Both the position numbers and the translations under genes were made by a program. A stretch of DNA of 64,000 nt from Nereocystis luetkeana. Taxonomy: Eukaryota; Sar; Phaeophyceae; Laminariales; Laminariaceae. The first letter of the stretch is position 1. Each line of letters opens with the position of its first letter. Below the pieces are notes generated by a model that saw nothing but the letters and a program-made list of their open reading frames with translations, did not search any database and had not been told where the DNA came from. The DNA lies in assembly GCA_031213475.1 (NCBI GenBank), contig JARUPZ010000020.1, positions 7,081,630-7,145,629 on the forward strand. The letters are read 5' to 3'. Below are positions 1 to 64,000 of the stretch, piece by piece.

Positions 1-672
1 GGGCCTGATCGATGCGCCTCTTTTGCGACAAGCGGGGTAATAGGAGTGGGTTCGAGCGGGTTCTGCAACCTCGAGCCACCGTCGAAAATCCTGAACGCAC
101 AGAGGCACAGACATCTATGGACACAGACGTGCACGCAGACGTGTACAAAGACATTCTCAGACACAAACGTACCAAGGGGTAGACAAAAGAAGGACAAAGA
201 CAGACACACCAAGACGAAGATAAAATACACAGACAACACAGATTAACCGAGAGAAGGAGAGATACACAGACACAACGAGATAAGAGACGCGCAGGAAAAC
301 CGGCGCACAGCCTTACAGACACACGCGCATGAAAAGAGAGAACAAAAAGAGACACGAACTGAGAGGACCCCAAGACGCACTAGAGGCACAAAGAGGGGAG
401 ACACAGCCACCAAAGAGACAACGAGGGGAAACATACAGGTCTACAGAGTCGAACAGAACAAACGTGAGGGGCCGGGAAAGAAACCCACACGCCCGGACGA
501 CCCACCCACCCGACTACCCATCCACCACCCACCCATACACACTCCCACACTCAACTAGCTGTGGTCCTGGTATCGTGACCAAGTTTTCTTTGATTTGGTT
601 TTTCTACCTGCCTGTAGACGATGCCTCCCCGAGATCACGGGTTGGGTTGTCGCAATGATTTAACGTCAGATC

Positions 673-707
<35 letters not shown>

Positions 708-985
708 CCAACATCCCCCGCCGCCGACACACACAGTCACCTACTCACCACACCCATCCCACCCATCCATCCCACCCACCCACCCTACATCCGCACACCC
801 AACCACCCAACCACCCGCCTCCCTTTTCCTGCTCTTGCACGAATGTAAACCACGCATCGGTGTAACTGGAAGCTCAATCACACTTAGCCGGGCACAATCA
901 ACTCATCCACTCATCCTTATCCACCCACCCTTATCCACAAACCCACACCCACCCACCCACCCACCCACCGTGCTTGGATCCGACA
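1..985. other. Unassigned left edge, probably RTEL1-like intron
   Basis: No exon recognised on either strand. The stretch lies downstream of the last visible RTEL1-like exon, so it is probably intron. It holds purine-rich ACA/GACA sequence to about 480, a (CAA)n run at about 672-709 and CCCA/CCCAC-rich sequence at about 740-970. Confidence 0.4.
672..709 (+). repeat. (CAA)n microsatellite
   Basis: About 12 uninterrupted CAA triplets in non-coding sequence. Confidence 0.9.
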
Positions 986-989
986 CCCC

Positions 990-1196
990 ACCCCCCGCGC
1001 TGCCGCCTCCAGCCCGCTCCATCCCCTCCGTCCCGCGGTGGTACTTGCAGCGCCTGGCGCTGACAAGGGCCTGGCAGGCGTGGTTCTTGGCAGGGCCCTT
1101 CATCTGGGAAACTTCGTCGTGCACGCAGAGCTGATCCCGTGAACCGAGGAGGGACAGCTTCGGGCGGTACATTGTGTTCTTCAGCTCGTTCGCCAC
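990..1196 (-). CDS. RTEL1: RTEL1-like exon 4 (Fe-S domain)
   Basis: The acceptor reads tttcaag, then GTGGCGAACG in phase 0. Probable Fe-S cysteines lie in the contexts DQLC, NHAC and RRC. The donor is unclear: a GTACC lies at 1043 and GTGGGG/GTGTCGG near 985-1000, so the 3' limit is approximate. Confidence 0.8.
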
Positions 1197-4100
1197 CTTG
1201 AAAGAGGGAAGGAGGGGCAGGGGCGGCGGGTGGGCGGGCGGGGCAGGGCGGGGTGGGTGGGGGGGGGCGGGGGGTCGCATTTAGTGTTTGCCGTAGCCAT
1301 TGGGCCAGTGACCACGCATCCCTTTCGAAGCGGAGCACCGTTTCTACTACAAAAAGAGACACCTCCAACGTTTGGGCGGTCATTTGCGCTTATTCTGGCT
1401 CATTCCACCATCTAGTACATACAAAAACAAAAGTTGCCTTGTCGCGCTCCTGTTTCGCCGACTGCGGCCACCATTTATCTCCTGGGGTAGCGATCGTCAT
1501 CTTGCTACAGCCTAGTTCACTAAACTTCTCCACGTCCCATTCGTCTGCTTTCCTCGTCTCCTCTAACAAATCCCGTTCCTCCTTGCTCATTTTTACATCG
1601 TCCCAGTACGTGAGTTGTACTCTATTGAGTTGCCACAAGGGCGCAGGGGGGGAGGGGGGTTCCAATGAGAGCGCGGAAGAGATTGAGGGGGAGAAGAGGA
1701 GGGTACCGGGAAGGTAGGACGGACAGAGGTATCATTGCTTTTTCGAGACAGGAGGAGCAAGAAGTACAGTGCTTTTTCGAGACAGGAGGAGCAAGAAGTA
1801 CAGAGCGGAGAAAACGAAGAAAGAGAGTGAACAAGAATCGATCCTGGGAAAAGAGACAAGAGAGAAAGGCACCCCTGCGCGATACGCGGGCAGGAGCGGT
1901 GCTCCTACGAACGGCAGTCAAGGGGAACCCTGAAACATCGGTACAGCTGACTAGTCGTTGAAAGAAGAGAGGGCCACACACAATACATAGAGAGTCACGT
2001 ACCCCGCCCACCACTGCCGCCACAAGCAATCTGCTGCACAGCGACCAATCTGCTGCACAGCGACCAATCTACTGCACAGCGACCAATCTGCTGCACAGCG
2101 ACCAGTCTGCTGCACAGCGGCCAATCTGCTGCACAGCGTCCCTAAGTGGCCAACGCTTACACCACCAACTCACGGACACCAACACTACCAACCCACTCAG
2201 CAACAAAACTATAACCAGCGCCACCACAGCCATCTCACCTCGCCATTACAAGCACAAAAACCATCCCACTTCCACCCCAATACCACCAAACCCAACCCCA
2301 TCACTACCGCCACCGCTACCGCCACCACCACCACCAACGCCACCACCACCACCACCACCGCCACCGCCACCCCCACCACCACCACCACCACCACAACCAC
2401 CACCACAACCACCACCACCACCACCACCACCGCCGCCGTCATCACCCACCACCGCCACCCCGGACCACCAACCGCCACCCCTGTCAGCGGCATAAACACA
2501 TGTAACAGGGAACGAGCAACATAGAAGTTGTACGAAACGGTCAATCGAGCATGCAGCGCGCGACGCACCTGGCCCAGCTGGCTGTGTGTCCGGGAGGCAT
2601 ATATGACAACGGAGGCCACGGCTGCCTGCCCCGCGCCCCCGACCCCGGGAGGCTTCTGCTGCTGCTGCTGCTGCTGCGGGTGCCGCGGTCTGGATAGGTC
2701 GGTCACCGTTTTCTCCTCATATGCTAGCTCTGTCGCCGGAGGAGGTGCAGGCTGTCAGATCGGTCAGATCGGGTCGGGTCGACCGACGCGTCGATGCCCG
2801 AGGCGATCGGCACAAGCCAAAAGGGACGGAGGGAGGAGGGGAGGGAGGGAGGGAGGGAGGGAGGGAGGGAGGGAGGGAGGGAGAAGGGCAATCGAGAATA
2901 CGCGCGCGGGGGCGGGCGGGGGGGTGGTACTCGATAGGAGATATGTACTCGATATCATGCATGACCGTAGTCGCATGACCATAGACCCTCGCATCCCTAA
3001 AATGCCGGGACGGAGCATGTCGGGTTTTCACCGACCAGACAGACATTGCTTGCACCAAGCACGAAGCGCCGTGAGGTGTCTGGGGGGCGGGGGTGCTAGC
3101 TAGATTGGGGCGAGCGGCGGGGATTGCTGACAGGGTGAGCGCTCAAAGCCCGTACACCTTACAACAGTGCACCAGCCACGAGTATACACTCATTAACCAC
3201 CAAGGAGGGTCATAACGTCAACTCACTGACCCCTATTGCCGTTTCCTACGCACACTGCACCCACGTTCGGAGACAAACTACCGGGCTTCAGAGAAGGGGA
3301 AAAAAGGTGGAGGAGTAAAAAAGGGCTGTTTTTTTCCTCGTGGCCATGGGTTTAATACATCAGCGGTCAACATAAAAACCTCGCGTGCCTGAAACTCCAC
3401 AAAACACACACATCCGCACTTTGCACCCTACGGGTATGCAACCTCTCTGACACAATTTACCTCTACGTACCAATTACAACTTGACTGTCACACAACAAAC
3501 GACAGATGCTACCTTGCGTCCGTCTCGCACCTGAGCTGCCACAGCGGCCAGATTACGCTGCTGCCAAGCCAGCGAGGCGCACAGGAGGCAGAGCGTCTTC
3601 CCCGTGCCCGTGGGGCTCTCGAGCAGGGCGTTTTTCTTAAGGGGGGGGGAAGGCGGGGGGGGGGCGGGGGCGGGGGAGGGGGGGGGGGGGTGTACTCGAT
3701 AGGAGAGATGTACTCGATCTCATGCATGGCCATAGTCGTATGGCCATAGAGGGGGGGGGTGTATCAGCGCAGCAGGCGTCGAGTTGCCGAGTCGCTGCCG
3801 CTCAAGTCGCCTGCTATGAAGCCAAATGGGTTGTCAGTTGGCAGGTGTCAGCTAAAAGACAGTTGCCACACGTAGGCGATAGGGGTACGAGTAGCACCCG
3901 ATGTTTTTGAGCCTCCTCGCTTGAGGAACCCCATACCCTATAGCACCCAATCACTGACTCGACCCTTTTAGAAAAGCAGCCCCCTTTTAGGAGCAGACCA
4001 CTCAAAGTCTAGCTATTACGGGGGACCATAATTAATAGGACCTACGGTACACACAAAAACCTAAATATTTCCCTATTTTCACTAAAAGCATTTGGTCCTA

Positions 4101-7100
4101 TTTACTATCGTCCCCCATAATATTAATAGTGTGTCCCCAAAAACGGGGCTGCAGTTTTTGCCGTAAACGTTCCATACCTGGTACTCTACAATACCCGAAC
4201 AACATTGAATTGACCCTTTTAGGGCAAACTGCAGTCCCGGTTTGGGGACAACCCACTCAAATTACAAGTAGTTTGTCCCCAAAACGGGACTGCAGTACTA
4301 GTGATATGGGTTATAACCTTTTTAGTGCCGCACTATTACGGGGGACCATGCCTGGTAGTAAATAGGACCTACGGTAAACACAAAAACCTACATATTTCCC
4401 CATTTTTACCAAAAACATTTGGTCCCGTTTACTATGGTCTCCCCGCAATAGTGTGCATGAACCTAAATCTGACTCTGATTCCAAGTGTTTTTTGTCCCCA
4501 CAATGGAAGCGCAGCTCTAAAAGGCTTTTGAAGCGCTTGAAAAAATATCATCCCCTGCCTCGTAGGTGTACATCGAATAATATTGCGCAACCATAAACGG
4601 GCCACGTACGTACGTAGTACCGGGTAGTTTTCTCACTTGAGGGAGTCCCATTCCATCAGTCAGAAATATTGCCTCATAAGGCAAAAAAAAGTGTTACCCC
4701 TAATCGTGACCCCCCTATCTCGGAGCACGTGCCCGAGGAGGCGTTACCGAGTCACACGCGCGGGGGGAGTGGGGACGCAAACCGGTTACACCGCCTTACC
4801 GCGTATACACAGTGGTGGGAACCCCGACTTGACAGAGGGAACGCTAAGAGAATAGTGCAGTTAAGAGAGGCCAAAATCGGCTGGACCCGCTCACACTTGA
4901 CGCTGTATATTTCCCGCTGCTGAGCACTAGAGACTGGGGGGAGTGATTTTTTTTTTTCGGCCTGTACCACACCCCTCTTAGCTCCAGGTACCCATGTAAA
5001 CCGTGAACAGTGAATCGTTTGGACTTGCACCAAGTACCGGTAACTTTGTAAAAAAGTGCTCGAGGTTTGTTGTTTCAAGCGCACGGACTACGTAGGCACC
5101 GGTAGACTGGTGGATAATAGGAGCTGAGTACTCTGTACGACAAGCGTTTTTTTAGAAATCAACAGTTGCTCGGTAACACAAAGGAAAATGATCCTTCGTT
5201 AAGTTGAGGACTTCTATGTCGGATAGGGGTTCTGCTAGGGGCAACGGAATGCAACCAATAGCTTTGAACATTCCACCTTCCCCTCTCTCGTCTCCACATT
5301 GGACACGGAAGCCGAGGGGGGTAGGGCCTCCACCACCGCATGACGAAACAGCCGATCCACCCGGGTGACAAAGCTTGCGCCGTGCATGCGGTGGCATGAA
5401 ATGGCATCGTACGGCGGCCTCCAAACCTAAGCCTTTTTTTTACTGCTGTCGAAAGTACCTCCACAAATGCCAAGTGGCGCGTCCTCACAGACGTGGGCGC
5501 GGTTTCTGAGCCGGCATGGCTCCTTTCCCACCAGGTCCATCACCGAAACCCACGCACGTACTATGTGTGCGTAGATATAAAATATTGTTCGAGGGCTGAC
5601 AGTGAAAGCAGAAACATCCGAATCTCCGCCGATCGTCTCGGCCTGACGCCGAGATCCGTTCACCTTCAAGGTCGGGCTTCGCCCTTTCTTCCCGAGGATC
5701 GCGTTCCTCGGCATCAGCCCCGCCTATTCCCGCGCACACGCTTTAGGGGGCGCACGACGCCGCCGAGCGTAGCGACTCTGAACAGCGTGGACCTTGCGTG
5801 TCGTAGATGGGGGAAAAAAAAAAAGATCGGCGTTGTTTCTTGGAGACGGCGAGGTTCTCCACCGTTCTGGTCCGGAGATATATTCATCTGTTTCCTCGCG
5901 CTGCGATCTGTTTTTTTTTTGGTTTGCTGTCGAACGAGCTTCGATATCTCTTCTCTTCGATTTCTCGGTCTCCCGGTCACGCCCTTCATCTACCGGCAGC
6001 CTCCCTGGGCGGGAGGTCGCCTCTAACCTTTTCCACCCCCTCCGCCTCGCCTCCTCGGGACACGAGTACTGCTGTAGCAAGGCAGCGAAAACAGAGAGCA
6101 GTGTTTGACCAGTACATTACGACAACAAAAACTCGGCTGAAAAAAATCCAGGGCACCACTTTGGGCGTAAATATAAGGAGCGTTTACATAGTAATATGAA
6201 TACACAACGGCCCTCATATTTCCGCCCAGAGTAGTAAAATATTTTCGCGGGTTAGTTCATAGCTATATACCTTTTCGCGGTGCAATTCCTGTACTATACA
6301 GCAGCAGTACTCTGCTGTGTACGGTAGTAGTACTGCTGCAGTATATAATACATGTCGTTCTGCTCAGAAACGAGCCCGAGAGGAACGAGATATAGGTGCA
6401 AACATGGGCTGTTCCTGCTGTATATATACCCCAAGAACTGAACCTCTCTGGAGGGGCGAGAAATCAGACTTGCTGCAGAACTGAGGAGTTTCAGAAATGA
6501 CGATCACGAGAACGGAGATCATAAATTTGCGAGTGATCAAGAATCTCATAAAATGCGCCTGACTTGAGAGAGAGACTGCTAAGGGGATACCAGGTATCAC
6601 ACGAGCCTGAGAGAGACGTAGGACTACTGCGGTCGGAGTAAACGTTTGCAAAACGAGGGCGAGGATTGAATACCAGAAAACATCGAGCCCGATAAAACTA
6701 TACTGCTGCTGTCGTGGTGAATTAGACTGCTCTGGCTCCTGACGCACTTGGCAGTTTACCTTCATCCTAGAATGCACCACTACTTTCGGCATTGCTGGGG
6801 TTCATTGCTCCAGTAAAAAAGGTCATTTGGCATTCCCCTCTTGGTGCAACACTTGGCATTGAATTGATCCTGTACATATAATCAGATCTCGGAATATGAT
6901 TTACACTGAGAGGTATATTTTCCTATCGAAGCAGGGTTCCGGCATGGCGGAGCCCCTGTACGAAGACAAAACTTTAAAAAAGACACGAAGCTGTGAGATC
7001 GAAAAAATATCCAGGCTGTTTCCTAGGCGATTCAAAATTTGAGATTCAGATATTGACCCGATCGCATTTTCAGCTGTGAACTTCGCGAATCAAAACAGTC

Positions 7101-9733
7101 TTCCTATGCGGAAAAATAGGATTCATAGTGCGAGCAGAAATTCGAGCAAACGCCGAGACCAACTGCTGTTGTTGTGGTCTGGCGCCGCGAAGAAACGCGC
7201 TGAGTGCGTTACACTACGCGTAGAACCCAAGCGTCCGAGCCCACGCTGACTGCCTCTGGTCTGTCGGCGAGGAGACGTGCCGAGTGCGCCTAGAGTCAAC
7301 ATGTCTTGGCATTTTGTAGTTTGACACAATGTGATTCACTGCTGCTGCCCCTGCTGCTGCTGTAGTCTACGAGTACGTATTGACTGAGAGGTGCGCGCCG
7401 AGTGCGCTTCTCTTGGTCTCTAGGCCCGACCCGCCCCAGCCGTCTGCAGTGTGGCCACGGAGAGACGCGCCGCCCGCCGACCGCGCGTCAGGCGCGAAGA
7501 AACGTCGCTATATCGCTGTGTGACCATCCAACTCATCGATCGTTCTGCTGCTGCTTGCTGTCGTGGATAAAAAGTTTTGAATTTAGAGACCATGCCATTT
7601 TTCTCGTAACCCAAGTCGTCGGATTTTGGGTCAAAATCTGACACTTGGGTCATCGGATTCTCCAAATCGAAAAAAAAATCGGCCAGATTCTGCATATTCG
7701 GACTGCATGACCAAACGCTTTCATTTTTGGGATCGAAAAATACAAATCTTAGGCCATCTCTTATGGGAGGATTTTGAAAACCGAAAAACTAACCCGAAAC
7801 TGCTGTGTTTGATACGTGCTTTAACGCCTTTTAGACCCGGAGTCCGACCGAATCAGGCTCGCCCTTCTCAGAATGCTTGCTGTCTTTCGGGGAGAGGTAT
7901 CTAGACCCGTCTTTCTTTTCTCCAGGGCTGTCGTTCGAGATTTTTACGATGTTGTCATTTTCAGACAAAAAAACCAACAAGGTATTTTCAGATATATATC
8001 GAGGTTTCAGCCGCAAAAATCGCGTCTTTTTCAGATAAATCGCGTCCTAAACTGAATAGAGGAAACTGGAGTGTATTTTTCAAACTGCTATCCTGAAGAA
8101 ACGGGAAACGGCGTTGCATGCCTCTCGCAAATAGCTGTTGGGAATTCAAGAAAAGCGTGCCCGATTCGCCCGTTTCCCCGCTCAAACACGCCTGCGAAGG
8201 TGCTGAAACCTCTATTTCGAGAAACCAAAACCGGTTTGCCTTATGAAGAGATGGCCTCAAGCTCGAAAACCATTGCAAGCTTGGTGGGATGTCTCTGCCA
8301 CACTGCCGGGCCTGTTATATGCCGGTATGAGAAATAACCCCAGAAGAAATCTCTGCCTGAGATTTGCGTGGAAATCAGAAATTCGGGAGCGCTTAGGGCC
8401 CATCTTAACGGGGATTTTTTTTTTTTTCAATTACATTTTTGTTTTTTTTTTCTAATTCAATTTGCATCTGATTGGCCGAAGAGTGAACGACTAAGCAGGC
8501 AAATTAGGAAAATTGAATTTGAGCAAAAAGTCTTTTGGGACTTTTTCGTGCGATTTTTCGAATTCCAATTTGGAATTTGGGAGTTCCTCGGACTTGACGT
8601 AGCATGTTCATGGTGGGTCAACACCCTCGGTGGAGTCTGGGGCGATTCTAGGCCGCTTCGGTGACCACGATCGAGGCGATAAAACGTGAACCTCAACGAG
8701 AGGTGACCGGATCATTAGCCGCGCCCACGCCCACACACCATGGCACATCGTACCCCGGCGGTGGCGCCTCAAAAGTAATCATGGCGGCCGCAATCCCAAT
8801 TTTGCGGCCTGCTCGATCGGCCAACAATCGCAAAAACCGAGCAAATGAGCAAAAAAACGGAGGATATGCTCGGGACCTCGATAGCTGCATCACCGCTGCT
8901 GTTCCGCACGTGGCGCTTGAGGGCTTCCTCCGCCCACCCAAGACACCCTGAGAGTGATAGCTTCCTATCCTGCGCGACCAAAAAGAGAAAGAGGCTGGCG
9001 GCGGCGCGCACGCGGAAGCGCAAATCTTCGCTCTCGTCTACGCTCGTCGCTGTTTGTCTGCTGGGCGTTGTGTGACGAGGCCCGTTCTTCCAGAAATATT
9101 TTTTTATTGGCAACAACTATTAATAGTACGCTGTTCCCCGATAGGACACACACGTTTTTTTCGAAATCAAACTAAAATTCGTTGAAATTAAAATTTTACT
9201 CCCAAATAGCGTTCCCCGTTAAGATGGGCCCTTATAAATATAAATAAGTACAAAAAAACTAGAATCAGAAACCCACCCATCCTGGTTTCTTATTTGAGGG
9301 CCAGGGCTGTACCATGTACGAATTCGTAGCCAGACCCTGCTCGCTAAAATTATAGATTGATTTACACCATATTTCCGCGAGTATACGTGAGGAGGTATCC
9401 TCAAAACATCCATATCGCATGATTCGCTGTCGTGACGGCCATTGGCAAGGAGGGCGGTCAGTGTTAACCATCTCTGAAGCACGGGTGACATCGATTGCTT
9501 GTTGTTTGCGGAGGCCGCAGGCCGGAGGCCGTTCCTCTCAATGCATCATGCGGCCTCGTACGTACACGTAGAAATACTGAAATATTTGAAAACACGAAAA
9601 AAACGTCTGTCAGAAGAAGGGCACGCACCGATTCATTGAGAGCTTCGAGCACACCGCGAATGTACGTCAGCTGGCAGTTGTACGGCTTGAACGGGAATTC
9701 CACTGGGATCCCGTCGATATCGAGCTTGGGCAT
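990..9733 (-). CDS. RTEL1: RTEL1-like Fe-S DNA helicase, N-terminal part, partial
   Basis: Superfamily 2 helicase of the XPD/RTEL1/FANCJ group. Family members unwind D-loops, G-quadruplexes and telomeric T-loops in the nucleus. Four exons are recognisable. Exon 1 starts at the ATG at 9733 and carries the '[20 protein letters not shown]' segment typical of the N-terminus. Exon 2 carries Walker A (ESPTGTGKT) followed by [10 protein letters not shown]. Exon 3 carries motif Ia ([13 protein letters not shown]). Exon 4 carries [21 protein letters not shown], then HAC and RRC, matching three of the four Fe-S cysteines. All junctions used are phase 0. The gene continues beyond position 1, so the fourth cysteine and the DEAH box are not seen. 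Intron 1 is ~6 kb and filled with repeats. RTEL1 is preferred to FANCJ or XPD because of the close match around Walker A, motif Ia and YRPK-LGSR-QLC. Exon order and identity are strong; the outer edges of exons 3 and 4 are uncertain. Confidence 0.88.
1390..1665 (-). other. Unidentified coding-like open frame in RTEL1 intron 3
   Basis: An open frame of 91 codons with balanced amino-acid composition (for example [18 protein letters not shown] and [13 protein letters not shown]), unlike the low-complexity shadow frames around it. It lies on the same strand as RTEL1 but does not match that family. It may be a fragment of a repeat-encoded protein or an exon of a nested gene. I do not recognise it. 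Confidence 0.3.
1737..1804 (+). repeat. Tandem duplication, 2 x 34 bp
   Basis: The unit beginning gctttttcgagacaggagga occurs twice in direct succession and is nearly perfect. Confidence 0.9.
2031..2144 (+). repeat. Minisatellite, 19 bp x 6
   Basis: Six copies of CTGCTGCACAGCGACCAAT with single substitutions, inside RTEL1 intron 3. Confidence 0.9.
2310..2445 (+). repeat. (CCA/CCG)n microsatellite
   Basis: Long CCA/CCG triplet tract in RTEL1 intron 3. The Gly- and Val-rich frames across it are artefacts of the repeat. Confidence 0.9.
2569..2715 (-). CDS. RTEL1: RTEL1-like exon 3 (motif Ia, with a Gln run)
   Basis: The exon ends GGCCAG before a GTGCGT donor in phase 0, which joins directly to exon 4 (SQLGQ then VANELKN). 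The start at 2715 (acceptor atatgag) is one option. A second in-frame acceptor after caCCCGCAG, at the edge of the Gln repeat, would shorten the exon. Seven CAG codons encode a Gln run ahead of motif Ia. Confidence 0.8.
2838..2882 (+). repeat. (GGGA)n microsatellite
   Basis: About eleven GGGA units. On the RTEL1 strand this is a pyrimidine tract upstream of exon 3. Confidence 0.9.
2926..3088 (-). mobile_element. S2 copy 1 (poly-C-ended element)
   Basis: Reads on the minus strand from cctcacggcgcttcgtgctt to the terminal pair of ATCGAGTACA-like repeats and then a C run at 2916-2926. It lies in RTEL1 intron 2 in the sense orientation. Confidence 0.75.
3513..3635 (-). CDS. RTEL1: RTEL1-like exon 2 (Walker A)
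   Basis: The acceptor is ccttaag followed by AAAAACGCCCTGCTCGAG in phase 0, giving [19 protein letters not shown]. Two phase-0 donors are possible: CAG/GTGCGA at 3530 and AAG/GTAGCA at 3512. The longer form is listed. The pyrimidine tract ahead of the acceptor is the C run of a truncated S2 copy. Confidence 0.88.
3690..3752 (-). mobile_element. S2 copy 2, strongly 5'-truncated
   Basis: Keeps only the last ~60 bp (both ATCGAGTACA-like repeats and CATGCATGG), then a C/G run at 3641-3690 that leads straight into the RTEL1 exon 2 acceptor. Confidence 0.7.
3960..4165. mobile_element. M2 copy split by an M1 insertion
   Basis: The left M2 half (gacccttttagaaaagcag...) ends at 4015. The right half (gtgtccccaaaaacggggct) resumes after 4122. 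Confidence 0.6.
4016..4120. mobile_element. M1 MITE copy
   Basis: Terminal inverted repeats TTACGGGGGACCATA / ...CCCCCATAA, flanked by TA on both sides, inserted inside M2. Confidence 0.85.
4210..4305. mobile_element. M2 MITE copy
   Basis: gcagtcccggtttggggaca pairs with gtttgtccccaaaacgggac. The right end is eroded. Confidence 0.75.
4312..4531. mobile_element. M2 copy split by an M1 insertion
   Basis: The left piece (aacctttttagtgccgcac) ends at 4335. The right piece resumes as ccaagtgttttttgtcccca and ends ctctaaaaggcttttga. Confidence 0.6.
4336..4448. mobile_element. M1 MITE copy carrying a 7 bp insertion
   Basis: Longer than other copies because CCTGGTA (4351-4357) interrupts the left arm, which reads ccatagtaaatagg elsewhere. 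Confidence 0.85.
4535..8390. other. RTEL1-like intron 1, no gene seen
   Basis: No exon, RNA gene or repeat family recognised apart from one TACCAGGTA at 6588. The stretch 5480-6100 is more GC-rich, but its overlapping open frames are Arg/Pro/Ser-biased and look non-coding. Confidence 0.5.
8394..9235. mobile_element. M3 element, ~840 bp, non-autonomous
   Basis: Long inverted termini gggcccatcttaacgggga (8396-8414) and ttccccgttaagatgggccc (9211-9230), flanked by TTA on each side. No transposase is recognisable inside. It is the longest member of a family also present at 15154 and 16667. Confidence 0.75.
9629..9733 (-). CDS. RTEL1: RTEL1-like exon 1 (start)
   Basis: 35 codons from the ATG at 9733 to TCG before a GTGCGT donor, ending in phase 0. 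[20 protein letters not shown] aligns with the family's extreme N-terminus, so the start is well placed. Confidence 0.9.
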
Positions 9734-9890
9734 CGTAAACCACGAGCGATTTTCGATTTTCCAGCTCCCCTCTTTGTCCTCGTTTGTTCCAAAAACAGGT
9801 TTTCCATGCGGGGTTAGCGGCGTGTTTTATCCCCGGTTAGTCCTTTCAAAATGTATCCTCTCTTGCAGTTCCCAGCTGTTCGCCGTCGTC

Positions 9891-10229
9891 ATGAAGCACG
9901 AGCACAGCACAAGGATGCAGTTCGGCATCTTCTTCCTTATATGTGCAGCCTTCCACGCAGCAGATGCGTTCTGCCTTGCGAGTTTTCGCATGACTGCACA
10001 GACCGAGAGGTTCCAAGCAGGGAGCACAAGAGACAAACAAGATTTTGCTCATATTTCGGATGCCTTGGGCAACAGGCCCCCGACTGCAACTGCAACGACA
10101 GCAGTAGCTCGAGCAGAGGGCATGACCAGAGCAAGTCTCGTCAATATTATGGGCGCTGCCGTGACTGTCTCGCTCGGGGTCGGTGCTTCCCCCCCAACTG
10201 CTGCTGCTGCGAGGAGTACGGAAGAGCTG
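9891..10229 (+). CDS. Lumen protein exon 1 (bipartite presequence)
   Basis: 113 codons ending STEEL before a GTGAGC donor, phase 0. Contains the signal peptide, transit and thylakoid-transfer segments. Confidence 0.75.
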
Positions 10230-12158
10230 GTGAGCTTCTTTGTTTCGTTTGTATTTTGCATTTTGCCTCGCAACAAACAGCAGTGTTTGAGGAAGTTGGA
10301 CAGCAGTTGAACGCGCACGCCTGCGTACGCATACACAAGAACGAGCCCACACGTGGAACTCTTTACAGTAGATTCCCGGAAGCGGTTTTGGTGGAACACG
10401 TCCTTAATTAACCCTTTCTGAAATGGGGAATCCTCATACTGCTGTAGCCTGGGCTGCTGTATCCCGTTTTCTTGTTTTACGTCTAAAAATTGTTGGAAGT
10501 TGACAGGATGAACGGCAGCAAGATTTTACAAAAAAAGAAACGGATACGCATACGGAGAATCGAACTCCGGGCAAAACCTTGGAAGGGTTTTATGTTACCA
10601 CTACACCACATGCGTTTCATGCTCGACGTGTGAGTTATTTTTCCAACGTCTGATCGTTGACTTGAACAGCATTATTTATGTTTTTCGCGAAGGTTCGGCT
10701 TGTGAGCGCCGCGAGGAAACAGCTTGACCCGGTGGATCAGATGATCACGGACGCCAAGTGGGACTCGATCAGAACCACCATCAAGACCGCTCCTTTGGCG
10801 GAAATCAAGGTGGGCGAGCAGAGAGCATACCAAATGTATTCAGCGAAGTGGGCGATGCACACTGTGTCCGAGACGATAGAGCACTACTGCCCTCGATATT
10901 GTGATCGGTTGTGGTTTTGGGTTGGAGTTGGGATTACTACGGGGGGGCAGGGGACCATAGTAATCAGGACCCATCGTTCAGACAAAAACCTGTATGTTGC
11001 AGTATTATTTTACTAATCACTTTTGGTCCTGATTATTACGTTCCCCCGTCATCGGGCTTTCTTTAGTTGGGGTTTAGTTGAGACACAACCTTCCTCCCTT
11101 GGCAAACCCTCGTTATATTCCTATCGCCCATTGATTGTCTGCTGTTGACCCTTTTCTCGGGCATATATGCGGTAAAAGCTACCCCTCGGTGGGCGGGGAA
11201 AACAGAAAGACAAAAAACGATTTCAGCCGGGTGTGGACGGGTGTATTACCTTGGCCGAGCTCCGACACAGATTGTTGTGAACAGTGACGTGGGGTGGAAC
11301 GATGACGAGGAGTGTATTGGGTAAACGAGTTTTGCCAGGGGAAGAAGGCTGCAAGTAGGAGCCTTAAGAAAGGGAGAACGGGATATCTGTTGGTTCAGAG
11401 CTATAGAAGAGGGGCTGCTATACTCCTACTGCGGTATAGGAAAATATTCGAGTCAAGTATCAATGGAACATGTACGATACGTTGTCGGAGGTGCAACAAA
11501 AAAAATACTTACGTTTATCCTTTTCTTAAATTCACTTGACTATAAGCACCTACCTGCCTCACGCTCAGCGAGTCTCCCACTTTTTTTTGTGGCTTCTACG
11601 ATGTTTTGCTTCCTCCGCGTTCTTTTCTTTCTTTGTGTGCTTGCTTCTCGTGCCACACTTTGTTTCCCGGAACAATAGACAAAAAATCTCGGAAAAAGAA
11701 AAGTCGATTTTGTTTTTCTAGCGGTTTGGCACAGCAGGCTCTCTTTCGCTTTTTTTCGCCGGCTAGCCGAAATTTCTTTCGCACTTTTCAGTTATTTTTT
11801 TCCTTTTTTCTTCTTTCGTGGCGTGTCCGTGTGCGTAGTCGGAGCACGGCAACGCGGGCGAGCCCGGCGCCGTCGCGGGTGTCGGCGGATGCTGGCGAGT
11901 AGAGGAGGGGTAAAGGAGCGCGGTCGCCGTTTTCGTGGCTAGGCGTCGTGTGTCTCGAGACACATGGGAAGTATGAATGGGCTCTGTCTGGCCTCCATCT
12001 GAAAAATTAGACTGAGTATGTACGAGTCCACAAGGGTCGTTCGGGATTGCAAGCTAATATTCAAGTGGTGCTTATTTTTGCGAACCAAAGCTGAACTATA
12101 GACAGAGACGTTCGCCGTCTGAGCACGAACATTGTCGAGCTGGCGAACGAGGGTCGCG
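9891..12158 (+). CDS. Probable thylakoid-lumen protein, partial gene model
   Basis: Exons 9891-10229, 10693-10809, 11271-11320 and 12106-12158 join in frame (phases 0, 0, 2) and continue with phase 1 into unseen sequence. Residues 9-27 form a signal peptide (MQFGIFFLICAAFHAADA) cleaved before Phe, the hallmark of stramenopile plastid import. A second hydrophobic stretch (SLVNIMGAAVTVSLGVGA) follows, ending in an Ala-rich AxA-type site (PTAAAARS), as for thylakoid transfer. The mature part begins with helical sequence (QLDPVDQMITDAKWDSIRTT) resembling small four-helix lumen proteins of the PsbQ/Psb31 type, but I cannot assign it to a named family. The start ATG at 9891 follows a good acceptor (ctcttgcag, 9868), so a 5'-UTR intron is likely. 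Exons 3 and 4 are small and inferred from splice signals and phase. The gene is divergent from RTEL1 and their starts are 157 bp apart. Confidence 0.65.
10545..10615 (-). tRNA. tRNA-Gly (anticodon UCC)
   Basis: A 71-nt cloverleaf. The acceptor ACGCATG pairs with TATGCGT. The D arm is GTGT/ACAT. The anticodon stem AAACC/GGTTT encloses CTTCCAA, giving anticodon TCC. The T arm CGGAG/CTCCG encloses TTCGATT. The discriminator base is A and CCA is not encoded. It has no intron and lies antisense within intron 1 of the lumen-protein gene. The internal A and B boxes are intact, so Pol III transcription is plausible. Confidence 0.93.
10693..10809 (+). CDS. Lumen protein exon 2
   Basis: 39 codons, VRLVSAARKQLDPVDQMI... 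to APLAEIK, ending before a GTGGGC donor in phase 0. An alternative in-frame acceptor (aaacag) would start at 10723. Confidence 0.7.
10934..11050. mobile_element. Diverged M1 copy in intron 2
   Basis: The arms ggggaccatagtaatcagga and tcctgattattacg are recognisable, but the termini are altered. Confidence 0.6.
11271..11320 (+). CDS. Lumen protein exon 3 (candidate)
   Basis: ccgacacag acceptor, 50 nt encoding IVVNSDVGWNDDEECIG, then a GTAAAC donor. Enters in phase 0 and leaves in phase 2, as required by the neighbouring exons. Confidence 0.5.
12106..12158 (+). CDS. Lumen protein exon 4 (candidate)
   Basis: tagacag acceptor, 53 nt encoding DVRRLSTNIVELANEGR, then a GTGAGC donor. Phase 2 in and phase 1 out. 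The only other open frame over the exon, offset by one base, is Arg/Ser-rich. Confidence 0.5.
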
Positions 12159-13244
12159 GTGAGCACCGGGCTTCACGCGGGGCGGGCGACGGGGCTGACT
12201 GTGATAGAGAGGGAGGAAAACCTTACCCAGACCGAATCGGTGGCGAGGTGGTCGCGAGAGGGGCGGTCAGCGTACGAGGCTGAGAGAAAAGCTCTGCTAT
12301 CCATTTTTTTTTTTTCTTTTTTGACTGGTGCAAGGTGTTCCAATCAGGCAGAAATTATTATATGAGAGGGGACGGGGTTTATGAGAGGGGACGGGGTTTT
12401 TAATTATTTCCGGAATTTCGGTTTCATCTTCATTGTTTTTGCGGTGCTGCTGCTGCTGTGCCGTGCTGTGCTTTTCCTTTCATGCATACCAGGTTACGTA
12501 CAGTACAGCATATCAAAAGAAGAAAATAAATACCCTACCTGGGGTATGTATGTACGTACGTACGGTATGTGAGGGTGTGTACACACGCACGGCACGTGAC
12601 TCTTGGCATTATCAAGTCGCCAATTTGCAATCACAACAATCATAAAAATACATATACTCGAATTCAATCATCGACCTTCTGTCCGCTTCGCGCTTCGCGT
12701 AATTCGATGTACTTTTCCTTCCTGAGCGATCGCAGCGGGCGGCGTAGGCCACCCGCGAAGCGAAGCGCCTTGTAAATTACTACAATTCTACTTAACTTTA
12801 CACCCTAAACCTGACCCTAAGCCCAACCCGGGAACGGGTGAGAACTCTCTAGGAATTAACACGTAAAGATAGTTATCACGGGGGGGGCTAATGTTGTAAT
12901 CAGAACCCGCGATGGAGGACCCAAGAACCAGGTATCCCCCATATTTACACATCACATTTCCTTCGGATCACAGCAGCTGGCGCCCGCAGTTTTAAGAAAC
13001 ATTTAAGAAACACAGCTCAACAGGGGACCAACTCTAAATCCCATACAATAGAGTTATATCAAGGCCGGAAAAAAAATAGGACACTGAGCCTGGACACCAA
13101 ATTGACGTTTCTTGACGCCGAGCTCCCACTGCTGTATGCCCCCTACGTATCATAGCAATAATAGAGTGGGAGATTGATCGTACCTGGTACGAAGTGGGAA
13201 AGCTGGGGACTGTGGAACGGGGTAAAATCTTGAGGGTGCGGTGG
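12159..13244. other. Unassigned, probably intron
   Basis: Expected to hold the continuation of the lumen-protein gene, but no further exon could be recognised. Two copies of gagaggggacggggttt lie at 12364-12399. A TACCTGGTA lies at 13181. Confidence 0.3.
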
Positions 13245-13430
13245 CTCAATCAGGGATGCGTCGTCAAGTTGGTGCGCGTAGGCGTTTCGACAACGTACGC
13301 ATACGACTTAAAAATAGAGTGAGAGGTTTTTACCCCAGATCTGTGTTTCGAAGTTTCAGAATAAGTGATGCAAATTAACAATAATCCAGAGCTTTTCGCC
13401 CATTCTTGCCCTTTTTTGGGCCCTGTAAGA
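13245..13430 (+). repeat. D2 repeat, left fragment of copy A
   Basis: Similar to 26775-27065 (gatctgtgtttcgaagtttc versus gatccgtgcttcgaagttgt). In copy B the motif is itself tandemly duplicated. Confidence 0.55.
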
Positions 13431-14285
13431 TCTATGCCAATGGGAAAGCGAAGCATCAATAAAATGTTGAATTTCAAAGTTACCCCCCAAAAATGTTTAG
13501 AACACACTTCCTATGGGCTCGTTCGGAACAAAAAAAGAATCCAAACTTTTGGAAAAGCCCGAAAAAAACAAATCTGGGGCCCGATGTTGGGCCAACATCG
13601 GCTTGAGAAAAACTCAGGCCGATCTTTGGTTCGAAGCGGCGAGATTCCGAGTCCTTGATAGACATCGATCGACAACATCAACGACTGCATCACGAATTCT
13701 GAACATAGTGCCCTCGTTACGGGCTCCGACCTACCCTAGCAGCTAGGGTCGCCGTCTTCACACACACGCCCTAGCAGCTAGGCTCGCCGTCTTATATCCA
13801 TGGCCGGTGTCATGTGGCGAGAGCTGACCAGGCGTATGATAAAAAAACAATTGGCCGCTGGTGTGCACAAAACAGAAGACAAACCTTCTCCATCCGTTTC
13901 GAATGTTTTTTTTTTTTTTCAGATTTGGAAGGATACCGTAGGACGCCGCCGGCAAGCTCTCGCCCCCTAGACCATGGATCCACCTGATATCTTCGAGGCC
14001 GTCATATATACTCGTTGGCCTTGCCGCACACCGAGCGGGTTGGCCGTGGGCTGAGTCCTTGTTGAGATCGAGCGTCGATCGTCGCACGAGCTGATTTCTA
14101 TCGGCGTGTTGACAATTTGCAACCAGAAAAACAAATTGCGCCGCCTGCAGCCGTTGGAAAAAAAAAAGAAGAAACCAACCTTTTGTTCTCTTTTTCCCAC
14201 AGCGGTGGCACGAGGAAGTTTTCTGCTGTAACAGTTGCTTGAAAGCAATATATTTGAAATAAAACTTGTGGACTTCGCGTTTCCA
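13431..14285. other. Unassigned stretch
   Basis: No feature recognised. A short duplication, ccctagcagctaggntcgcc, lies at 13732-13792. Confidence 0.3.
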
Positions 14286-14288
14286 TTG

Positions 14289-14626
14289 GTCGCCCCGGTT
14301 GTTCAAGTGGTTAACCTCGAATTCTACTTATTTGAGTCCTGGGTTCGAGCCCCAGGTGGGTCGGACTTTGACTTTATTTGCAAAAATAAAAAAGGATTCA
14401 ATTGTTTAGAGCGCCTTGCAGCGTGGGTAGGCACAATTCGATGCGAGTCGACGAGGGAAGAAAAGGCTGAAATCTTCTCGCGATAAAAATGAAGGCCCGT
14501 ACCGCAGCGGGAAGGGGGTCGAAGAGCCTGCTATGTGACCCCGGATCTGAGTTACGAGTGGGAAGGAGAGAGAGAAGAAGATGTGCAAAGATAATGAATG
14601 GGATGAAAAAATAAATAAATAAAAAA
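14289..14626 (+). mobile_element. S1 tRNA-derived SINE, full length
   Basis: A tRNA-like head with A-box ggttgttcaagtgg and B-box gggttcgagcccc, a conserved body (gcgccttgcagcgtgggtag) and an A/T-rich tail. ATTGG flanks both ends. It sits between the two parts of D2 copy A and is absent from copy B. Confidence 0.85.
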
Positions 14627-14654
14627 TTGGCATATAGGTCTAAGGTACCTGGTA

Positions 14655-15650
14655 TTGTTCTTAGCGATTAATAGCTACCTGGTATCATGGGAACGTCATT
14701 TTTTTCCGCGGCATCTCCAGCGACGACCCAAGAAGAAACACATGATCTGGCCTGGAGAACAGCGGTCTTTTAGTGAAGGCCTTTTCTTCATCAGTGTTGT
14801 AGCCGTTGTACTACGCCCCCCCCGCGCGTGAAATGAACGTGAAAAGCTTTTACAGGTGGGTAGCGATTATGAGTGCTTTTTTTCGCCACAATTGGCTCGC
14901 AACTTCGAATGCTGTACACGAAAGCACGCTCGCGAGTCGTTTCTGGCTGCCTGTGACGGCTGTCTCGCACCCCCGACGCCCTCACACACCCCATCAGGAG
15001 CACATCCCTCGATGTTGCGGACTGTAGTTTTCTGCGAGGAGCTGCTTTAGCTGTCCGCAAGTGAAGTGCAAACGTGCGATGATGGTGGCATTTTTTTTTT
15101 GTCTCATTTGGTGCATCCCAAATTGCGACCAAATTCGGCCACTGCAGCGCCCTTAAGGGTCATTCTTATCGGAGATATTTTCCCCCATAATTTCCATGTT
15201 TTTGTCGCGCAAAAAAAATAAGTCTTCCAGATTTTCCTTTGTTTTTTTTTCCCAACGTAGTATGTGAAATTCAACTTTCCTGATTCTTTTGCTTATTATG
15301 GAGAATTTCACAAATAGTGACAGAACTCCTCCGTATCTTGATACGAGGTACGTATCTCCAATTTTTTCCTAACTTTGGAAATTCTGGAAAAAAGTTCTCC
15401 GATAGGAATGAGCCTAAGTCGAGGCGTAGGCCTCTGCTGAGAACCTGCGACAGGGGGAATCTCGACAGAAACACAAGCTGCAGTGACGAAATTCTCTTGG
15501 GTCACGGTAGGCACGAACTAACAAAAGTTCTAAACACAGCGTGTTCGAATAGCAGTGTTCTTTTTTTTTTGTTCCGATAAACGATCTAGAGATTAGAGTC
15601 ACCGGAAACCCCGGGACCGGGGGATGCTTGGGTGCAGATAGCGTGGCCTC
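14655..15650 (+). repeat. D2 repeat copy A
   Basis: A long repeat matched by 27075-27890 (for example gtagttttctgngaggagct). Coding potential is not evident. Interrupted by an M3 element at 15154-15412 that is absent from copy B. Confidence 0.7.
15154..15412. mobile_element. M3 element inside D2
   Basis: Termini gggtcattcttatcgg and ccgataggaatgagcc. The empty site in D2 copy B reads ctcTTAAGTCGAGG, which gives a TAA target duplication here. Confidence 0.75.
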
Positions 15651-15652
15651 AA

Positions 15653-15743
15653 CGTTTTAGGACCGCAGTCCCGGTTTGGGGACAAACCATTCAAATTCCA
15701 AGTAGTTTGTCCCCAAAACGGAACTGCGGTTCTAAAAGGGTCA
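15653..15743. mobile_element. M2 MITE copy
   Basis: Well-preserved arms: ggaccgcagtcccggtttgg / aaaacggaactgcggttc. Confidence 0.85.
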
Positions 15744-16441
15744 AGAAAGACGTGCTTGGTTAGGGGATACGAGGTACCTGGTACGCACGAGTAGAAGAGG
15801 ACGACGAGTTGAAATAAGGTTCCTGTTATGACCGGTCTGGGCTATTCGCCATCTGGGGCGCGGCCATATTCGGAAGCATAATTCGGCATTAATCCGAATA
15901 AGTTCCGAATTGTCTCGAAAATCAGGTTGACGAAACATTGCCACCCCCCCAGCACTCGCTAGCGCGCTCTAGAGAGCGCGCGACGGCGGCCCATGCATTC
16001 CAAAGTGTAGGGTGGACCCACCCCGAGGTACGCGCGCAAAAATGAACTCAATCGGCCGCGAGCAGCGCTCGCACGAAGCATCTAAAACATGTGTTTTTTT
16101 TTTCTGGCCTCGAAACATTGTCGCACACAGTATTAATTCTGAAAGATGAAGGGGGTTCCGACGGGTTTGAGCGCACCTACAACTCCTCGGACACGCGACG
16201 GAGAAGAGCTACCGAGCCAAGTAGGGAGAGCGCGCCAGAGTGCCGCACGCAGACCAAAGCGTAGCCTGTGAACACGATGTGCCGCTGGCGCAAAGACGGG
16301 CTTGATCGGGCGCGAGAGACAAGGAAACCACGTGTACTATTAATGGGCAAATTGCGCGAAGCATACACGGCAGAGTACACGAGACTGAGTGGCGACTGAC
16401 TGACAACGTATGTCTAGACTAGTGCCATGATGACTGAGGCT
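15744..16441. other. Unassigned stretch
   Basis: No gene recognised. A GC-rich imperfect hairpin (gcgcgctctagagagcgcgc) lies at 15961-15980. A TACCTGGTA lies at 15775. Confidence 0.3.
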
Positions 16442-16538
16442 TTAACCCTTCCAGAACCGCAATCCCATTTTGGGGACGAACGAGTCAAATTATGAGTAGT
16501 GTGTCCCCAAAACGGGACTGCAGTCCTAAAAGGGTTAA
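16442..16538. mobile_element. M2 MITE copy, TTAA at both ends
   Basis: Bounded by TTAACCC at the left and GGGTTAA at the right. Confidence 0.9.
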
Positions 16539-16666
16539 CGAAGGGTGTGGCGGAAAGCTTATAAGGGGGGTGGGGGTCCGTTTCTCGTCGAAGCTGGACG
16601 AAGTGGTATACTTCGAAGTATGCTATAAACGTGCGTGCTGGCATGATGATTTCGGGTACTCGTATT

Positions 16667-16821
16667 AGGGTCAATCTTAACGAGGAATGTTTTTCAGTTT
16701 TTTTCAGTATTTTCCCGAAAAATCGGTATTTTTTCCTATAGGAAAAAACCGACAAATACCGAAATTTCGTGAAAATACTGAAATAAACCTCAAAAACAGC
16801 CCTCGTTAAGATCGACCCTTA
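16667..16821. mobile_element. M3 short element
   Basis: Termini gggtcaatcttaacgagg and cctcgttaagatcgaccc, flanked by TTA. The centre is an AT-rich hairpin. Confidence 0.8.
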
Positions 16822-16923
16822 CGGGGGGCCATAGTAAATAGGACCAAATGTTGTTCGTAAAAAAAAGTAAGTATGTGGGTTTTTGTGTGTACCGTAAGTC
16901 CTATTTACTATGGTCCCCCGTAA
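16819..16923. mobile_element. M1 MITE copy abutting M3
   Basis: The left terminus shares the TTA at the M3 edge. Confidence 0.85.
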
Positions 16924-16925
16924 TA

Positions 16926-17054
16926 GCACAATTAGACGCGATTCATGGAGGGGAGAAAGGGTTGAAAGCTTCTCGCGATAAAAATGCCTGCCAAGGGAAA
17001 AACCGCAGTGGGGAGGGGGGACAAGAGCGCACTCTGCTACCCCGGGTATGAGCT
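16926..17054 (+). mobile_element. S1 SINE fragment (body only)
   Basis: Contains the S1 body motif cttctcgcgataaaaatg. It is caught between two M1 copies. Confidence 0.65.
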
Positions 17055-17058
17055 ACTA

Positions 17059-17164
17059 TTACGGGGGACCAGAGTAGATAGGGCCTTATCTTGTTGGTTA
17101 AAACAGCGAAATATATAAGGTTTTGAGTGTACCGTAGGTCCTATTTAATACAGCCCCCCGGAAT
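17059..17164. mobile_element. M1 MITE copy
   Basis: Left arm ttacgggggaccagagtaga; right arm ends cagccccccggaa. Confidence 0.85.
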
Positions 17165-17169
17165 ACTAC

Positions 17170-17273
17170 TACGGGGGACCGTAGTTAATAGGACCAAATG
17201 TTGTTAGTGAAAATACGTATATATATAGGTTTTTGTGTGTACCATAGGTCCTGTTTAATATGGTCCCCCGTAC
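17170..17273. mobile_element. M1 MITE copy, adjacent to the previous one
   Basis: Only five bases separate it from the preceding M1 copy. Confidence 0.85.
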
Positions 17274-17396
17274 TACTAATAGGAGGGAGAGAGAAAAGGA
17301 GGGCGGAGATAATAAAGGGATGTAACTTGTAACTTAAATACAACATGTGGGGAGGACCCCCCGGCTCGACTCGACATCTGTGGCACTTTCTCTTTC

Positions 17397-17495
17397 TTAA
17401 CCCCTTTTAAGACCGCAGTCCCGTTTTGGGGACAAACTACTTGAAGTTCGATATGCTTCGTCCCCAATACGGGACTGCGGTTCTAAAAGGGTTAA
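17397..17495. mobile_element. M2 MITE, left unit of a tandem pair
   Basis: Shares its right TTAA with the next unit. The two units are nearly identical. Confidence 0.9.
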
Positions 17496-17584
17496 GACCG
17501 CAGTCCCGTTTTGGGGACAAACTACTTGAAGTTCGATATGCTTCGTCCCCAATACGGGACTGACTGCGGTTCTAAAAGGGTTGA
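17492..17584. mobile_element. M2 MITE, right unit of a tandem pair
   Basis: Differs from the left unit mainly by an extra TGAC in the right arm. Confidence 0.9.
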
Positions 17585-17969
17585 AGGAGGGTACGTAGCG
17601 TGTAGGACATGCCAGGCTGAGGGGTAGGATCGGTGTGCGGACGATCCCACGAAACGACCACCAACGCTGACGGAGAGGAGAGGAAAGTGCGTGTGTGCGA
17701 GGCACGGGCCTTGCATTCCAATCTGCAGTTAGTTACTACTCGTACTTGTATCGGGACAGGCAGTGTCACTGCGTCACTGCTGCTGACGAAAACAAATAGG
17801 TCAGGAATATATATGGGTGACCACAAAACAGTCGAACAAAAAGATATACATACGGATATCCACGACCTCGGCGAATGGTGGGACCTCCGCGGGACAATAC
17901 CCATGCGACGGTCCACTGGTCGAGAACCTGGAACCCACAAAGAAAGGTAGCATTCATCGGCACCTGTAG

Positions 17970-18180
17970 TTTTTTTTTTTTTTTTTTTCTCATCCTATTC
18001 ATTATCTTCTCTCTCTCCTTCCAACTCGTAACTCAGATCCGGGGTCACATAGCAGGCTCTTCTACCCCCTTCCCGCTACGGTACTTGCCTTCATTTTTAT
18101 CGCGAGAAGATTTCAGCCTTTTCTTCCTTCGTCGACTCGCATCGAATTGTGCCTACCCACCCTGCAAGGCGCTCTCAACA
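17970..18180 (-). mobile_element. S1 SINE, 5'-truncated
   Basis: A T-run at the left (the A-tail on the minus strand), then the S1 3' half. It ends at the gcgctctcaac point and lacks the tRNA-like head. Confidence 0.85.
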
Positions 18181-18199
18181 AGCCCACAGACCACTATTA

Positions 18200-18303
18200 T
18201 TACGGGGGACCATAGTTTATAGGACCTATGGCATACATAAAAACCTATATATTAACATTTTGTACCAACAATATTTGGTCCTATTAACTATGGTCCCCCG
18301 TAA
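18200..18303. mobile_element. M1 MITE copy
   Basis: Flanked by TA; complete arms. Confidence 0.88.
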
Positions 18304-18559
18304 TAGTAATACTACTTGTGTCCGATACTAAAATAGTTAACCCTAACCCTGGCCCCGACTCAACCAACCAATCAATGTTTAGGGTTGGTCCTCTTCGTCT
18401 CGTACACCGTACCACCTGACCACAGGTAGCAGTGGTGCTATCCATTTCAACCATATTTGTCGAGTAAGCCGCCAAAGTCCACTGCTGTGCACCTCCCAGA
18501 TATACGAAGCCCTATCAACCATTTTTTGTTGAAGCTGGGCAAAGTCGTGTACAGCAGTA

Positions 18560-19550
18560 ATCTGACTTGTGCGTGTGTGTGTGTTCTTCACATTAAACCG
18601 TTCTTTCTACCCGTCGACATCCAGCACAACCAGTGTCCGTGCCGATTCTCCAATCCTTGAAGAGATACAAGTTCTGTGGTCACAAAGCTACGCCACAGAG
18701 ATACTACGTTGCCACGTGTGCAGTATGCACTGCAGTGGGCAATGCAAAGCCATGTCATCATACTTTGTCTTACTCTGTTCACAAGCAGTGGTGTTTTTTG
18801 TTATTTCTTCTTTTTTCCAGCTCGTTCTTTTTCAAGTGTTGGCCACCTCGCCTGCGGGGGGGGGGGCACGACAGATTGTTTCTCTTAGATTTTGCTTTCA
18901 TTTTTCTTCTTTTTCTTTTTCGATTTGTCTACCTTGTTTTTGTTTTCTCTTTGATTGTTTCTTTTCGTTTCACTATTTCATAGATTGCGTATGTCGTGCC
19001 TGTCGTATCTAGTATGATGACATGGCTTTGCATTGCCCACTGCAGTTCACACTGCACACGTGGCAACGTAGTATCTCTGTGGCGTAGCTTTGTGACCACA
19101 GAACTTGTATCTCTTCTAGGATTGAAGAATCGGCACGGACACTGGTTGTGCTGGATGTCGACGGGTAGAAAGAACGGTTTAATGTGAAGAACACACACAC
19201 ACACACACACTAGATACGACAGGCACGACATACGCAATCTATGAAATAGTGAAACGAAAAGAAACAATCAAAGAGAAAAAAAACAAGGTAGACAAATCGA
19301 AAGAGAAAAAGATTAAAATGAAAGCAAACTCTAGAGGAGAAACAATCTGTCGTGCCCCCCCCCCGAAGGCGAGGTGGCCAACACTTGAAAAAAACGAGCT
19401 GGGAAAAAGAAAAAAGAAATAAATAAGAAAAAACACCACTGCTTGTAAACAGAGCAAGACAAAGAACCAAGGAAAAAAATAACAAGGAAAAATAACAAAG
19501 GGGAAATAACAGGCAGACCAAAGCCCAAAGCACCTTCCAGGTGGCGGCAG
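18560..19550. repeat. F1 element, inverted dimer
   Basis: 18560-18770 recurs in reverse at 19012-19200, and 18770-19012 recurs in reverse at 19205-19550. The block therefore reads A-B-A'-B' with A' and B' inverted. A third, single copy lies at 39110-39815. T-rich low-complexity sequence fills B. No coding sequence was found. Confidence 0.75.
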
Positions 19551-19627
19551 CTGGCCATACGAGTAGCTATTACCAGTACATATATCTTACCAGGTAACTG
19601 GTACCTGTTGTTGTTCTCTCATCGTTG

Positions 19628-19724
19628 TTAACCCTTTTAGAACCGCAGTCCCGTTCTGGGGACAAACCAGTCAAATTTCAAGTAGTTTTGTCCCCAAACG
19701 GGACCGCGGTGCTACAGGGTTTAA
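19628..19724. mobile_element. M2 MITE copy, TTAA at both ends
   Basis: TTAACCCTTTTAG at the left; the right end is slightly eroded (acagggtttaa). Confidence 0.88.
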
Positions 19725-20005
19725 TGTAGTCCGTGGTCGCAGGACAGGCTCCAATAACTCTGGAGTGGAAGAAATCCCTCGGTAAAAATAAAGCAAGCAC
19801 ATAATAGTGCACATGATAACTTGAAGCACATCTACACCTCAGACCACATATTATACTACCCAGAAAAAATAGACAGGATGAAAATGACAACTCGACTGCT
19901 GTGTACCTGGTACTAACTCTGTCCCGAAATATAAACACCTTTTGGTTCAACAATTAGACTAGAACCGGTGTTTACATGATGGGACAGAGTGGTACCTGGT
20001 AAGTG

Positions 20006-20046
20006 TTACGGGGGGACATATTAATCAGGACCCACCATATCCCCAA
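20006..20046 (+). mobile_element. M1 half copy
   Basis: Left arm only (ttacggggggacatattaat), followed by a tandem TACCAGGTACCAGGTA. Confidence 0.55.
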
Positions 20047-20053
20047 AAATCAG

Positions 20054-20069
20054 TACCAGGTACCAGGTA
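20054..20069. repeat. Tandem TACCAGGTA unit
   Basis: Two overlapping 9-mers sharing TA (TACCAGGTACCAGGTA). Confidence 0.95.
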
Positions 20070-20098
20070 TATTCCAGTATTTTTAGGAAGCATATTTA

Positions 20099-20419
20099 GC
20101 CGGTCGCCCCGGTGGTTCAAGTGGTTAACCTCGAATTCTACTTGTGTTTGAGTCCTGGGTTCGAGCCCCAGGTGGGTCGGGCATTTGACTTTATTTGCAA
20201 AAAATGAAAATAAAAAGGATTCAATTGTTGAGAGCGCCTTGCAGCGTGGGTAGGCACAATTCAATGCGAGTCGACGAGGGAAGAAAAGGCTGAAATCTTC
20301 TCGCGATAAAAATAGGGAGAAGAGCCTGCTATGTGACCCCGGATCTGAGTTACGAGTTGGAAGGAGAGAGAGAAGAAGATGTGCGAAGATAACAAATGGG
20401 ATGAGCAAAAAAAAAAAAA
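20099..20419 (+). mobile_element. S1 SINE, full length with a short internal deletion
   Basis: Head, body and A-tail are present. The body lacks ~25 bp after cgataaaaat. Confidence 0.88.
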
Positions 20420-21340
20420 TGGATCTGATTACTATATCGACACGTAGCAGTACATTCGTACAAGGTATACCTCTTTGCGTCGTTGCACTCGGCAAGGATT
20501 TTCCCGGAAGCTTACAGATATTTAAGGATTCGAAAAACCGAACCAGTCGGCTGCATACATACCGCACGTACGCCGTCGCTTGGCTACGCGGTCGGCTACG
20601 CCGTCGGCTTGATACGCCGCCGGGGGGGGGTTGATGAGAGCCTTTTGGCACCCATGTATATAGCGCCAAAAAAAACGACAAGCGGCGAACTCTTACCGCT
20701 GTAAGCCAACCTTCTGCGCGAGTATAAGGTCCGTACGAGTATAAGGAAGAGTGCACCACCAGTAGTCTTTCCTACGCTGTGGGAAGTTATTTTTCCCTCA
20801 CTTCGGTCAGAGAGGCTGATAAATCATGGTCCGCAGGTCGGAGTAATTTGCTGAATCCCGAAAGCGGTACAAGCCGCGTGTCTGGCCCGCTCTGGCTCCG
20901 GGTTTGTGCTCAGGGTGAAGGCTTGAGGTTTTACGGCCGCTTAGGGGTTGGGTTGGGTCTACGCCCGTGCCTCGATCCCATTGGGCAATGCTATTAGAGC
21001 CTAGTAACAGTAGCGGGCTACCCTATATATAGCCCCTATACGATATATCGAAAAATACCCGTGATATGGACATGACTAAGAAATATCAACTTTTATGACT
21101 TAGTCATGTTTTTGGGGGGGTATATATAGATATCATATACCCCCCCCCGAGTTTCAGGTGATACCAGGCTCTAAATGCTATGCTTCGCACCCCGCACGAT
21201 CGTGAAGAAAAAGTGATCTATGTCTGGTGTATATACTACGGCGTTGTGAATAGGACTCAGCGTGTGCCAGTAGATACTACTAGGCCTCCTGCAGTGCACT
21301 TCGTCACATAGCGGTTCGGACACACACCTTATATGCGGGA
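20420..21340. other. Unassigned stretch
   Basis: No gene recognised. cgccgtcgg/cggtcggc short repeats lie at 20565-20620. A short inverted repeat, tgactaagaaat / gacttagtca, lies at 21071-21110. Confidence 0.3.
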
Positions 21341-21344
21341 CTGC

Positions 21345-21535
21345 TGTTCACGGGTCGGGTCCGTATACCTCGCGGGTCGGGTCGGGTCGAGTCGGGTTAG
21401 GGTGACCCGATCCGACCCGACCCAACCCAACCCGACCCGACCCGTGAGAATTTTAAAATCTCCTGATCCAACTCAACCCGACCCAATCAAAGCCGGCCCG
21501 GCCTGACCCGGCCCGTGAGCTTTCAAGAACTTCCT
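21345..21535. repeat. GGGTC pentamer array with head-to-head inversion
   Basis: (GGGTC)n switches to (GACCC)n around 21402, forming a potential long hairpin. It degrades into variants to the right. Confidence 0.85.
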
Positions 21536-21638
21536 GGCCCGCGAAGTAGATCCCTGCTTGTATGTATTATCCTCCGACAGCCCGAGCTGCTTGGTCTTGG
21601 CCGATGTTGCAATCGTCGATAAAGTTTGACAGCTATTA

Positions 21639-21743
21639 TTACGGGGGACCATAGTTAACAGGACCTATGGTATACATAAAAACCTGTATATTTAACCATT
21701 TTTACTAACAATATTTGGTCCTGTTAACCATGGCCCCCCGTAA
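21639..21743. mobile_element. M1 MITE copy
   Basis: Near-consensus arms; flanked by TA. Confidence 0.9.
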
Positions 21744-21795
21744 TAATAGTCTTCCCCTCTGCCTCGATCCCCCCTTACGTACGAAGCGATTACTA

Positions 21796-21900
21796 TTACG
21801 GGGGACCATAGTTAATGGGACCTCTGGTATACATAAAAACCTATACATTTAAACATTTTTACTAACCACATTTGGTCCTATTAACTATGGCCCCCCGTAG
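21796..21900. mobile_element. M1 MITE copy
   Basis: Near-consensus. The right terminus reads ccccccgtag. Confidence 0.9.
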
Positions 21901-21916
21901 TAACCCCTTTTTGCTG

Positions 21917-22023
21917 TTGCGGTGGGACCATAGCAATCCGGACCTATCACACAAACAAAGACCCATGTATTCCCAGTATTTTCACCAAGCATGTCTGGTT
22001 CCTGATTGCTATGTCCCCCCGTA
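21917..22023. mobile_element. M1 variant copy
   Basis: Arms ggtgggaccatagcaatccg / tcctgattgctatgtccccc; an M1 subfamily shared with 10934. Confidence 0.75.
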
Positions 22024-22079
22024 ATATTAATAGTGCGTTTGCTGTATATCGTATACATGTACCTAAATCTCGTAGGCAG

Positions 22080-22330
22080 AGACTGCTGCCCGGAACTTGA
22101 GTGCGTACGCGGAGCCCAGCAGCACGCAGCAGGGCCCCCCACCGCGGTTCACATCCACGGCACCGGGTGCGCACGGCACGAGCGGCGGCTGTGCTGCCGC
22201 CTGTATAGCGCTGTGTGGATGGGGCCCGCCGCCGTGACACCGCGCCGTCGTTGCTGTTGTGGTCCCGAACACGCGTCGGGCGCATTCGATGTCCCATCCG
22301 AGTTCGGGTCGAGATGTCGGAGAGGCCCCC
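22080..22330. other. GC-rich island, no assigned gene
   Basis: GC-rich with open frames on both strands. One frame after a ctcgtag acceptor-like site reads AETAARNLSAYAEPSSTQQG. It could be an upstream exon of the gene at 22693, but I cannot show this. Confidence 0.25.
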
Positions 22331-22436
22331 GCCGGTTCTATAGTCCTACGACTACGGCTATGCATGACAAAAGAGCACACACACACCCCCTCCGCCGATT
22401 CACTAGAAACTGTCCTCATGTAAATCCGCATCACAG

Positions 22437-22587
22437 GGGCTTCGCGCTTGGTGCAAGCAATGTCTGCCTGGTCGGTGAAAACCCGATATGCTCCGTCCCG
22501 GCATTGTAGGGATGCGAGGGTCTATGGTCATACGACTACGGCCATGCATGAGATCCAAGTACATCTCTCCTATCGAGTACACACCCC
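22437..22587 (+). mobile_element. S2 copy 3 with a long poly-C tail
   Basis: Ends ctatcgagtaca followed by a C-rich run to about 22670. 5' end at cttcgcgcttggtgc. Confidence 0.8.
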
Positions 22588-22692
22588 CCCCCCCCCCCCC
22601 CCGCCACCATTCTCCCCCCCCCCTCCCCCCCCCCCCCGCCACCATTTTCCTCCCCCCCATCCCCCCTCCAAAACCTTACAAACCGCTGGCAG

Positions 22693-22870
22693 AACGTAAT
22701 CGCCGAGTTGGCGCGACAATCGGAGGATGACGAGGCCCTCCTGCTGGGCATGAGGCAAGACGTCCTGGACCACGTGCAGTACCTCGACAGCTTCTCGTAC
22801 AACAACGTTTTCGTGGGGGAGGAGCGCCGCATCCTTGGGACGAAGGTCGACTACGACACCCCGAGATTGG
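22693..22870 (+). CDS. Orphan coding exon, unknown protein
   Basis: An exon-like block with acceptor ccgctggcag and donor GTAGGT, phase 0 in and phase 1 out. It encodes 59 residues of acidic, helix-rich sequence including EDDEALLLGMRQDVLDHVQY and VGEERRILGTKVDYDTP. Composition and splice signals look genuine and it contrasts with the surrounding repeats. I do not recognise the family, and no partner exon could be assigned. The C tract of an S2 copy supplies the pyrimidine-rich sequence upstream. Confidence 0.5.
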
Positions 22871-22934
22871 GTAGGTCTCGGGATTTTCGATCTGGATGAA
22901 CGGATGGCCGAAGCGATTGGACCGTTTTTTGCTA

Positions 22935-23021
22935 TCGCGGAGGGCCATAGTAAATACCTGGTAGGACCTATGGTACGCTTTACCAACAATAGTTGGTCCT
23001 GTTTACTATGGCCCCCCGTAG
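22935..23021. mobile_element. M1 copy carrying a TACCTGGTA insertion
   Basis: The left arm catagtaaata is split from ggacctatgg by CCTGGTA at 22957-22963. There is also a ~25 bp internal deletion. Confidence 0.88.
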
Positions 23022-23035
23022 TAATATTACTATTA

Positions 23036-23140
23036 TTACGGGGGACCATAGTTAATAGGACCTATGGTGCACACAAAAACCTATATATTTACCTATTTTT
23101 ATCAACAATATGAGGTCCTATTTACCATGGCCCCCCGGAA
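23036..23140. mobile_element. M1 MITE copy
   Basis: Near-consensus; lies 15 bp from the previous M1 copy. Confidence 0.9.
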
Positions 23141-23985
23141 TAATACACACCCAGGTACATGTACAAGGTTCCCCTGGAGGATTGTGGTTGGCTCGAAGTC
23201 CCGGAGGTGTCGCTGTAGCCAAAAGGAGGACAAAAACGCAGCAGGCTTTCGTCCCTCGTGCCAGCTACGTTTTCTCGTACGCACGTAGCCACCGGGCGAG
23301 AACGAAGAACGCAATACGCTCTTGAACGCTACTCGTACGAGTACGTGAAGAAGAACCAAGTAGCCACCGGGTCGAGTAGCCGGGCGAGTAACACCCACCA
23401 GCCCGGACAAGTTTATAGTTGCTGCAGCTCTGTATACACACTGCTGATCAGAAAATTATATGTGCGAACAACGCCTCTAGTTCCAAGTAATGTGGACCCG
23501 AAAATGAAGCGCATCAATATTGAGCAAGAAGGGAGAGAACGGACAGCAGTGCAAGTGTTATCGTTTTTGCTTGTGTTCCTTTCCATATTTTTTCTGGGTT
23601 GAGCGTTTCGTTTCTTGCTTGTTCTATCTGTGCTTGTTTTTTTTTTGTTTTGTTTTTCTGCTGGTTTGTTTTTTTTGCTTGTTTTTCTTCTTGTTTTTTC
23701 CTCTTCCTTGTTTTTTTCTGTGTTTTTGCTTTGTTTCGCTTGCCTTTTATGCTTTTCCAGCTTGCATTATTTGCCCTTTGGTCTGCTTCTTTTTGCTCGT
23801 CTTCTCACACTTTCACTTGCTTCAGCGGTTGCTTTTGCTTGCTTTTTGCTTGCTTCTTGCTCGCCTTCGCCTTTTGCTTTTGTTTGGTCCTGCTTGAGTT
23901 TGCTTGGTTTCACTCGTTCTTGCTGTTTTTTGCTTCTTATGCTCAATTCGTTTCCGCTGTTCGTTTCCGCTGTTCGTTTCCGCTG
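23141..23985. other. Unassigned; T-rich low complexity in the second half
   Basis: 23600-23930 consists of degenerate TTTGCTTG/TTTTCTT motifs on the plus strand. The long Phe/Cys/Leu open frames here are compositional artefacts. Confidence 0.5.
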
Positions 23986-23988
23986 TTC

Positions 23989-23989
<1 letters not shown>

Positions 23990-24065
<76 letters not shown>

Positions 24066-24095
24066 CGCTGACGCTGACGCTGCTCATGTTGCTGC
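23990..24095 (+). repeat. (GCT)n microsatellite
   Basis: About 25 GCT/GTT triplets followed by GCTGAC units. It gives poly-Leu, poly-Ala and poly-Gln/Ser in different frames, so no protein is called. Confidence 0.95.
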
Positions 24096-24520
24096 TGCTT
24101 CCTTCTTCTGCGGCTACCGCCTGCTGCCACCTAACACCACTGCCTGACGCGAGCTTAGAGCTTAGGCAGTGCCGCGAGGCGTTCGATATCATCATGGAGG
24201 TGTTACCACCCGCGGAGTAGACGGTACCGCCCGCAATGCGGAACCAGGTAGACGGCAGAAGAAGAGTAGAAGGGGGTTTGATGAGCGAGTTGTTAAATTT
24301 TCATGGGAGGACGCGTTTTGCGATAGACTTACAGCAGTATCATACGGGTATCACTTCTTTTTTTTGCCGAAACGTTTCCGACTGGGAAACTGCCCGGTGT
24401 TGTTCCTTTTGTGCTGCACGATATTTTCGTCATGCCTTTTTAAGACAGGGGATTGTAAGTCGGGTTGCTTAAGCCTACATTTTTTCTAAATAAAAGTTTA
24501 TTTTGGGTGAGAGGTCTGGG

Positions 24521-24611
24521 CCCTTTAGGCCTCAGTCCCGTTTTGGGGGCAAACTATTAAAATAATGAATAGCTTGTTCCCACAACGGGACTGCAGCACT
24601 AAAAGGGTTAA
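24521..24611. mobile_element. M2 MITE copy
   Basis: The left end is altered (ccctttaggcctcag). The right end is intact with TTAA. Confidence 0.8.
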
Positions 24612-24959
24612 TCAAGTTGGCAAGTTCAGACATATTATCGCTACTCGTATAGGTGCTATAAATACGTACCCCCGTTTTTGGTTTTGTTTTGTTTTTGTCG
24701 CAGACACGTTCTACGATAGAAGTAGCACGTTTCCGCTAAAATTGTTTCTGAATGACGGGTTCTTTAACTCAAAATAGTCGGAATGCCAATCTTGGCTCGA
24801 AAAATGACGTGTTTGTATACTTGGGACATGGGATTACTCATCGGGATGCCATTTGATTTTTGCTGAAGTCAGTTTTCGGGTGAGGTATGGAGCTCCTTAA
24901 GTGAGGAGCCTCAGAAAATCTATCGCAGAACGCCTCCGCAGAGCACACATCAGGGCTGC

Positions 24960-25057
24960 TTAAGCCAACGAGAGCTGCCGTCCCGTTTCGGGGACAAACC
25001 ACTCAAAAGCTAAGCAAGCATGTCCCCAAAATGGGACTGAAGTCCTAAAAGAGTTCG
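24960..25057. mobile_element. M2 MITE copy
   Basis: TTAA at the left; arms diverged (gagctgccgtcccgtttcgg). Confidence 0.75.
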
Positions 25058-25981
25058 AAAATAGGGGTGGCGGGAGCCCCTTTGAGGCTGGGCACTGATT
25101 AGATTTTCCCCGCTTTTTTTTTACAAAGCGGTTGATTTTGGGTGATGCCTGACGATGCCGGACACCCTTCGTGCAGAAAATCTGAAGCCGGACCCTACTG
25201 TATCTACTGCTGTGTGTGCAGCAGAGAGGGTCCCACTTTAGTGCGATGCACTTTAGTGTGGTACCTGGCACAATTTTAATTTTCTGTCGCTCCTTCCCTT
25301 CCTTGTTGGAGCTCGCCATGTTATATTTCCCCAAACAACGCAGTAACCTTTTTACAGTAGGAGGACCTCAGTGTCCCGTTTATGGTGACATACGACTCAG
25401 AATTTTGTGCGGTTTGTCCACAATTTTGTGGTCGCTTTCTTCAGCACAGCACACTCAAAACTCACTAACCCGAACGGGAACTACTATACTGTACCAGGTA
25501 CCTGGTATAGCTTTGCCCATGCCTACCCATGTGACCTCTCTCAACCCTTTTCTTACTACTGTGCTGCACTTTATGCGCGGTACATACAACGTATATCCTG
25601 GTAGGGGTTTAAGAAAAAGTGCACGCTTGCCCCGATACCCAAAACAATCTAAATAGGGCGTTTCTATACAGATAAAGAGGCGTTTTTCTGCCGGGGATAG
25701 AGGTCTTCCGTCTAGGCATAGAGATATACCTTGACAGACAGACAAGCAGGCAGCTTGACATTGACATGTCTCCTGACATGTTTGGCCCCAATTGGCCATC
25801 CCCATCTATGGCTTAAGTCTACATCGAAAACTGTTGACAAAAAATAAAAAACGATAACGCATGACGTATTGGAACGTTTACATGCTAAGGTGCACCAATT
25901 TTTCTTCTGGGGTTCCTCACTTCGACGAGCTCCATACGATTAGTAAGTTATTAGTAAAGTCACACAAAAAAAGCTGATTCT
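25058..25981. other. Unassigned stretch
   Basis: No gene seen. A tandem TACCAGGTACCTGGTA lies at 25492-25507. Weak M2-like traces (aggacctcagtgtcccgttt) lie near 25362. Confidence 0.3.
25492..25507. repeat. Palindromic TACCAGGTACCTGGTA
   Basis: Two TA-CCWGG-TA units in opposite orientation sharing the central TA. Confidence 0.95.
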
Positions 25982-26088
25982 GTAACCCTTTTTACGTCGG
26001 ACTACCCCGTTTTGGAGACGAATTTACCAAGCATCTGACTGTTTTTGTCCCCAAAACAGGACTGCAGTCCTAAAATAAAAAGGGTTAA
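25982..26088. mobile_element. M2 MITE copy
   Basis: The right arm carries an extra aaata before AAAGGGTTAA. Confidence 0.8.
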
Positions 26089-26496
26089 TAAGACGGGGGA
26101 AAAGGCAATCCGATGATCGATCCCACGGCTCTTAGGGTAACCGAAGCATCGTAATACTGCAAACAAGAATAATGAACGGCATTCCGACGACTGTGGGGCA
26201 AGGTGCTCCCCCCGTCATCCAGAAAAAAATAGCCAAAAAAGTGCTTCCCCCTGTCGTGGTACGCGTATTGGGTGACGGTCAAAAAAGTAGCCTGTCTTAC
26301 GCTTGAAAAAAGCCACAGGCAGGTTTAAGGCTTACCTTCGGTAGGACCTAGGGACCGACTGCAGCAGCTGCTGCTGCTATGCTGGTGGTGGTGATTTTTG
26401 TTCTGCTCTTTGGCCATCTAGCGCAAGGTCCTTGGAGGTTTATATAATTCTTGAATTAACTATTCAGCTGCTTGTTGCTTGCTCGCCGGATAGATA

Positions 26497-26597
26497 TTAC
26501 GGGGGACCATAGTTAATAGGACCAAATATTGTTGGTAGAAATGGTTAGATACATAGGTTTTTAAGTATACCACAGGTCCTATTAAATATGGTCTCTT
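26497..26597. mobile_element. M1 MITE copy, right end eroded
   Basis: The left terminus is intact; the right reads ggtctcttctgg. Confidence 0.8.
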
Positions 26598-26662
26598 CTG
26601 GACGAAAAGGGGTGAGAGATTCCGTCAGGCATAGACCGGCGATACTCCAGGGGATGCTATTA

Positions 26663-26768
26663 TTACGGGGGACCATAATTAACAGGACCTGTGGTATACA
26701 TCAAAATCCTATATATTCAAGCATTTTTACTCACAATATTTGGTCCTATTAACTATGGTCCCCCGTAT
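26663..26768. mobile_element. M1 MITE copy
   Basis: Near-consensus arms. Confidence 0.88.
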
Positions 26769-26774
26769 TAGTAG

Positions 26775-27065
26775 CACCCTCGGGAATGCGTCGCCAAGTA
26801 CCCGCGCGTGGGTGTTTCGGCGACATTTACAGCTGTACATGAGGCTTGAAATTATAGGAAAGGACTAGCCACCGAGATCCGTGCTTCGAAGTTGTAGAAT
26901 AGTTTATGCAAATGCACAAGAATATCCAGAGGTTGCACGTGAGACTTAAAATAAGAGCAAAGGATTTGCGACCAAGATCCGTACTTCGTAGTTGTAGAAC
27001 AGTTGATGCAAATCTACAAGAAGCCGGAGGTTTTTAGCCCTCTTTGAACATTTTCGGGCCCACTA
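26775..27065 (+). repeat. D2 repeat, left part of copy B
   Basis: Contains two tandem copies of a ~110 bp motif (tccgtncttcgnagttgtag) that occurs once at 13330-13360. Confidence 0.6.
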
Positions 27066-27074
27066 ACTTACTAC

Positions 27075-27890
27075 CCATATCATGGGAACGTAGTTTTCCC
27101 TCCCGCAGCATCTTCGTCGACGACTATTTACGGGGGACCATAGTTAATAGGACCAAATATTGTTTGTAAAAATGGTTAAATATATAGGTTTTCATGTATG
27201 CCATAGGTCCTATCAACTATGGTCCACCGTAATACCTAAGGGATGCATCACCCGCCTGGAGAACAGCAATATTTTAGTGAAGGGCCATTTCTTCATCGGT
27301 GATATAGCCATTGTGCCATGCTCCCTTGCGTGAAGTGAAGCACCTTAACTAACGTTTCTGCGACCTTTTTGTGCTAATCGCTCGCTGCTTCGAATGCACG
27401 AAAACGCCTTGGTGAGTCGTTTCTCGCTGCCTACGAATTCCGTCCGGCGCACCCGACGCCCCCACACACCCCATCGGGAGCATCCCTCAATGTTGCGGGC
27501 TGTAGTTTTCTGTGAGGAGCTGCTGCTGTAGCCGCCCGCAAGTGACACAGGTGCAAACGTTAAGTCGAGGGTTGTTTTTAGTATCATTTTGTGCACCCCA
27601 AATTTCGGCCAATTTCGACCACTGCAGCACCTCTTAAGTCGAGGTGTAGGCCTCCTCTGTTGAGAACCTGCGGGAGATCAACCTCGAGAGAAACACAAGT
27701 TGTTGCTGTGATGAGCCTCTTTCGAGCCGCCGTCGCTCTCCGGTAAAGCACTAGCCAGCCGGAGTTCTAACCCGCAGCGTGTTAGACTATCGACGTTTTT
27801 CTTTCTGTTCCTATAAAACATCTGGAGATTTGAGCGACCGGAAACCCGGCGACCAGGAGGCGCTTGGGTGCCAGGGTGGCCATAACGCCT
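27075..27890 (+). repeat. D2 repeat copy B
   Basis: The counterpart of 14655-15650 without the M3 insertion. It carries an M1 insertion at 27128 that copy A lacks. Confidence 0.7.
27128..27232. mobile_element. M1 MITE inside D2 copy B
   Basis: Flanked by TA. Copy A is uninterrupted at the corresponding place (gcgacgacccaag). Confidence 0.85.
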
Positions 27891-27988
27891 GCCAGGTATG
27901 ATGAGGGGACACTTGCTAGACGAATCATAACGCCGCAACAGGGGAGAGGTGATACCATAACACCCCATTCAGTCAGCAATATTTCCGC

Positions 27989-28151
27989 TCTTCTCGCGCT
28001 TGGTGCAAGCAATGTCTGCCTGGTTGGTGAAAATCTGACGTGCTCCATCCCGGTGTTGTAGGGATGCGAGGGTCTATGGTCATACGGCTACCGCGGCCAT
28101 GCATGACATGAGTACCCCCCCCCACCCGCCACATACCTCCTATCGAGTACA
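27989..28151 (+). mobile_element. S2 copy 4 with a poly-C tail
   Basis: Starts at ctcgcgcttggtgc and ends ctatcgagtaca plus a C run at 28152-28170 and a second at 28176-28190. Confidence 0.8.
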
Positions 28152-28209
28152 CCCCCCCCCCCCCCCCCCGCCGCACCCCCCCCCCCCACCCGGACTCGTG
28201 TTCACTGGA

Positions 28210-28249
28210 GGACCCATCCATAATGTGTATAGCGATCATAAAGACGACG
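28210..28249 (+). other. Candidate 40-nt microexon after S2 copy 4
   Basis: A ctggag acceptor-like site behind the C tract, then a short open stretch (DPSIMCIAIIKTT) and a GTGAGC donor-like site. Based on context only. Confidence 0.2.
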
Positions 28250-28353
28250 AGTGAGCGCGATCGATCTTACCAAGCGACTAACTGTTCAGCGTGCGGAGAT
28301 ACGAGTGTGTCACCACGCATGCTGTGCACGCGTCGGAGATCTCCATGCGGTGT

Positions 28354-28530
28354 GAATAAACAAATGGGGTAGACAAGCCTAAAGTTGGCACAGCAAGGAG
28401 GTAGACTTGGTGCATGCGTGCGTTTCCTTTTGTTTCCGAGGTTTTCTTCTTTCGGGAAAGTTACGAGTGATCAACGTTGAAGATCATGCTGCACGTTGTC
28501 GGATGGCGAGAGAAATAATTATTATTATTC
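28354..28530 (+). mobile_element. S3 element, long form
   Basis: From aaacaaatggggtagacaag through tttccttttgtttccgaggt to gcgagagaaataattatt. The tail is (ATT/AAT)n. Confidence 0.75.
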
Positions 28531-29001
28531 GATTCGCCTTGGTGCCATCTGACAATATGCAGTGCATGCATGTTCCAACAATCATAACATCCGCATATAA
28601 TAGGCCAACTATTCTGTCGTCCAATGGCTTCCAACATACCGGGGGGGAGAAGGGTGGACACCTGTGACCACGGCTTGTCCAGAAGCTCGTTGAGGGTAAA
28701 ACCTCCCACGAGTAAGGCTGGAAAGTAGAAGTGATGTTAAAACACAAACAAACAAACAAAACATGGAAGCATATATCGTATATGTGATACCTGATGCATA
28801 TAACATATATATACCTGGTATATATATAATATATATATATATATATACTGGTATATCGTACTTCGGGTACATGCCATTGCACGGCTGCATATCGTTTGTG
28901 GTTCGTGTTGGTCCCTGTGTGCCTGGTGTATTATTCTTTATTTTTCCCTCCCACAAAGTATCGTACATCTTCGAGGTCGACTTGAATCGAGTACCCTCTA
29001 C
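28531..29001. other. Unassigned stretch with an AT dinucleotide run
   Basis: An (AT)n run at about 28820-28850 next to TACCTGGTA at 28812. No gene recognised. Confidence 0.3.
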
Positions 29002-29140
29002 GATATCACATGGTAGTGGTATCAACGTAGTAGTAGTAGTAGTAGTAGTATTGGTATTAGTAGTAGTAGTAGTAGTATTAGTAGTAGCAGTAGTAGTTTC
29101 TCTTATACCGCCCTGAATATCACATGGTAGTGGTATCAAC

Positions 29141-29194
<54 letters not shown>

Positions 29195-29250
29195 TTAGTA
29201 GTAGTAGCAGTAGCAGTAGTAGCAGTAGTAGTTTCTCTTATACCGCCCTG
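29002..29250 (+). repeat. Tandem duplication containing (GTA)n arrays
   Basis: A unit starting atatcacatggtagtggtat and ending ttataccgccctga occurs twice, each holding a long GTA/GTATTA array. Confidence 0.9.
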
Positions 29251-29269
29251 AAAAAAAATCCCCGCTTTC

Positions 29270-29400
29270 TACGCATACATACGTACATCGTTCGTAGTTC
29301 GGGTACTTCCCAGTGTATACCGTTCGTACTTCGGGTGCATCCCAGTGTATATCGTTTGTAGTGTAAGCGTGCGTACGTACCAGTGTATTACCGTAAAACA
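29270..29400 (+). repeat. Degenerate ~42 bp minisatellite
   Basis: Three copies of a unit containing cgttcgtacttcgggtgcat and cccagtgtat. Related single units appear near 28857 and 30870. Confidence 0.6.
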
Positions 29401-29449
29401 CGCCTAAAAGCACACCCCGATTATTTTTTTTTCTCGCCTTCGAAAATAT

Positions 29450-30445
29450 GATCACCCGGTCCGCGTGTGCTTTCGTTGGGGGTGTGCTATCTAGCGTGCC
29501 ATCTAGCGTACCCCCGGTGATCAGCACCATGCACGGGAGCCCCGCAGCTGGGGGGTTTGCTAACGAGGAGGCGAGATATAGCGAGGGGGTATTGTAACGA
29601 AACGGCAGTGCTAGCTAACCAGTGCGAACAGACTCGGGCGGATGGCAGGGGGTGTGATAGGGAAGGGGTATGATAGGGACGGGGGGGTGATAAGGAGGGG
29701 GTGTGATAAGGAGTGTCGCGGATTCCTAAGGGGTGTGAACAGACCCGGCCAGATTGTGGGGGGTGTGACAACCAGGGGGTGTATTACAGAGGAGGTGTTG
29801 ACAAGGGGTGCGCTAACGAATGAGAGGCTTTTGGTTCGCAACCATTTTTGATATTCTCAATTCCAACGCTTACATCCCGGGGATGACAGCAAAAACAAAA
29901 CAAAACGCCTCGTTGCGATACTGGAGAACGGTTACCGGCACTACCGCGTTCGATGACGAACCTCCCGAGGTTTGCGCCTAAGAGACCTTGTTTCTCTGAA
30001 ACGCTGACTGACGACATCTTAATATGAAAGCCTTGTTTTCTACCCCCACCCCCCCCCCCCTCCGTCTCGAAAGGATGCTCCGTCTCGAAGGGGATGCGTG
30101 GTGAATGGTCAATTGACTAAGGCGAGCAACAAATGGGTACCCCCCCCCCCCCATCCCCCGCACGAAAAGTTCCGTCACCATCTGATACCGTAGCAGTCGC
30201 GCCGGTTTGTAACGGCAAGGTCCGTGATCTGCTCACTGTGATGGGGCACAACAGCGGTTGCCTCCACACCTTTGCGTGTTGTGGATGAGTGGTGTCCACC
30301 GGGTGTGATCACCTCAGGGGTTGGTGCTGTTTTTAGGCGCACCTGCGAAGGGGGTGTGGTATTCAATGTACCCCCGGTGATAAATAGTGACGGCCAACTG
30401 AGAAGAAAAAAAACAGACCCACGGCACGCACGGGTGTGCTCTTAT
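29450..30445 (-). other. Degenerate repeat region with a possible 3' exon
   Basis: Plus-strand GGGTGTGATAAGG-like repeats (29640-29800) read as VITPP-type repeats on the minus strand. A strong minus-strand acceptor (ttttttcttctcag) at 30398-30411 opens onto a frame of ~70 codons that contains FITGGTLNTTPPSQVRLKTA and stops near 30175. Similar ITGGTL coding occurs at 29510-29530. It may be a repeat-protein gene or chance. I do not recognise it. Confidence 0.25.
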
Positions 30446-30458
30446 GTAGGGGGGGGGG

Positions 30459-30655
30459 TGTACTCATTATCATGCATGGCCGTAGTCGTATGACCATAGA
30501 CCCTCGCATCCCTACAACGCCGGGACGGAGCGCGTCGGGTTTTCACCGACCAGGCAGACATTGCTTGCACCAAGCGCGAATCGCCGTGAGGTGTCCGGCG
30601 AGTCGCATGAAGGTTGAGCTGCATCCTGCTAAGAACCGCTTTAGAGGCGGATCGG
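30459..30655 (-). mobile_element. S2 copy 5, longer form
   Basis: Extends upstream to ccgcctctaaagcggttctt, as copy 7 does. The C tail is at 30448-30458 on the minus strand. The second ATCGAGTACA-like repeat is missing. Confidence 0.75.
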
Positions 30656-30902
30656 CGGGGGGGGGGGGGGTATCTGAAGGGGGGGTGTGGCTCTCGTGCG
30701 TGTTAGTCATACGGTATGAATATACCGTCCGTGATTTGTCGTTCGTCGGAGTTCAGGTCCCCGCGTATATATGTATATATATCGTTCTGCGTTAGGCTAC
30801 ATCCCAATGCATATTATGGTTCGTGGTTTGTTTGGTACATTTGTACATCCTATTAATAGCGCATGTCGTTCGTAGCTTGGGAAGATCCCAGTGTACATCG
30901 TT

Positions 30903-31004
30903 TTGACCCTTTTAGGACTGCAGTCAGTCCCGTTTGCGGGGACAAACCAGTCAAATCCTAAGTACTTTGCCCCCAAAACGGGACTACGGTACTAAAAGGG
31001 TTAA
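30903..31004. mobile_element. M2 MITE copy
   Basis: Right TTAA intact; carries a small CAGT duplication in the left arm. Confidence 0.88.
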
Positions 31005-31060
31005 AAGTTCGGGTATGTTCCCTAATTTCAGGGCTGCTTGCTGTGGCCGAAGTCGTATTA

Positions 31061-31174
31061 TTACGGGGGGCCATAGTAAATGAGGCCAAATTGTTGTTGG
31101 TAAAAATAGCGAAATATGTAGGTTTTTGTGTGTACCTGTGTACCATAGGTCCTATTTGATGTGGTCCCCCGTAA
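31061..31174. mobile_element. M1 MITE copy
   Basis: A 7-8 bp duplication (gtacctgt) lies in the right half. Confidence 0.85.
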
Positions 31175-31286
31175 TGGTAGTACGCAATGTAGATCATTTA
31201 AGTAGTCGTAACTTTCTTCTGTCGCTTTTCTCCCTTGAGGTCATTTTTTTCCCCCCGACACTTTGAACCCCCCCAGAAGGGATTAC

Positions 31287-31381
31287 AGCCCTTTTAGGAC
31301 TGCTGTCTCGTCTTGGGGACAAACCCGTCAAATTCCAAGTAGTTCGTCCCCCAAAGGGGACTGCAGTACTAAAAAGATTAA
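31287..31381. mobile_element. M2 MITE copy
   Basis: Arms cttttaggactgctgtctcg / ggggactgcagtactaaaa. Confidence 0.8.
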
Positions 31382-31473
31382 GAGCCGCCTGAGAAGGTCG
31401 ATCGCACTTTTTTTTTTTTTTTTCATTTATTTTGATTTTTTCCCCCTCCGCCGCGGATTAGTGAAAACAAAGC

Positions 31474-31574
31474 TTATCCCTTCAAGAACTGCGGGTCCTA
31501 TGTTGGGGACAACCCACTCAAATTCTTCTCAGTAGTTTGTCCCCAAAACGGGACTGCGGTCCTAAGAGCGTTAA
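31474..31574. mobile_element. M2 MITE copy at the edge of D1
   Basis: Its right TTAA (31571-31574) abuts the D1 repeat. Confidence 0.8.
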
Positions 31575-32215
31575 GCTCACCACACTTCCACATTCAGATT
31601 TCGTGTCGTGTGTCAATTTAACCCATACCTCCCGTTGCAACAGCAGAGCAAGCTGTTGTTCCCACTGGTGCTTGGGCACGTTGACCCGACCTGACCCCCG
31701 AGACGGGGTAGATGCGGTGGGGATAGGCATATCCGGGAGAGTCATCTCTGGGTAGTGTGGGACTCGCGCGAGCTCACCCACTAACAAAACCTAGGCTACA
31801 TGAGGCCTTCCCGCCGGACTTGGTCTAGTTACGGTCCACTGTTATAAGGATTGCCTTGGGCTGGGTAATCGATCTATATTTTATCCCTATAGCTCAGTAG
31901 GCGACTTCATCACATTTTGACGTCGTCCAGGTCGCGGGTTCGAACCTCACTTCGAATGCTTCTTCTACAGAAACGCTTGCGCGTGCACACCTACAAAAAC
32001 ACATCTCCCTGGTTCCCCAGGTAATGAAACGAAGCGGGTAGGTCAGCGTACGGACGTCTACGGTTCCGACGCCCCACAGATCCCGCCGTTCAGAGGGGGG
32101 GAGAGTGTTATAAGGATTACCTTGGGCTGGGTAATCGATCGATATTTTACCCCTATTATAGCTCAGTAGGTAACTCCATCACACCACCCTATCCGTTGGG
32201 GTGTTGATCCCCAAG
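31575..32215 (+). repeat. D1 repeat copy A, split by T1
   Basis: 31575-31839 and 32184-32215 together match 42058-42355 in reverse (ctcaccacacttccacattc, cctaggctacatgaggcctt, ctatccgttgggg). Confidence 0.8.
31840..32183 (+). mobile_element. T1 miniature LTR element, copy 1
   Basis: LTRs at 31840-31914 and 32106-32183 begin TGTTATAAGG and end ATCACA. An AGAGGGGGGGAGAG purine tract immediately precedes the 3' LTR. The target duplication is CCAC. The D1 copy at 42058-42355 is the empty site. No open frame. tRNA-like boxes (TAGCTCAGTAGG in the LTR, GGGTTCGAACC just inside) span the 5' LTR junction. Confidence 0.85.
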
Positions 32216-32229
32216 GTCGTTTTATCCGC

Positions 32230-32245
32230 TACCAGGTACCTGGTA
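32230..32245. repeat. Palindromic TACCAGGTACCTGGTA
   Basis: Tandem inverted pair of the 9-mer, just left of an M1 copy. Confidence 0.95.
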
Positions 32246-32259
32246 TATTATTATTACTA

Positions 32260-32366
32260 TTACGGGGCACCATATTAAATAGGACCTACGGTACACACAA
32301 AAACCAATATATATATCACTATTTTTACTGACAATATTAGGTCCTATTTACTATGGTCCCCCGTAA
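32260..32366. mobile_element. M1 MITE copy
   Basis: Near-consensus arms. Confidence 0.88.
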
Positions 32367-32600
32367 ATATTATTCCATTCGCCATCGGACGCGCAGCACG
32401 TCGGCTTGTATTATCTCTCAGACGTTGGAGGGCCGGATACCTGGGTTCAGATGAAATAGGTGCTCGTAAACCCGCACATACTAAAGTACCCTACAGGCGT
32501 TGATCATTTGAGGCTGAGTTTTTCTTTTTTTGTATGTATGTACGTACCAGTAGTAATGTTTTTTTACAGCTTGGAGCATTTGTGCTCAGCGCGAGGAAAG

Positions 32601-32944
32601 TGTGAAGGTGTTACCTACTGAGCTATAGGGGTAAAAGACCGCTCGATTACACAGCTCAACGTAATCCTTATAACACTCTCCCCCCCTCTGAACGGCGGGG
32701 TCTTTGGGGCGTCGGAACCGAATTCGTCCGTACGCTGACCTACCCGCTTCGTTTCATTACCTACCTGGGGAACCAGGGAGATGTGTTTTTGTAGGTGTGC
32801 ACGCGCAAGCGTTTCTGTAGAAGAAGCATTCGAAGTGAGGTTCGAACCCGCGACCTGGACGACGTCAATTGTGAAGGTGTTACCTACTGAGCTACAGGGG
32901 TAAAAGACCGATCGATTACCCAGCCCAAGGTAATCCTTATAACA
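32601..32944 (-). mobile_element. T1 miniature LTR element, copy 2
   Basis: LTRs at 32601-32675 and 32870-32944 (75 bp each). Target duplication AAAG. On the minus strand the purine tract before the 3' LTR is AGAGGGGGGGAGAG. Confidence 0.88.
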
Positions 32945-32975
32945 AAAGCCACTCTTAATCCTATATGATCGCCTT

Positions 32976-33072
32976 TTAACCCCTTTAGAACCGCAGTCCC
33001 ATTTTGGGGACAAACCAGTCAAATTCTAAGTAGTTTGTCCCCGAAGCGGGACTGCGGTCCTAAAAGGGTTAA
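32976..33072. mobile_element. M2 MITE copy, TTAA at both ends
   Basis: Near-consensus; starts ~30 bp from T1 copy 2. Confidence 0.9.
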
Positions 33073-33139
33073 TAGTCTAGGATCAACGTTGGCATCACAA
33101 TAAGCCGCCAGCCTTGGCCAGAATGGGAGATTCTTACGA

Positions 33140-33236
33140 GTAACCTCTTTAATACTGCTGTAATCCCGAATTAGGGACAAACACTCTCAGTCCAAGTGCT
33201 TTGTCCCCAAAATGGGACTGCAGAACGATAGGGATG
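33140..33236. mobile_element. M2 MITE copy, diverged
   Basis: Arms actgctgtaatcccgaatta / ccccaaaatgggactgcaga. Confidence 0.7.
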
Positions 33237-33559
33237 AATTGCTGTTGTTGTTGGTACTGCATGCTTTCGTTACATACATATGCATGTCCGGACGGGCAAG
33301 TGAGTGCACATTATTTGTGTCCAGATTGAGAAATAAAAAATGTTGTTCATCACAGCTGTGGTGAGTTCTTCTGCTGTCCGTGGAAGCTGGTGGTAATATT
33401 ATGGCGGTATATCCTTCTTATTAGTATGTTGGAAAGTAAATGTGTTTTTATGCCCTCCAGGGCAAAACATGCCAGAAGACAGCAGTTTCACCCCTTGACG
33501 GACAGCAGCTTTGCCTTGACACACCAAAACTGCTACTACCACCCTATACGTACCTGGTA

Positions 33560-33664
33560 TTACGGGAGAACCTAGTTAACAGGACCTATGGTGTACATAA
33601 AAACCTAAATATTTAAGCATTTTTACTAACAATATTTGGTCCTGTTAACTATAGCCCCCCGTAA
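33560..33664. mobile_element. M1 MITE copy next to TACCTGGTA
   Basis: The 9-mer TACCTGGTA (33551-33559) ends in the TA that flanks this insertion. Confidence 0.88.
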
Positions 33665-33921
33665 TAGGTGTTTGTGTGGAACACTCCACCCCCCTTGACA
33701 GCGTACGATTTGCCTTGTTTGACGTAATGACTCTCCTCCTGGCAAATTTGCTCGAGCTAGCGGGGGGGGGGGGGCGGGGGGAGAGTGTAACATGTTGGTC
33801 ATGTGTTTCATCGTATGTGCCCCATCGGCTGGGGGAGACAAACACACACACCCTAAAGACGTACGTAGCATGCACCAGGTATATAGCAAGCGCGATCGAG
33901 GCATCGCACCCACGCAGGTTA

Positions 33922-34272
33922 GCCGGTCGCCCCGGTGGTTCAAGTGGTTAACCTCGAATTCTACTTGTTTGAGTCCTGGGTTCGAGCCCCAGGAGGGTCG
34001 GACTTTGACTTTATTTGCAAAAATAAAAAAAGGGATTCAATTGTTGAGAGCGCCTTGCAGCGTGGGTAGGCACAATTCGATGCGAGTCGACGAGGGAAGA
34101 AAAGGCTGAAATCTTCTCGCGATAAAAATGAAGGCACGTACCGTAGCGGGAAGGGGGGAGAAGAGCCTGCTATGTGACCCCGGATCTGAGTTACGAGTTG
34201 GAAGGAGAGAGAGAAGAAGATGTGCGAAGATAATGAATGGGATGAGAAAAAAAAAAAAAAAAAAAAAAAAAA
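33922..34272 (+). mobile_element. S1 SINE, full length with target duplication
   Basis: The complete tRNA-like head, body and a long A tail are flanked by AGGTTA (33916-33921 and 34272-34277). Confidence 0.93.
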
Positions 34273-34647
34273 GGTTACAAAAAAATAGGAACACATCCAT
34301 GATGAGTTTCGACGTTTCGACGACAGTCTCGATCTCACACAGCTCACAGCTGACCGCTGACGTACGTGAGGTGAATTTTAGCCTACTTTTACAATTATAA
34401 CAGTATGTTTTACACATGTTTGTACTTAATATTGTTCCGTGTATTTGTCATCATCTGACATTGCACAGGCGACGCTCGTGTTCCGATCATACCATCCAGA
34501 TGATATATCATATAAAAGGATGTAATCCCATGACTTCAATTCAAGCATGACAAAATACGTGAGCTCTGAGTTCGACTGGTGTGTGCGTGTGTTCTATTCT
34601 TTCTACAACCAGCGTCCGTACCGATTCTTGACTGCCGTTCAATCCTA

Positions 34648-34995
34648 CCGGTGGTTCAAGTGGTTAACCTCGAATTCTACTTGTTTGAGTCCTGGGTTCG
34701 AGCCCCACGTGGGTGGGTCGGACTTTGACTTTATTTGCGAAAAAAAAAAAAAAAAAGGATTCAATTGATGTTGAGAGCGCCTTGCAGCGTGGGTAGGCAC
34801 AATTATTCTATGCGAGTCGACGAGGGAAGAAAAGGCTGAAATCTTCTCGCGATAAAAATGAAGGCACGTACCGTAGCGGGAAGGGCGGAGAAGAGCCTGC
34901 TATGTGACCCCGGATCTGAGTGACGAGTTGGAAGGAGAGAGAGAAGAAGATGTGCGAAGATAATGAATGGGATGAGGAAAAAAAAGAAAAAAAAG
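34648..34995 (+). mobile_element. S1 SINE inside F1
   Basis: Starts at ccggtggttcaag, slightly 5'-shortened. The A-rich tail runs into the F1 sequence gagatacaagttctgtggtc. Confidence 0.88.
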
Positions 34996-35256
34996 AGATA
35001 CAAGTTCTGTGGTCACATAACTACGCCACAAAGGTACGACTACCTACATTGTTATGCATGTAGTAAAGGAGAGTAGATAATGCAAGGCCATGTTCATCAT
35101 ATTCATGTGTCGGATACGACAGGCACGACATGCATATTCTATGAAAGAGAGAAGACAAAAAACAAAGAAAAAACAAATCGACGGGGAAGAGGAAGAAAAA
35201 AAGAAAGTGTAAACTGCTGTAATGCCCCCCCGCAGGGCATGTTGGCAGACAGACGC

Positions 35257-35353
35257 TTAACCCTTTCAGTACCGCAGTCCCGTTTTGGGAACAAACTACT
35301 TAGAATTTGAATGCATTGCCCCCAAAACCGGACTGCAGTTCTAAAAGGGTTAA
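35257..35353. mobile_element. M2 MITE copy inside F1
   Basis: TTAA at both ends. Confidence 0.9.
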
Positions 35354-35381
35354 CAAGAACGAGCCAGAGAAACAACAGCAC

Positions 35382-35729
35382 TTTTTTTTTTTTTTTTTTT
35401 TCATCCCATTTATTATCTTCGCACATCTTCTTCTCTCTCCTTCCAACTCGCTGCTCGTAACTCAGATCCGGGGTCACATAGCAGGCTCTTTTCCCCCCTT
35501 CCCGCTACGGTACGTGCCTTCATTTTTTATCGCGAGAAGATTTCAGCATTTTCTTCCCTCGTCGACTCGCATCGAATTGTGCCTACCCACGCTGCAAGGC
35601 GCTCTCAACAATTGAATCCTTTTTTTATTTTTGCAAATAAAGTCAAAGTCCGACCCTCCTGGGGCTCGAACCCAGGACTCAAACAAGTAGAATTCGAGGT
35701 TAACCACTTGAACCACCGGGGCGACCGGC
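35382..35729 (-). mobile_element. S1 SINE, full length, inside F1
   Basis: The T-run at the left is the A-tail. The tRNA-like head ends at ggcgaccggc-equivalent sequence on the right. Confidence 0.9.
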
Positions 35730-36194
35730 ATTACTTGCGAGCAGAGGAAGACTACGTAGTACGTAAGAACTAAGAAGGGAAATAACAGGCTAACCGGAGC
35801 ACGAAACAAAGCACCCTCCAGGTAGCCGCAGTATAGTTTGTGGTGCGCGTAGCATAAGAAAGACAGGTTCTACCCATACTACTACTTTTTTTATAAGTCA
35901 GGGTGGTGCCTTGCTGCCCTGTTTGCCGTCTCCGTCCTGCATTCAACTATGCCCCGCCATCGGAGAGAACGCGTCAGGCAATAATAACTAACTACGAAAC
36001 AAGCAAGAAAGCAGGCTCGCCCGCCATTCACCCGCCCACGCCACTCGTCGACTCCTACCCCCAAGAAGGGAGGAATATGGGCGCTGACAGTAAGAAAATC
36101 ACGGAGGATCAAAGCGCAAAAATAAAGGGGGAAAAAAAGGAACACCGCGTTCGAACCAGCTACTACAACAAACAGCAGCAGCAGCAAGCAGCAG

Positions 36195-36325
36195 CAGTTA
36201 GTTGGCGGCACGAGTAGCATAGACAATGTCATGATCTACTTGCTATTTATTATTGGTAGTATCTGGCTTGGTGTATTTTGCTACCCTGTCTGCCGTCTCC
36301 TTCCTACGAGTACTTTCGTCCACCC
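36195..36325 (-). repeat. F1 terminal fragment
   Basis: ttgctaccctgtctgccgtc matches the F1 end near 39180-39200 in reverse. Confidence 0.55.
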
Positions 36326-36494
36326 CGGTTTCCGTTCTATACTCTCTCTCCCTGTGTGTTTTCCCCCCTCCCCGCATTGCCTTGGGCGGGTTTCCTTTTC
36401 CACTCCTCCTGTTGCCCCCCCTCCCCCCATTCCCTTGGGCAACCACCCACGGCGGATGCCCGGTGCTGCCCACTCATCAGCCGTGCCGTTCCGT

Positions 36495-36560
36495 ATTTCC
36501 TGATATTATTATTTCTCTTGCCATCCGACAATGTGCAGCACGATTTTCAGCATTCATCAC
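36495..36560 (-). mobile_element. S3 fragment
   Basis: tatttctcttgccatccgac plus aatgtgcagcacgat; the remainder is diverged. Confidence 0.6.
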
Positions 36561-37178
36561 TCATCACTTTTAGGTATTATTCGGGAAGGTTTAGGTTCGA
36601 TAACAGCCCCTCCTACAAATAAACGCCTCCCCATCTACTATCTAATTATATAATATGCGTTGGAAACCACTCATTCTTGCACCTGGTATATCATATGATA
36701 ATATTCGTATTCTTGCGAGGGGATGCCAGCGATCCATCCCCGACGCGGCGCCTCTATTTACAACCTACTAAGGGCTGCAACACTTTTAAGGCCATCCGCA
36801 CGCTATCCTATGTTATTAATGTTTTAGTGATCTAGGGCTGAAACGGGGTGCCCGATATGCTACAACAAACACCTGAACCTCCATTTTAATTGGTCAACCA
36901 ACACCTCCTCTACCCTGACCCCACTCGAACCAGATCGCACTAGGCACGCCTCCTCTGCTCCCGCTCACGAAGTGGCACAGGAATAAATATGACCAGAGAG
37001 GTGAGGGTTAGGGTTTTACCGCAACAAATAGCGTGTGGATTGCACTTGATTGTGGCAGCCCATGGATTGTCAATAATAGTCGCGCCCTCCATCCCGGAAC
37101 CACCGCAAGTTGGTGCGGTCCTCCATTCTCTTATCATAATATACCTGGACCTGGTACCGCACATACATACATATAATA
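36561..37178. other. Unassigned stretch
   Basis: No gene or repeat family recognised. A TACCTGGACCTGGTACC variant lies at 37142-37158. Confidence 0.3.
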
Positions 37179-37283
37179 TTACGGGGGACCATAGTAAATA
37201 GGACCAAAGATTGTTAGCAAAAAAATCGAAGTATATAGGTTTTTGTTCGTACCATAGGTCCTATTTAATATGGTCCCCCGTGA
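37179..37283. mobile_element. M1 MITE copy
   Basis: Flanked by TA; near-consensus. Confidence 0.88.
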
Positions 37284-37515
37284 TAGTACTCCGTATTAAT
37301 TACGGGAATGTATTTATAGTAGCGAAGGGAATCTTTTGAGGAGTCCGATTATCATAATGGATGCGTAAATTTTGTTTAATGATTTTGCGGAATTTTGGAA
37401 TTTTGCTGTGGGTTCGTTCGCAATCTAATCTATCTGCGGTAATACGCATGACATGAGTGTTACACACTATTATTAATAAGAATAGAACGTAATGAAAAGG
37501 AAGGAGCAAGGACAG

Positions 37516-37702
37516 CAAATAAATGGAGTAGACAAGCCGAAAGTTGGTACAGAAGGGAGGTAGACTAGATTAAGGTACGAGTAGACTTGATGTGTGGTTT
37601 TCCTTTCGTTTCCGAGGTTTTCTTCTTTCGGGAAAGTTATGAGTGATCCATGTTGAAGATCATGCTGCACACTGTCGGATGGCAAGAGAAATAATAATAA
37701 TA
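37516..37702 (+). mobile_element. S3 element, long form
   Basis: Matches 28354-28530 along its length; tail aataataataataa. Confidence 0.78.
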
Positions 37703-37887
37703 AAAATCATGATCACGTGATGAGCTTCGCTAAAGTACTCATAAACTAACTGACGATGTGCAATGTCACTGGGATTCATGTACAAGAATAATATAAGAAT
37801 ATATTCATATTAATAGTTCATTTATTTTCGAAATAATAACTATTTGGTTGCGATTTGACGTTGTGCAACTCTAGTATATACAATGAT

Positions 37888-37995
37888 GGGTTTCCTTTTG
37901 TTTCCGAGGTTTTCTTCTTTCGGGAAAGTTATGAGTGATCCATAAGAAGATCATGCTGCACATTGTCGGATGGCAAGAGAAATAATAATAATTAT
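37888..37995 (+). mobile_element. S3 element, 5'-truncated
   Basis: Begins at gtttccttttgtttccgagg; tail gagaaataataataat. Confidence 0.78.
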
Positions 37996-38000
37996 GATTA

Positions 38001-38105
38001 TTACGGGGGACCATAGTTAATAGGACCAATTATTGTTAGTAAAAATGGTTAAATATATGGGTTGTTATCTGTACCATAGGTCCTATTAACTATGGTCCCC
38101 CGTAG
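38001..38105. mobile_element. M1 MITE copy
   Basis: Inserted at the end of the S3 (AAT)n tail. Confidence 0.88.
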
Positions 38106-38112
38106 TAGTACG

Positions 38113-38150
38113 TTATTATTATGTTGCTTTTGCCATCCGACAATGTGTAC
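38113..38150 (-). mobile_element. S3 fragment
   Basis: ttgccatccgacaatgtgta only. Confidence 0.5.
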
Positions 38151-38743
38151 GAAGTATATATAGTGTTTGTGATCTAAAAAAGACAAAAGAAGAACAGAAA
38201 GCGAAGTAATTTAATATGAAAGAAGAGCTCAAGTTAAGCATGCATGTTGTGAAATTTTGTCGCGAACGAGAATCTCGTCACACGACTTTGTTTCAGTAGA
38301 AATTTGGCGCGCTGAAGATCAAGACTGAGATCGAGATAGATTGAGATTGCCTCTAATCGCCAAGATTGCCGAAAAAAACAAGATTGCCTTTTTTCGGGGA
38401 ATCTTTTTCAAGAATTGATCGGCACTGTTTTCGGAGGCAATCCCCAACACTGGTATGCAGCAGATTCTGAAGCACATCACATCCAGTTGTTTCGTTTTGT
38501 TTTTTTCAAAAAAAAAATGTTGTCATTATTAATATGAATAATACCTGGTAGTTGTTTTTGTTGTGTTTTCGGGCAAGCGACACATTATTCATTCTTTGAG
38601 GATTGATGGGCACTTCATCAAGCAGCGACACGGGAAGAGGGCGAGGGGGGTGGGAGTTGGTTCTAATGAAAACTCTGCTCGATACACTCGGGGCGGAATA
38701 GAGGGGGGGGGGGGGGTCGGGGAAAGAGGGGGCAGAAGGGTGG
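38151..38743. other. Unassigned stretch
   Basis: No gene recognised. TACCTGGTA at 38542; G-rich run at 38703-38716. Confidence 0.3.
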
Positions 38744-38845
38744 GGGTGTACTCATATATATTATGCCATGTGCATGGCCATAATCGTATGAGAGTAGACC
38801 CTCGCATCCCTACGATGGCGGGGCGCAGGACGTCGCTGGTTGGGG
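38744..38845 (-). mobile_element. S2 copy 6, 5'-truncated
   Basis: Minus strand ends ...catgcacatgg...gagtaca followed by a short C run. Confidence 0.65.
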
Positions 38846-39109
38846 GGGAGTGCGAAGAGCATGATGGGGAGAAAGGGATTTCGCGAACGCAGTTTTCTGA
38901 CTGGTCCATTTTTTAGGGTGGAAATTCTGATTGATTGGTGGAAATTCCTTGGTCGACCTGTGTGTACGACTACTTTTTTTTTCCTTCTTGCCCTGATCCC
39001 CCGTGATTTTTCATTTTATTTCTTTCTCTTCCTGTTTGTTTTTCGATTGATATATATATATGCCGTATTGAAGGAGTCTTGTGGCGTGGTGGGTGGATGA
39101 CGAGCCTGC

Positions 39110-39815
39110 TCTGCTTGTTTCGTATTGTCTGACGCCACAACAAGGGGGTGGGCATAGTTGACGAACGCAGGACGGAGACGGCAGTCAGGGTAGCAAGGCA
39201 CCACAGGCGGACTAGCAGGGAGAACCTGGCTATGCTACTCGCACCACAAACTGCTGCCGCTACCTGGAGGGTGCTTTGTGCTTTGGTTTGCCTGTTATTT
39301 TCCCTTTGTTATTTTCCCGTGGTTCTTTGTCCCACTTTGTTTACACGTATAATACTGCAGTGTGTTGTTTTTCTTTTTTTTTGCTTCTTTTCCAACTCGT
39401 TTTTTTCAAGTAAGTGTTTTTGATACATCGCCTGCGGGGGGACAGCTTGTTGTTTCTTCTATTTTTTTATTTATTTGATTTGATTTGATTTTTTCTCTTG
39501 CGATTTGTCTTTGCTTTTTTTTCTGTTGTTTCCTTACTACGTTTCTCTATTTCATAGAATGTGTATGTCGTGCTTGTCGTATCCAGTATAATGACATGGC
39601 ATTGCATTGCCCACTGCTGTGCTTACTGCATACCAGGTACGTGGCAACGTATAGTATCTCTGCATGTGGCGTAGCTTTGTGACCACAGATAGAACTTGTA
39701 TCTCTTCTAGGATTGGATTGGAGAATCGGCACGGACACTGGTTGTGCTGGATGCCGACGGGTAGAAAGAACGGTGTTTAATGTGATGAACACACACACTA
39801 CTACACACACTAACA
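39110..39815 (+). repeat. F1 element, single copy
   Basis: The most complete uninterrupted copy. T-rich centre; the right part matches 19012-19200 closely. Carries TACCAGGTA at 39631-39639, which the copies at ~18715 and ~19065 lack. Confidence 0.75.
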
Positions 39816-40562
39816 ACGAGTGTGTGGAGTTACCAAGAAGAGTTACGGCATATACACCAATCAAGGGAGGTGAAGTTAGTATGTACCTGGTATAGTTGTA
39901 CATAGATAGGTATGCTGCGCATCTATCTGTCCGTGTTCTGCGGTATATTACGTGCGTCTCACACGAAGGAGATTATTTCTTGTCTTTTGACTGGCATCCT
40001 CTTTTCTTTACTCGCCGTGTTATTAGGTACGAGTATTGGGAAGCTAATCGAACAGGCGATGATGGATGATGAGGAACAGCGAGGAAAAGGGCGATGTGGG
40101 GGGGTCAATCAGGCGGGGGATAAGAAGAGGTGGCAGCTTTTGGTTCGCAGAGTGAAGAAGAGAGAGATGATCATCCGTCCTTGGGCGGGTTGCTATTAAT
40201 ACATCGACTACAAATTGCAACAACTCTTCTACTCTTCTACCATCTATCTCCGCCTCTCACAATATCATGCACATGCAACCCTCAGCTTAACCCCCCCACA
40301 GCCACAGGGCACCGTTTTTTTTTTTTGGGCGGTTACCACGGCTGGCGGTCAAGTTAGATAATTTTTGTGCGGGGGGGAACCTTTACTCCGCACAAGGGGG
40401 ATGATCGTATCACGTACGTGGTGTGTATATGGTGAGGCACCCACGAGACAGTTATTACAAAGCAACTCCATTGCCGTCTCTGGAAGTTTCCACACCAGAA
40501 ATTAAATCAACTCGTTGAAGCTGTCATCAATATATATATGCAAGAAAACCCGTCTCTAATTT
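39816..40562. other. Unassigned stretch
   Basis: No gene recognised; TACCTGGTA at 39884. Confidence 0.3.
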
Positions 40563-40758
40563 ATAAAGCGGTTCTTAGTATGATGTGCAGCTCACCCTTC
40601 ATGCGACTCGCCCAACACCTCACGGCGCTTCGCGCTTGGTGCAAGCAATGCCCGCCTGGTCGGTGAAAACCCGACGTGCTCCGTCCCGACATTGTAGCAG
40701 GGATGCGAGGGTCTATGGTCAAACGACTACGGCCACGCACGATAATGAGTACACCCCC
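40563..40758 (+). mobile_element. S2 copy 7, longer form
   Basis: From tataaagcggttcttag to gagtacaccccc. The C tail is only four to five bases here. Confidence 0.75.
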
Positions 40759-41100
40759 TCGATTCGATTTTATGCCTACTACATCGACTACAACTACTGG
40801 AGGGGTAGATAATTAGATATAGAGGCAAATTGGGGAGGGGGGGGGGGCGAAGTATTCATTTATTTGTTGGTGTCCCTCTTCGTCATTCGACCGTTAACCA
40901 CGAATGAATGAATGCATCCCTTTCGAGACGGCGAATTGGGGGGAAGGGGGGGGGGGAGGGGGCGTACTCATTCGTTGCTTCTGCTTGCTGCCTAGTAGTT
41001 ACTAGTAGTCATTTGATGACGTCGGATCTCTTTCGAAACGGGGCACCGTACCTACTACTGATGGAGACACCTAGGTCCTTCACCAACAGTTGGGCGCTCA

Positions 41101-41559
41101 TTACTTTTTTTATTTTATTTTTTGCTCATCCCATTTATTATTATTTCTCTTGCCATCCGACACAATGTGCAGCATGATCTTTAACATGGATCACTCATAA
41201 CTTTCCCGAAAGAAGAAAACCTCGGAAACAAAAGGAAACCCATTTATTGTCTTCGCGCATCTTCTTTTCTCTCTCTCCTTCCAACTCGTACCTCAGATCC
41301 GGGGTCACATAGCAGGCTCTTCTACCCCCTTCCCGCTACGGTACGGGCCTTCAGTTTTATCGCGAGAAGATTTCAGCCTTTTCTCCCCTCGTCGACTCGC
41401 ATCGAATTGTGCCTATACCCACGCTGCAAGGCGCTCTCAACAATTGAATCCTTTTTTATTTTTATTTTTGCAAATAAAGTCAAATGTCCGACCCACCTGG
41501 GGCTCGAACCCAGGACTCAAACACAAACAAGTATAATCCGAGGTTAACCACTTGAACCA
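41101..41559 (-). mobile_element. S1 SINE interrupted by S3
   Basis: The T-rich tail (41105-41123) and the SINE 3' end are separated from the body by 41140-41238. Most of the head is present but lacks the outermost ~15 bp. Confidence 0.85.
41140..41238 (-). mobile_element. S3 element inserted in S1
   Basis: 99 bp flanked by the 10 bp duplication cccatttatt (41130-41139 and 41239-41248). Confidence 0.88.
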
Positions 41560-41612
41560 ATATTAATAAAAAAAAAATGCTATAATCGTACGTACCCCGT
41601 TCGTCACCTTTT

Positions 41613-41712
41613 GTGGTCACAGTTAACAGGACCAAATATTGTTAGTAAAAATGGTTAAACATATAGGTTTTTATGTGTACCATAGGTCCTGTTAACTATG
41701 GTCCCCTGTAAT
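41613..41712. mobile_element. M1 MITE copy, left end lost
   Basis: Starts at gtggtcacagttaacagg; the right arm is intact. Confidence 0.8.
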
Positions 41713-42003
41713 AATAGTGTACCAAACTCCTCCACATACATGCAACATTCGTCTGTTTCCCCCATCTATATAGCTCCTCCTTTCAACACATACATCCCGC
41801 TCCTCCTACCTAGTACATTGCATATACTCTCTCCCACTACGTGACCCCTATACTCTCTCTATTACCAGTATTTATTTGCCATAAGAGCGCACATTGTTAT
41901 TAATAGCAAGCTGTGGGGGGTTATTGTGGTGGTGTTTGCGAGAGACGGAGATGGTATGGGAAGAATTGCATTACACACGGGGAGTCTATTAGCAGTAGTA
42001 TAG

Positions 42004-42059
42004 GAGGAGGAGGAGGAGGAGGAGGAGGAGGAGGAGGAGGAGGAGGAGGAGGAGGAGGA
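42004..42059 (+). repeat. (GGA)n microsatellite
   Basis: About 18 GGA triplets, abutting D1. Confidence 0.95.
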
Positions 42060-42355
42060 CCTACGCCCCAACGGATAGAGTGGACCGTAACTGGAACAAG
42101 TCCGGCGGGAAGGCCTCATATAGCCTAGGTTTTGTTAGTGGGTGAGCTCGCGCAAGTCCCACACTACCCGGACGAGACTCCTCTCTAAATTTGCCTTTCT
42201 CCACCGCATCTGCCCCGTCTCGGGGGTCAGGTCAGGTCAACGTGCCCAAGCGCCAGTGGAACATCAGCCTGTGCTCTGCAGTTGCAACGGGAGCCATGGG
42301 TTAAACTGACACACGACTCGAAATCTGAACATGGAAGTGTGGTGAGCTTAAGCTT
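42060..42355 (-). repeat. D1 repeat copy B (empty T1 site)
   Basis: Reverse of 31575-32215 without T1. The uninterrupted target reads gttacggtccactctatccg on the minus strand. Confidence 0.8.
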
Positions 42356-42423
42356 TATTATACCAACCCACCGGAGGACAAAAACGTACCAGGTAGTATT
42401 TAGTAGTATACCAGGTACCTCGT

Positions 42424-42428
42424 AGTAA

Positions 42429-42472
<44 letters not shown>

Positions 42473-42482
42473 TAGTAGTAGA
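42424..42482 (+). repeat. (GTA)n microsatellite
   Basis: About 18 GTA triplets after two TACCAGGTA units at 42387 and 42409. Confidence 0.95.
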
Positions 42483-45342
42483 AGAAGCGAATTACACGAC
42501 GAGGGATAAATACCTACAGCAGTACCTCTTCCTTGTTGTGGTATAGTATCGGGAGAAGAGAAGCGGAAGAAGACTGCCCATGAGAAGCCACGTCTTGCTG
42601 GGAGTGAGGGTGACTCGCGGGCGTTGGCAGCGTGATATCAAGTCGCACTTTCGACGGAGGCATATAATATGCATCCATGGAAGAGTGGGGAGCGGCATTG
42701 CGCTTTATTGCAGGTAGGTCTGCCCTGGTACGATCTTAGCATCTTCGTGCCTCCTGGCGGATACAAAGGATAAGGATAGAGGGTAACCTCGTTGTGAAGA
42801 ACGGCATAAAAAAGAAGGGAGGTAAGATTTAACCAGACCCCAATTCTCGGCGGTGGTTGTTTGTGGTCATTGTTTTTTTGCGTGTTATTTAATAATGGCC
42901 TATGAATTTGAAAATAAAAACAACAACTATTCTCAAAAAACGTAAAAAACATATATATATCAGGCATACTCGTTAGCAAAGAAAGCGAAAAAAGCGAGAC
43001 TTTACCAAAAATATAGTATGACAACAAACAAGACGCCAAAGCCAGAGCAAAAAAAGCAGACAGAGCGGGTGGTCGTCCCGTGCATCCACCAGATCAATAT
43101 TTGACACCAAACACAGATCGCGATCAACATCCATCATTACTTCCATTATCTGTGGGACGTGACCTGAAACTGCCCCACGTGTGTGTGCACGCATCCCAAT
43201 CGTCTAGAGCAGAAAAAAAAACACTCGACTGCCCCCACCCCCACCGCGCTACCTGGTACATTTGTAATGATCCGTTCAATGCAAAGAAAGGACTCCTAAA
43301 GAAAACAAGAAATCCAATCCCCGACAGTGCGCGGATTTCTCGCTGGTCTTCGCCATCTTCCTTCCACCCCTCCCGCCTCCACCTCGAGTCCAAACCCACA
43401 TGATTGCGGTCGAAAATCGAAAAGAAAATCGCCGCAGCACTTCATTAAAAAGGAGGCAACGTCTATTGTAGGAGAGTCTTACAAGTAAAGCTCGAACGTT
43501 ACTTTTCTGGTGTGTGGGAAACGAAGGGGCTGCAACACGACTGACTAACTAGGGTGTGTGCGCTGCGTGCTGCCGCAAAAAAAAAAAATCAACGAAAGAA
43601 AATAATGGAACGACCACAAAAGAACAGGTACAACATACACAGTAGAAGTTGGCACTCAACGTTCAACTCGGAAGCGTATGTACCTACCTATCTACCAAAC
43701 GTGTACTGTAGTAGAGTCAGTTCCTCTGGCCGAGAAAAAAAAGGCGATCGATTTTTGAATCTCACCCTTCCAACCTAGAGATTCCAAAACCAAAAAACAA
43801 CACGGGCACCGCCCTCGGCGGTCACCACCCGGACGCGAGGCACTCAAATGAGTACTACTACGCGTGTGCTACCCTACAAAACCCACTGCCACATCCAAAT
43901 AATTCATGGGCACCTCCGGGAAGCCGGCCCCGCGCGAGAGGCCAAAACAAGCAAAAAAGGCACGATCATTGATTGGCAAGTGCCCTCCCTCTTTTCTCTC
44001 TTTGCCTAGCGTGGGGGGCATCTTTTTACTACTGTATTTTTCGCACAAGGGTAAACATGCTGCAAGCGCTAAGGGCAGCAGAACACACCAGCCAGCGAGC
44101 GGCCTTTCATGCAACCTTTCATGCTTTCGTTTCAGGAAACTCGGGAATCTACGCTGTTTCTCACCCGAATTTGCGTGCGCGCGCATGCGCCCGGCACGCC
44201 TGCATACCGGACGACGCCCCCCCCCCCACTCCTCCGGCGTACCACACGACTAGGAGCTTATAAGCCTCCTCCCACCTCCGGGGAATTGGGAGAGGGGACA
44301 AAAGTAGGTCAAACAACGCCATTCAAGGAAAACTACGGTTAAAACATCAAAGTGGATTTCGGCGGGGGAACAAGAAAAGACAACAACAATCTCGTAACTG
44401 ACTGAATTTCGTCTCCCCTCATAAGTCTCCTTGAACCGCAGAAGCGCGCGTTTGAAAATACAAACACACGGCTCGCTCGAAAAAAAATGGCAGAAGAAGC
44501 ATGGGAGGGGGGGGGGGGCGCGCTCTGAAAGAGCGCGCCCCTCCCCCCTATCCATGCCCTCTCACACTCGACGCCGACGACTCAAGGTCAACGGGCGTCG
44601 ATGCGGACATGGGGGACACCTGAACTCCCCATGGAGCCTGGAGTCAGCTTGTGTGCTCCCTTGCCGCAAGGCCAACCACTAGCTTTTGTATGACTCCCAT
44701 CCAGTCCCCCTTTCCCTCTCCCAAATCCCGTACTCGTTCGTGGAAAACTCTAGCGCCTCATCATCCTTCTACCACCACCTCCCCCCTCCCTCCCCTCCCA
44801 TCACTCAAAACCATCATCTTTTCTTCTCGTCAACCGAAAAAGAGAAGAGGAAAAAAAAGAATACGGAACAAGAAAAAAAAAAGCTACGGATTTCATTTCA
44901 CGCGGCTGTACATTTAAAGTGCCGACAAAAACTCGAAAACTTGCGTTTCCACGCACGAACGAACGCACGCACGCACCACACGATATGGACTGGAGGTGGT
45001 GGGGGGGGGGGGGGGAGGTCCAAGGGGACGTAGCTAGCAATCTACCAGTGGGCGGCACCCACACCACGCCCCCCCCCCCCCCCCCCCCCCTTCCCCAACA
45101 CCCCTCCACCCCAAGGTACACTCATCATTCCCCCAACATCCAAGGACGTCCGCAGCAAGCTTGCCCAGCAAACGCAACACACAAGGAGAGAATTACAAGG
45201 CACACCAAAACTAAGCATCACCCCCCCCGCGCGCCAGGCACCACACCGCCGCACCGCACCGCCCCGCGCCCGCACGCACACCCCAATAAAACGCACGGAC
45301 CGAACCGCGGACCGGATCGGAACACAGGAAATAGGAAATATC
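42483..45342. other. Unassigned intergenic stretch
   Basis: No gene, RNA or repeat family recognised. GC-rich hairpin ggggcgcgctctgaaagagc at 44515-44545; G run at 45001-45016 and C run at 45069-45091. TACCTGGTA at 43250. Confidence 0.4.
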
Positions 45343-45941
45343 TTAGTTGCGCGCCGCGGCGAAGATCGCGAAGACGCCGCCCGCCATCGCGGCCAGAGTT
45401 ACGAGGCCGCCCGCCGACGCGGGGGAAGACGCCCCGCTTGTCGGTGGCGCGGTGGCGTCGGGGGCGAGGGTGAACGGCACAGAAGTAGGGGAGGAGGTTC
45501 CGAGTCCGCGGGAGGCCGTGGTGGGCGCACTGCTCTCGATCTCTTCGGAAGTGGTGGGCGCCGCGGTAGGCACGCCGGTGCCGAAGTCAATCCCGCGGGT
45601 CGCGGCGGTGGGTGCGGCGGTCTGTCCGAACACAGTCGGGGCCATCGAGAAGGACCCTCCGCGAGATCCGGCGGTGGGTGCGATGGTGGCTCCGGGGAGG
45701 GGGGCCGCGGTGGGGAACTCCGTGTAGGTGCCGTTGACCATGATGCAGGGGGCCTCGACGCCGCCGCCGCAGCTCACGCCGGAGGCGAGGATGGTGGCGG
45801 AGCAGCAGTCGGTGGCGCCGTTGGTGAAAGGAATTCCACCGCAGCCAACGCCGCCGCAGACTCCGTCGCAAGCCTCGGCACAGCACACAGTACCGTCCTG
45901 GACTCCGGCGAGCCCGTTGGGGCAAGTGGATGCCGTCACCT
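45343..45941 (-). CDS. Ten-Cys gene exon 5 (module 4, stalk, anchor)
   Basis: Acceptor cgtttag, phase 1. Ends AAARN then TAA. Module 4 is followed by the stalk and C-terminal hydrophobic segment. Confidence 0.9.
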
Positions 45942-48900
45942 CTAAACGGGACAGAAAAAAAGGAGGCCGAGGAGAGGACAGGGGGGGGGGGGGGGCTTTC
46001 AATGAGACGTAATTAATAAACAGATAAAATACCGGTTTCAAAGGTTTTGTTCAGGGCACGTGGGTACACTTATGGTTTTACCGACTACGCCTGACGTTCA
46101 TGGTTACAAAGTGCTGTGTTCGTTCGTACCGGTAGGCTTCTTTATGTTCTTTCCGATTTCATGTTATTTCTTTCGCAATCAAAATGACGGGAAAAGTTCA
46201 TCCAGCAGGGGGAAAGCGTCCACTTCACAAAACAAACGTGAAAACTACCCGTGGGTTCAAATTGTGAAGCTGTTATATGTACAAGGCAACAATGATGTCA
46301 TACAACTAACGCGCGTTGCGTGCGGGCTTGACCATTGCGACAAAAACCTGAAAACTCACCAGGAGTGTCCAGCTGGCAGGGGGCGGTGTTGGTGACGGAG
46401 CAGAGCTGGCCGCTCGTCGCGATCGTCGAAGAGCAGCAGTCGCTGGCCTCAAGCCCGGGGATGTTGCCGCACCCGGCACCGCCGCACTGGCCGCACGCGG
46501 ACAAGCAGCACACGTCACTGCTCTCGATACCTTCCAGGCCATTGCTGCAGGTGGAGTTCGTGTCGGAGGCCACTGCAACAAAGACGAAAATGGTCAAGAA
46601 AAACGTAAAAAAGGCAGACGGGTTGGGTGGCGGGGGGGAGGAGCGGTGAGTGATACCTCGTAGGGGCGGAATAGGATGTACCTGGTGTGTAGTGTACATC
46701 AGCAGATGAAGACTCTGCGGTGCCGGGCACTGACGACGGCGCCAAGCTTCGAGTGAATCAACCAACCGGTAAAGTTCTGGAACTCTGTTTTGTTTTACTT
46801 CTCACTTCGGTCAGCGGAAGCAACGGCCAGGTCGGACAACAGAACAGGTAGCCTCTATTTAACGCTATTTCCCTACTATATAATGATAGACGCGCCGCTC
46901 GTCATTGCTGGTGTACCCACCTACCTACCCAACCCGCCCTATATTTGCTGTCGAGGAAATCGGCGTGGAAATTCGTGCGAGCGGGAGGGAAGCGCGATAA
47001 TAAACAACAAAAACAAGAACGAAACCCGCGTCAAATAATTTCCTAGCCCCACGTAGGGTGAGGGTGGTTAGGACTTCGTTCCCGTACTGGGGGCAAGTCA
47101 AATTCCAAGCAGTTTGTCTAGAACTAATGTGATTAGTTTCACCTATTAATGTAGTATCATGTACGCCGAGTACGTGGCCGAGGGAGGGGAGGTGGTCTCC
47201 CCCCCCCTCCGTGCATTGCAGTTCGAAGGCATCCTCTACATATATAGCCCTTTAGAGAACCGCCGTCCCATTTCGGGGACAACTCACTTGGAATTTGACT
47301 GGTTTGTCCCTACAACGGGACTGCGGTTCTAAACCAGCCCGGGCGGGGGGCTTTGGCTGTTACGCACGCGTGCGTGCTCGCTCATGCTGTAAATAATCGT
47401 TACCAAACCTTTGGGACAGTCTCGTCCGACACAAGCCGAAGCAGCCAATGCTACTGCGAAGTACGTAAGCAATCGTCACACAAACTCTTTAGCTTCGGTG
47501 CTCGACGTAATTTTCTCACCGGCTTCCACAACGCAGGGGGCCACGCCGGTGTCGGCGCAGGAGGCTCCCGCCGCGATGATGTTCGTCGCGCAGCACTGGC
47601 TGGCATCCACGCCGGCGATAGACCCGCACCCCTCCCCTCCGCACGCATCTCCGCAGATGAGTGGGCAGCAGACATCGGTGTCGGGGTCCTGGACTCCGGT
47701 GAGCCCGTTATCACACTGCGAGTCGTTCGACGCGGCGGCTGGAATTTCAAGGGCCCACGGAACGAAGGCGGACGGATAGACGTGTGCGAGGGAGTTAGTG
47801 ACGGGCAACGAGCAAGGTTCGATTTGCAATAAAGCCAAGAGGGTGCTCAGCCGGGAAAGGGAGCGCGTACGGGTGTGTTGTTATTTTACACCTGGTCCAT
47901 GTTTCTATATACAGCTCAATAATTTGAAACATCCAAAAATGGAAAAATTCGATACGTGAGTAACCGATACGTGGCGTGGGCGCCTCAACCCAGAGTCGAA
48001 GCAAGGTGAGGGTCAGTCAAATCATCAAGCCATCAACAGTATGAAATACAGCATACAGCAACGATCGTGATTACAATCCATGAAAAAAAAAGGGTGACCA
48101 CTTCTTACGTATTAATAGCTACCAGGTATCTACTATTATAGCTATGGGTATCTCTTTCGCGCCATGTTATTATCGCGACAAACACGCGGCTGAACAACAT
48201 ACACGCGTTGCTCTCTGCGCTAAGATATCTTGTCCGACTAATGACAAGTACCTAAAAAAATATTTCACTTTTTCTCGATTTTTTACCGCGCCAATGAGAA
48301 AGGTGCATACCAGGTACCAGGTATTGTATTATTTCCAACTGATTATTTCCTTCCGGTATTCATGAAAAACTACAAAATAGGCGTGACGACCAGCTCGCGG
48401 ACCCCCGATAAACGTATTTTGACGCGTATTATTGGGCGATACGTACTTTTGGCTTCAGTTCAGATGATACACAAAAAATAATACGCAGCCAGCTCAGCAT
48501 ACACAACTGAGCAAACGCTCGCCATTTACGCGTAGGAAATTTGTGTGCTTGCTTGATTGAGTGTGCGTGCGCGCGCGCCCGTCGAGCGCGTTGGATATTC
48601 GGGCGCGCGATACGCTACGAGTCCCTGAGAGGTGAAGTGTGTTCTATCTGGAATAACAACCAAAACAGGCCGTATGCGAGTCTCTAACCATAAGCGATGC
48701 AACGACGGGAGCATGTGCATATATATATCCTGATACTTAACCCTTTTAGAACCGCAGTCCCATATGTGGGGACAAACCAGTCAAAATTCAAGTAGTTTTG
48801 TCCCCAAACGGGACTGCGGTTCTAAAGGGGTTAACACAGCCGGCCCACAGCCAGTCAGCGCGCACGATGCAGGGCAAAACGTCAGGCGCAAAAAAAAAAA

Positions 48901-51791
48901 GACGTCGCGACAACTTTTTTTTCACTTTTAATACGCAGCTTTGAGGGTCTCCCTCCATGCAGGACCAAGAGCAAAAAATACAATCGGTATGAGACTGACT
49001 ACGAGTAGTATTATTACCACCAACTAACTGATGGGATGAGACGTGAAAGGAAAAGGGGGTGTATGAAAAAGGTCGGCGAATGTAGGAGACAGACGGTGAG
49101 GTGACCTGCTGCTTCCTACCGGTAATTTTTTTGTCCTATCGAGCTGAGCAGCTCCGCGAGCGATTGGAAGAAAACAAGTCGTATCGAGAACGCACGCACA
49201 CAAAATAACACCTGAGCGCAAAAAGAAGAAAAAACTCAAGACGCACTACAATCAACTCACTCCACTGCCGGCATGCATGACCTCGTATATATGTCACCAC
49301 ACGAAAGCCCGGAACTACCCGTACAATAAACATCCTGAACTACCCGTATACCCGTATACCTGGTATAGTGCTGCTGCAGTTTGAGAATATACAGCATACA
49401 GCAGTAGTCACGACTGATATAAAGGAGATATAAAACCTACGTGCGTATCCGTATCCTACGTGTGTGGTGATGCAAAGAGCAAATGCAATAGAACCGTCAG
49501 CACGGCAGTAGGTCAAGTAGAGGTCCCCCTGCAGGTCCCTCTGCAGGTCCCTCTGCAGGTCCCTCTGCAGGTCCCTCTGCAGGTCCCTCTGCAGGTCCCT
49601 CTGCAGGTCCCTCCATATATCCCTCTAGAGGGCCGGTAGCGCTTGGCACAGATGGAGTGGTATCATCGCGTGGGGAGGCAGTACAGATAGTGACGGTTGC
49701 CGCTATATATATAGTGCCGGTAGTCGTGGGTGACGCATATTACATGTTCGCTCGGGCACTGCGATTGCCGCTTAAAATAGTGCCGGGACTGCTGTACTAG
49801 ACCTGCCGCATGTTATGGCCATAGTTAACAGGACCAAATATTGTTAGTAAAAAAGGTTAAACATGGGTTTTTATGTGTACCATAGGTCCTGTTAACTATG
49901 GTCCCCCGTATTAGTTCGTATCGAAACCACGAATAACAGAGGGTGTGGTGTTACTACTGCTGCACAAAAAAACTCACATGTGGTGATGATGCAAGGCGCG
50001 ACCCCGGTGTCCGAGCACAGCGCTCCGGAGTCAACGATTTCGGTGGCGCAGCAGTCCGCCGAGGTCAACGTGGAGTTGACGGGGGTGCACCCCACGCCGC
50101 CGCAGGTCCCGCACTCCGCGACACAGCACGCGTCCAAGCTCGAGGCCTCCACGCCTGCGATACCGTTACTGCACATCGACTGCGCGCCTGCGTGACGACA
50201 CACCAACAACAACCACACGCGTGACACAAACGGAAAGAAGCGGGGAGAGAAGCAAGCCACGAAGACGCAGGGGGGGGGGCAGGGGATGGTTCAGCCATCA
50301 CATGCACAGAAAGGCAAGAGATAAATAAAAATGACGGGATAACTGAGTAAAGGACAAAAGACCAAAAAAAAAAGGAATTGTGTCAAGGGAGGTTGAAACA
50401 AAACAAGGAAGCACGGAGGTCAAGCAAGCGGAGAAGGTTGAAAATAAAAAGCACACCACAAGCAATATCCGGGTCCCACGGCAAGTCAAGCCCGTTCGTC
50501 CGTCGCGTGTCGATGTGTCTGTCCTCTACGATCGTACGAACTACCAAGTATTACACATAAATAGTCTAGTCACAGGTGTTCAAACCACTTGCTCCACTCA
50601 AAACGTCAGCCAGGAGAAACATACACACGTCCAAGGAGACAACTGACACACAGGCGCTACAATTACAGGTACAACTACGTGCACGTGAACGAATATATAG
50701 GGGACATGTACAGGCATCGCATTGAGCGAAACCCAGCTTGCCAGCATTTCCTGCTACACGCGAGCACGACGAGGCATCGCATACTTGACCCCATGCTACC
50801 CCAGAGGGGGTGTGTATCGAGTATCGAGTAGAGACACCGGCAAAGAAACAAAACGAAAAAATGTAGGAAAAAGCAAATAATTATCGTCTTCAATTTGTAG
50901 ACCAGTCAGTATGCACCAAAAGGAAGGAACAGAGAACGGAACGAGAGCTATTTTCGCTGAATCGACCATGAAAAGCGAGAAAAAAAAAAATACCTGGAAC
51001 CTCCGTCCGCAACGGGCAAGGGAAAAGTAAACCAAGCGCATGCTGGAGGGAGCAGCAACTTCAACAAGGACCCACATCTCGAACCCTACGTACGAAGACT
51101 CGGGGCGCCTCGAATCGAGTTGAGCGGCGTCCATACCGGGACAAGAAGGGGCGTCGATCTATAAATATAAATAAAACATACCAGGTAAAAAAGACCGCAC
51201 AGCAGAACCCCAACCGCTCAAATATGGTGATGACGATGACGTGATGATGTGAGAGAGCCAAAAAAATAAATCGCAAAATAGATAGAAGGAGGTGGAAGAG
51301 GCGGGCCAGGCTACCCAAACCAACCAGCCAACCCACGAGGAGATTTGTTGAGAAGAGAGTGCTCGAGACAAGCAGGCAAAGGCTATTTATTGATGGGGAA
51401 ACGATGTTGCAAGGTGGTAGCTGAAACTACCGGGCAGGCGTACGCAGCAAGCTGCTCCTGATGGCACCCTAGGAGACGAGAGACGATAAACGATTTTTGG
51501 TTTCCAAAAGCGGGGGGCTACGTGCTCGGCAGTACGTTCTCGTACATACATACACACAAAATATAGGCGAAAACAAGATGTCGCGACTGCCGTGCCCGTA
51601 GTCCCAAGATCTCGAAAAAAAAAAGTTCCATCTGTGTGTGTGATGATTATGCAAAAAGAACGATTTCCGTTTCCTACGAGAGGAGTCGAGAGGAGTTCGC
51701 TTTCCGCTCTGTGCTCACCGGCCGGGCTCACGGTGCCCACAAACACCAGGGTCGCCCCCAACAAAGCTGCCATGCTCATCTTGCCCATCAT
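45343..51791 (-). CDS. Secreted protein with four ten-cysteine modules (complete)
   Basis: Five exons (51791-51719, 50187-49978, 47738-47520, 46572-46360, 45941-45343) give 437 residues plus stop. Every junction is phase 1 with AG acceptors and GTGAG donors. Residues 1-24 are a signal peptide (MMGKMSMAALLGATLVFVGT). Four modules of ~62 residues follow, each with ten cysteines in the order C..CC..C..C..GGxGC..CC..C..APC, suggesting five disulfides each. Exon 5 carries module 4, then a Thr/Ser/Pro-rich stalk with APT and SRG repeats (about residues 315-405), and ends in a hydrophobic segment (GGLVTLAAMAGGVFAIFAAA) that fits a GPI signal or membrane anchor. The likely location is the cell surface or cell wall. 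I have seen similar cysteine patterns only in uncharacterised stramenopile proteins and assign no function. The introns contain M1, M2 and minisatellite sequence. Confidence 0.88.
46360..46572 (-). CDS. Ten-Cys gene exon 4 (module 3)
   Basis: 71 codons; acceptor ttgcag, donor GTGAGT; phase 1 at both ends. Confidence 0.92.
47062..47119. mobile_element. M2 remnant in intron 3
   Basis: ttcccgtactgggggcaagt and ccaagcagtttgtc remain; the ends are lost. Confidence 0.5.
47246..47338. mobile_element. M2 MITE copy in intron 3
   Basis: Arms gaaccgccgtcccatttcgg / aacgggactgcggttctaaa. Confidence 0.8.
47520..47738 (-). CDS. Ten-Cys gene exon 3 (module 2)
   Basis: 73 codons; acceptor attccag, donor GTGAGA; phase 1 at both ends. 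Confidence 0.92.
48737..48834. mobile_element. M2 MITE copy in intron 2
   Basis: TTAA at both ends; near-consensus. Confidence 0.92.
49515..49614 (+). repeat. 12 bp tandem array in intron 2
   Basis: CAGGTCCCTCTG repeated about eight times, almost perfect, so probably young. Confidence 0.95.
49814..49912. mobile_element. M1 MITE copy in intron 2, left end lost
   Basis: Starts at tatggccatagttaacagga; right terminus intact. Confidence 0.85.
49978..50187 (-). CDS. Ten-Cys gene exon 2 (module 1)
   Basis: 70 codons; acceptor cacgcag, donor GTGAGT; phase 1 at both ends. Confidence 0.92.
51719..51791 (-). CDS. Ten-Cys gene exon 1 (signal peptide)
   Basis: 24 codons plus one base before GTGAGC. 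A hydrophobic core follows MGKMSM. The second ATG (51788) would serve equally well. Confidence 0.85.
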
Positions 51792-53239
51792 GATTTTCGA
51801 CCCTGTCTGACTGGGAGCAAAGGAGGAGAGGAGGGGAATGGGACGGAGTGGGTGGGGCAGGTAGGTAAGAGGTCAAATAAATATAAAATCGGGGGGACAT
51901 TTTCAATTGAAGACTTGATCTGCAAAAAGCAAAGAGTCGGCGCTGTTCGCTTTTCGAACTTTCGGCTCATCTCTCGCTTAAACTTTTGCAAGCAAGCCAG
52001 TTTTGGCGTCTCGTTGTCTGTCGCACGCCACGTGAGGCGCCGCTTGCCTATATGCTATCGCGAGGGGCAACGCGAGCAATACCAACCTCGGGGATACGGA
52101 AAAATGCCCTTCAAGGAAAACATTGAACGGGCCTCTCACGACGTCGCAACCGAGCCCCGCTTAACAGTTCCGAACACCAAAATACTATTAGATACCGAAC
52201 CATCGCTAGCCACAAACCCTGGAACAGAAAGGGCGCCAACATCAAAATATTATTGAGCACGGCCGGCGTCAGCGGTGGCCCCGTGTGCGTACACCGACCG
52301 CTTGCTCTCGCATACCACGAGGTGTAGACTGCCACCAGCGTACCAAGACGAGATAGACTAGGGAGCCAGAGAGTAAGTAAAACCCAGCACCCGAGTTCTA
52401 ATCCAACGCCTCTGGTCCTGATGTAGCTCGCGTGATGCTCCCCTATTGCGTTTCCGAAGCTCAACGGTCCATTTTGGTGTGCAGATGTAGCTCGAGCCCC
52501 CACACCAGCTCCTCTGCAAACAATGCTGGCACCGACAGCCCGAGAGCACACCCTCCACTCGCGAGCCATAGCTGGCCATCCCAAATTGCTTCCGAGCTGT
52601 CGGCGGTCTCGCGCGAAGGCTTTGGCAGGTCGAGACTCAACACCGGAAGCAACACCGAACACTATATGCCACCGAGCCGGATACGGATCAGACACGGTGT
52701 TCATAGAACAGTTAATTTTGTATTTGAGTTCGACAGAGGATGCCTCGAGGTACCAAAAAGACTTCTTGTCTGCCAAAGCTAGAGGACAGACGACGACGAA
52801 CAACAGTCCGATCCTGATAGCGGCGCGCGTGCCTCTCGCCACCGCGTGGCTCCTAATGCAGGGGGCTCTCACCTCTGCCTTCGGAAGATGGAAGGTAGGT
52901 TAAAGCAGGCGAAAGTCCTGAAGGAGATTTGAGGCTTGTGGCAACCTGGGGATGTGTATGTTTGAGCGTGAAGGTGGGTGAGGAAGGTGGAACGAAAATA
53001 TTTCAATACCTGGAACCACACAGATCTGCCGAAGTCCTAAAGTGACACAACGATCCGACCGGAAATCACACTGGAAAAATGTTATACAAAAACAATAAAT
53101 TCGAAAAATTGAAAATTCTACATGCCTTGAATTTTAAATTTTTGACTTCCGTGCGTGTAATTTTAAGTTTTTGTGACCCGTGATTTACGTTCACTATGCG
53201 CAAGGTTTTTGGGCGTTCCGCCAAAAGTGTGCTGAGCGT
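51792..53239. other. Unassigned stretch upstream of the ten-Cys gene
   Basis: No gene accepted. A 253-codon minus-strand frame over 52111-52872 has no recognisable domain. The promoter of the ten-Cys gene should lie near 51800-52100, but no element could be defined. Confidence 0.35.
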
Positions 53240-53335
53240 AGTGGGAAAGCTGAACCCTCTCTGCGCGATAAAAATGAAAGCACGTCCCGGGCGGTAGAAG
53301 ATACGACACCAGGTACCTGTGACCCCGACATGTCC
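53240..53335 (+). mobile_element. S1 SINE 3' remnant
   Basis: gcgcgataaaaatgaaagca and ctgtgaccccg survive, with an ACCAGGTACCT insertion between them. Confidence 0.5.
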
Positions 53336-54654
53336 ATCAGACCACTTATGGGAAGGTATATATATGTACGATAGAAAATCGCAAATCACGAAAAAAAATC
53401 ACAAATTTTGAATTTTATTGTGGCGATGGGTGGCATGGGGTCCGCATGTATGTGTCCGGATAAAACAAACATACCACCCCGCCTGGCTGGGCGGAAGTAG
53501 TGTGTACCAGGTATGCCATAATTATAATATATTAATTACCTGTGGTAATAAATAAATAATGGTACTCACACGCTCCTTATATGCATTCGTGGTATGCTTC
53601 ATCCCTCCTCGTGCCTATCTAGAGTGTGTGTGCACTCTATGTATGTGCTCTGCTTCTCTGCCGCGGGTCTGTGCCTGTGCATCGAACGTTCTCCGCGCAA
53701 ACATTTATTTATTATTTACCACCGTTCGTAAAATTACACTATATATATGGAAAGCGTCATCAGTGGACGTATCTAACAAGGGGCACCGCCCGACCTGCCT
53801 ACGATCGATGTAGACATGAGATATATATTTAAATATGTCTGCATGACCCTCCAAAAATATAGTGTCATTAATATTTGCAGATGAATGGCATGTTTTTGTT
53901 GTTTTCTTCGTTTTTGTTGTTGTTTTTTAACTCTCCTGGTTGATTGTTGCAGGTTGTTGCTTTTTTTTCTGAGTGCCTTTTCGCCGGACGCTGTGGCGGG
54001 ACACACGCCACATGATGCACTGGCTACTACCAACTACTGCATGCAGCAGTGCTGCTGCAGCTCAGCTGTGTGTACGTACCTGGTATCCTGGCACATGTTC
54101 CACTGCTGCTGCTGCTTCTATTATTGCAATAAGGTTATCACTATCATTATATATATATAATAAGTACCAGCACAGGTATAGTATTCATTAATGTTAATAA
54201 TAGTGTGATAATAGGGAGGGGTATTTAATGTCGCCGTATCATATATTAATATGATCTCTCCCGTCTCACCCGGTAAAAACACATTTTGTTATTATTCATT
54301 CTTTGTTGATTAACATCTAAATTCAAATATCTATTAGTAAGTATACCTGATATATAACTCAATAATTGCGCCGTCGGAACACACCCTCCTCTCTGGACCA
54401 CAAAAAATAAAACACGTACGTACAACATACACATCCCCTCTCTGCTTGCCGCTGCTGGCGCGCTGCTGCTTGCTGCTGCTGTTGTTGGTGGTGTGGTATC
54501 CGCTTACCAGTGGCTGCGGCGCACAACATATAAAAAAGAGAGGAAAATACCTACTACTAACACTATACGTACTTCCGTACGTAATACCTGATGGTCTATG
54601 GTCCACCTGGTTGCAAAAAACCGTTCTGACAAAAAGACCATATTATTATCACTC

Positions 54655-54657
<3 letters not shown>
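53336..54657. other. Unassigned stretch
   Basis: AT-rich; no gene recognised. TACCWGGTA units at 53505 and 54077. Confidence 0.3.
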
Positions 54658-54687
<30 letters not shown>

Positions 54688-55013
54688 CCATCCCATTCAT
54701 TATCTTCGCACATCTTCTTCTCTCTCTCCTTCCAACTTGTAACTCAGATCCGGGGTCACATAGCAGGCTCTTCTTCCCCCTTCCCGCTACGGTACGTGCC
54801 TTCATTTTTTATCGCGAGAAGATTTCAGCCTTTTCTTCCCTCGTCGACTCGCATCGAATTGTGCCTACCCACGCTGCAAGGCGCTCTCAACAATTGAATC
54901 CCTTTTTTTTATTTTTGCAAATAAAGTCAAAGTCCGACCCTCCTGGGGCTCGAACCCAGGACTCAAACAAGTAGAATTCGAGGTTAACCACTTGAACCAC
55001 CGGGGCGACCGGC
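54658..55013 (-). mobile_element. S1 SINE, full length
   Basis: Long T-run at 54658-54687 (the A-tail), complete body and tRNA-like head. Confidence 0.92.
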
Positions 55014-56846
55014 TCTATAGCTGGTTTCATAACGAATAGCAACTTATAGACTTGGCATGATACGAGGGATCTCCGTCGTGTTCCCCGAGCTGCTGCAGTG
55101 AGTAAAGTATGCAGGGGTATGTATATAGACAGCTATAAAATTATTACTAAAAAAGCGGGCACCAACGAGAAAATGGCAGGCTGAGATTTGCAGCATGAAA
55201 AGAGAATTTCGCGAGTCGTTTGTATAAATAAATATTATAAATATTGAAGTGGCAATAATAGTAGTAGTTTACTACGTACTGCAAAACCTACACATTCTCG
55301 AATGCACTGCAGAACCTACCCATTCTCGCATAAAAACCCCAGTCTGGACTACACAGACAGCTTTCCTGCGGTTCTTGATAGGTATATTTGCTGTGTGCCT
55401 GGTACAATATATTGGGCTTCCTACTAATAATATGGTCGGCTCAACGATCCGTTATGTTATGATACTGTCTGTATCACAGTGGTACCTTATAGCCAATGGA
55501 ATAGATATATATGCAGAACAATGGCAAGAGAAGTAATAATAATAGATATGCAGAACACATCATCATCGCCTGGTAGGAAAAGAGAACATTCCAGCCTGAA
55601 TCGATATACCTGGTATACTCTCTTTTTCTTCCTCACCTGCTGCCTTTTCCATACAACCTTCCGACAAGGCATACGACACCAGCACCTACCAGGTACCTGG
55701 TATTAAAGATCTACCTTGCGTGATCAAATCCTAAATCCACACCCACAGGCTCCCCACGCCACATCGTGGTTGATTGCCTGTCAACCACCCCCCCTCCCGT
55801 AACCCCCCCCCCCCTCTCCTGCGCTCTCTAGTCTCCTGGCGACCCTGCCCACAATGGAGCGTAAAGCGAGACACCCTCCTGTCGACATGGCCTGGTAACC
55901 GAGACCAGGGTTATTATTACGCGGCCAAGCCGTGGTGCGGCCCCCGGGCCACACCACGAGCCAGAAAATGCCGGGAAAAAAAGGGAAGTTTTTACGTGAT
56001 TGCACTCAAGATGCGCGTCTCGCCCGCTCTCTTTTTACGCTCTCGGAGTACGCGGACGTCAGGCGGGTGTTAAGTGCAAACAAACAAGTTAATAAAGCTA
56101 TGATTAACTTAAGCAAGCACGTCTAATGCCACTTGAAACACAAAACGTTCGCGGCGAAACGGACGAAAATGTGTGTGTTTCGCCTCCTCGGTGAAATAGT
56201 TTTCGCCTGCGGCGAAAAAGGGTGATACCCTTAGAAATACACGTGCGGAAATCCGCACGTTGCCTCCAGCGGATATTGAGCGGAAGTCTTACGAAGAAAG
56301 TGCACCAGCGCACCGCCGCACCGCGAAGCCTCAAGCATATCCCTGACCGAGCCTACAGAGTGTCTACGAGCGGTGCTCCATACATATTATCTTTCATAGC
56401 AAGGGGCCCTTCATTTCTTCCGCCCACTGCCCTTGCCGCTAAGTAGATGATCAATGAAGCTGCTACCTTCGCTCCCGAGAGGCGCAAAGCTTTCCACCGC
56501 GAAAGTGACTAACTTGTGGCTGCGCTCGCCGAGGACACTTGCTTCGGGCGAGCGTAATGTTGGCGCTTGTGCGCCTCGGAGATAGAGGCAGCTGATAGGT
56601 TATGGTTTCTCGAGCTCTACCAGGTATACATGTTCCTCGAGCTTTGCGATCCCGCATACCAGGTACATGTATGAACGTTCTGCCTAAACCCGATCTATCG
56701 CCCAAGTTTAGGGGGAGCCTGAATGTGGATGGGAAACGAAACGCCCACCACGCAGGTGTCCCGGCGCTTGCGGGTCTGTGTGGGCTGCATCTTAGAGAAT
56801 GGTCTTTTTGCGGTACTCCAGGTTCGGCGCGTCCCAAAGGGCTCCC
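55014..56846. other. Unassigned stretch with one coding-like short frame
   Basis: 55967-56126 (+) is an open frame with plausible composition (SLFTLSEYADVRRVLSANKQ) but no family match. Palindromic pair at 55687-55702; single 9-mers at 55607, 56618 and 56657. Confidence 0.3.
55687..55702. repeat. Palindromic TACCAGGTACCTGGTA
   Basis: Two units in opposite orientation sharing TA. Confidence 0.95.
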
Positions 56847-57193
56847 TGTGAAGGTGCTACCTACTGAGCTGTACGTAGGGGTAAAAATATCGCTCGATTA
56901 CCCAGCTCAGGGTCCTTATAACACTCTCAACCCCTCTGAACGGCGGGATCTTTGGGGCGACTGGACCGTATACGTCTGTACGCTGACCTACCTACCCACT
57001 TCGTTTCATTACCTCGGGAACCAGGGAGATGTGTTTTTTAGGTACGCACGCGCAAGCGTTTCTGTAAAAGAAACGTTCGGAGTGAGGTTCGAACCCGTGA
57101 CCTGGACGACGTCAAATGTGAAGGTATTACCGGCTGAGCTATAGGGGTGAACAACCAGTCGGATTACCCAGCTCAGGGCAATCCTTAGAAACA
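56847..57193 (-). mobile_element. T1 miniature LTR element, copy 3
   Basis: LTRs at 56847-56923 and 57117-57193 (77 bp each). Target duplication CTCCC. More diverged than copies 1 and 2. Confidence 0.88.
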
Positions 57194-57849
57194 CTCCCCT
57201 CCTGTTGACGATGTCCATCCCCAGGCTCCGACCCACTCAAAAGGGCTGCCCGCTTTCGACTCGATGAGGGCTCCCAAGCCGCTTGAGGTTGCGGGAGATG
57301 GCGAGGAGGGTAGGCTGGTGCTGATTCACATGCGCTCCTTCTGCTGCTCTTGGGGCAGATACCCGCGTGTCACGTGTCCACACCGACTGCGTCGCGGTAG
57401 GAGCACCTCGCCGCCACGTACTCCTCAATACCCACAATCCCCGACTTCCTATCCCCACGAACTCTGAGCGGGGTATGACCTCGGAGGGAGTCCGTCGGCC
57501 GCGCCCGAAGACAGGTGGTACCTCCGTCCCCCTGGAGACTCTGGTAGCGTTCCTTGGCGGACGTTCTTGCCTCCATACCCCTTCTAGTGGGTTGTCTAGT
57601 CCCGGGCGGCGCAGCGTCTTTGGCAGCTGGTCCAGAGAAGCTGTGTGCGCAGGCAGTATAACGGTCCCTGCTGACCAGTTTGTTCAGTAGTCGTTGGGAT
57701 TTCCGGGAGTCAGTAGTGCCCGCGTCGAGTGCCGCCAGCATGTCGATTTCTGGGGGCACCGGCGTCTGGGACGTTGGGGGAGCATCTCCCTCTATGCCGA
57801 GACCCGAGTACAGCCAAGGTCAGGGGCGATGCTGGCCGCCCATGGAACC

Positions 57850-57970
57850 CCCCAGGTGTCCCAATTCTCCCTGAGGTTCGTTTCGAGCTGCACGATGATG
57901 CTCGCCTTAGGGAACTCACTCTTCACTCCGCCTACCAACGGGCAGACAGAAGTCCGCCAGAACCTCCGGT
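57850..57970 (+). pseudogene. Ty3-type integrase fragment, degraded
   Basis: ELTLHSAY and, one frame away, TNGQTEVRQNL match the conserved region before the catalytic Glu of Ty3/gypsy integrases, with a frameshift between them. The flanking 57250-58500 is GC-rich and may be the rest of the dead element. Confidence 0.5.
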
Positions 57971-60900
57971 AAGACCCCGACTCAGTTTTCTCAGTAGCAG
58001 CGGACATTATCCCTGCTTCCATAGATGGCACCCCCCCAACCCTCCCGTCCCCGTCGAAAGACGCGCTTGGACTTGCTGATGAGGCTGTAGTGTCAACTGG
58101 TAACCCAGGCCCCCTCCTGCCTCCGCCGCTCCCGGTAGCTTGAGGATTTCCTCGTATTCCCACTGTACCCCGTTGTGTGCTCGCCTGCATGCCTCAAGGG
58201 GCAATACTCGCATCCAAGACACGGCTCAGGGCGGCTTGTTCTCTCTCTGTCCGCGGGATTCGATGGCGATGCGATTCGCCTCTTGCCTGTCCGGCATGTC
58301 AGCGAGGCAGCGCGCCAGTCGGTCTGCGCCGCCGTCTAACACAACCCCAACCGCGCTCTCAACAACGTACTCTCCTCTGTGCCGGTCGGGACGCTCACCA
58401 TCCTCACCCCTCCTTCAGCATTTGCGGACCGTCGACACCTTCCAGGAGCGAAACCTCCTCCACCGTCGGGGCGTATCATTTCGGGGGTAGCGGCATTGAT
58501 TGATATTCATATCATACATGTTCCAGCCCGACAAAAATCGAATACGTTATATTGTCGAACAGCACACCTTCCCTACGAGATGTCTAGAGGTTGTTGACAA
58601 GACGACTGCTACGCACACTATTTTCCGGGACCCGAATGAAAATGAATCATGGATTACTACATTACGATTAAGCATCAGTAAAAAAAAGAGCATGAAAACA
58701 TCAACAAACCGACAAAATAAAACACGTCCGTTCCCATATTTCTACTAAGATTGCGTAAGAACTTCTGAGGCGAAAAAAACTCTCAACGTGCTTATCAACA
58801 GCCGTGTGCCGTGTATCCTGCCTAACTGGTACTTCGTACCTGTGGTGGTGTATTCATATTGTGTTTTCGTTTTTGAGCTCTTTTTTTCAGTGCGTGTGTA
58901 CTTGGTGTGATTTAATTGTTGTTGTTGCCGTTGTTGTTATCGTTGATTCCCTTAACGATAAAGTAGCCGCCTGCGGTACGATCGCCGTCTATAGGTGAGC
59001 TATGAGCTATGTACCGAGCGGGACACCCACCAACAGCGGCAGTTGCCGGTACTTTGTTTTGGCGATCAGTGACTACTGGTACTTCAGGAGGTGAGGGAGT
59101 CACGAACCAAGGCCGAGGAGGTCACGAACCAAGGCCGAGGAGACGGCCAGCATGTACAAGGACGGGGGAAGGGGGGCGGGGCGTGAAACAGACACCGAAC
59201 ATCCCCGGTACCCCTGCTGCGGCCAAAGGGTTCCAGACGACTTATCTGTTGGGAAGTCGGAGGAGAACCTCATACGTACATACGGGCACCCATCTGTGCG
59301 CCCACGGAAGGTTTGCGCACCACACCCGCGGCATGTTGGAGCATTTGTGACACCTCGCGATAGAGCATTTCGACCCCCTAGGCCCTACGTTGCATGCCGT
59401 TTTGAGTGGCCGGGGGAAAACTGACCCCTCCCACCTGCGGAACCGGCTATAATAGAGGGCTTTCTCATTATGACCGAGCCCGGGGGGGAAGTGGGCGGCG
59501 GTGAGGGGCGCCATGCAAACCGCCAACCCCTACACCGGGGCGTCACCAGACCGGAGCCGACCAGACACCGACCATACACGACGTCTCCGGTGGGCGGGAC
59601 CCCCGCATTGCACAAGGTGGGCGTAAAACCAACCTTGCGGAGGCGTTCAACAATGGCGCAAAACCCGCGAGGTGTCGACAACCTCTCAATTCGGTACGCA
59701 TAGTGGGCTATGCTACATTGTTCAACGTCTTTACAGTTTGTTTTTTTCGCGTCCACATTTTGCAAGGGGGAGGGGGGAGTCCCGGTCACCTGGGGTGCCG
59801 ACCGGCGTTCATATCGCATTCGAGCGCACGGCGCGCGCCTTTGAGGGGAGCCCGGAACCACCTCTTCGTTTATCTTGTGCCCCCTGGTCAGCGGTGCTCT
59901 GGGCCTGCCTTAAGGGGTCTTATCTCAATGTATACCCCGTCCGAAAGAAAGGGGAGCGGCCGTCGATCGCTACCGAGGGGGCGTGCCTGACGGCGAGGAA
60001 GGCGCTTTCTTTGCGTGTAATTTGGTTTTCGTCTTTGTTTACTTGTATACCAGGTATGTGTCTTTCGTTTGTTTACTGGTGTGTTTGTCTGTGTGTACGT
60101 CCTGACTGTTTGTTCGTTTGTTTAGTTCCGCTTAGCTACCGCTTTTACCGTGCGCTGTTCGCCGCGTTCGGGATCCGGTCACAACAGGATCTACATATTG
60201 CTTCGACTACATACCAAAGCCGGAGCTCCACTACTGCATTGGGACCTCACGCCCGGGAGGCATATCTAGCGGAGGGCCGCCCCGACATAGGAACGCCTCC
60301 ATCAACTCCTACAAGCGAAATGGATCGAGCTACTGCTGTATGTATATACTGCCCGTGTGAGGCGCTCTTGCAATAGTTGACCTCGTTTCAGCAGCACGGT
60401 AGATGCGGTACGGTACGGAACGGTGCAGTTCGGTTAACCGTTTTATGACTGCAACAACAATGATCCCACACTAATTCCTAATAGTCTGTCCGGTTCTACT
60501 GCAAAGGGTTAAAAGTGATCTGAGTCGGGGGCGTAGGCAAACCAACTGCCTTCGCTTGGTCGGAGGAATGCCTGAAGAGATGGACTCTTGTGGCCCCAAA
60601 ACGATCCCCCCCGGGGTATACACAAAACGCGGATAGGAGGAGGGGAACGCGCTGCAGCCTCTTTTTCCGGTAACGGTGGCGGCTCTACAGGAGAGAACGG
60701 GCCAGAAGTCGGAGGTGACGCGTGCTTGCCTCAGCTCTTCACTTAAGGAATTTCCATGCCTCACGCCGATGCATGCTACGGTAGAGGCGCACCTAGTATT
60801 TTTCAGAGGCACCCCTCACGCGACGATCTCATTACCCCCCCGCCCCCCCCCCCCCCGGAACCCGAAACCTGGACCTCGAAAAAAAAACCGATGCAAAGCC

Positions 60901-62216
60901 CTGTGAACAAGGTCATCTGTGGCTCAGGTATTTCTCGAGAAATAATGAAAAACAATAATTTTATTTTCCGCAACGATACTGGGTAGTTCGTTCGTCGGTT
61001 GAGGAAGCCTCGTTAGCCAGAGATAACTTGGCAAAAACAAGTGCGGCGTCTCTCGTAGCACGCGTCACTCCGAACAAAAAAAAGAAGAAGAGATTTTGAA
61101 ACCAATATGTGCAGCTCACCCCCATCAAACAATAGGGCTGTGTCGCGGATGAGACTATAGCAGCCTGGGCATGGATGGGGTCGACCGCTCATTTCCGTCT
61201 GCCTTCATGATCTGCGGCGACGCTTCACGACAGGGAGACAGGCTCAGTCGCAGATAGCGGGCAGGTGCAGACGCGCGGGCGACTGAACGTTCACTTGCTA
61301 GGTATGACTAGCCACGCCTTGGGAGACCACTGGCGGAACCGGGACTTGACGACGCCGAAGTCGCTCCTCCGGGAGATTTAAGCTGGGGTACATCCCGCCG
61401 GCCCTGCTGCGCTCTCCGGACGGCTGCACCAAGAGGCGACAGAGGTTCGCGCTTTTGTGGGGAGAGCGCCGTCCTGCTCCCGTGGCTGATGATGCGCACG
61501 AAGCGAGGGGAAACAAGGTAGCGGGGCGCCGGCCAAGAATCTTCAGAGGGGGCGAAGCTCGAGCGTGCGTCGTCGCGGGCGTGACGCCACGCGGGAGGGA
61601 TGGAAAAAAATGCGAGCACGCATGCTTCTGGCAGAGCCGCGGTCGGCAGAAAACGAGGAGACGTGGGCCACGCTGGTGGCCAAAGCCCCGCCCGAAGACC
61701 ACACCGCCGTATTTTCCGTGGCCGCAGCCGCCGCCGTACTGGCGGGCGCTCGTACGGAGGTACGCAGAGGAAGGAAGTGCTCCCTTGTAGCGCCAGGATG
61801 AATATTTCCCCTCCCCCCGGGTGCTCCTTTGCATCATCTCCGGCAGCGCTCCTCGAAAATGGTGATCAATGATTCGCGCATCTCGAGCCAACCATCCACA
61901 CCGGCAATAGGCGGCAGAAGTTGGCAGGGGCAAGGAAAACAACTGGAGGAGAATCATCGACGGGGGGCGGACGTACTCCTGTCGGAATTATGGGATTCAC
62001 TTACGCAGTCCAGCCCCACCGCGTTGGGGGATATATTAAGTGTCGGTCGGTCTGCGTTGGCACGTTGACATGGAGGCGGCTCGTGACCGCGGGGGCTATG
62101 CGGCAGCGGCGGCCGCGGCTGAAGGGGCGTCAATCATGTGCTGAGGCGGTCTGCGGTCGCGGTGCCAGGAGGGGTGGAGCGTGTGGGGCTGAGGGCACGA
62201 GTCCGTTACACGACAC
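57971..62216. other. Unassigned, partly GC-rich, probably decayed elements
   Basis: No intact gene seen. The direct duplication cacgaaccaaggccgaggag lies at 59101-59140. A C run at 60836-60856 and TACCAGGTA at 60048. The frames at 61300-61950 are Arg/Pro/Ser-rich on both strands and not accepted. Confidence 0.35.
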
Positions 62217-62620
62217 GGTCAACTGGCTCGTTCTCACCGACTGCTCTGACACGTTCAACAACGGTGAAAGGACGGTGGTGCTTGAGGAGGTAGCCAACTA
62301 CGTGCCAGCGCTTGCGTCGTTTGTGGCAAAATGTTACGGCGCGAGACCCGCTGACGTGCTATTGCGGGTGGACTCCGGGGAGGCCCGGACGATCACTCGC
62401 TTCGGGGAGATCCTATTGGGCCCGCGATATTCTGCCTTGATATGCGGCCTGGGCTGACGTGTTTCCGAGAGGAGATCGAAGGAGAAGGAGGGGAAGGCTT
62501 CGTATACATAAATATTAAATCTCTCAGCCTTATCGGGGTCACGGCACCACGAGTAGAGCTACGATTCACGTTCCTGCGGCGCGAGCTGCGTGCAACCCCG
62601 CCAAGAGCTTCGGAGAGCGA
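62217..62620 (+). pseudogene. Reverse transcriptase fragment, frameshifted
   Basis: TDCSDTFN, VAKCYGARPADVLLR and, after a frameshift, GDPIGPAIFCLDMRPGL resemble non-LTR-type reverse transcriptases. The catalytic Y-x-D-D region has decayed to FVYINI, so the enzyme is dead. A few hundred bases upstream may belong to the same element. Confidence 0.65.
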
Positions 62621-62997
62621 ATCATACCACGCAAGTAATAGTGTAGATCATAACCATCGAGTGTATCGAACATGTCATAATCAGTCTCGTCATGATGTTG
62701 AAGTACTACCGTATTAGTAGTCTATTGGACTGTACTGGTAAAAGGCTGCGTAGCTAATCGCCTACCCACACCAAGCCTCGTCACACTCCCCCCCTCTGCA
62801 ACAACGGGGCAACTAAGCCTTACAACAACTAACGACAATTAACATTGTATAGTTGGCGAGGTAATCACTATATTAGTAGCCTAGTATTCCTCCAAGTTCA
62901 TCATCGTTTCTTCTTGGAGACGGCTTGTAAGCAACACAACAACTGGAACCACCCCTTTATTAGCTCTTCGGAGCTCGCAGCTCATCATGCCAAACCA
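62621..62997. other. Unassigned stretch
   Basis: Contains a weak T1-like trace (cgtcacactccccccctctg) at about 62780. Otherwise nothing seen. Confidence 0.25.
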
Positions 62998-63090
62998 GCA
63001 TTTTAGTACTGCAGTCCCGTCTTGGGGACATAACACTCAAATTACAAGTAGTTTGCCCCCAAACCGGGACGGCAGCCCTAAAATGGTCAA
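62998..63090. mobile_element. M2 MITE copy
   Basis: Arms gtactgcagtcccgtcttgg / aaccgggacggcagccctaa. Confidence 0.8.
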
Positions 63091-64000
63091 CATCGATTGG
63101 GCACTTGCACCTGCACACACCTGCAAGGGTTATCATCAATCGGTTTACTCGCTCTTGTCATCGAATAATTGGTACTACAACTGCTTGCTCATAATAAAAT
63201 CGACTGAAACACTCGATGTGTTCATAAAATACAATTGTGGTCAACTTTCAGATCTGACCTCTGACCGTGCTCGATATGGGATGACAACGCAGTGTATGTA
63301 CGCAGTATATTGCAAACGTACCTGCTGAGGTACAAGCATGGTCTATACACATGTCTTCTAATGAGAACAGCTAAAATAACACACGCGGTACACGCTAACT
63401 ATGTTTAGTGTACACAACAGCGAACTGTTGACAACATTTTACCAGGCAAGAATAATAATTGCACATTACATATCATATCGTACCACATACTACTTGGTAA
63501 TAGATGCAGGCTGGTGGCAGGCGGAACTTTCAGCTGAGAAATTACCGGTACCCTACAAAATAAAGACCCTTGAGCGCATATTTTAGGGGCGAGGCGGCAG
63601 GAGATCGGAACCCATCAGCTTTTTAGCATATCGTGTGCGCAAGTGTGTACTGGTTTTGTACTACGAGTATGTAACACCTTGTTGATGTATGCTTCCGATA
63701 TTTATTTCCCATCTCACTCCAGCTGAGAGTCAACGACCCCCCCCCCCCCCCCCCCCCCGCGAGAACCCCCCCCCCCCCCGGGAAGAAATGTTACTCACAC
63801 ACTCTATTCTGCCTACCAGGTACATGCCATGTAAGTATAGCAAGAAAAGGAGATTTTTGGCCAACTCTGTACCGGCACCTGCGTGTGTAGCATCAAGTTA
63901 TATTTGCATGTGCATCATCCACGAGCGAGTGAGCATGCTCGCAATGACACACCGGTGATACCAAGGACGGAAATTTAAGGACCGCGTTGGCCTCGTAGTG
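63091..64000. other. Unassigned right edge
   Basis: No gene recognised. C runs at 63739-63780 and TACCAGGTA at 63814. Confidence 0.3.

Follow-up and report, generated by a model that had tools for sequence, protein, structure and literature searches.

The C(A/T)G footprint of the Sleeping Beauty transposon is read as the product of an A:A mismatch, and the internal eliminated sequences of ciliates target TA dinucleotides. For Sleeping Beauty and Frog Prince, both of Tc1/mariner type, the cited passages give the footprint as C(A/T)GTA (PMC3878927; PMC7827188), and the range quoted for Tc1/mariner footprints is 2–4 bp (PMC7913693). The plant Tc1/mariner elements Stowaway and Osmar5 are described as leaving TIR fragments of 1–4 bp, at a small number of loci (PMC1925063). 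In the portions of this literature cited here, excision footprints are read per locus or per assay.

We describe scars of the form TACCWGGTA in a 64-kb stretch of DNA (C20:7081630-7145629; hereafter the window) and in the genome around it. The first-pass annotation held that no known feature type describes this word, which is too strong, since the Sleeping Beauty and Frog Prince footprints share its grammar as the cited account presents them (PMC3878927): TA target, A/T centre and insertion at TA, with a footprint that would here too be made of the terminal overhang. They differ in having three footprint bases where there are five here, and in a known element and transposase, whereas our scars are known from the footprint alone. 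The main footprint class here, at 5 bp, lies outside the usual Tc1/mariner range as quoted (PMC7913693). As described for Stowaway and Osmar5, presumed short TIR fragments lie between duplicated TAs, and several footprints plus putative re-insertion beside a footprint occur at one site; unlike in that account, the core is a fixed 5 bp and the words number 182,395 (PMC1925063). Very many presumed excisions that leave joined sites also recall ciliate internal eliminated sequences as these are described, although here 5 bp of the presumed element ends would remain in the scars. The scars are ordinary in kind; what is unusual is the footprint length, the number and the missing source. No earlier description of the word or of such footprints was found in the titles and abstract openings of the matches listed from the open-access literature searched.

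Abundance in the window and the genome

The first-pass annotation listed 38 coordinates of TACCWGGTA in the window; all 38 are exact, none was missed and there is no 39th. Its chance expectation of roughly 0.5 in 64 kb is matched by a first-order Markov chain (~0.45 per 64 kb). The sites are listed below together with one probable decayed scar; all are unstranded and, apart from that one, exact words.

4175..4183, scar TACCTGGTA
4349..4357, probable decayed scar TGCCTGGTA in a TTACGGGGG MITE copy; up to 6 aligned paralogues without the 7 bp
6588..6596, scar TACCAGGTA
13181..13189, scar TACCTGGTA
14646..14654, scar TACCTGGTA
14676..14684, scar TACCTGGTA
15775..15783, scar TACCTGGTA
19588..19596, scar TACCAGGTA
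19904..19912, scar TACCTGGTA
19993..20001, scar TACCTGGTA
20054..20062, scar TACCAGGTA, double, first unit
20061..20069, scar TACCAGGTA, double, second unit
22955..22963, scar TACCTGGTA
25492..25500, scar TACCAGGTA, double, first unit
25499..25507, scar TACCTGGTA, double, second unit
28812..28820, scar TACCTGGTA
32230..32238, scar TACCAGGTA, double, first unit
32237..32245, scar TACCTGGTA, double, second unit
33551..33559, scar TACCTGGTA; right TA adjoins a TTACGGG MITE end
38542..38550, scar TACCTGGTA
39631..39639, scar TACCAGGTA; the surrounding repeat has 3,707 matched copies, 100 of them used for the occupancy test
39884..39892, scar TACCTGGTA
42387..42395, scar TACCAGGTA
42409..42417, scar TACCAGGTA
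43250..43258, scar TACCTGGTA
48120..48128, scar TACCAGGTA
48308..48316, scar TACCAGGTA, double, first unit
48315..48323, scar TACCAGGTA, double, second unit
49357..49365, scar TACCTGGTA
51179..51187, scar TACCAGGTA
53505..53513, scar TACCAGGTA
54077..54085, scar TACCTGGTA
55607..55615, scar TACCTGGTA
55687..55695, scar TACCAGGTA, double, first unit
55694..55702, scar TACCTGGTA, double, second unit
56618..56626, scar TACCAGGTA
56657..56665, scar TACCAGGTA
60048..60056, scar TACCAGGTA
63814..63822, scar TACCAGGTA

The excess claimed for the window extends far above Markov expectation across the genome searched (465,085,209 bases, 1,987 contigs), which contains 182,395 TACCWGGTA words, or one per 2.55 kb, against 1,744 for a reversed-pattern control. 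A 264-kb sample, made up of the window and 20 random 10-kb stretches of the genome, held 150 words where a first-order chain predicts 1.86 and a second-order chain 2.7. The random stretches alone (200 kb) contained 112 TACCWGGTA against 6 TACCSGGTA, with a range of 0 to 19 TACCWGGTA per 10 kb. Within the 264 kb the centre base was A 71 times and T 79 times; most sites have a purine before and a pyrimidine after, and the third base is not fixed. Decay proceeds by single bases, most commonly from TA to TG/CA, and averages ~6% per site. None of the five window ORFs tried against Pfam gave a match.

The five pairs of units reported to overlap by TA in the window are real, and opposite centres adjoin in three of them. 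Double units number 15,917 genome-wide against 2 for the control. Because both units had the same centre in 40 of 59 doubles counted by hand (three being copies of one repeat), some of the doubles may have arisen by duplication.

Insertion of seven bases at TA

Alignment of repeat copies within the one genome, in place of the related strains the first-pass annotation had proposed to align, indicates that the word arises by a 7-bp insertion and not by substitution. The insertion in repeat copies is exact, a TA is required, and the centre is A/T-symmetric with opposite centres at one site. One repeat with 85 matched copies carries TACCWGG at a single TA in 3 copies and lacks it in 82; six further copies are all unscarred. 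Among the first 100 of the 3,707 matched copies of the repeat at 39631, scars were present in 8 of the 20 that have TA there, against 0 of 79 with CA (Fisher p 7e-7), and a single copy with AA was unscarred. At 11 of 53 comparable scar sites the nine bases correspond to just two, mostly TA, in a paralogue, and 15 of 41 7-bp gaps between paralogues were TACCWGG. Three relatives carry CCAGG (L036), CCTGG (L037) and a bare TA (L038) at the same position, while C1:2216285 and C7:10737437 have an extra ATA unit in common with centres T and A. The scar sites show the TA target with TA duplicated by which IS630/Tc1/mariner elements are recognised; piggyBac and PIF-Harbinger, which duplicate TTAA or TWA targets, were rejected because the repeated flank is TA only.

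Proposed origin and alternatives

Among the three causes that the first-pass annotation offered, we favour an excision footprint; its minimal inserted sequence is retained as an unlikely rival, and its binding or methylation site is unsupported because the unit is a derived insertion in few repeat copies and absent from the others. In our judgement, TACCWGGTA is probably an excision footprint, left by a cut-and-paste transposon that targets TA and is cut five bases in from its CCAGG ends. Such a transposon would enter a TA, duplicate it and later excise, with the transposase cleaving the transferred strand at the element tip and the complementary strand five bases further in, which would leave a five-base 3' overhang, CCAGG, on each flank. 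The two overhangs would pair along their whole length except for a central A:A mismatch, which would be repaired to A or T to give TA-CC(A/T)GG-TA. Doubles would form when the element re-enters the TA of an old scar; in some, the 7-bp unit was probably duplicated instead. We infer the element and its CCAGG(G) termini, together with a stagger of 5 nt, the overhang polarity and the origin of the length variants; the source behaves like a Tc1/mariner-type element and is a candidate for that group.

An occasional cut four bases in may yield TACCAGTA or TACCGGTA, and one six bases in TACCAGGGTA or TACCATGGTA; the model would predict a clear genome-wide excess of TACCAGTA over TACCTGTA and of TACCAGGGTA over TACCTGGGTA. 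Counts of TA-flanked words in the 264 kb, as observed/second-order expected, were 34/9.6 for CCAG, 11/12.3 for CCTG and 22/4.9 for CCGG among the four-base variants, and 7/0.8 for CCAGGG, 2/0.8 for CCTGGG and 3/0.3 for CCATGG among the six-base variants. Two of four testable TACCAGGGTA sites show 8 bp inserted at TA, and TACCAGTA was seen once at the hot TA of the 39631 repeat. Empty paralogues were found for none of 7 testable CCAG sites and none of 4 CCGG sites. Some of the four- and six-base variants fit CCAGG ends. Enrichment alone is no mark of a scar, because TA-N4-TA words outside the model's predictions are enriched as well (CGAG 69/10.3, CTGC 37/7.6 and CAAG 28/9.5 in the 264 kb); an empty paralogue was found at 0 of 14 testable CGAG sites. 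For CTAG, a word that the model does predict, the excess (9 observed, 2.8 expected) may come from TAG microsatellites.

Searches for the source covered TACCWGG...CCWGGTA pairs less than 5 kb apart, and none of 985 such pairs in 288 kb enclosed an intact element; only three pairs, of 36–46 bp, had partly matching arms, each consisting of complete scars. For a 50–80 bp family ending in CCAGG, with any sixth base but T, the count was 82 against 261 for the control. Pfam DDE_3 (PF13358) gave no match among 30 candidates, with controls positive in only 3 of 14 genomes, and Transposase_1 (PF01359) none among three, with controls likewise silent. A mariner-like end beginning TACCTGGCCACTTTTCGGCC (C1:4415207 and six other places) proved to be an internal part of larger repeats and was discarded as the source. 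A scar-ended element was also considered for the inverted repeat that lies between 19904 and 19993, and set aside; its scars may rather sit on a MITE TA duplication.

The missing source, both among the 985 pairs and as a 50–80 bp family, would suit that unlikely rival, a minimal mobile or templated unit in which an enzyme inserts the 7 bp itself at TA, in either orientation, with no longer element ever involved; if a CCAGG unit entered in random orientation, A and T would be equally frequent. No enzyme that adds a unit of this kind is known to us, and the A/T asymmetry of the variants (CCAG over CCTG, CCAGGG over CCTGGG) is what joined overhangs of a single end sequence predict, albeit in small numbers and with only CCAGGG shown as an insertion in paralogue alignments.

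It is very unlikely that the element survives in a different nuclear or life stage, or in another strain, and is cut from the sequenced genome almost without exception, as ciliate internal eliminated sequences are. Such near-obligate or programmed excision would accommodate 182,395 scars with no recognisable element in 288 kb, and at a decay of only ~6% per site dead copies should still be recognisable. However, scar and centre base vary among the copies of a single repeat, a pattern that ordinary germline jumping accounts for, and ciliate excision usually restores a single TA. The wider proposition is an IES-like system outside ciliates: a transposon whose excision, programmed or near-obligate and with a 5-nt stagger, empties virtually every site it has entered, so that a brown-alga-like genome holds ~180,000 scars and almost no element. 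We consider this very unlikely.

The strict consensus and palindromic symmetry might suggest a functional motif under selection, bound by a protein or methylated at CCWGG, but this is hardly credible when tested sites are insertions relative to most repeat copies, a TA is needed, an 8-bp variant insertion exists, and decay is by single bases, chiefly TA to TG/CA. Slippage of a (TACCWGG)n tandem repeat, for which the same heptamer in 40 bacterial stretches and the same-centre excess among doubles could be cited, deserves almost no credence, since it cannot make single units at empty TA sites, single units dominate here (182,395 words against 15,917 doubles), opposite centres adjoin in three of the five window pairs, and the bacterial words lie nearly all in tandem arrays, 35 of 40 with one centre throughout.

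As an excision footprint, the word is long and exact and can therefore be counted across a genome. The scars would be a lasting record of past jumps at one per 2.55 kb, repeated hits of one TA included, and would open excision rate, target choice and end-joining outcomes to study in the germline of a non-model eukaryote. They also pose the sharp question of where the element is. A five-base overhang, if true, extends the 2–4 bp range quoted for Tc1/mariner (PMC7913693). Motif searches of this genome would also be inflated by TACCWGGTA words, which could pass for regulatory or methylation sites.

Other words at TA

Several further words are not claimed as scars. Over-representation was seen for TACGAGTA, TACCGTA and TAC(A/T)GTA, with an empty paralogue at 0 of 14, 0 of 26 and 0 of 13 testable sites, respectively. 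The same held for paralogues of TATCATA (0 of 10), TAGTTAATA (0 of 4) and TAGAGGGTA (0 of 11), while TAGGWCCTA gave 1 of 12 (L018 8801, which looks like a small tandem duplication).

A second TA-inserted word, TATTAATA, which we count in favour of the footprint reading, occurred 70 times in the 264 kb against 1.9 expected and was empty in paralogues at three of five testable sites. TATTAATA fits an excision trace of the resident MITE that is bounded by TTACGGGGG; of 83 ends of this MITE, 75 adjoin TA.

Abundance and insertion at TA

The first-pass annotation had listed 38 exact copies of the 9-mer TACCWGGTA (TA, CCWGG, TA) in the window, and a re-scan confirmed all 38 positions. Its claim of a frequency far above chance extends to the whole genome (465,085,209 bases in 1,987 contigs), in which the window occupies C20:7081630-7145629 and which holds 182,395 copies versus 1,744 of the reversed pattern used as control. 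Markov backgrounds agree, with 150 copies observed in 264 kb (the window plus 20 random 10-kb stretches) against 1.86 expected under a first-order chain and 2.7 under a second-order chain. Doubles, in which two such words overlap by one TA (TACCWGGTACCWGGTA), number 15,917 genome-wide versus 2 for the control. A hand count among 59 doubles listed genome-wide found the same centre base (the W of CCWGG) in both units of 40; CCAGG-CCTGG (14) outnumbered CCTGG-CCAGG (5) among mixed doubles.

Two repeats settle that the word, hereafter the scar, is an insertion at TA. One of them has 85 matched copies, of which 3 carry the scar at a given TA and 82 lack it; 6 further copies outside the pattern match, from a set of 40, lack it too. 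For the other, which surrounds window site 39631, 1,875 + 1,832 copies were matched, and occupancy was read in the first 100 matches listed of 3,707, all on contig C1. Among these listed copies, 8 of the 20 with a present or former TA are scarred versus none of the 79 with CA (Fisher p 7e-7); the single copy with AA is unscarred. The eight scars (3 CCAGG, 1 CCTGG, 1 TACCTGGTACC, 1 double CCTGG, 1 decayed TGCCTGGTA and 1 TACCAGTA) are varied enough to imply that one TA was hit or resolved several times. The 7-bp presence or absence at TA envisaged from the window is thereby borne out between repeat copies within one genome. Because matching required exact anchors no more than 30 bases apart, copies carrying an intact element would escape listing.

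In a first paralogue comparison, an empty paralogue (exactly 2 bases where the scar has 9) was found for 9 of 24 comparable sites out of 183, versus 7 of the 102 comparable among 600 sampled TA-N5-TA control words. An enlarged locus set made 53 of 214 sites comparable, with an empty paralogue at 11 and a same-length paralogue at 43. CCWGG lies in or beside 15 of 41 non-microsatellite 7-bp gaps between paralogues, compared with 3/89 (4 bp), 7/43 (5 bp), 6/53 (6 bp) and 4/30 (8 bp). Some gaps of the neighbouring lengths represent the same events under another alignment, and in a few of the 15 the word stands beside the gap.

At non-double sites the base before the scar is a purine in 80% and the base after it a pyrimidine about as often; TA is over-represented seven bases away. 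TA recurs after five further bases on 108 of 297 scar sides, 44 of them with CCWGG or a one-base variant between; since the remaining sides still exceed background, scars are probably nested in some places and TA-N5-TA is probably also a preferred target. Single-change words (122 versus 46 expected, beside the 150 exact) form an excess that suggests decay of ~6% per site, the commonest change being TA to CA or TG (47 of 122).

Proposed overhangs, variant words and centre base

If CCAGG were kept single-stranded on each flank, pairing at four of five positions would give CC(A/T)GG. Centres A and T number 71 and 79 in 264 kb, with C or G rare (7). A four-base cut would yield CCAG/CTGG (34 observed versus 9.6 expected), CCGG (22 versus 4.9) and CTAG (9 versus 2.8, a count that TAG microsatellites may inflate), but not CCTG (11 versus 12.3). 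A six-base cut with G sixth would yield CCAGGG/CCCTGG (7 versus 0.8) and CCATGG (3 versus 0.3); CCTGGG stands at 2 versus 0.8 and the unpredicted CCAAGG at 3 versus 0.6. CGAG (69 versus 10.3), CTGC (37 versus 7.6) and CAAG (28 versus 9.5) are enriched though unpredicted, so overhangs would not be the sole source of enriched words. Of the 4 TACCAGGGTA sites testable by paralogue alignment, 2 are 8-bp insertions; no empty paralogue appeared at 7 testable sites of TACCAGTA or 4 of TACCGGTA, and the sole insertion evidence for TACCAGTA is its one copy at the TA of site 39631 among the copies listed. We infer that the element end reads CCAGG, perhaps CCAGGG.

Opposite centres can occupy the same TA. 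Three copies 95% identical over 3.1 kb carry CCAGG (L036), CCTGG (L037) and a bare TA (L038), and copies at C1:2216285 and C7:10737437, with a common extra ATA unit beside the scar, have centres T and A. A further repeat shows L029 and L030 with a centre unlike that of L031, and L033-L035 unscarred at that site. The centre is identical at the other shared sites (5 shared sites in L036-L038). Opposite centres at one TA are explained if a single inherited insertion was excised separately in each copy and the A:A mismatch was resolved differently each time; two independent insertions would also account for them.

Putative source element and known footprints

The TA-targeting element with CCWGG-type ends considered by the first-pass annotation was sought in 288 kb and not found: among 985 pairs, the only TA-flanked ones with CCWGG ends and matching arms were three scar pairs of 36-46 bp. 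No family of 50-80 bp elements with CCAGG at the ends and A, C or G in sixth position emerged either (82 versus 261 for the control). Assuming arms of at least 10 bases and a length below 5 kb, we estimate fewer than ~4,800 elements in the genome and hence at least ~38 scars per element. Scars could in principle have built up neutrally from a small family of high mobility, because cut-and-paste maintains copy number as scars add up. This would require few copies to have died in place, and for this reason programmed or near-obligate excision is retained as a highly improbable alternative. Pfam searches returned no match for DDE_3 (30 candidates scored; controls detected in 3 of 14 genomes) or for Transposase_1 (controls equally silent).

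The scar appears to work like a Tc1/mariner footprint. Sleeping Beauty and Frog Prince leave C(A/T)GTA (PMC3878927), 3-nt 3' overhangs give footprints identical to the overhangs (PMC7827188), and Stowaway and Osmar5 leave 1-4 bp TIR fragments (PMC1925063). We do not file the scar as a Tc1/mariner member because its 5 bp fall outside the 2-4 bp quoted for that group in PMC7913693, and because neither element nor transposase has been seen. The same heptamer occurs in 40 bacterial stretches (L048-L087), where it is arranged in tandem and few words lie beyond the arrays. These TACCAGG/TACCTGG arrays, from several unrelated MAGs (Deltaproteobacteria, Acidimicrobiia, Chitinophaga, Gemmatimonadetes and others), look unrelated in mechanism to the scars; the heptamer triple was found in 0 viral contigs.

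Second TA-inserted word and neighbouring repeats

Another word inserted at TA is TATTAATA, with 70 copies in 264 kb versus 1.9 expected. Three of five testable sites are empty in paralogues (L004, L031, L038); its sites in the window itself had no empty paralogue. It is probably the excision scar of the TTACGGGGG MITE, resident in 29 complete copies in 264 kb versus the 70 TATTAATA words; here, in contrast to the CCWGG scars, complete element copies are found as well as the probable scars.

Repeats and related features of the window
4121, 9118, 22025, 30851, 37471, 37808, 38527, 40194, 41561, 41898, 48110, 54244: TATTAATA
16819-16925, 21639-21745, 27128-27234, further copies: TA-flanked MITE of ~107 bp, ends TTACGGGGGACC...GGTCCCCCGTAA
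4213-4310, 15647-15744, 16441-16538, 32975-33072, others: palindromic repeat of ~98 bp, ends like TTAACCCTTTTAG...CTAAAAGGGTTAA
19904-20001: short inverted repeat CTCTGTCCC...GGGACAGAG bracketed by two scars
31135: TACCTGTGTA, inserted at TA when compared with MITE copies
31917-32868: long inverted repeats, arms of 107 and 138 bp (100% and 92% complementary), 468-bp centre

The ~107-bp MITE has 29 complete copies in 264 kb, and 75 of 83 of its ends adjoin TA; the ~98-bp repeat resembles a piggyBac-type MITE with a TTAA target. The arrangement at 19904-20001 would fit a MITE with a scar at each of its two flanking TA copies, TACCTGTGTA is perhaps a related aberrant scar, and the long inverted repeats are possibly another DNA transposon. 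A LINE-like element lies in stretch L008; its reverse transcriptase has as best organism-named relative an Ectocarpus sp. protein (row 35 of 53; 15% of the query covered at 59% identity), which makes a brown-alga-like host likely. The one other named organism among the 53 rows is Spirometra, a flatworm, at row 50 with 30% identity.
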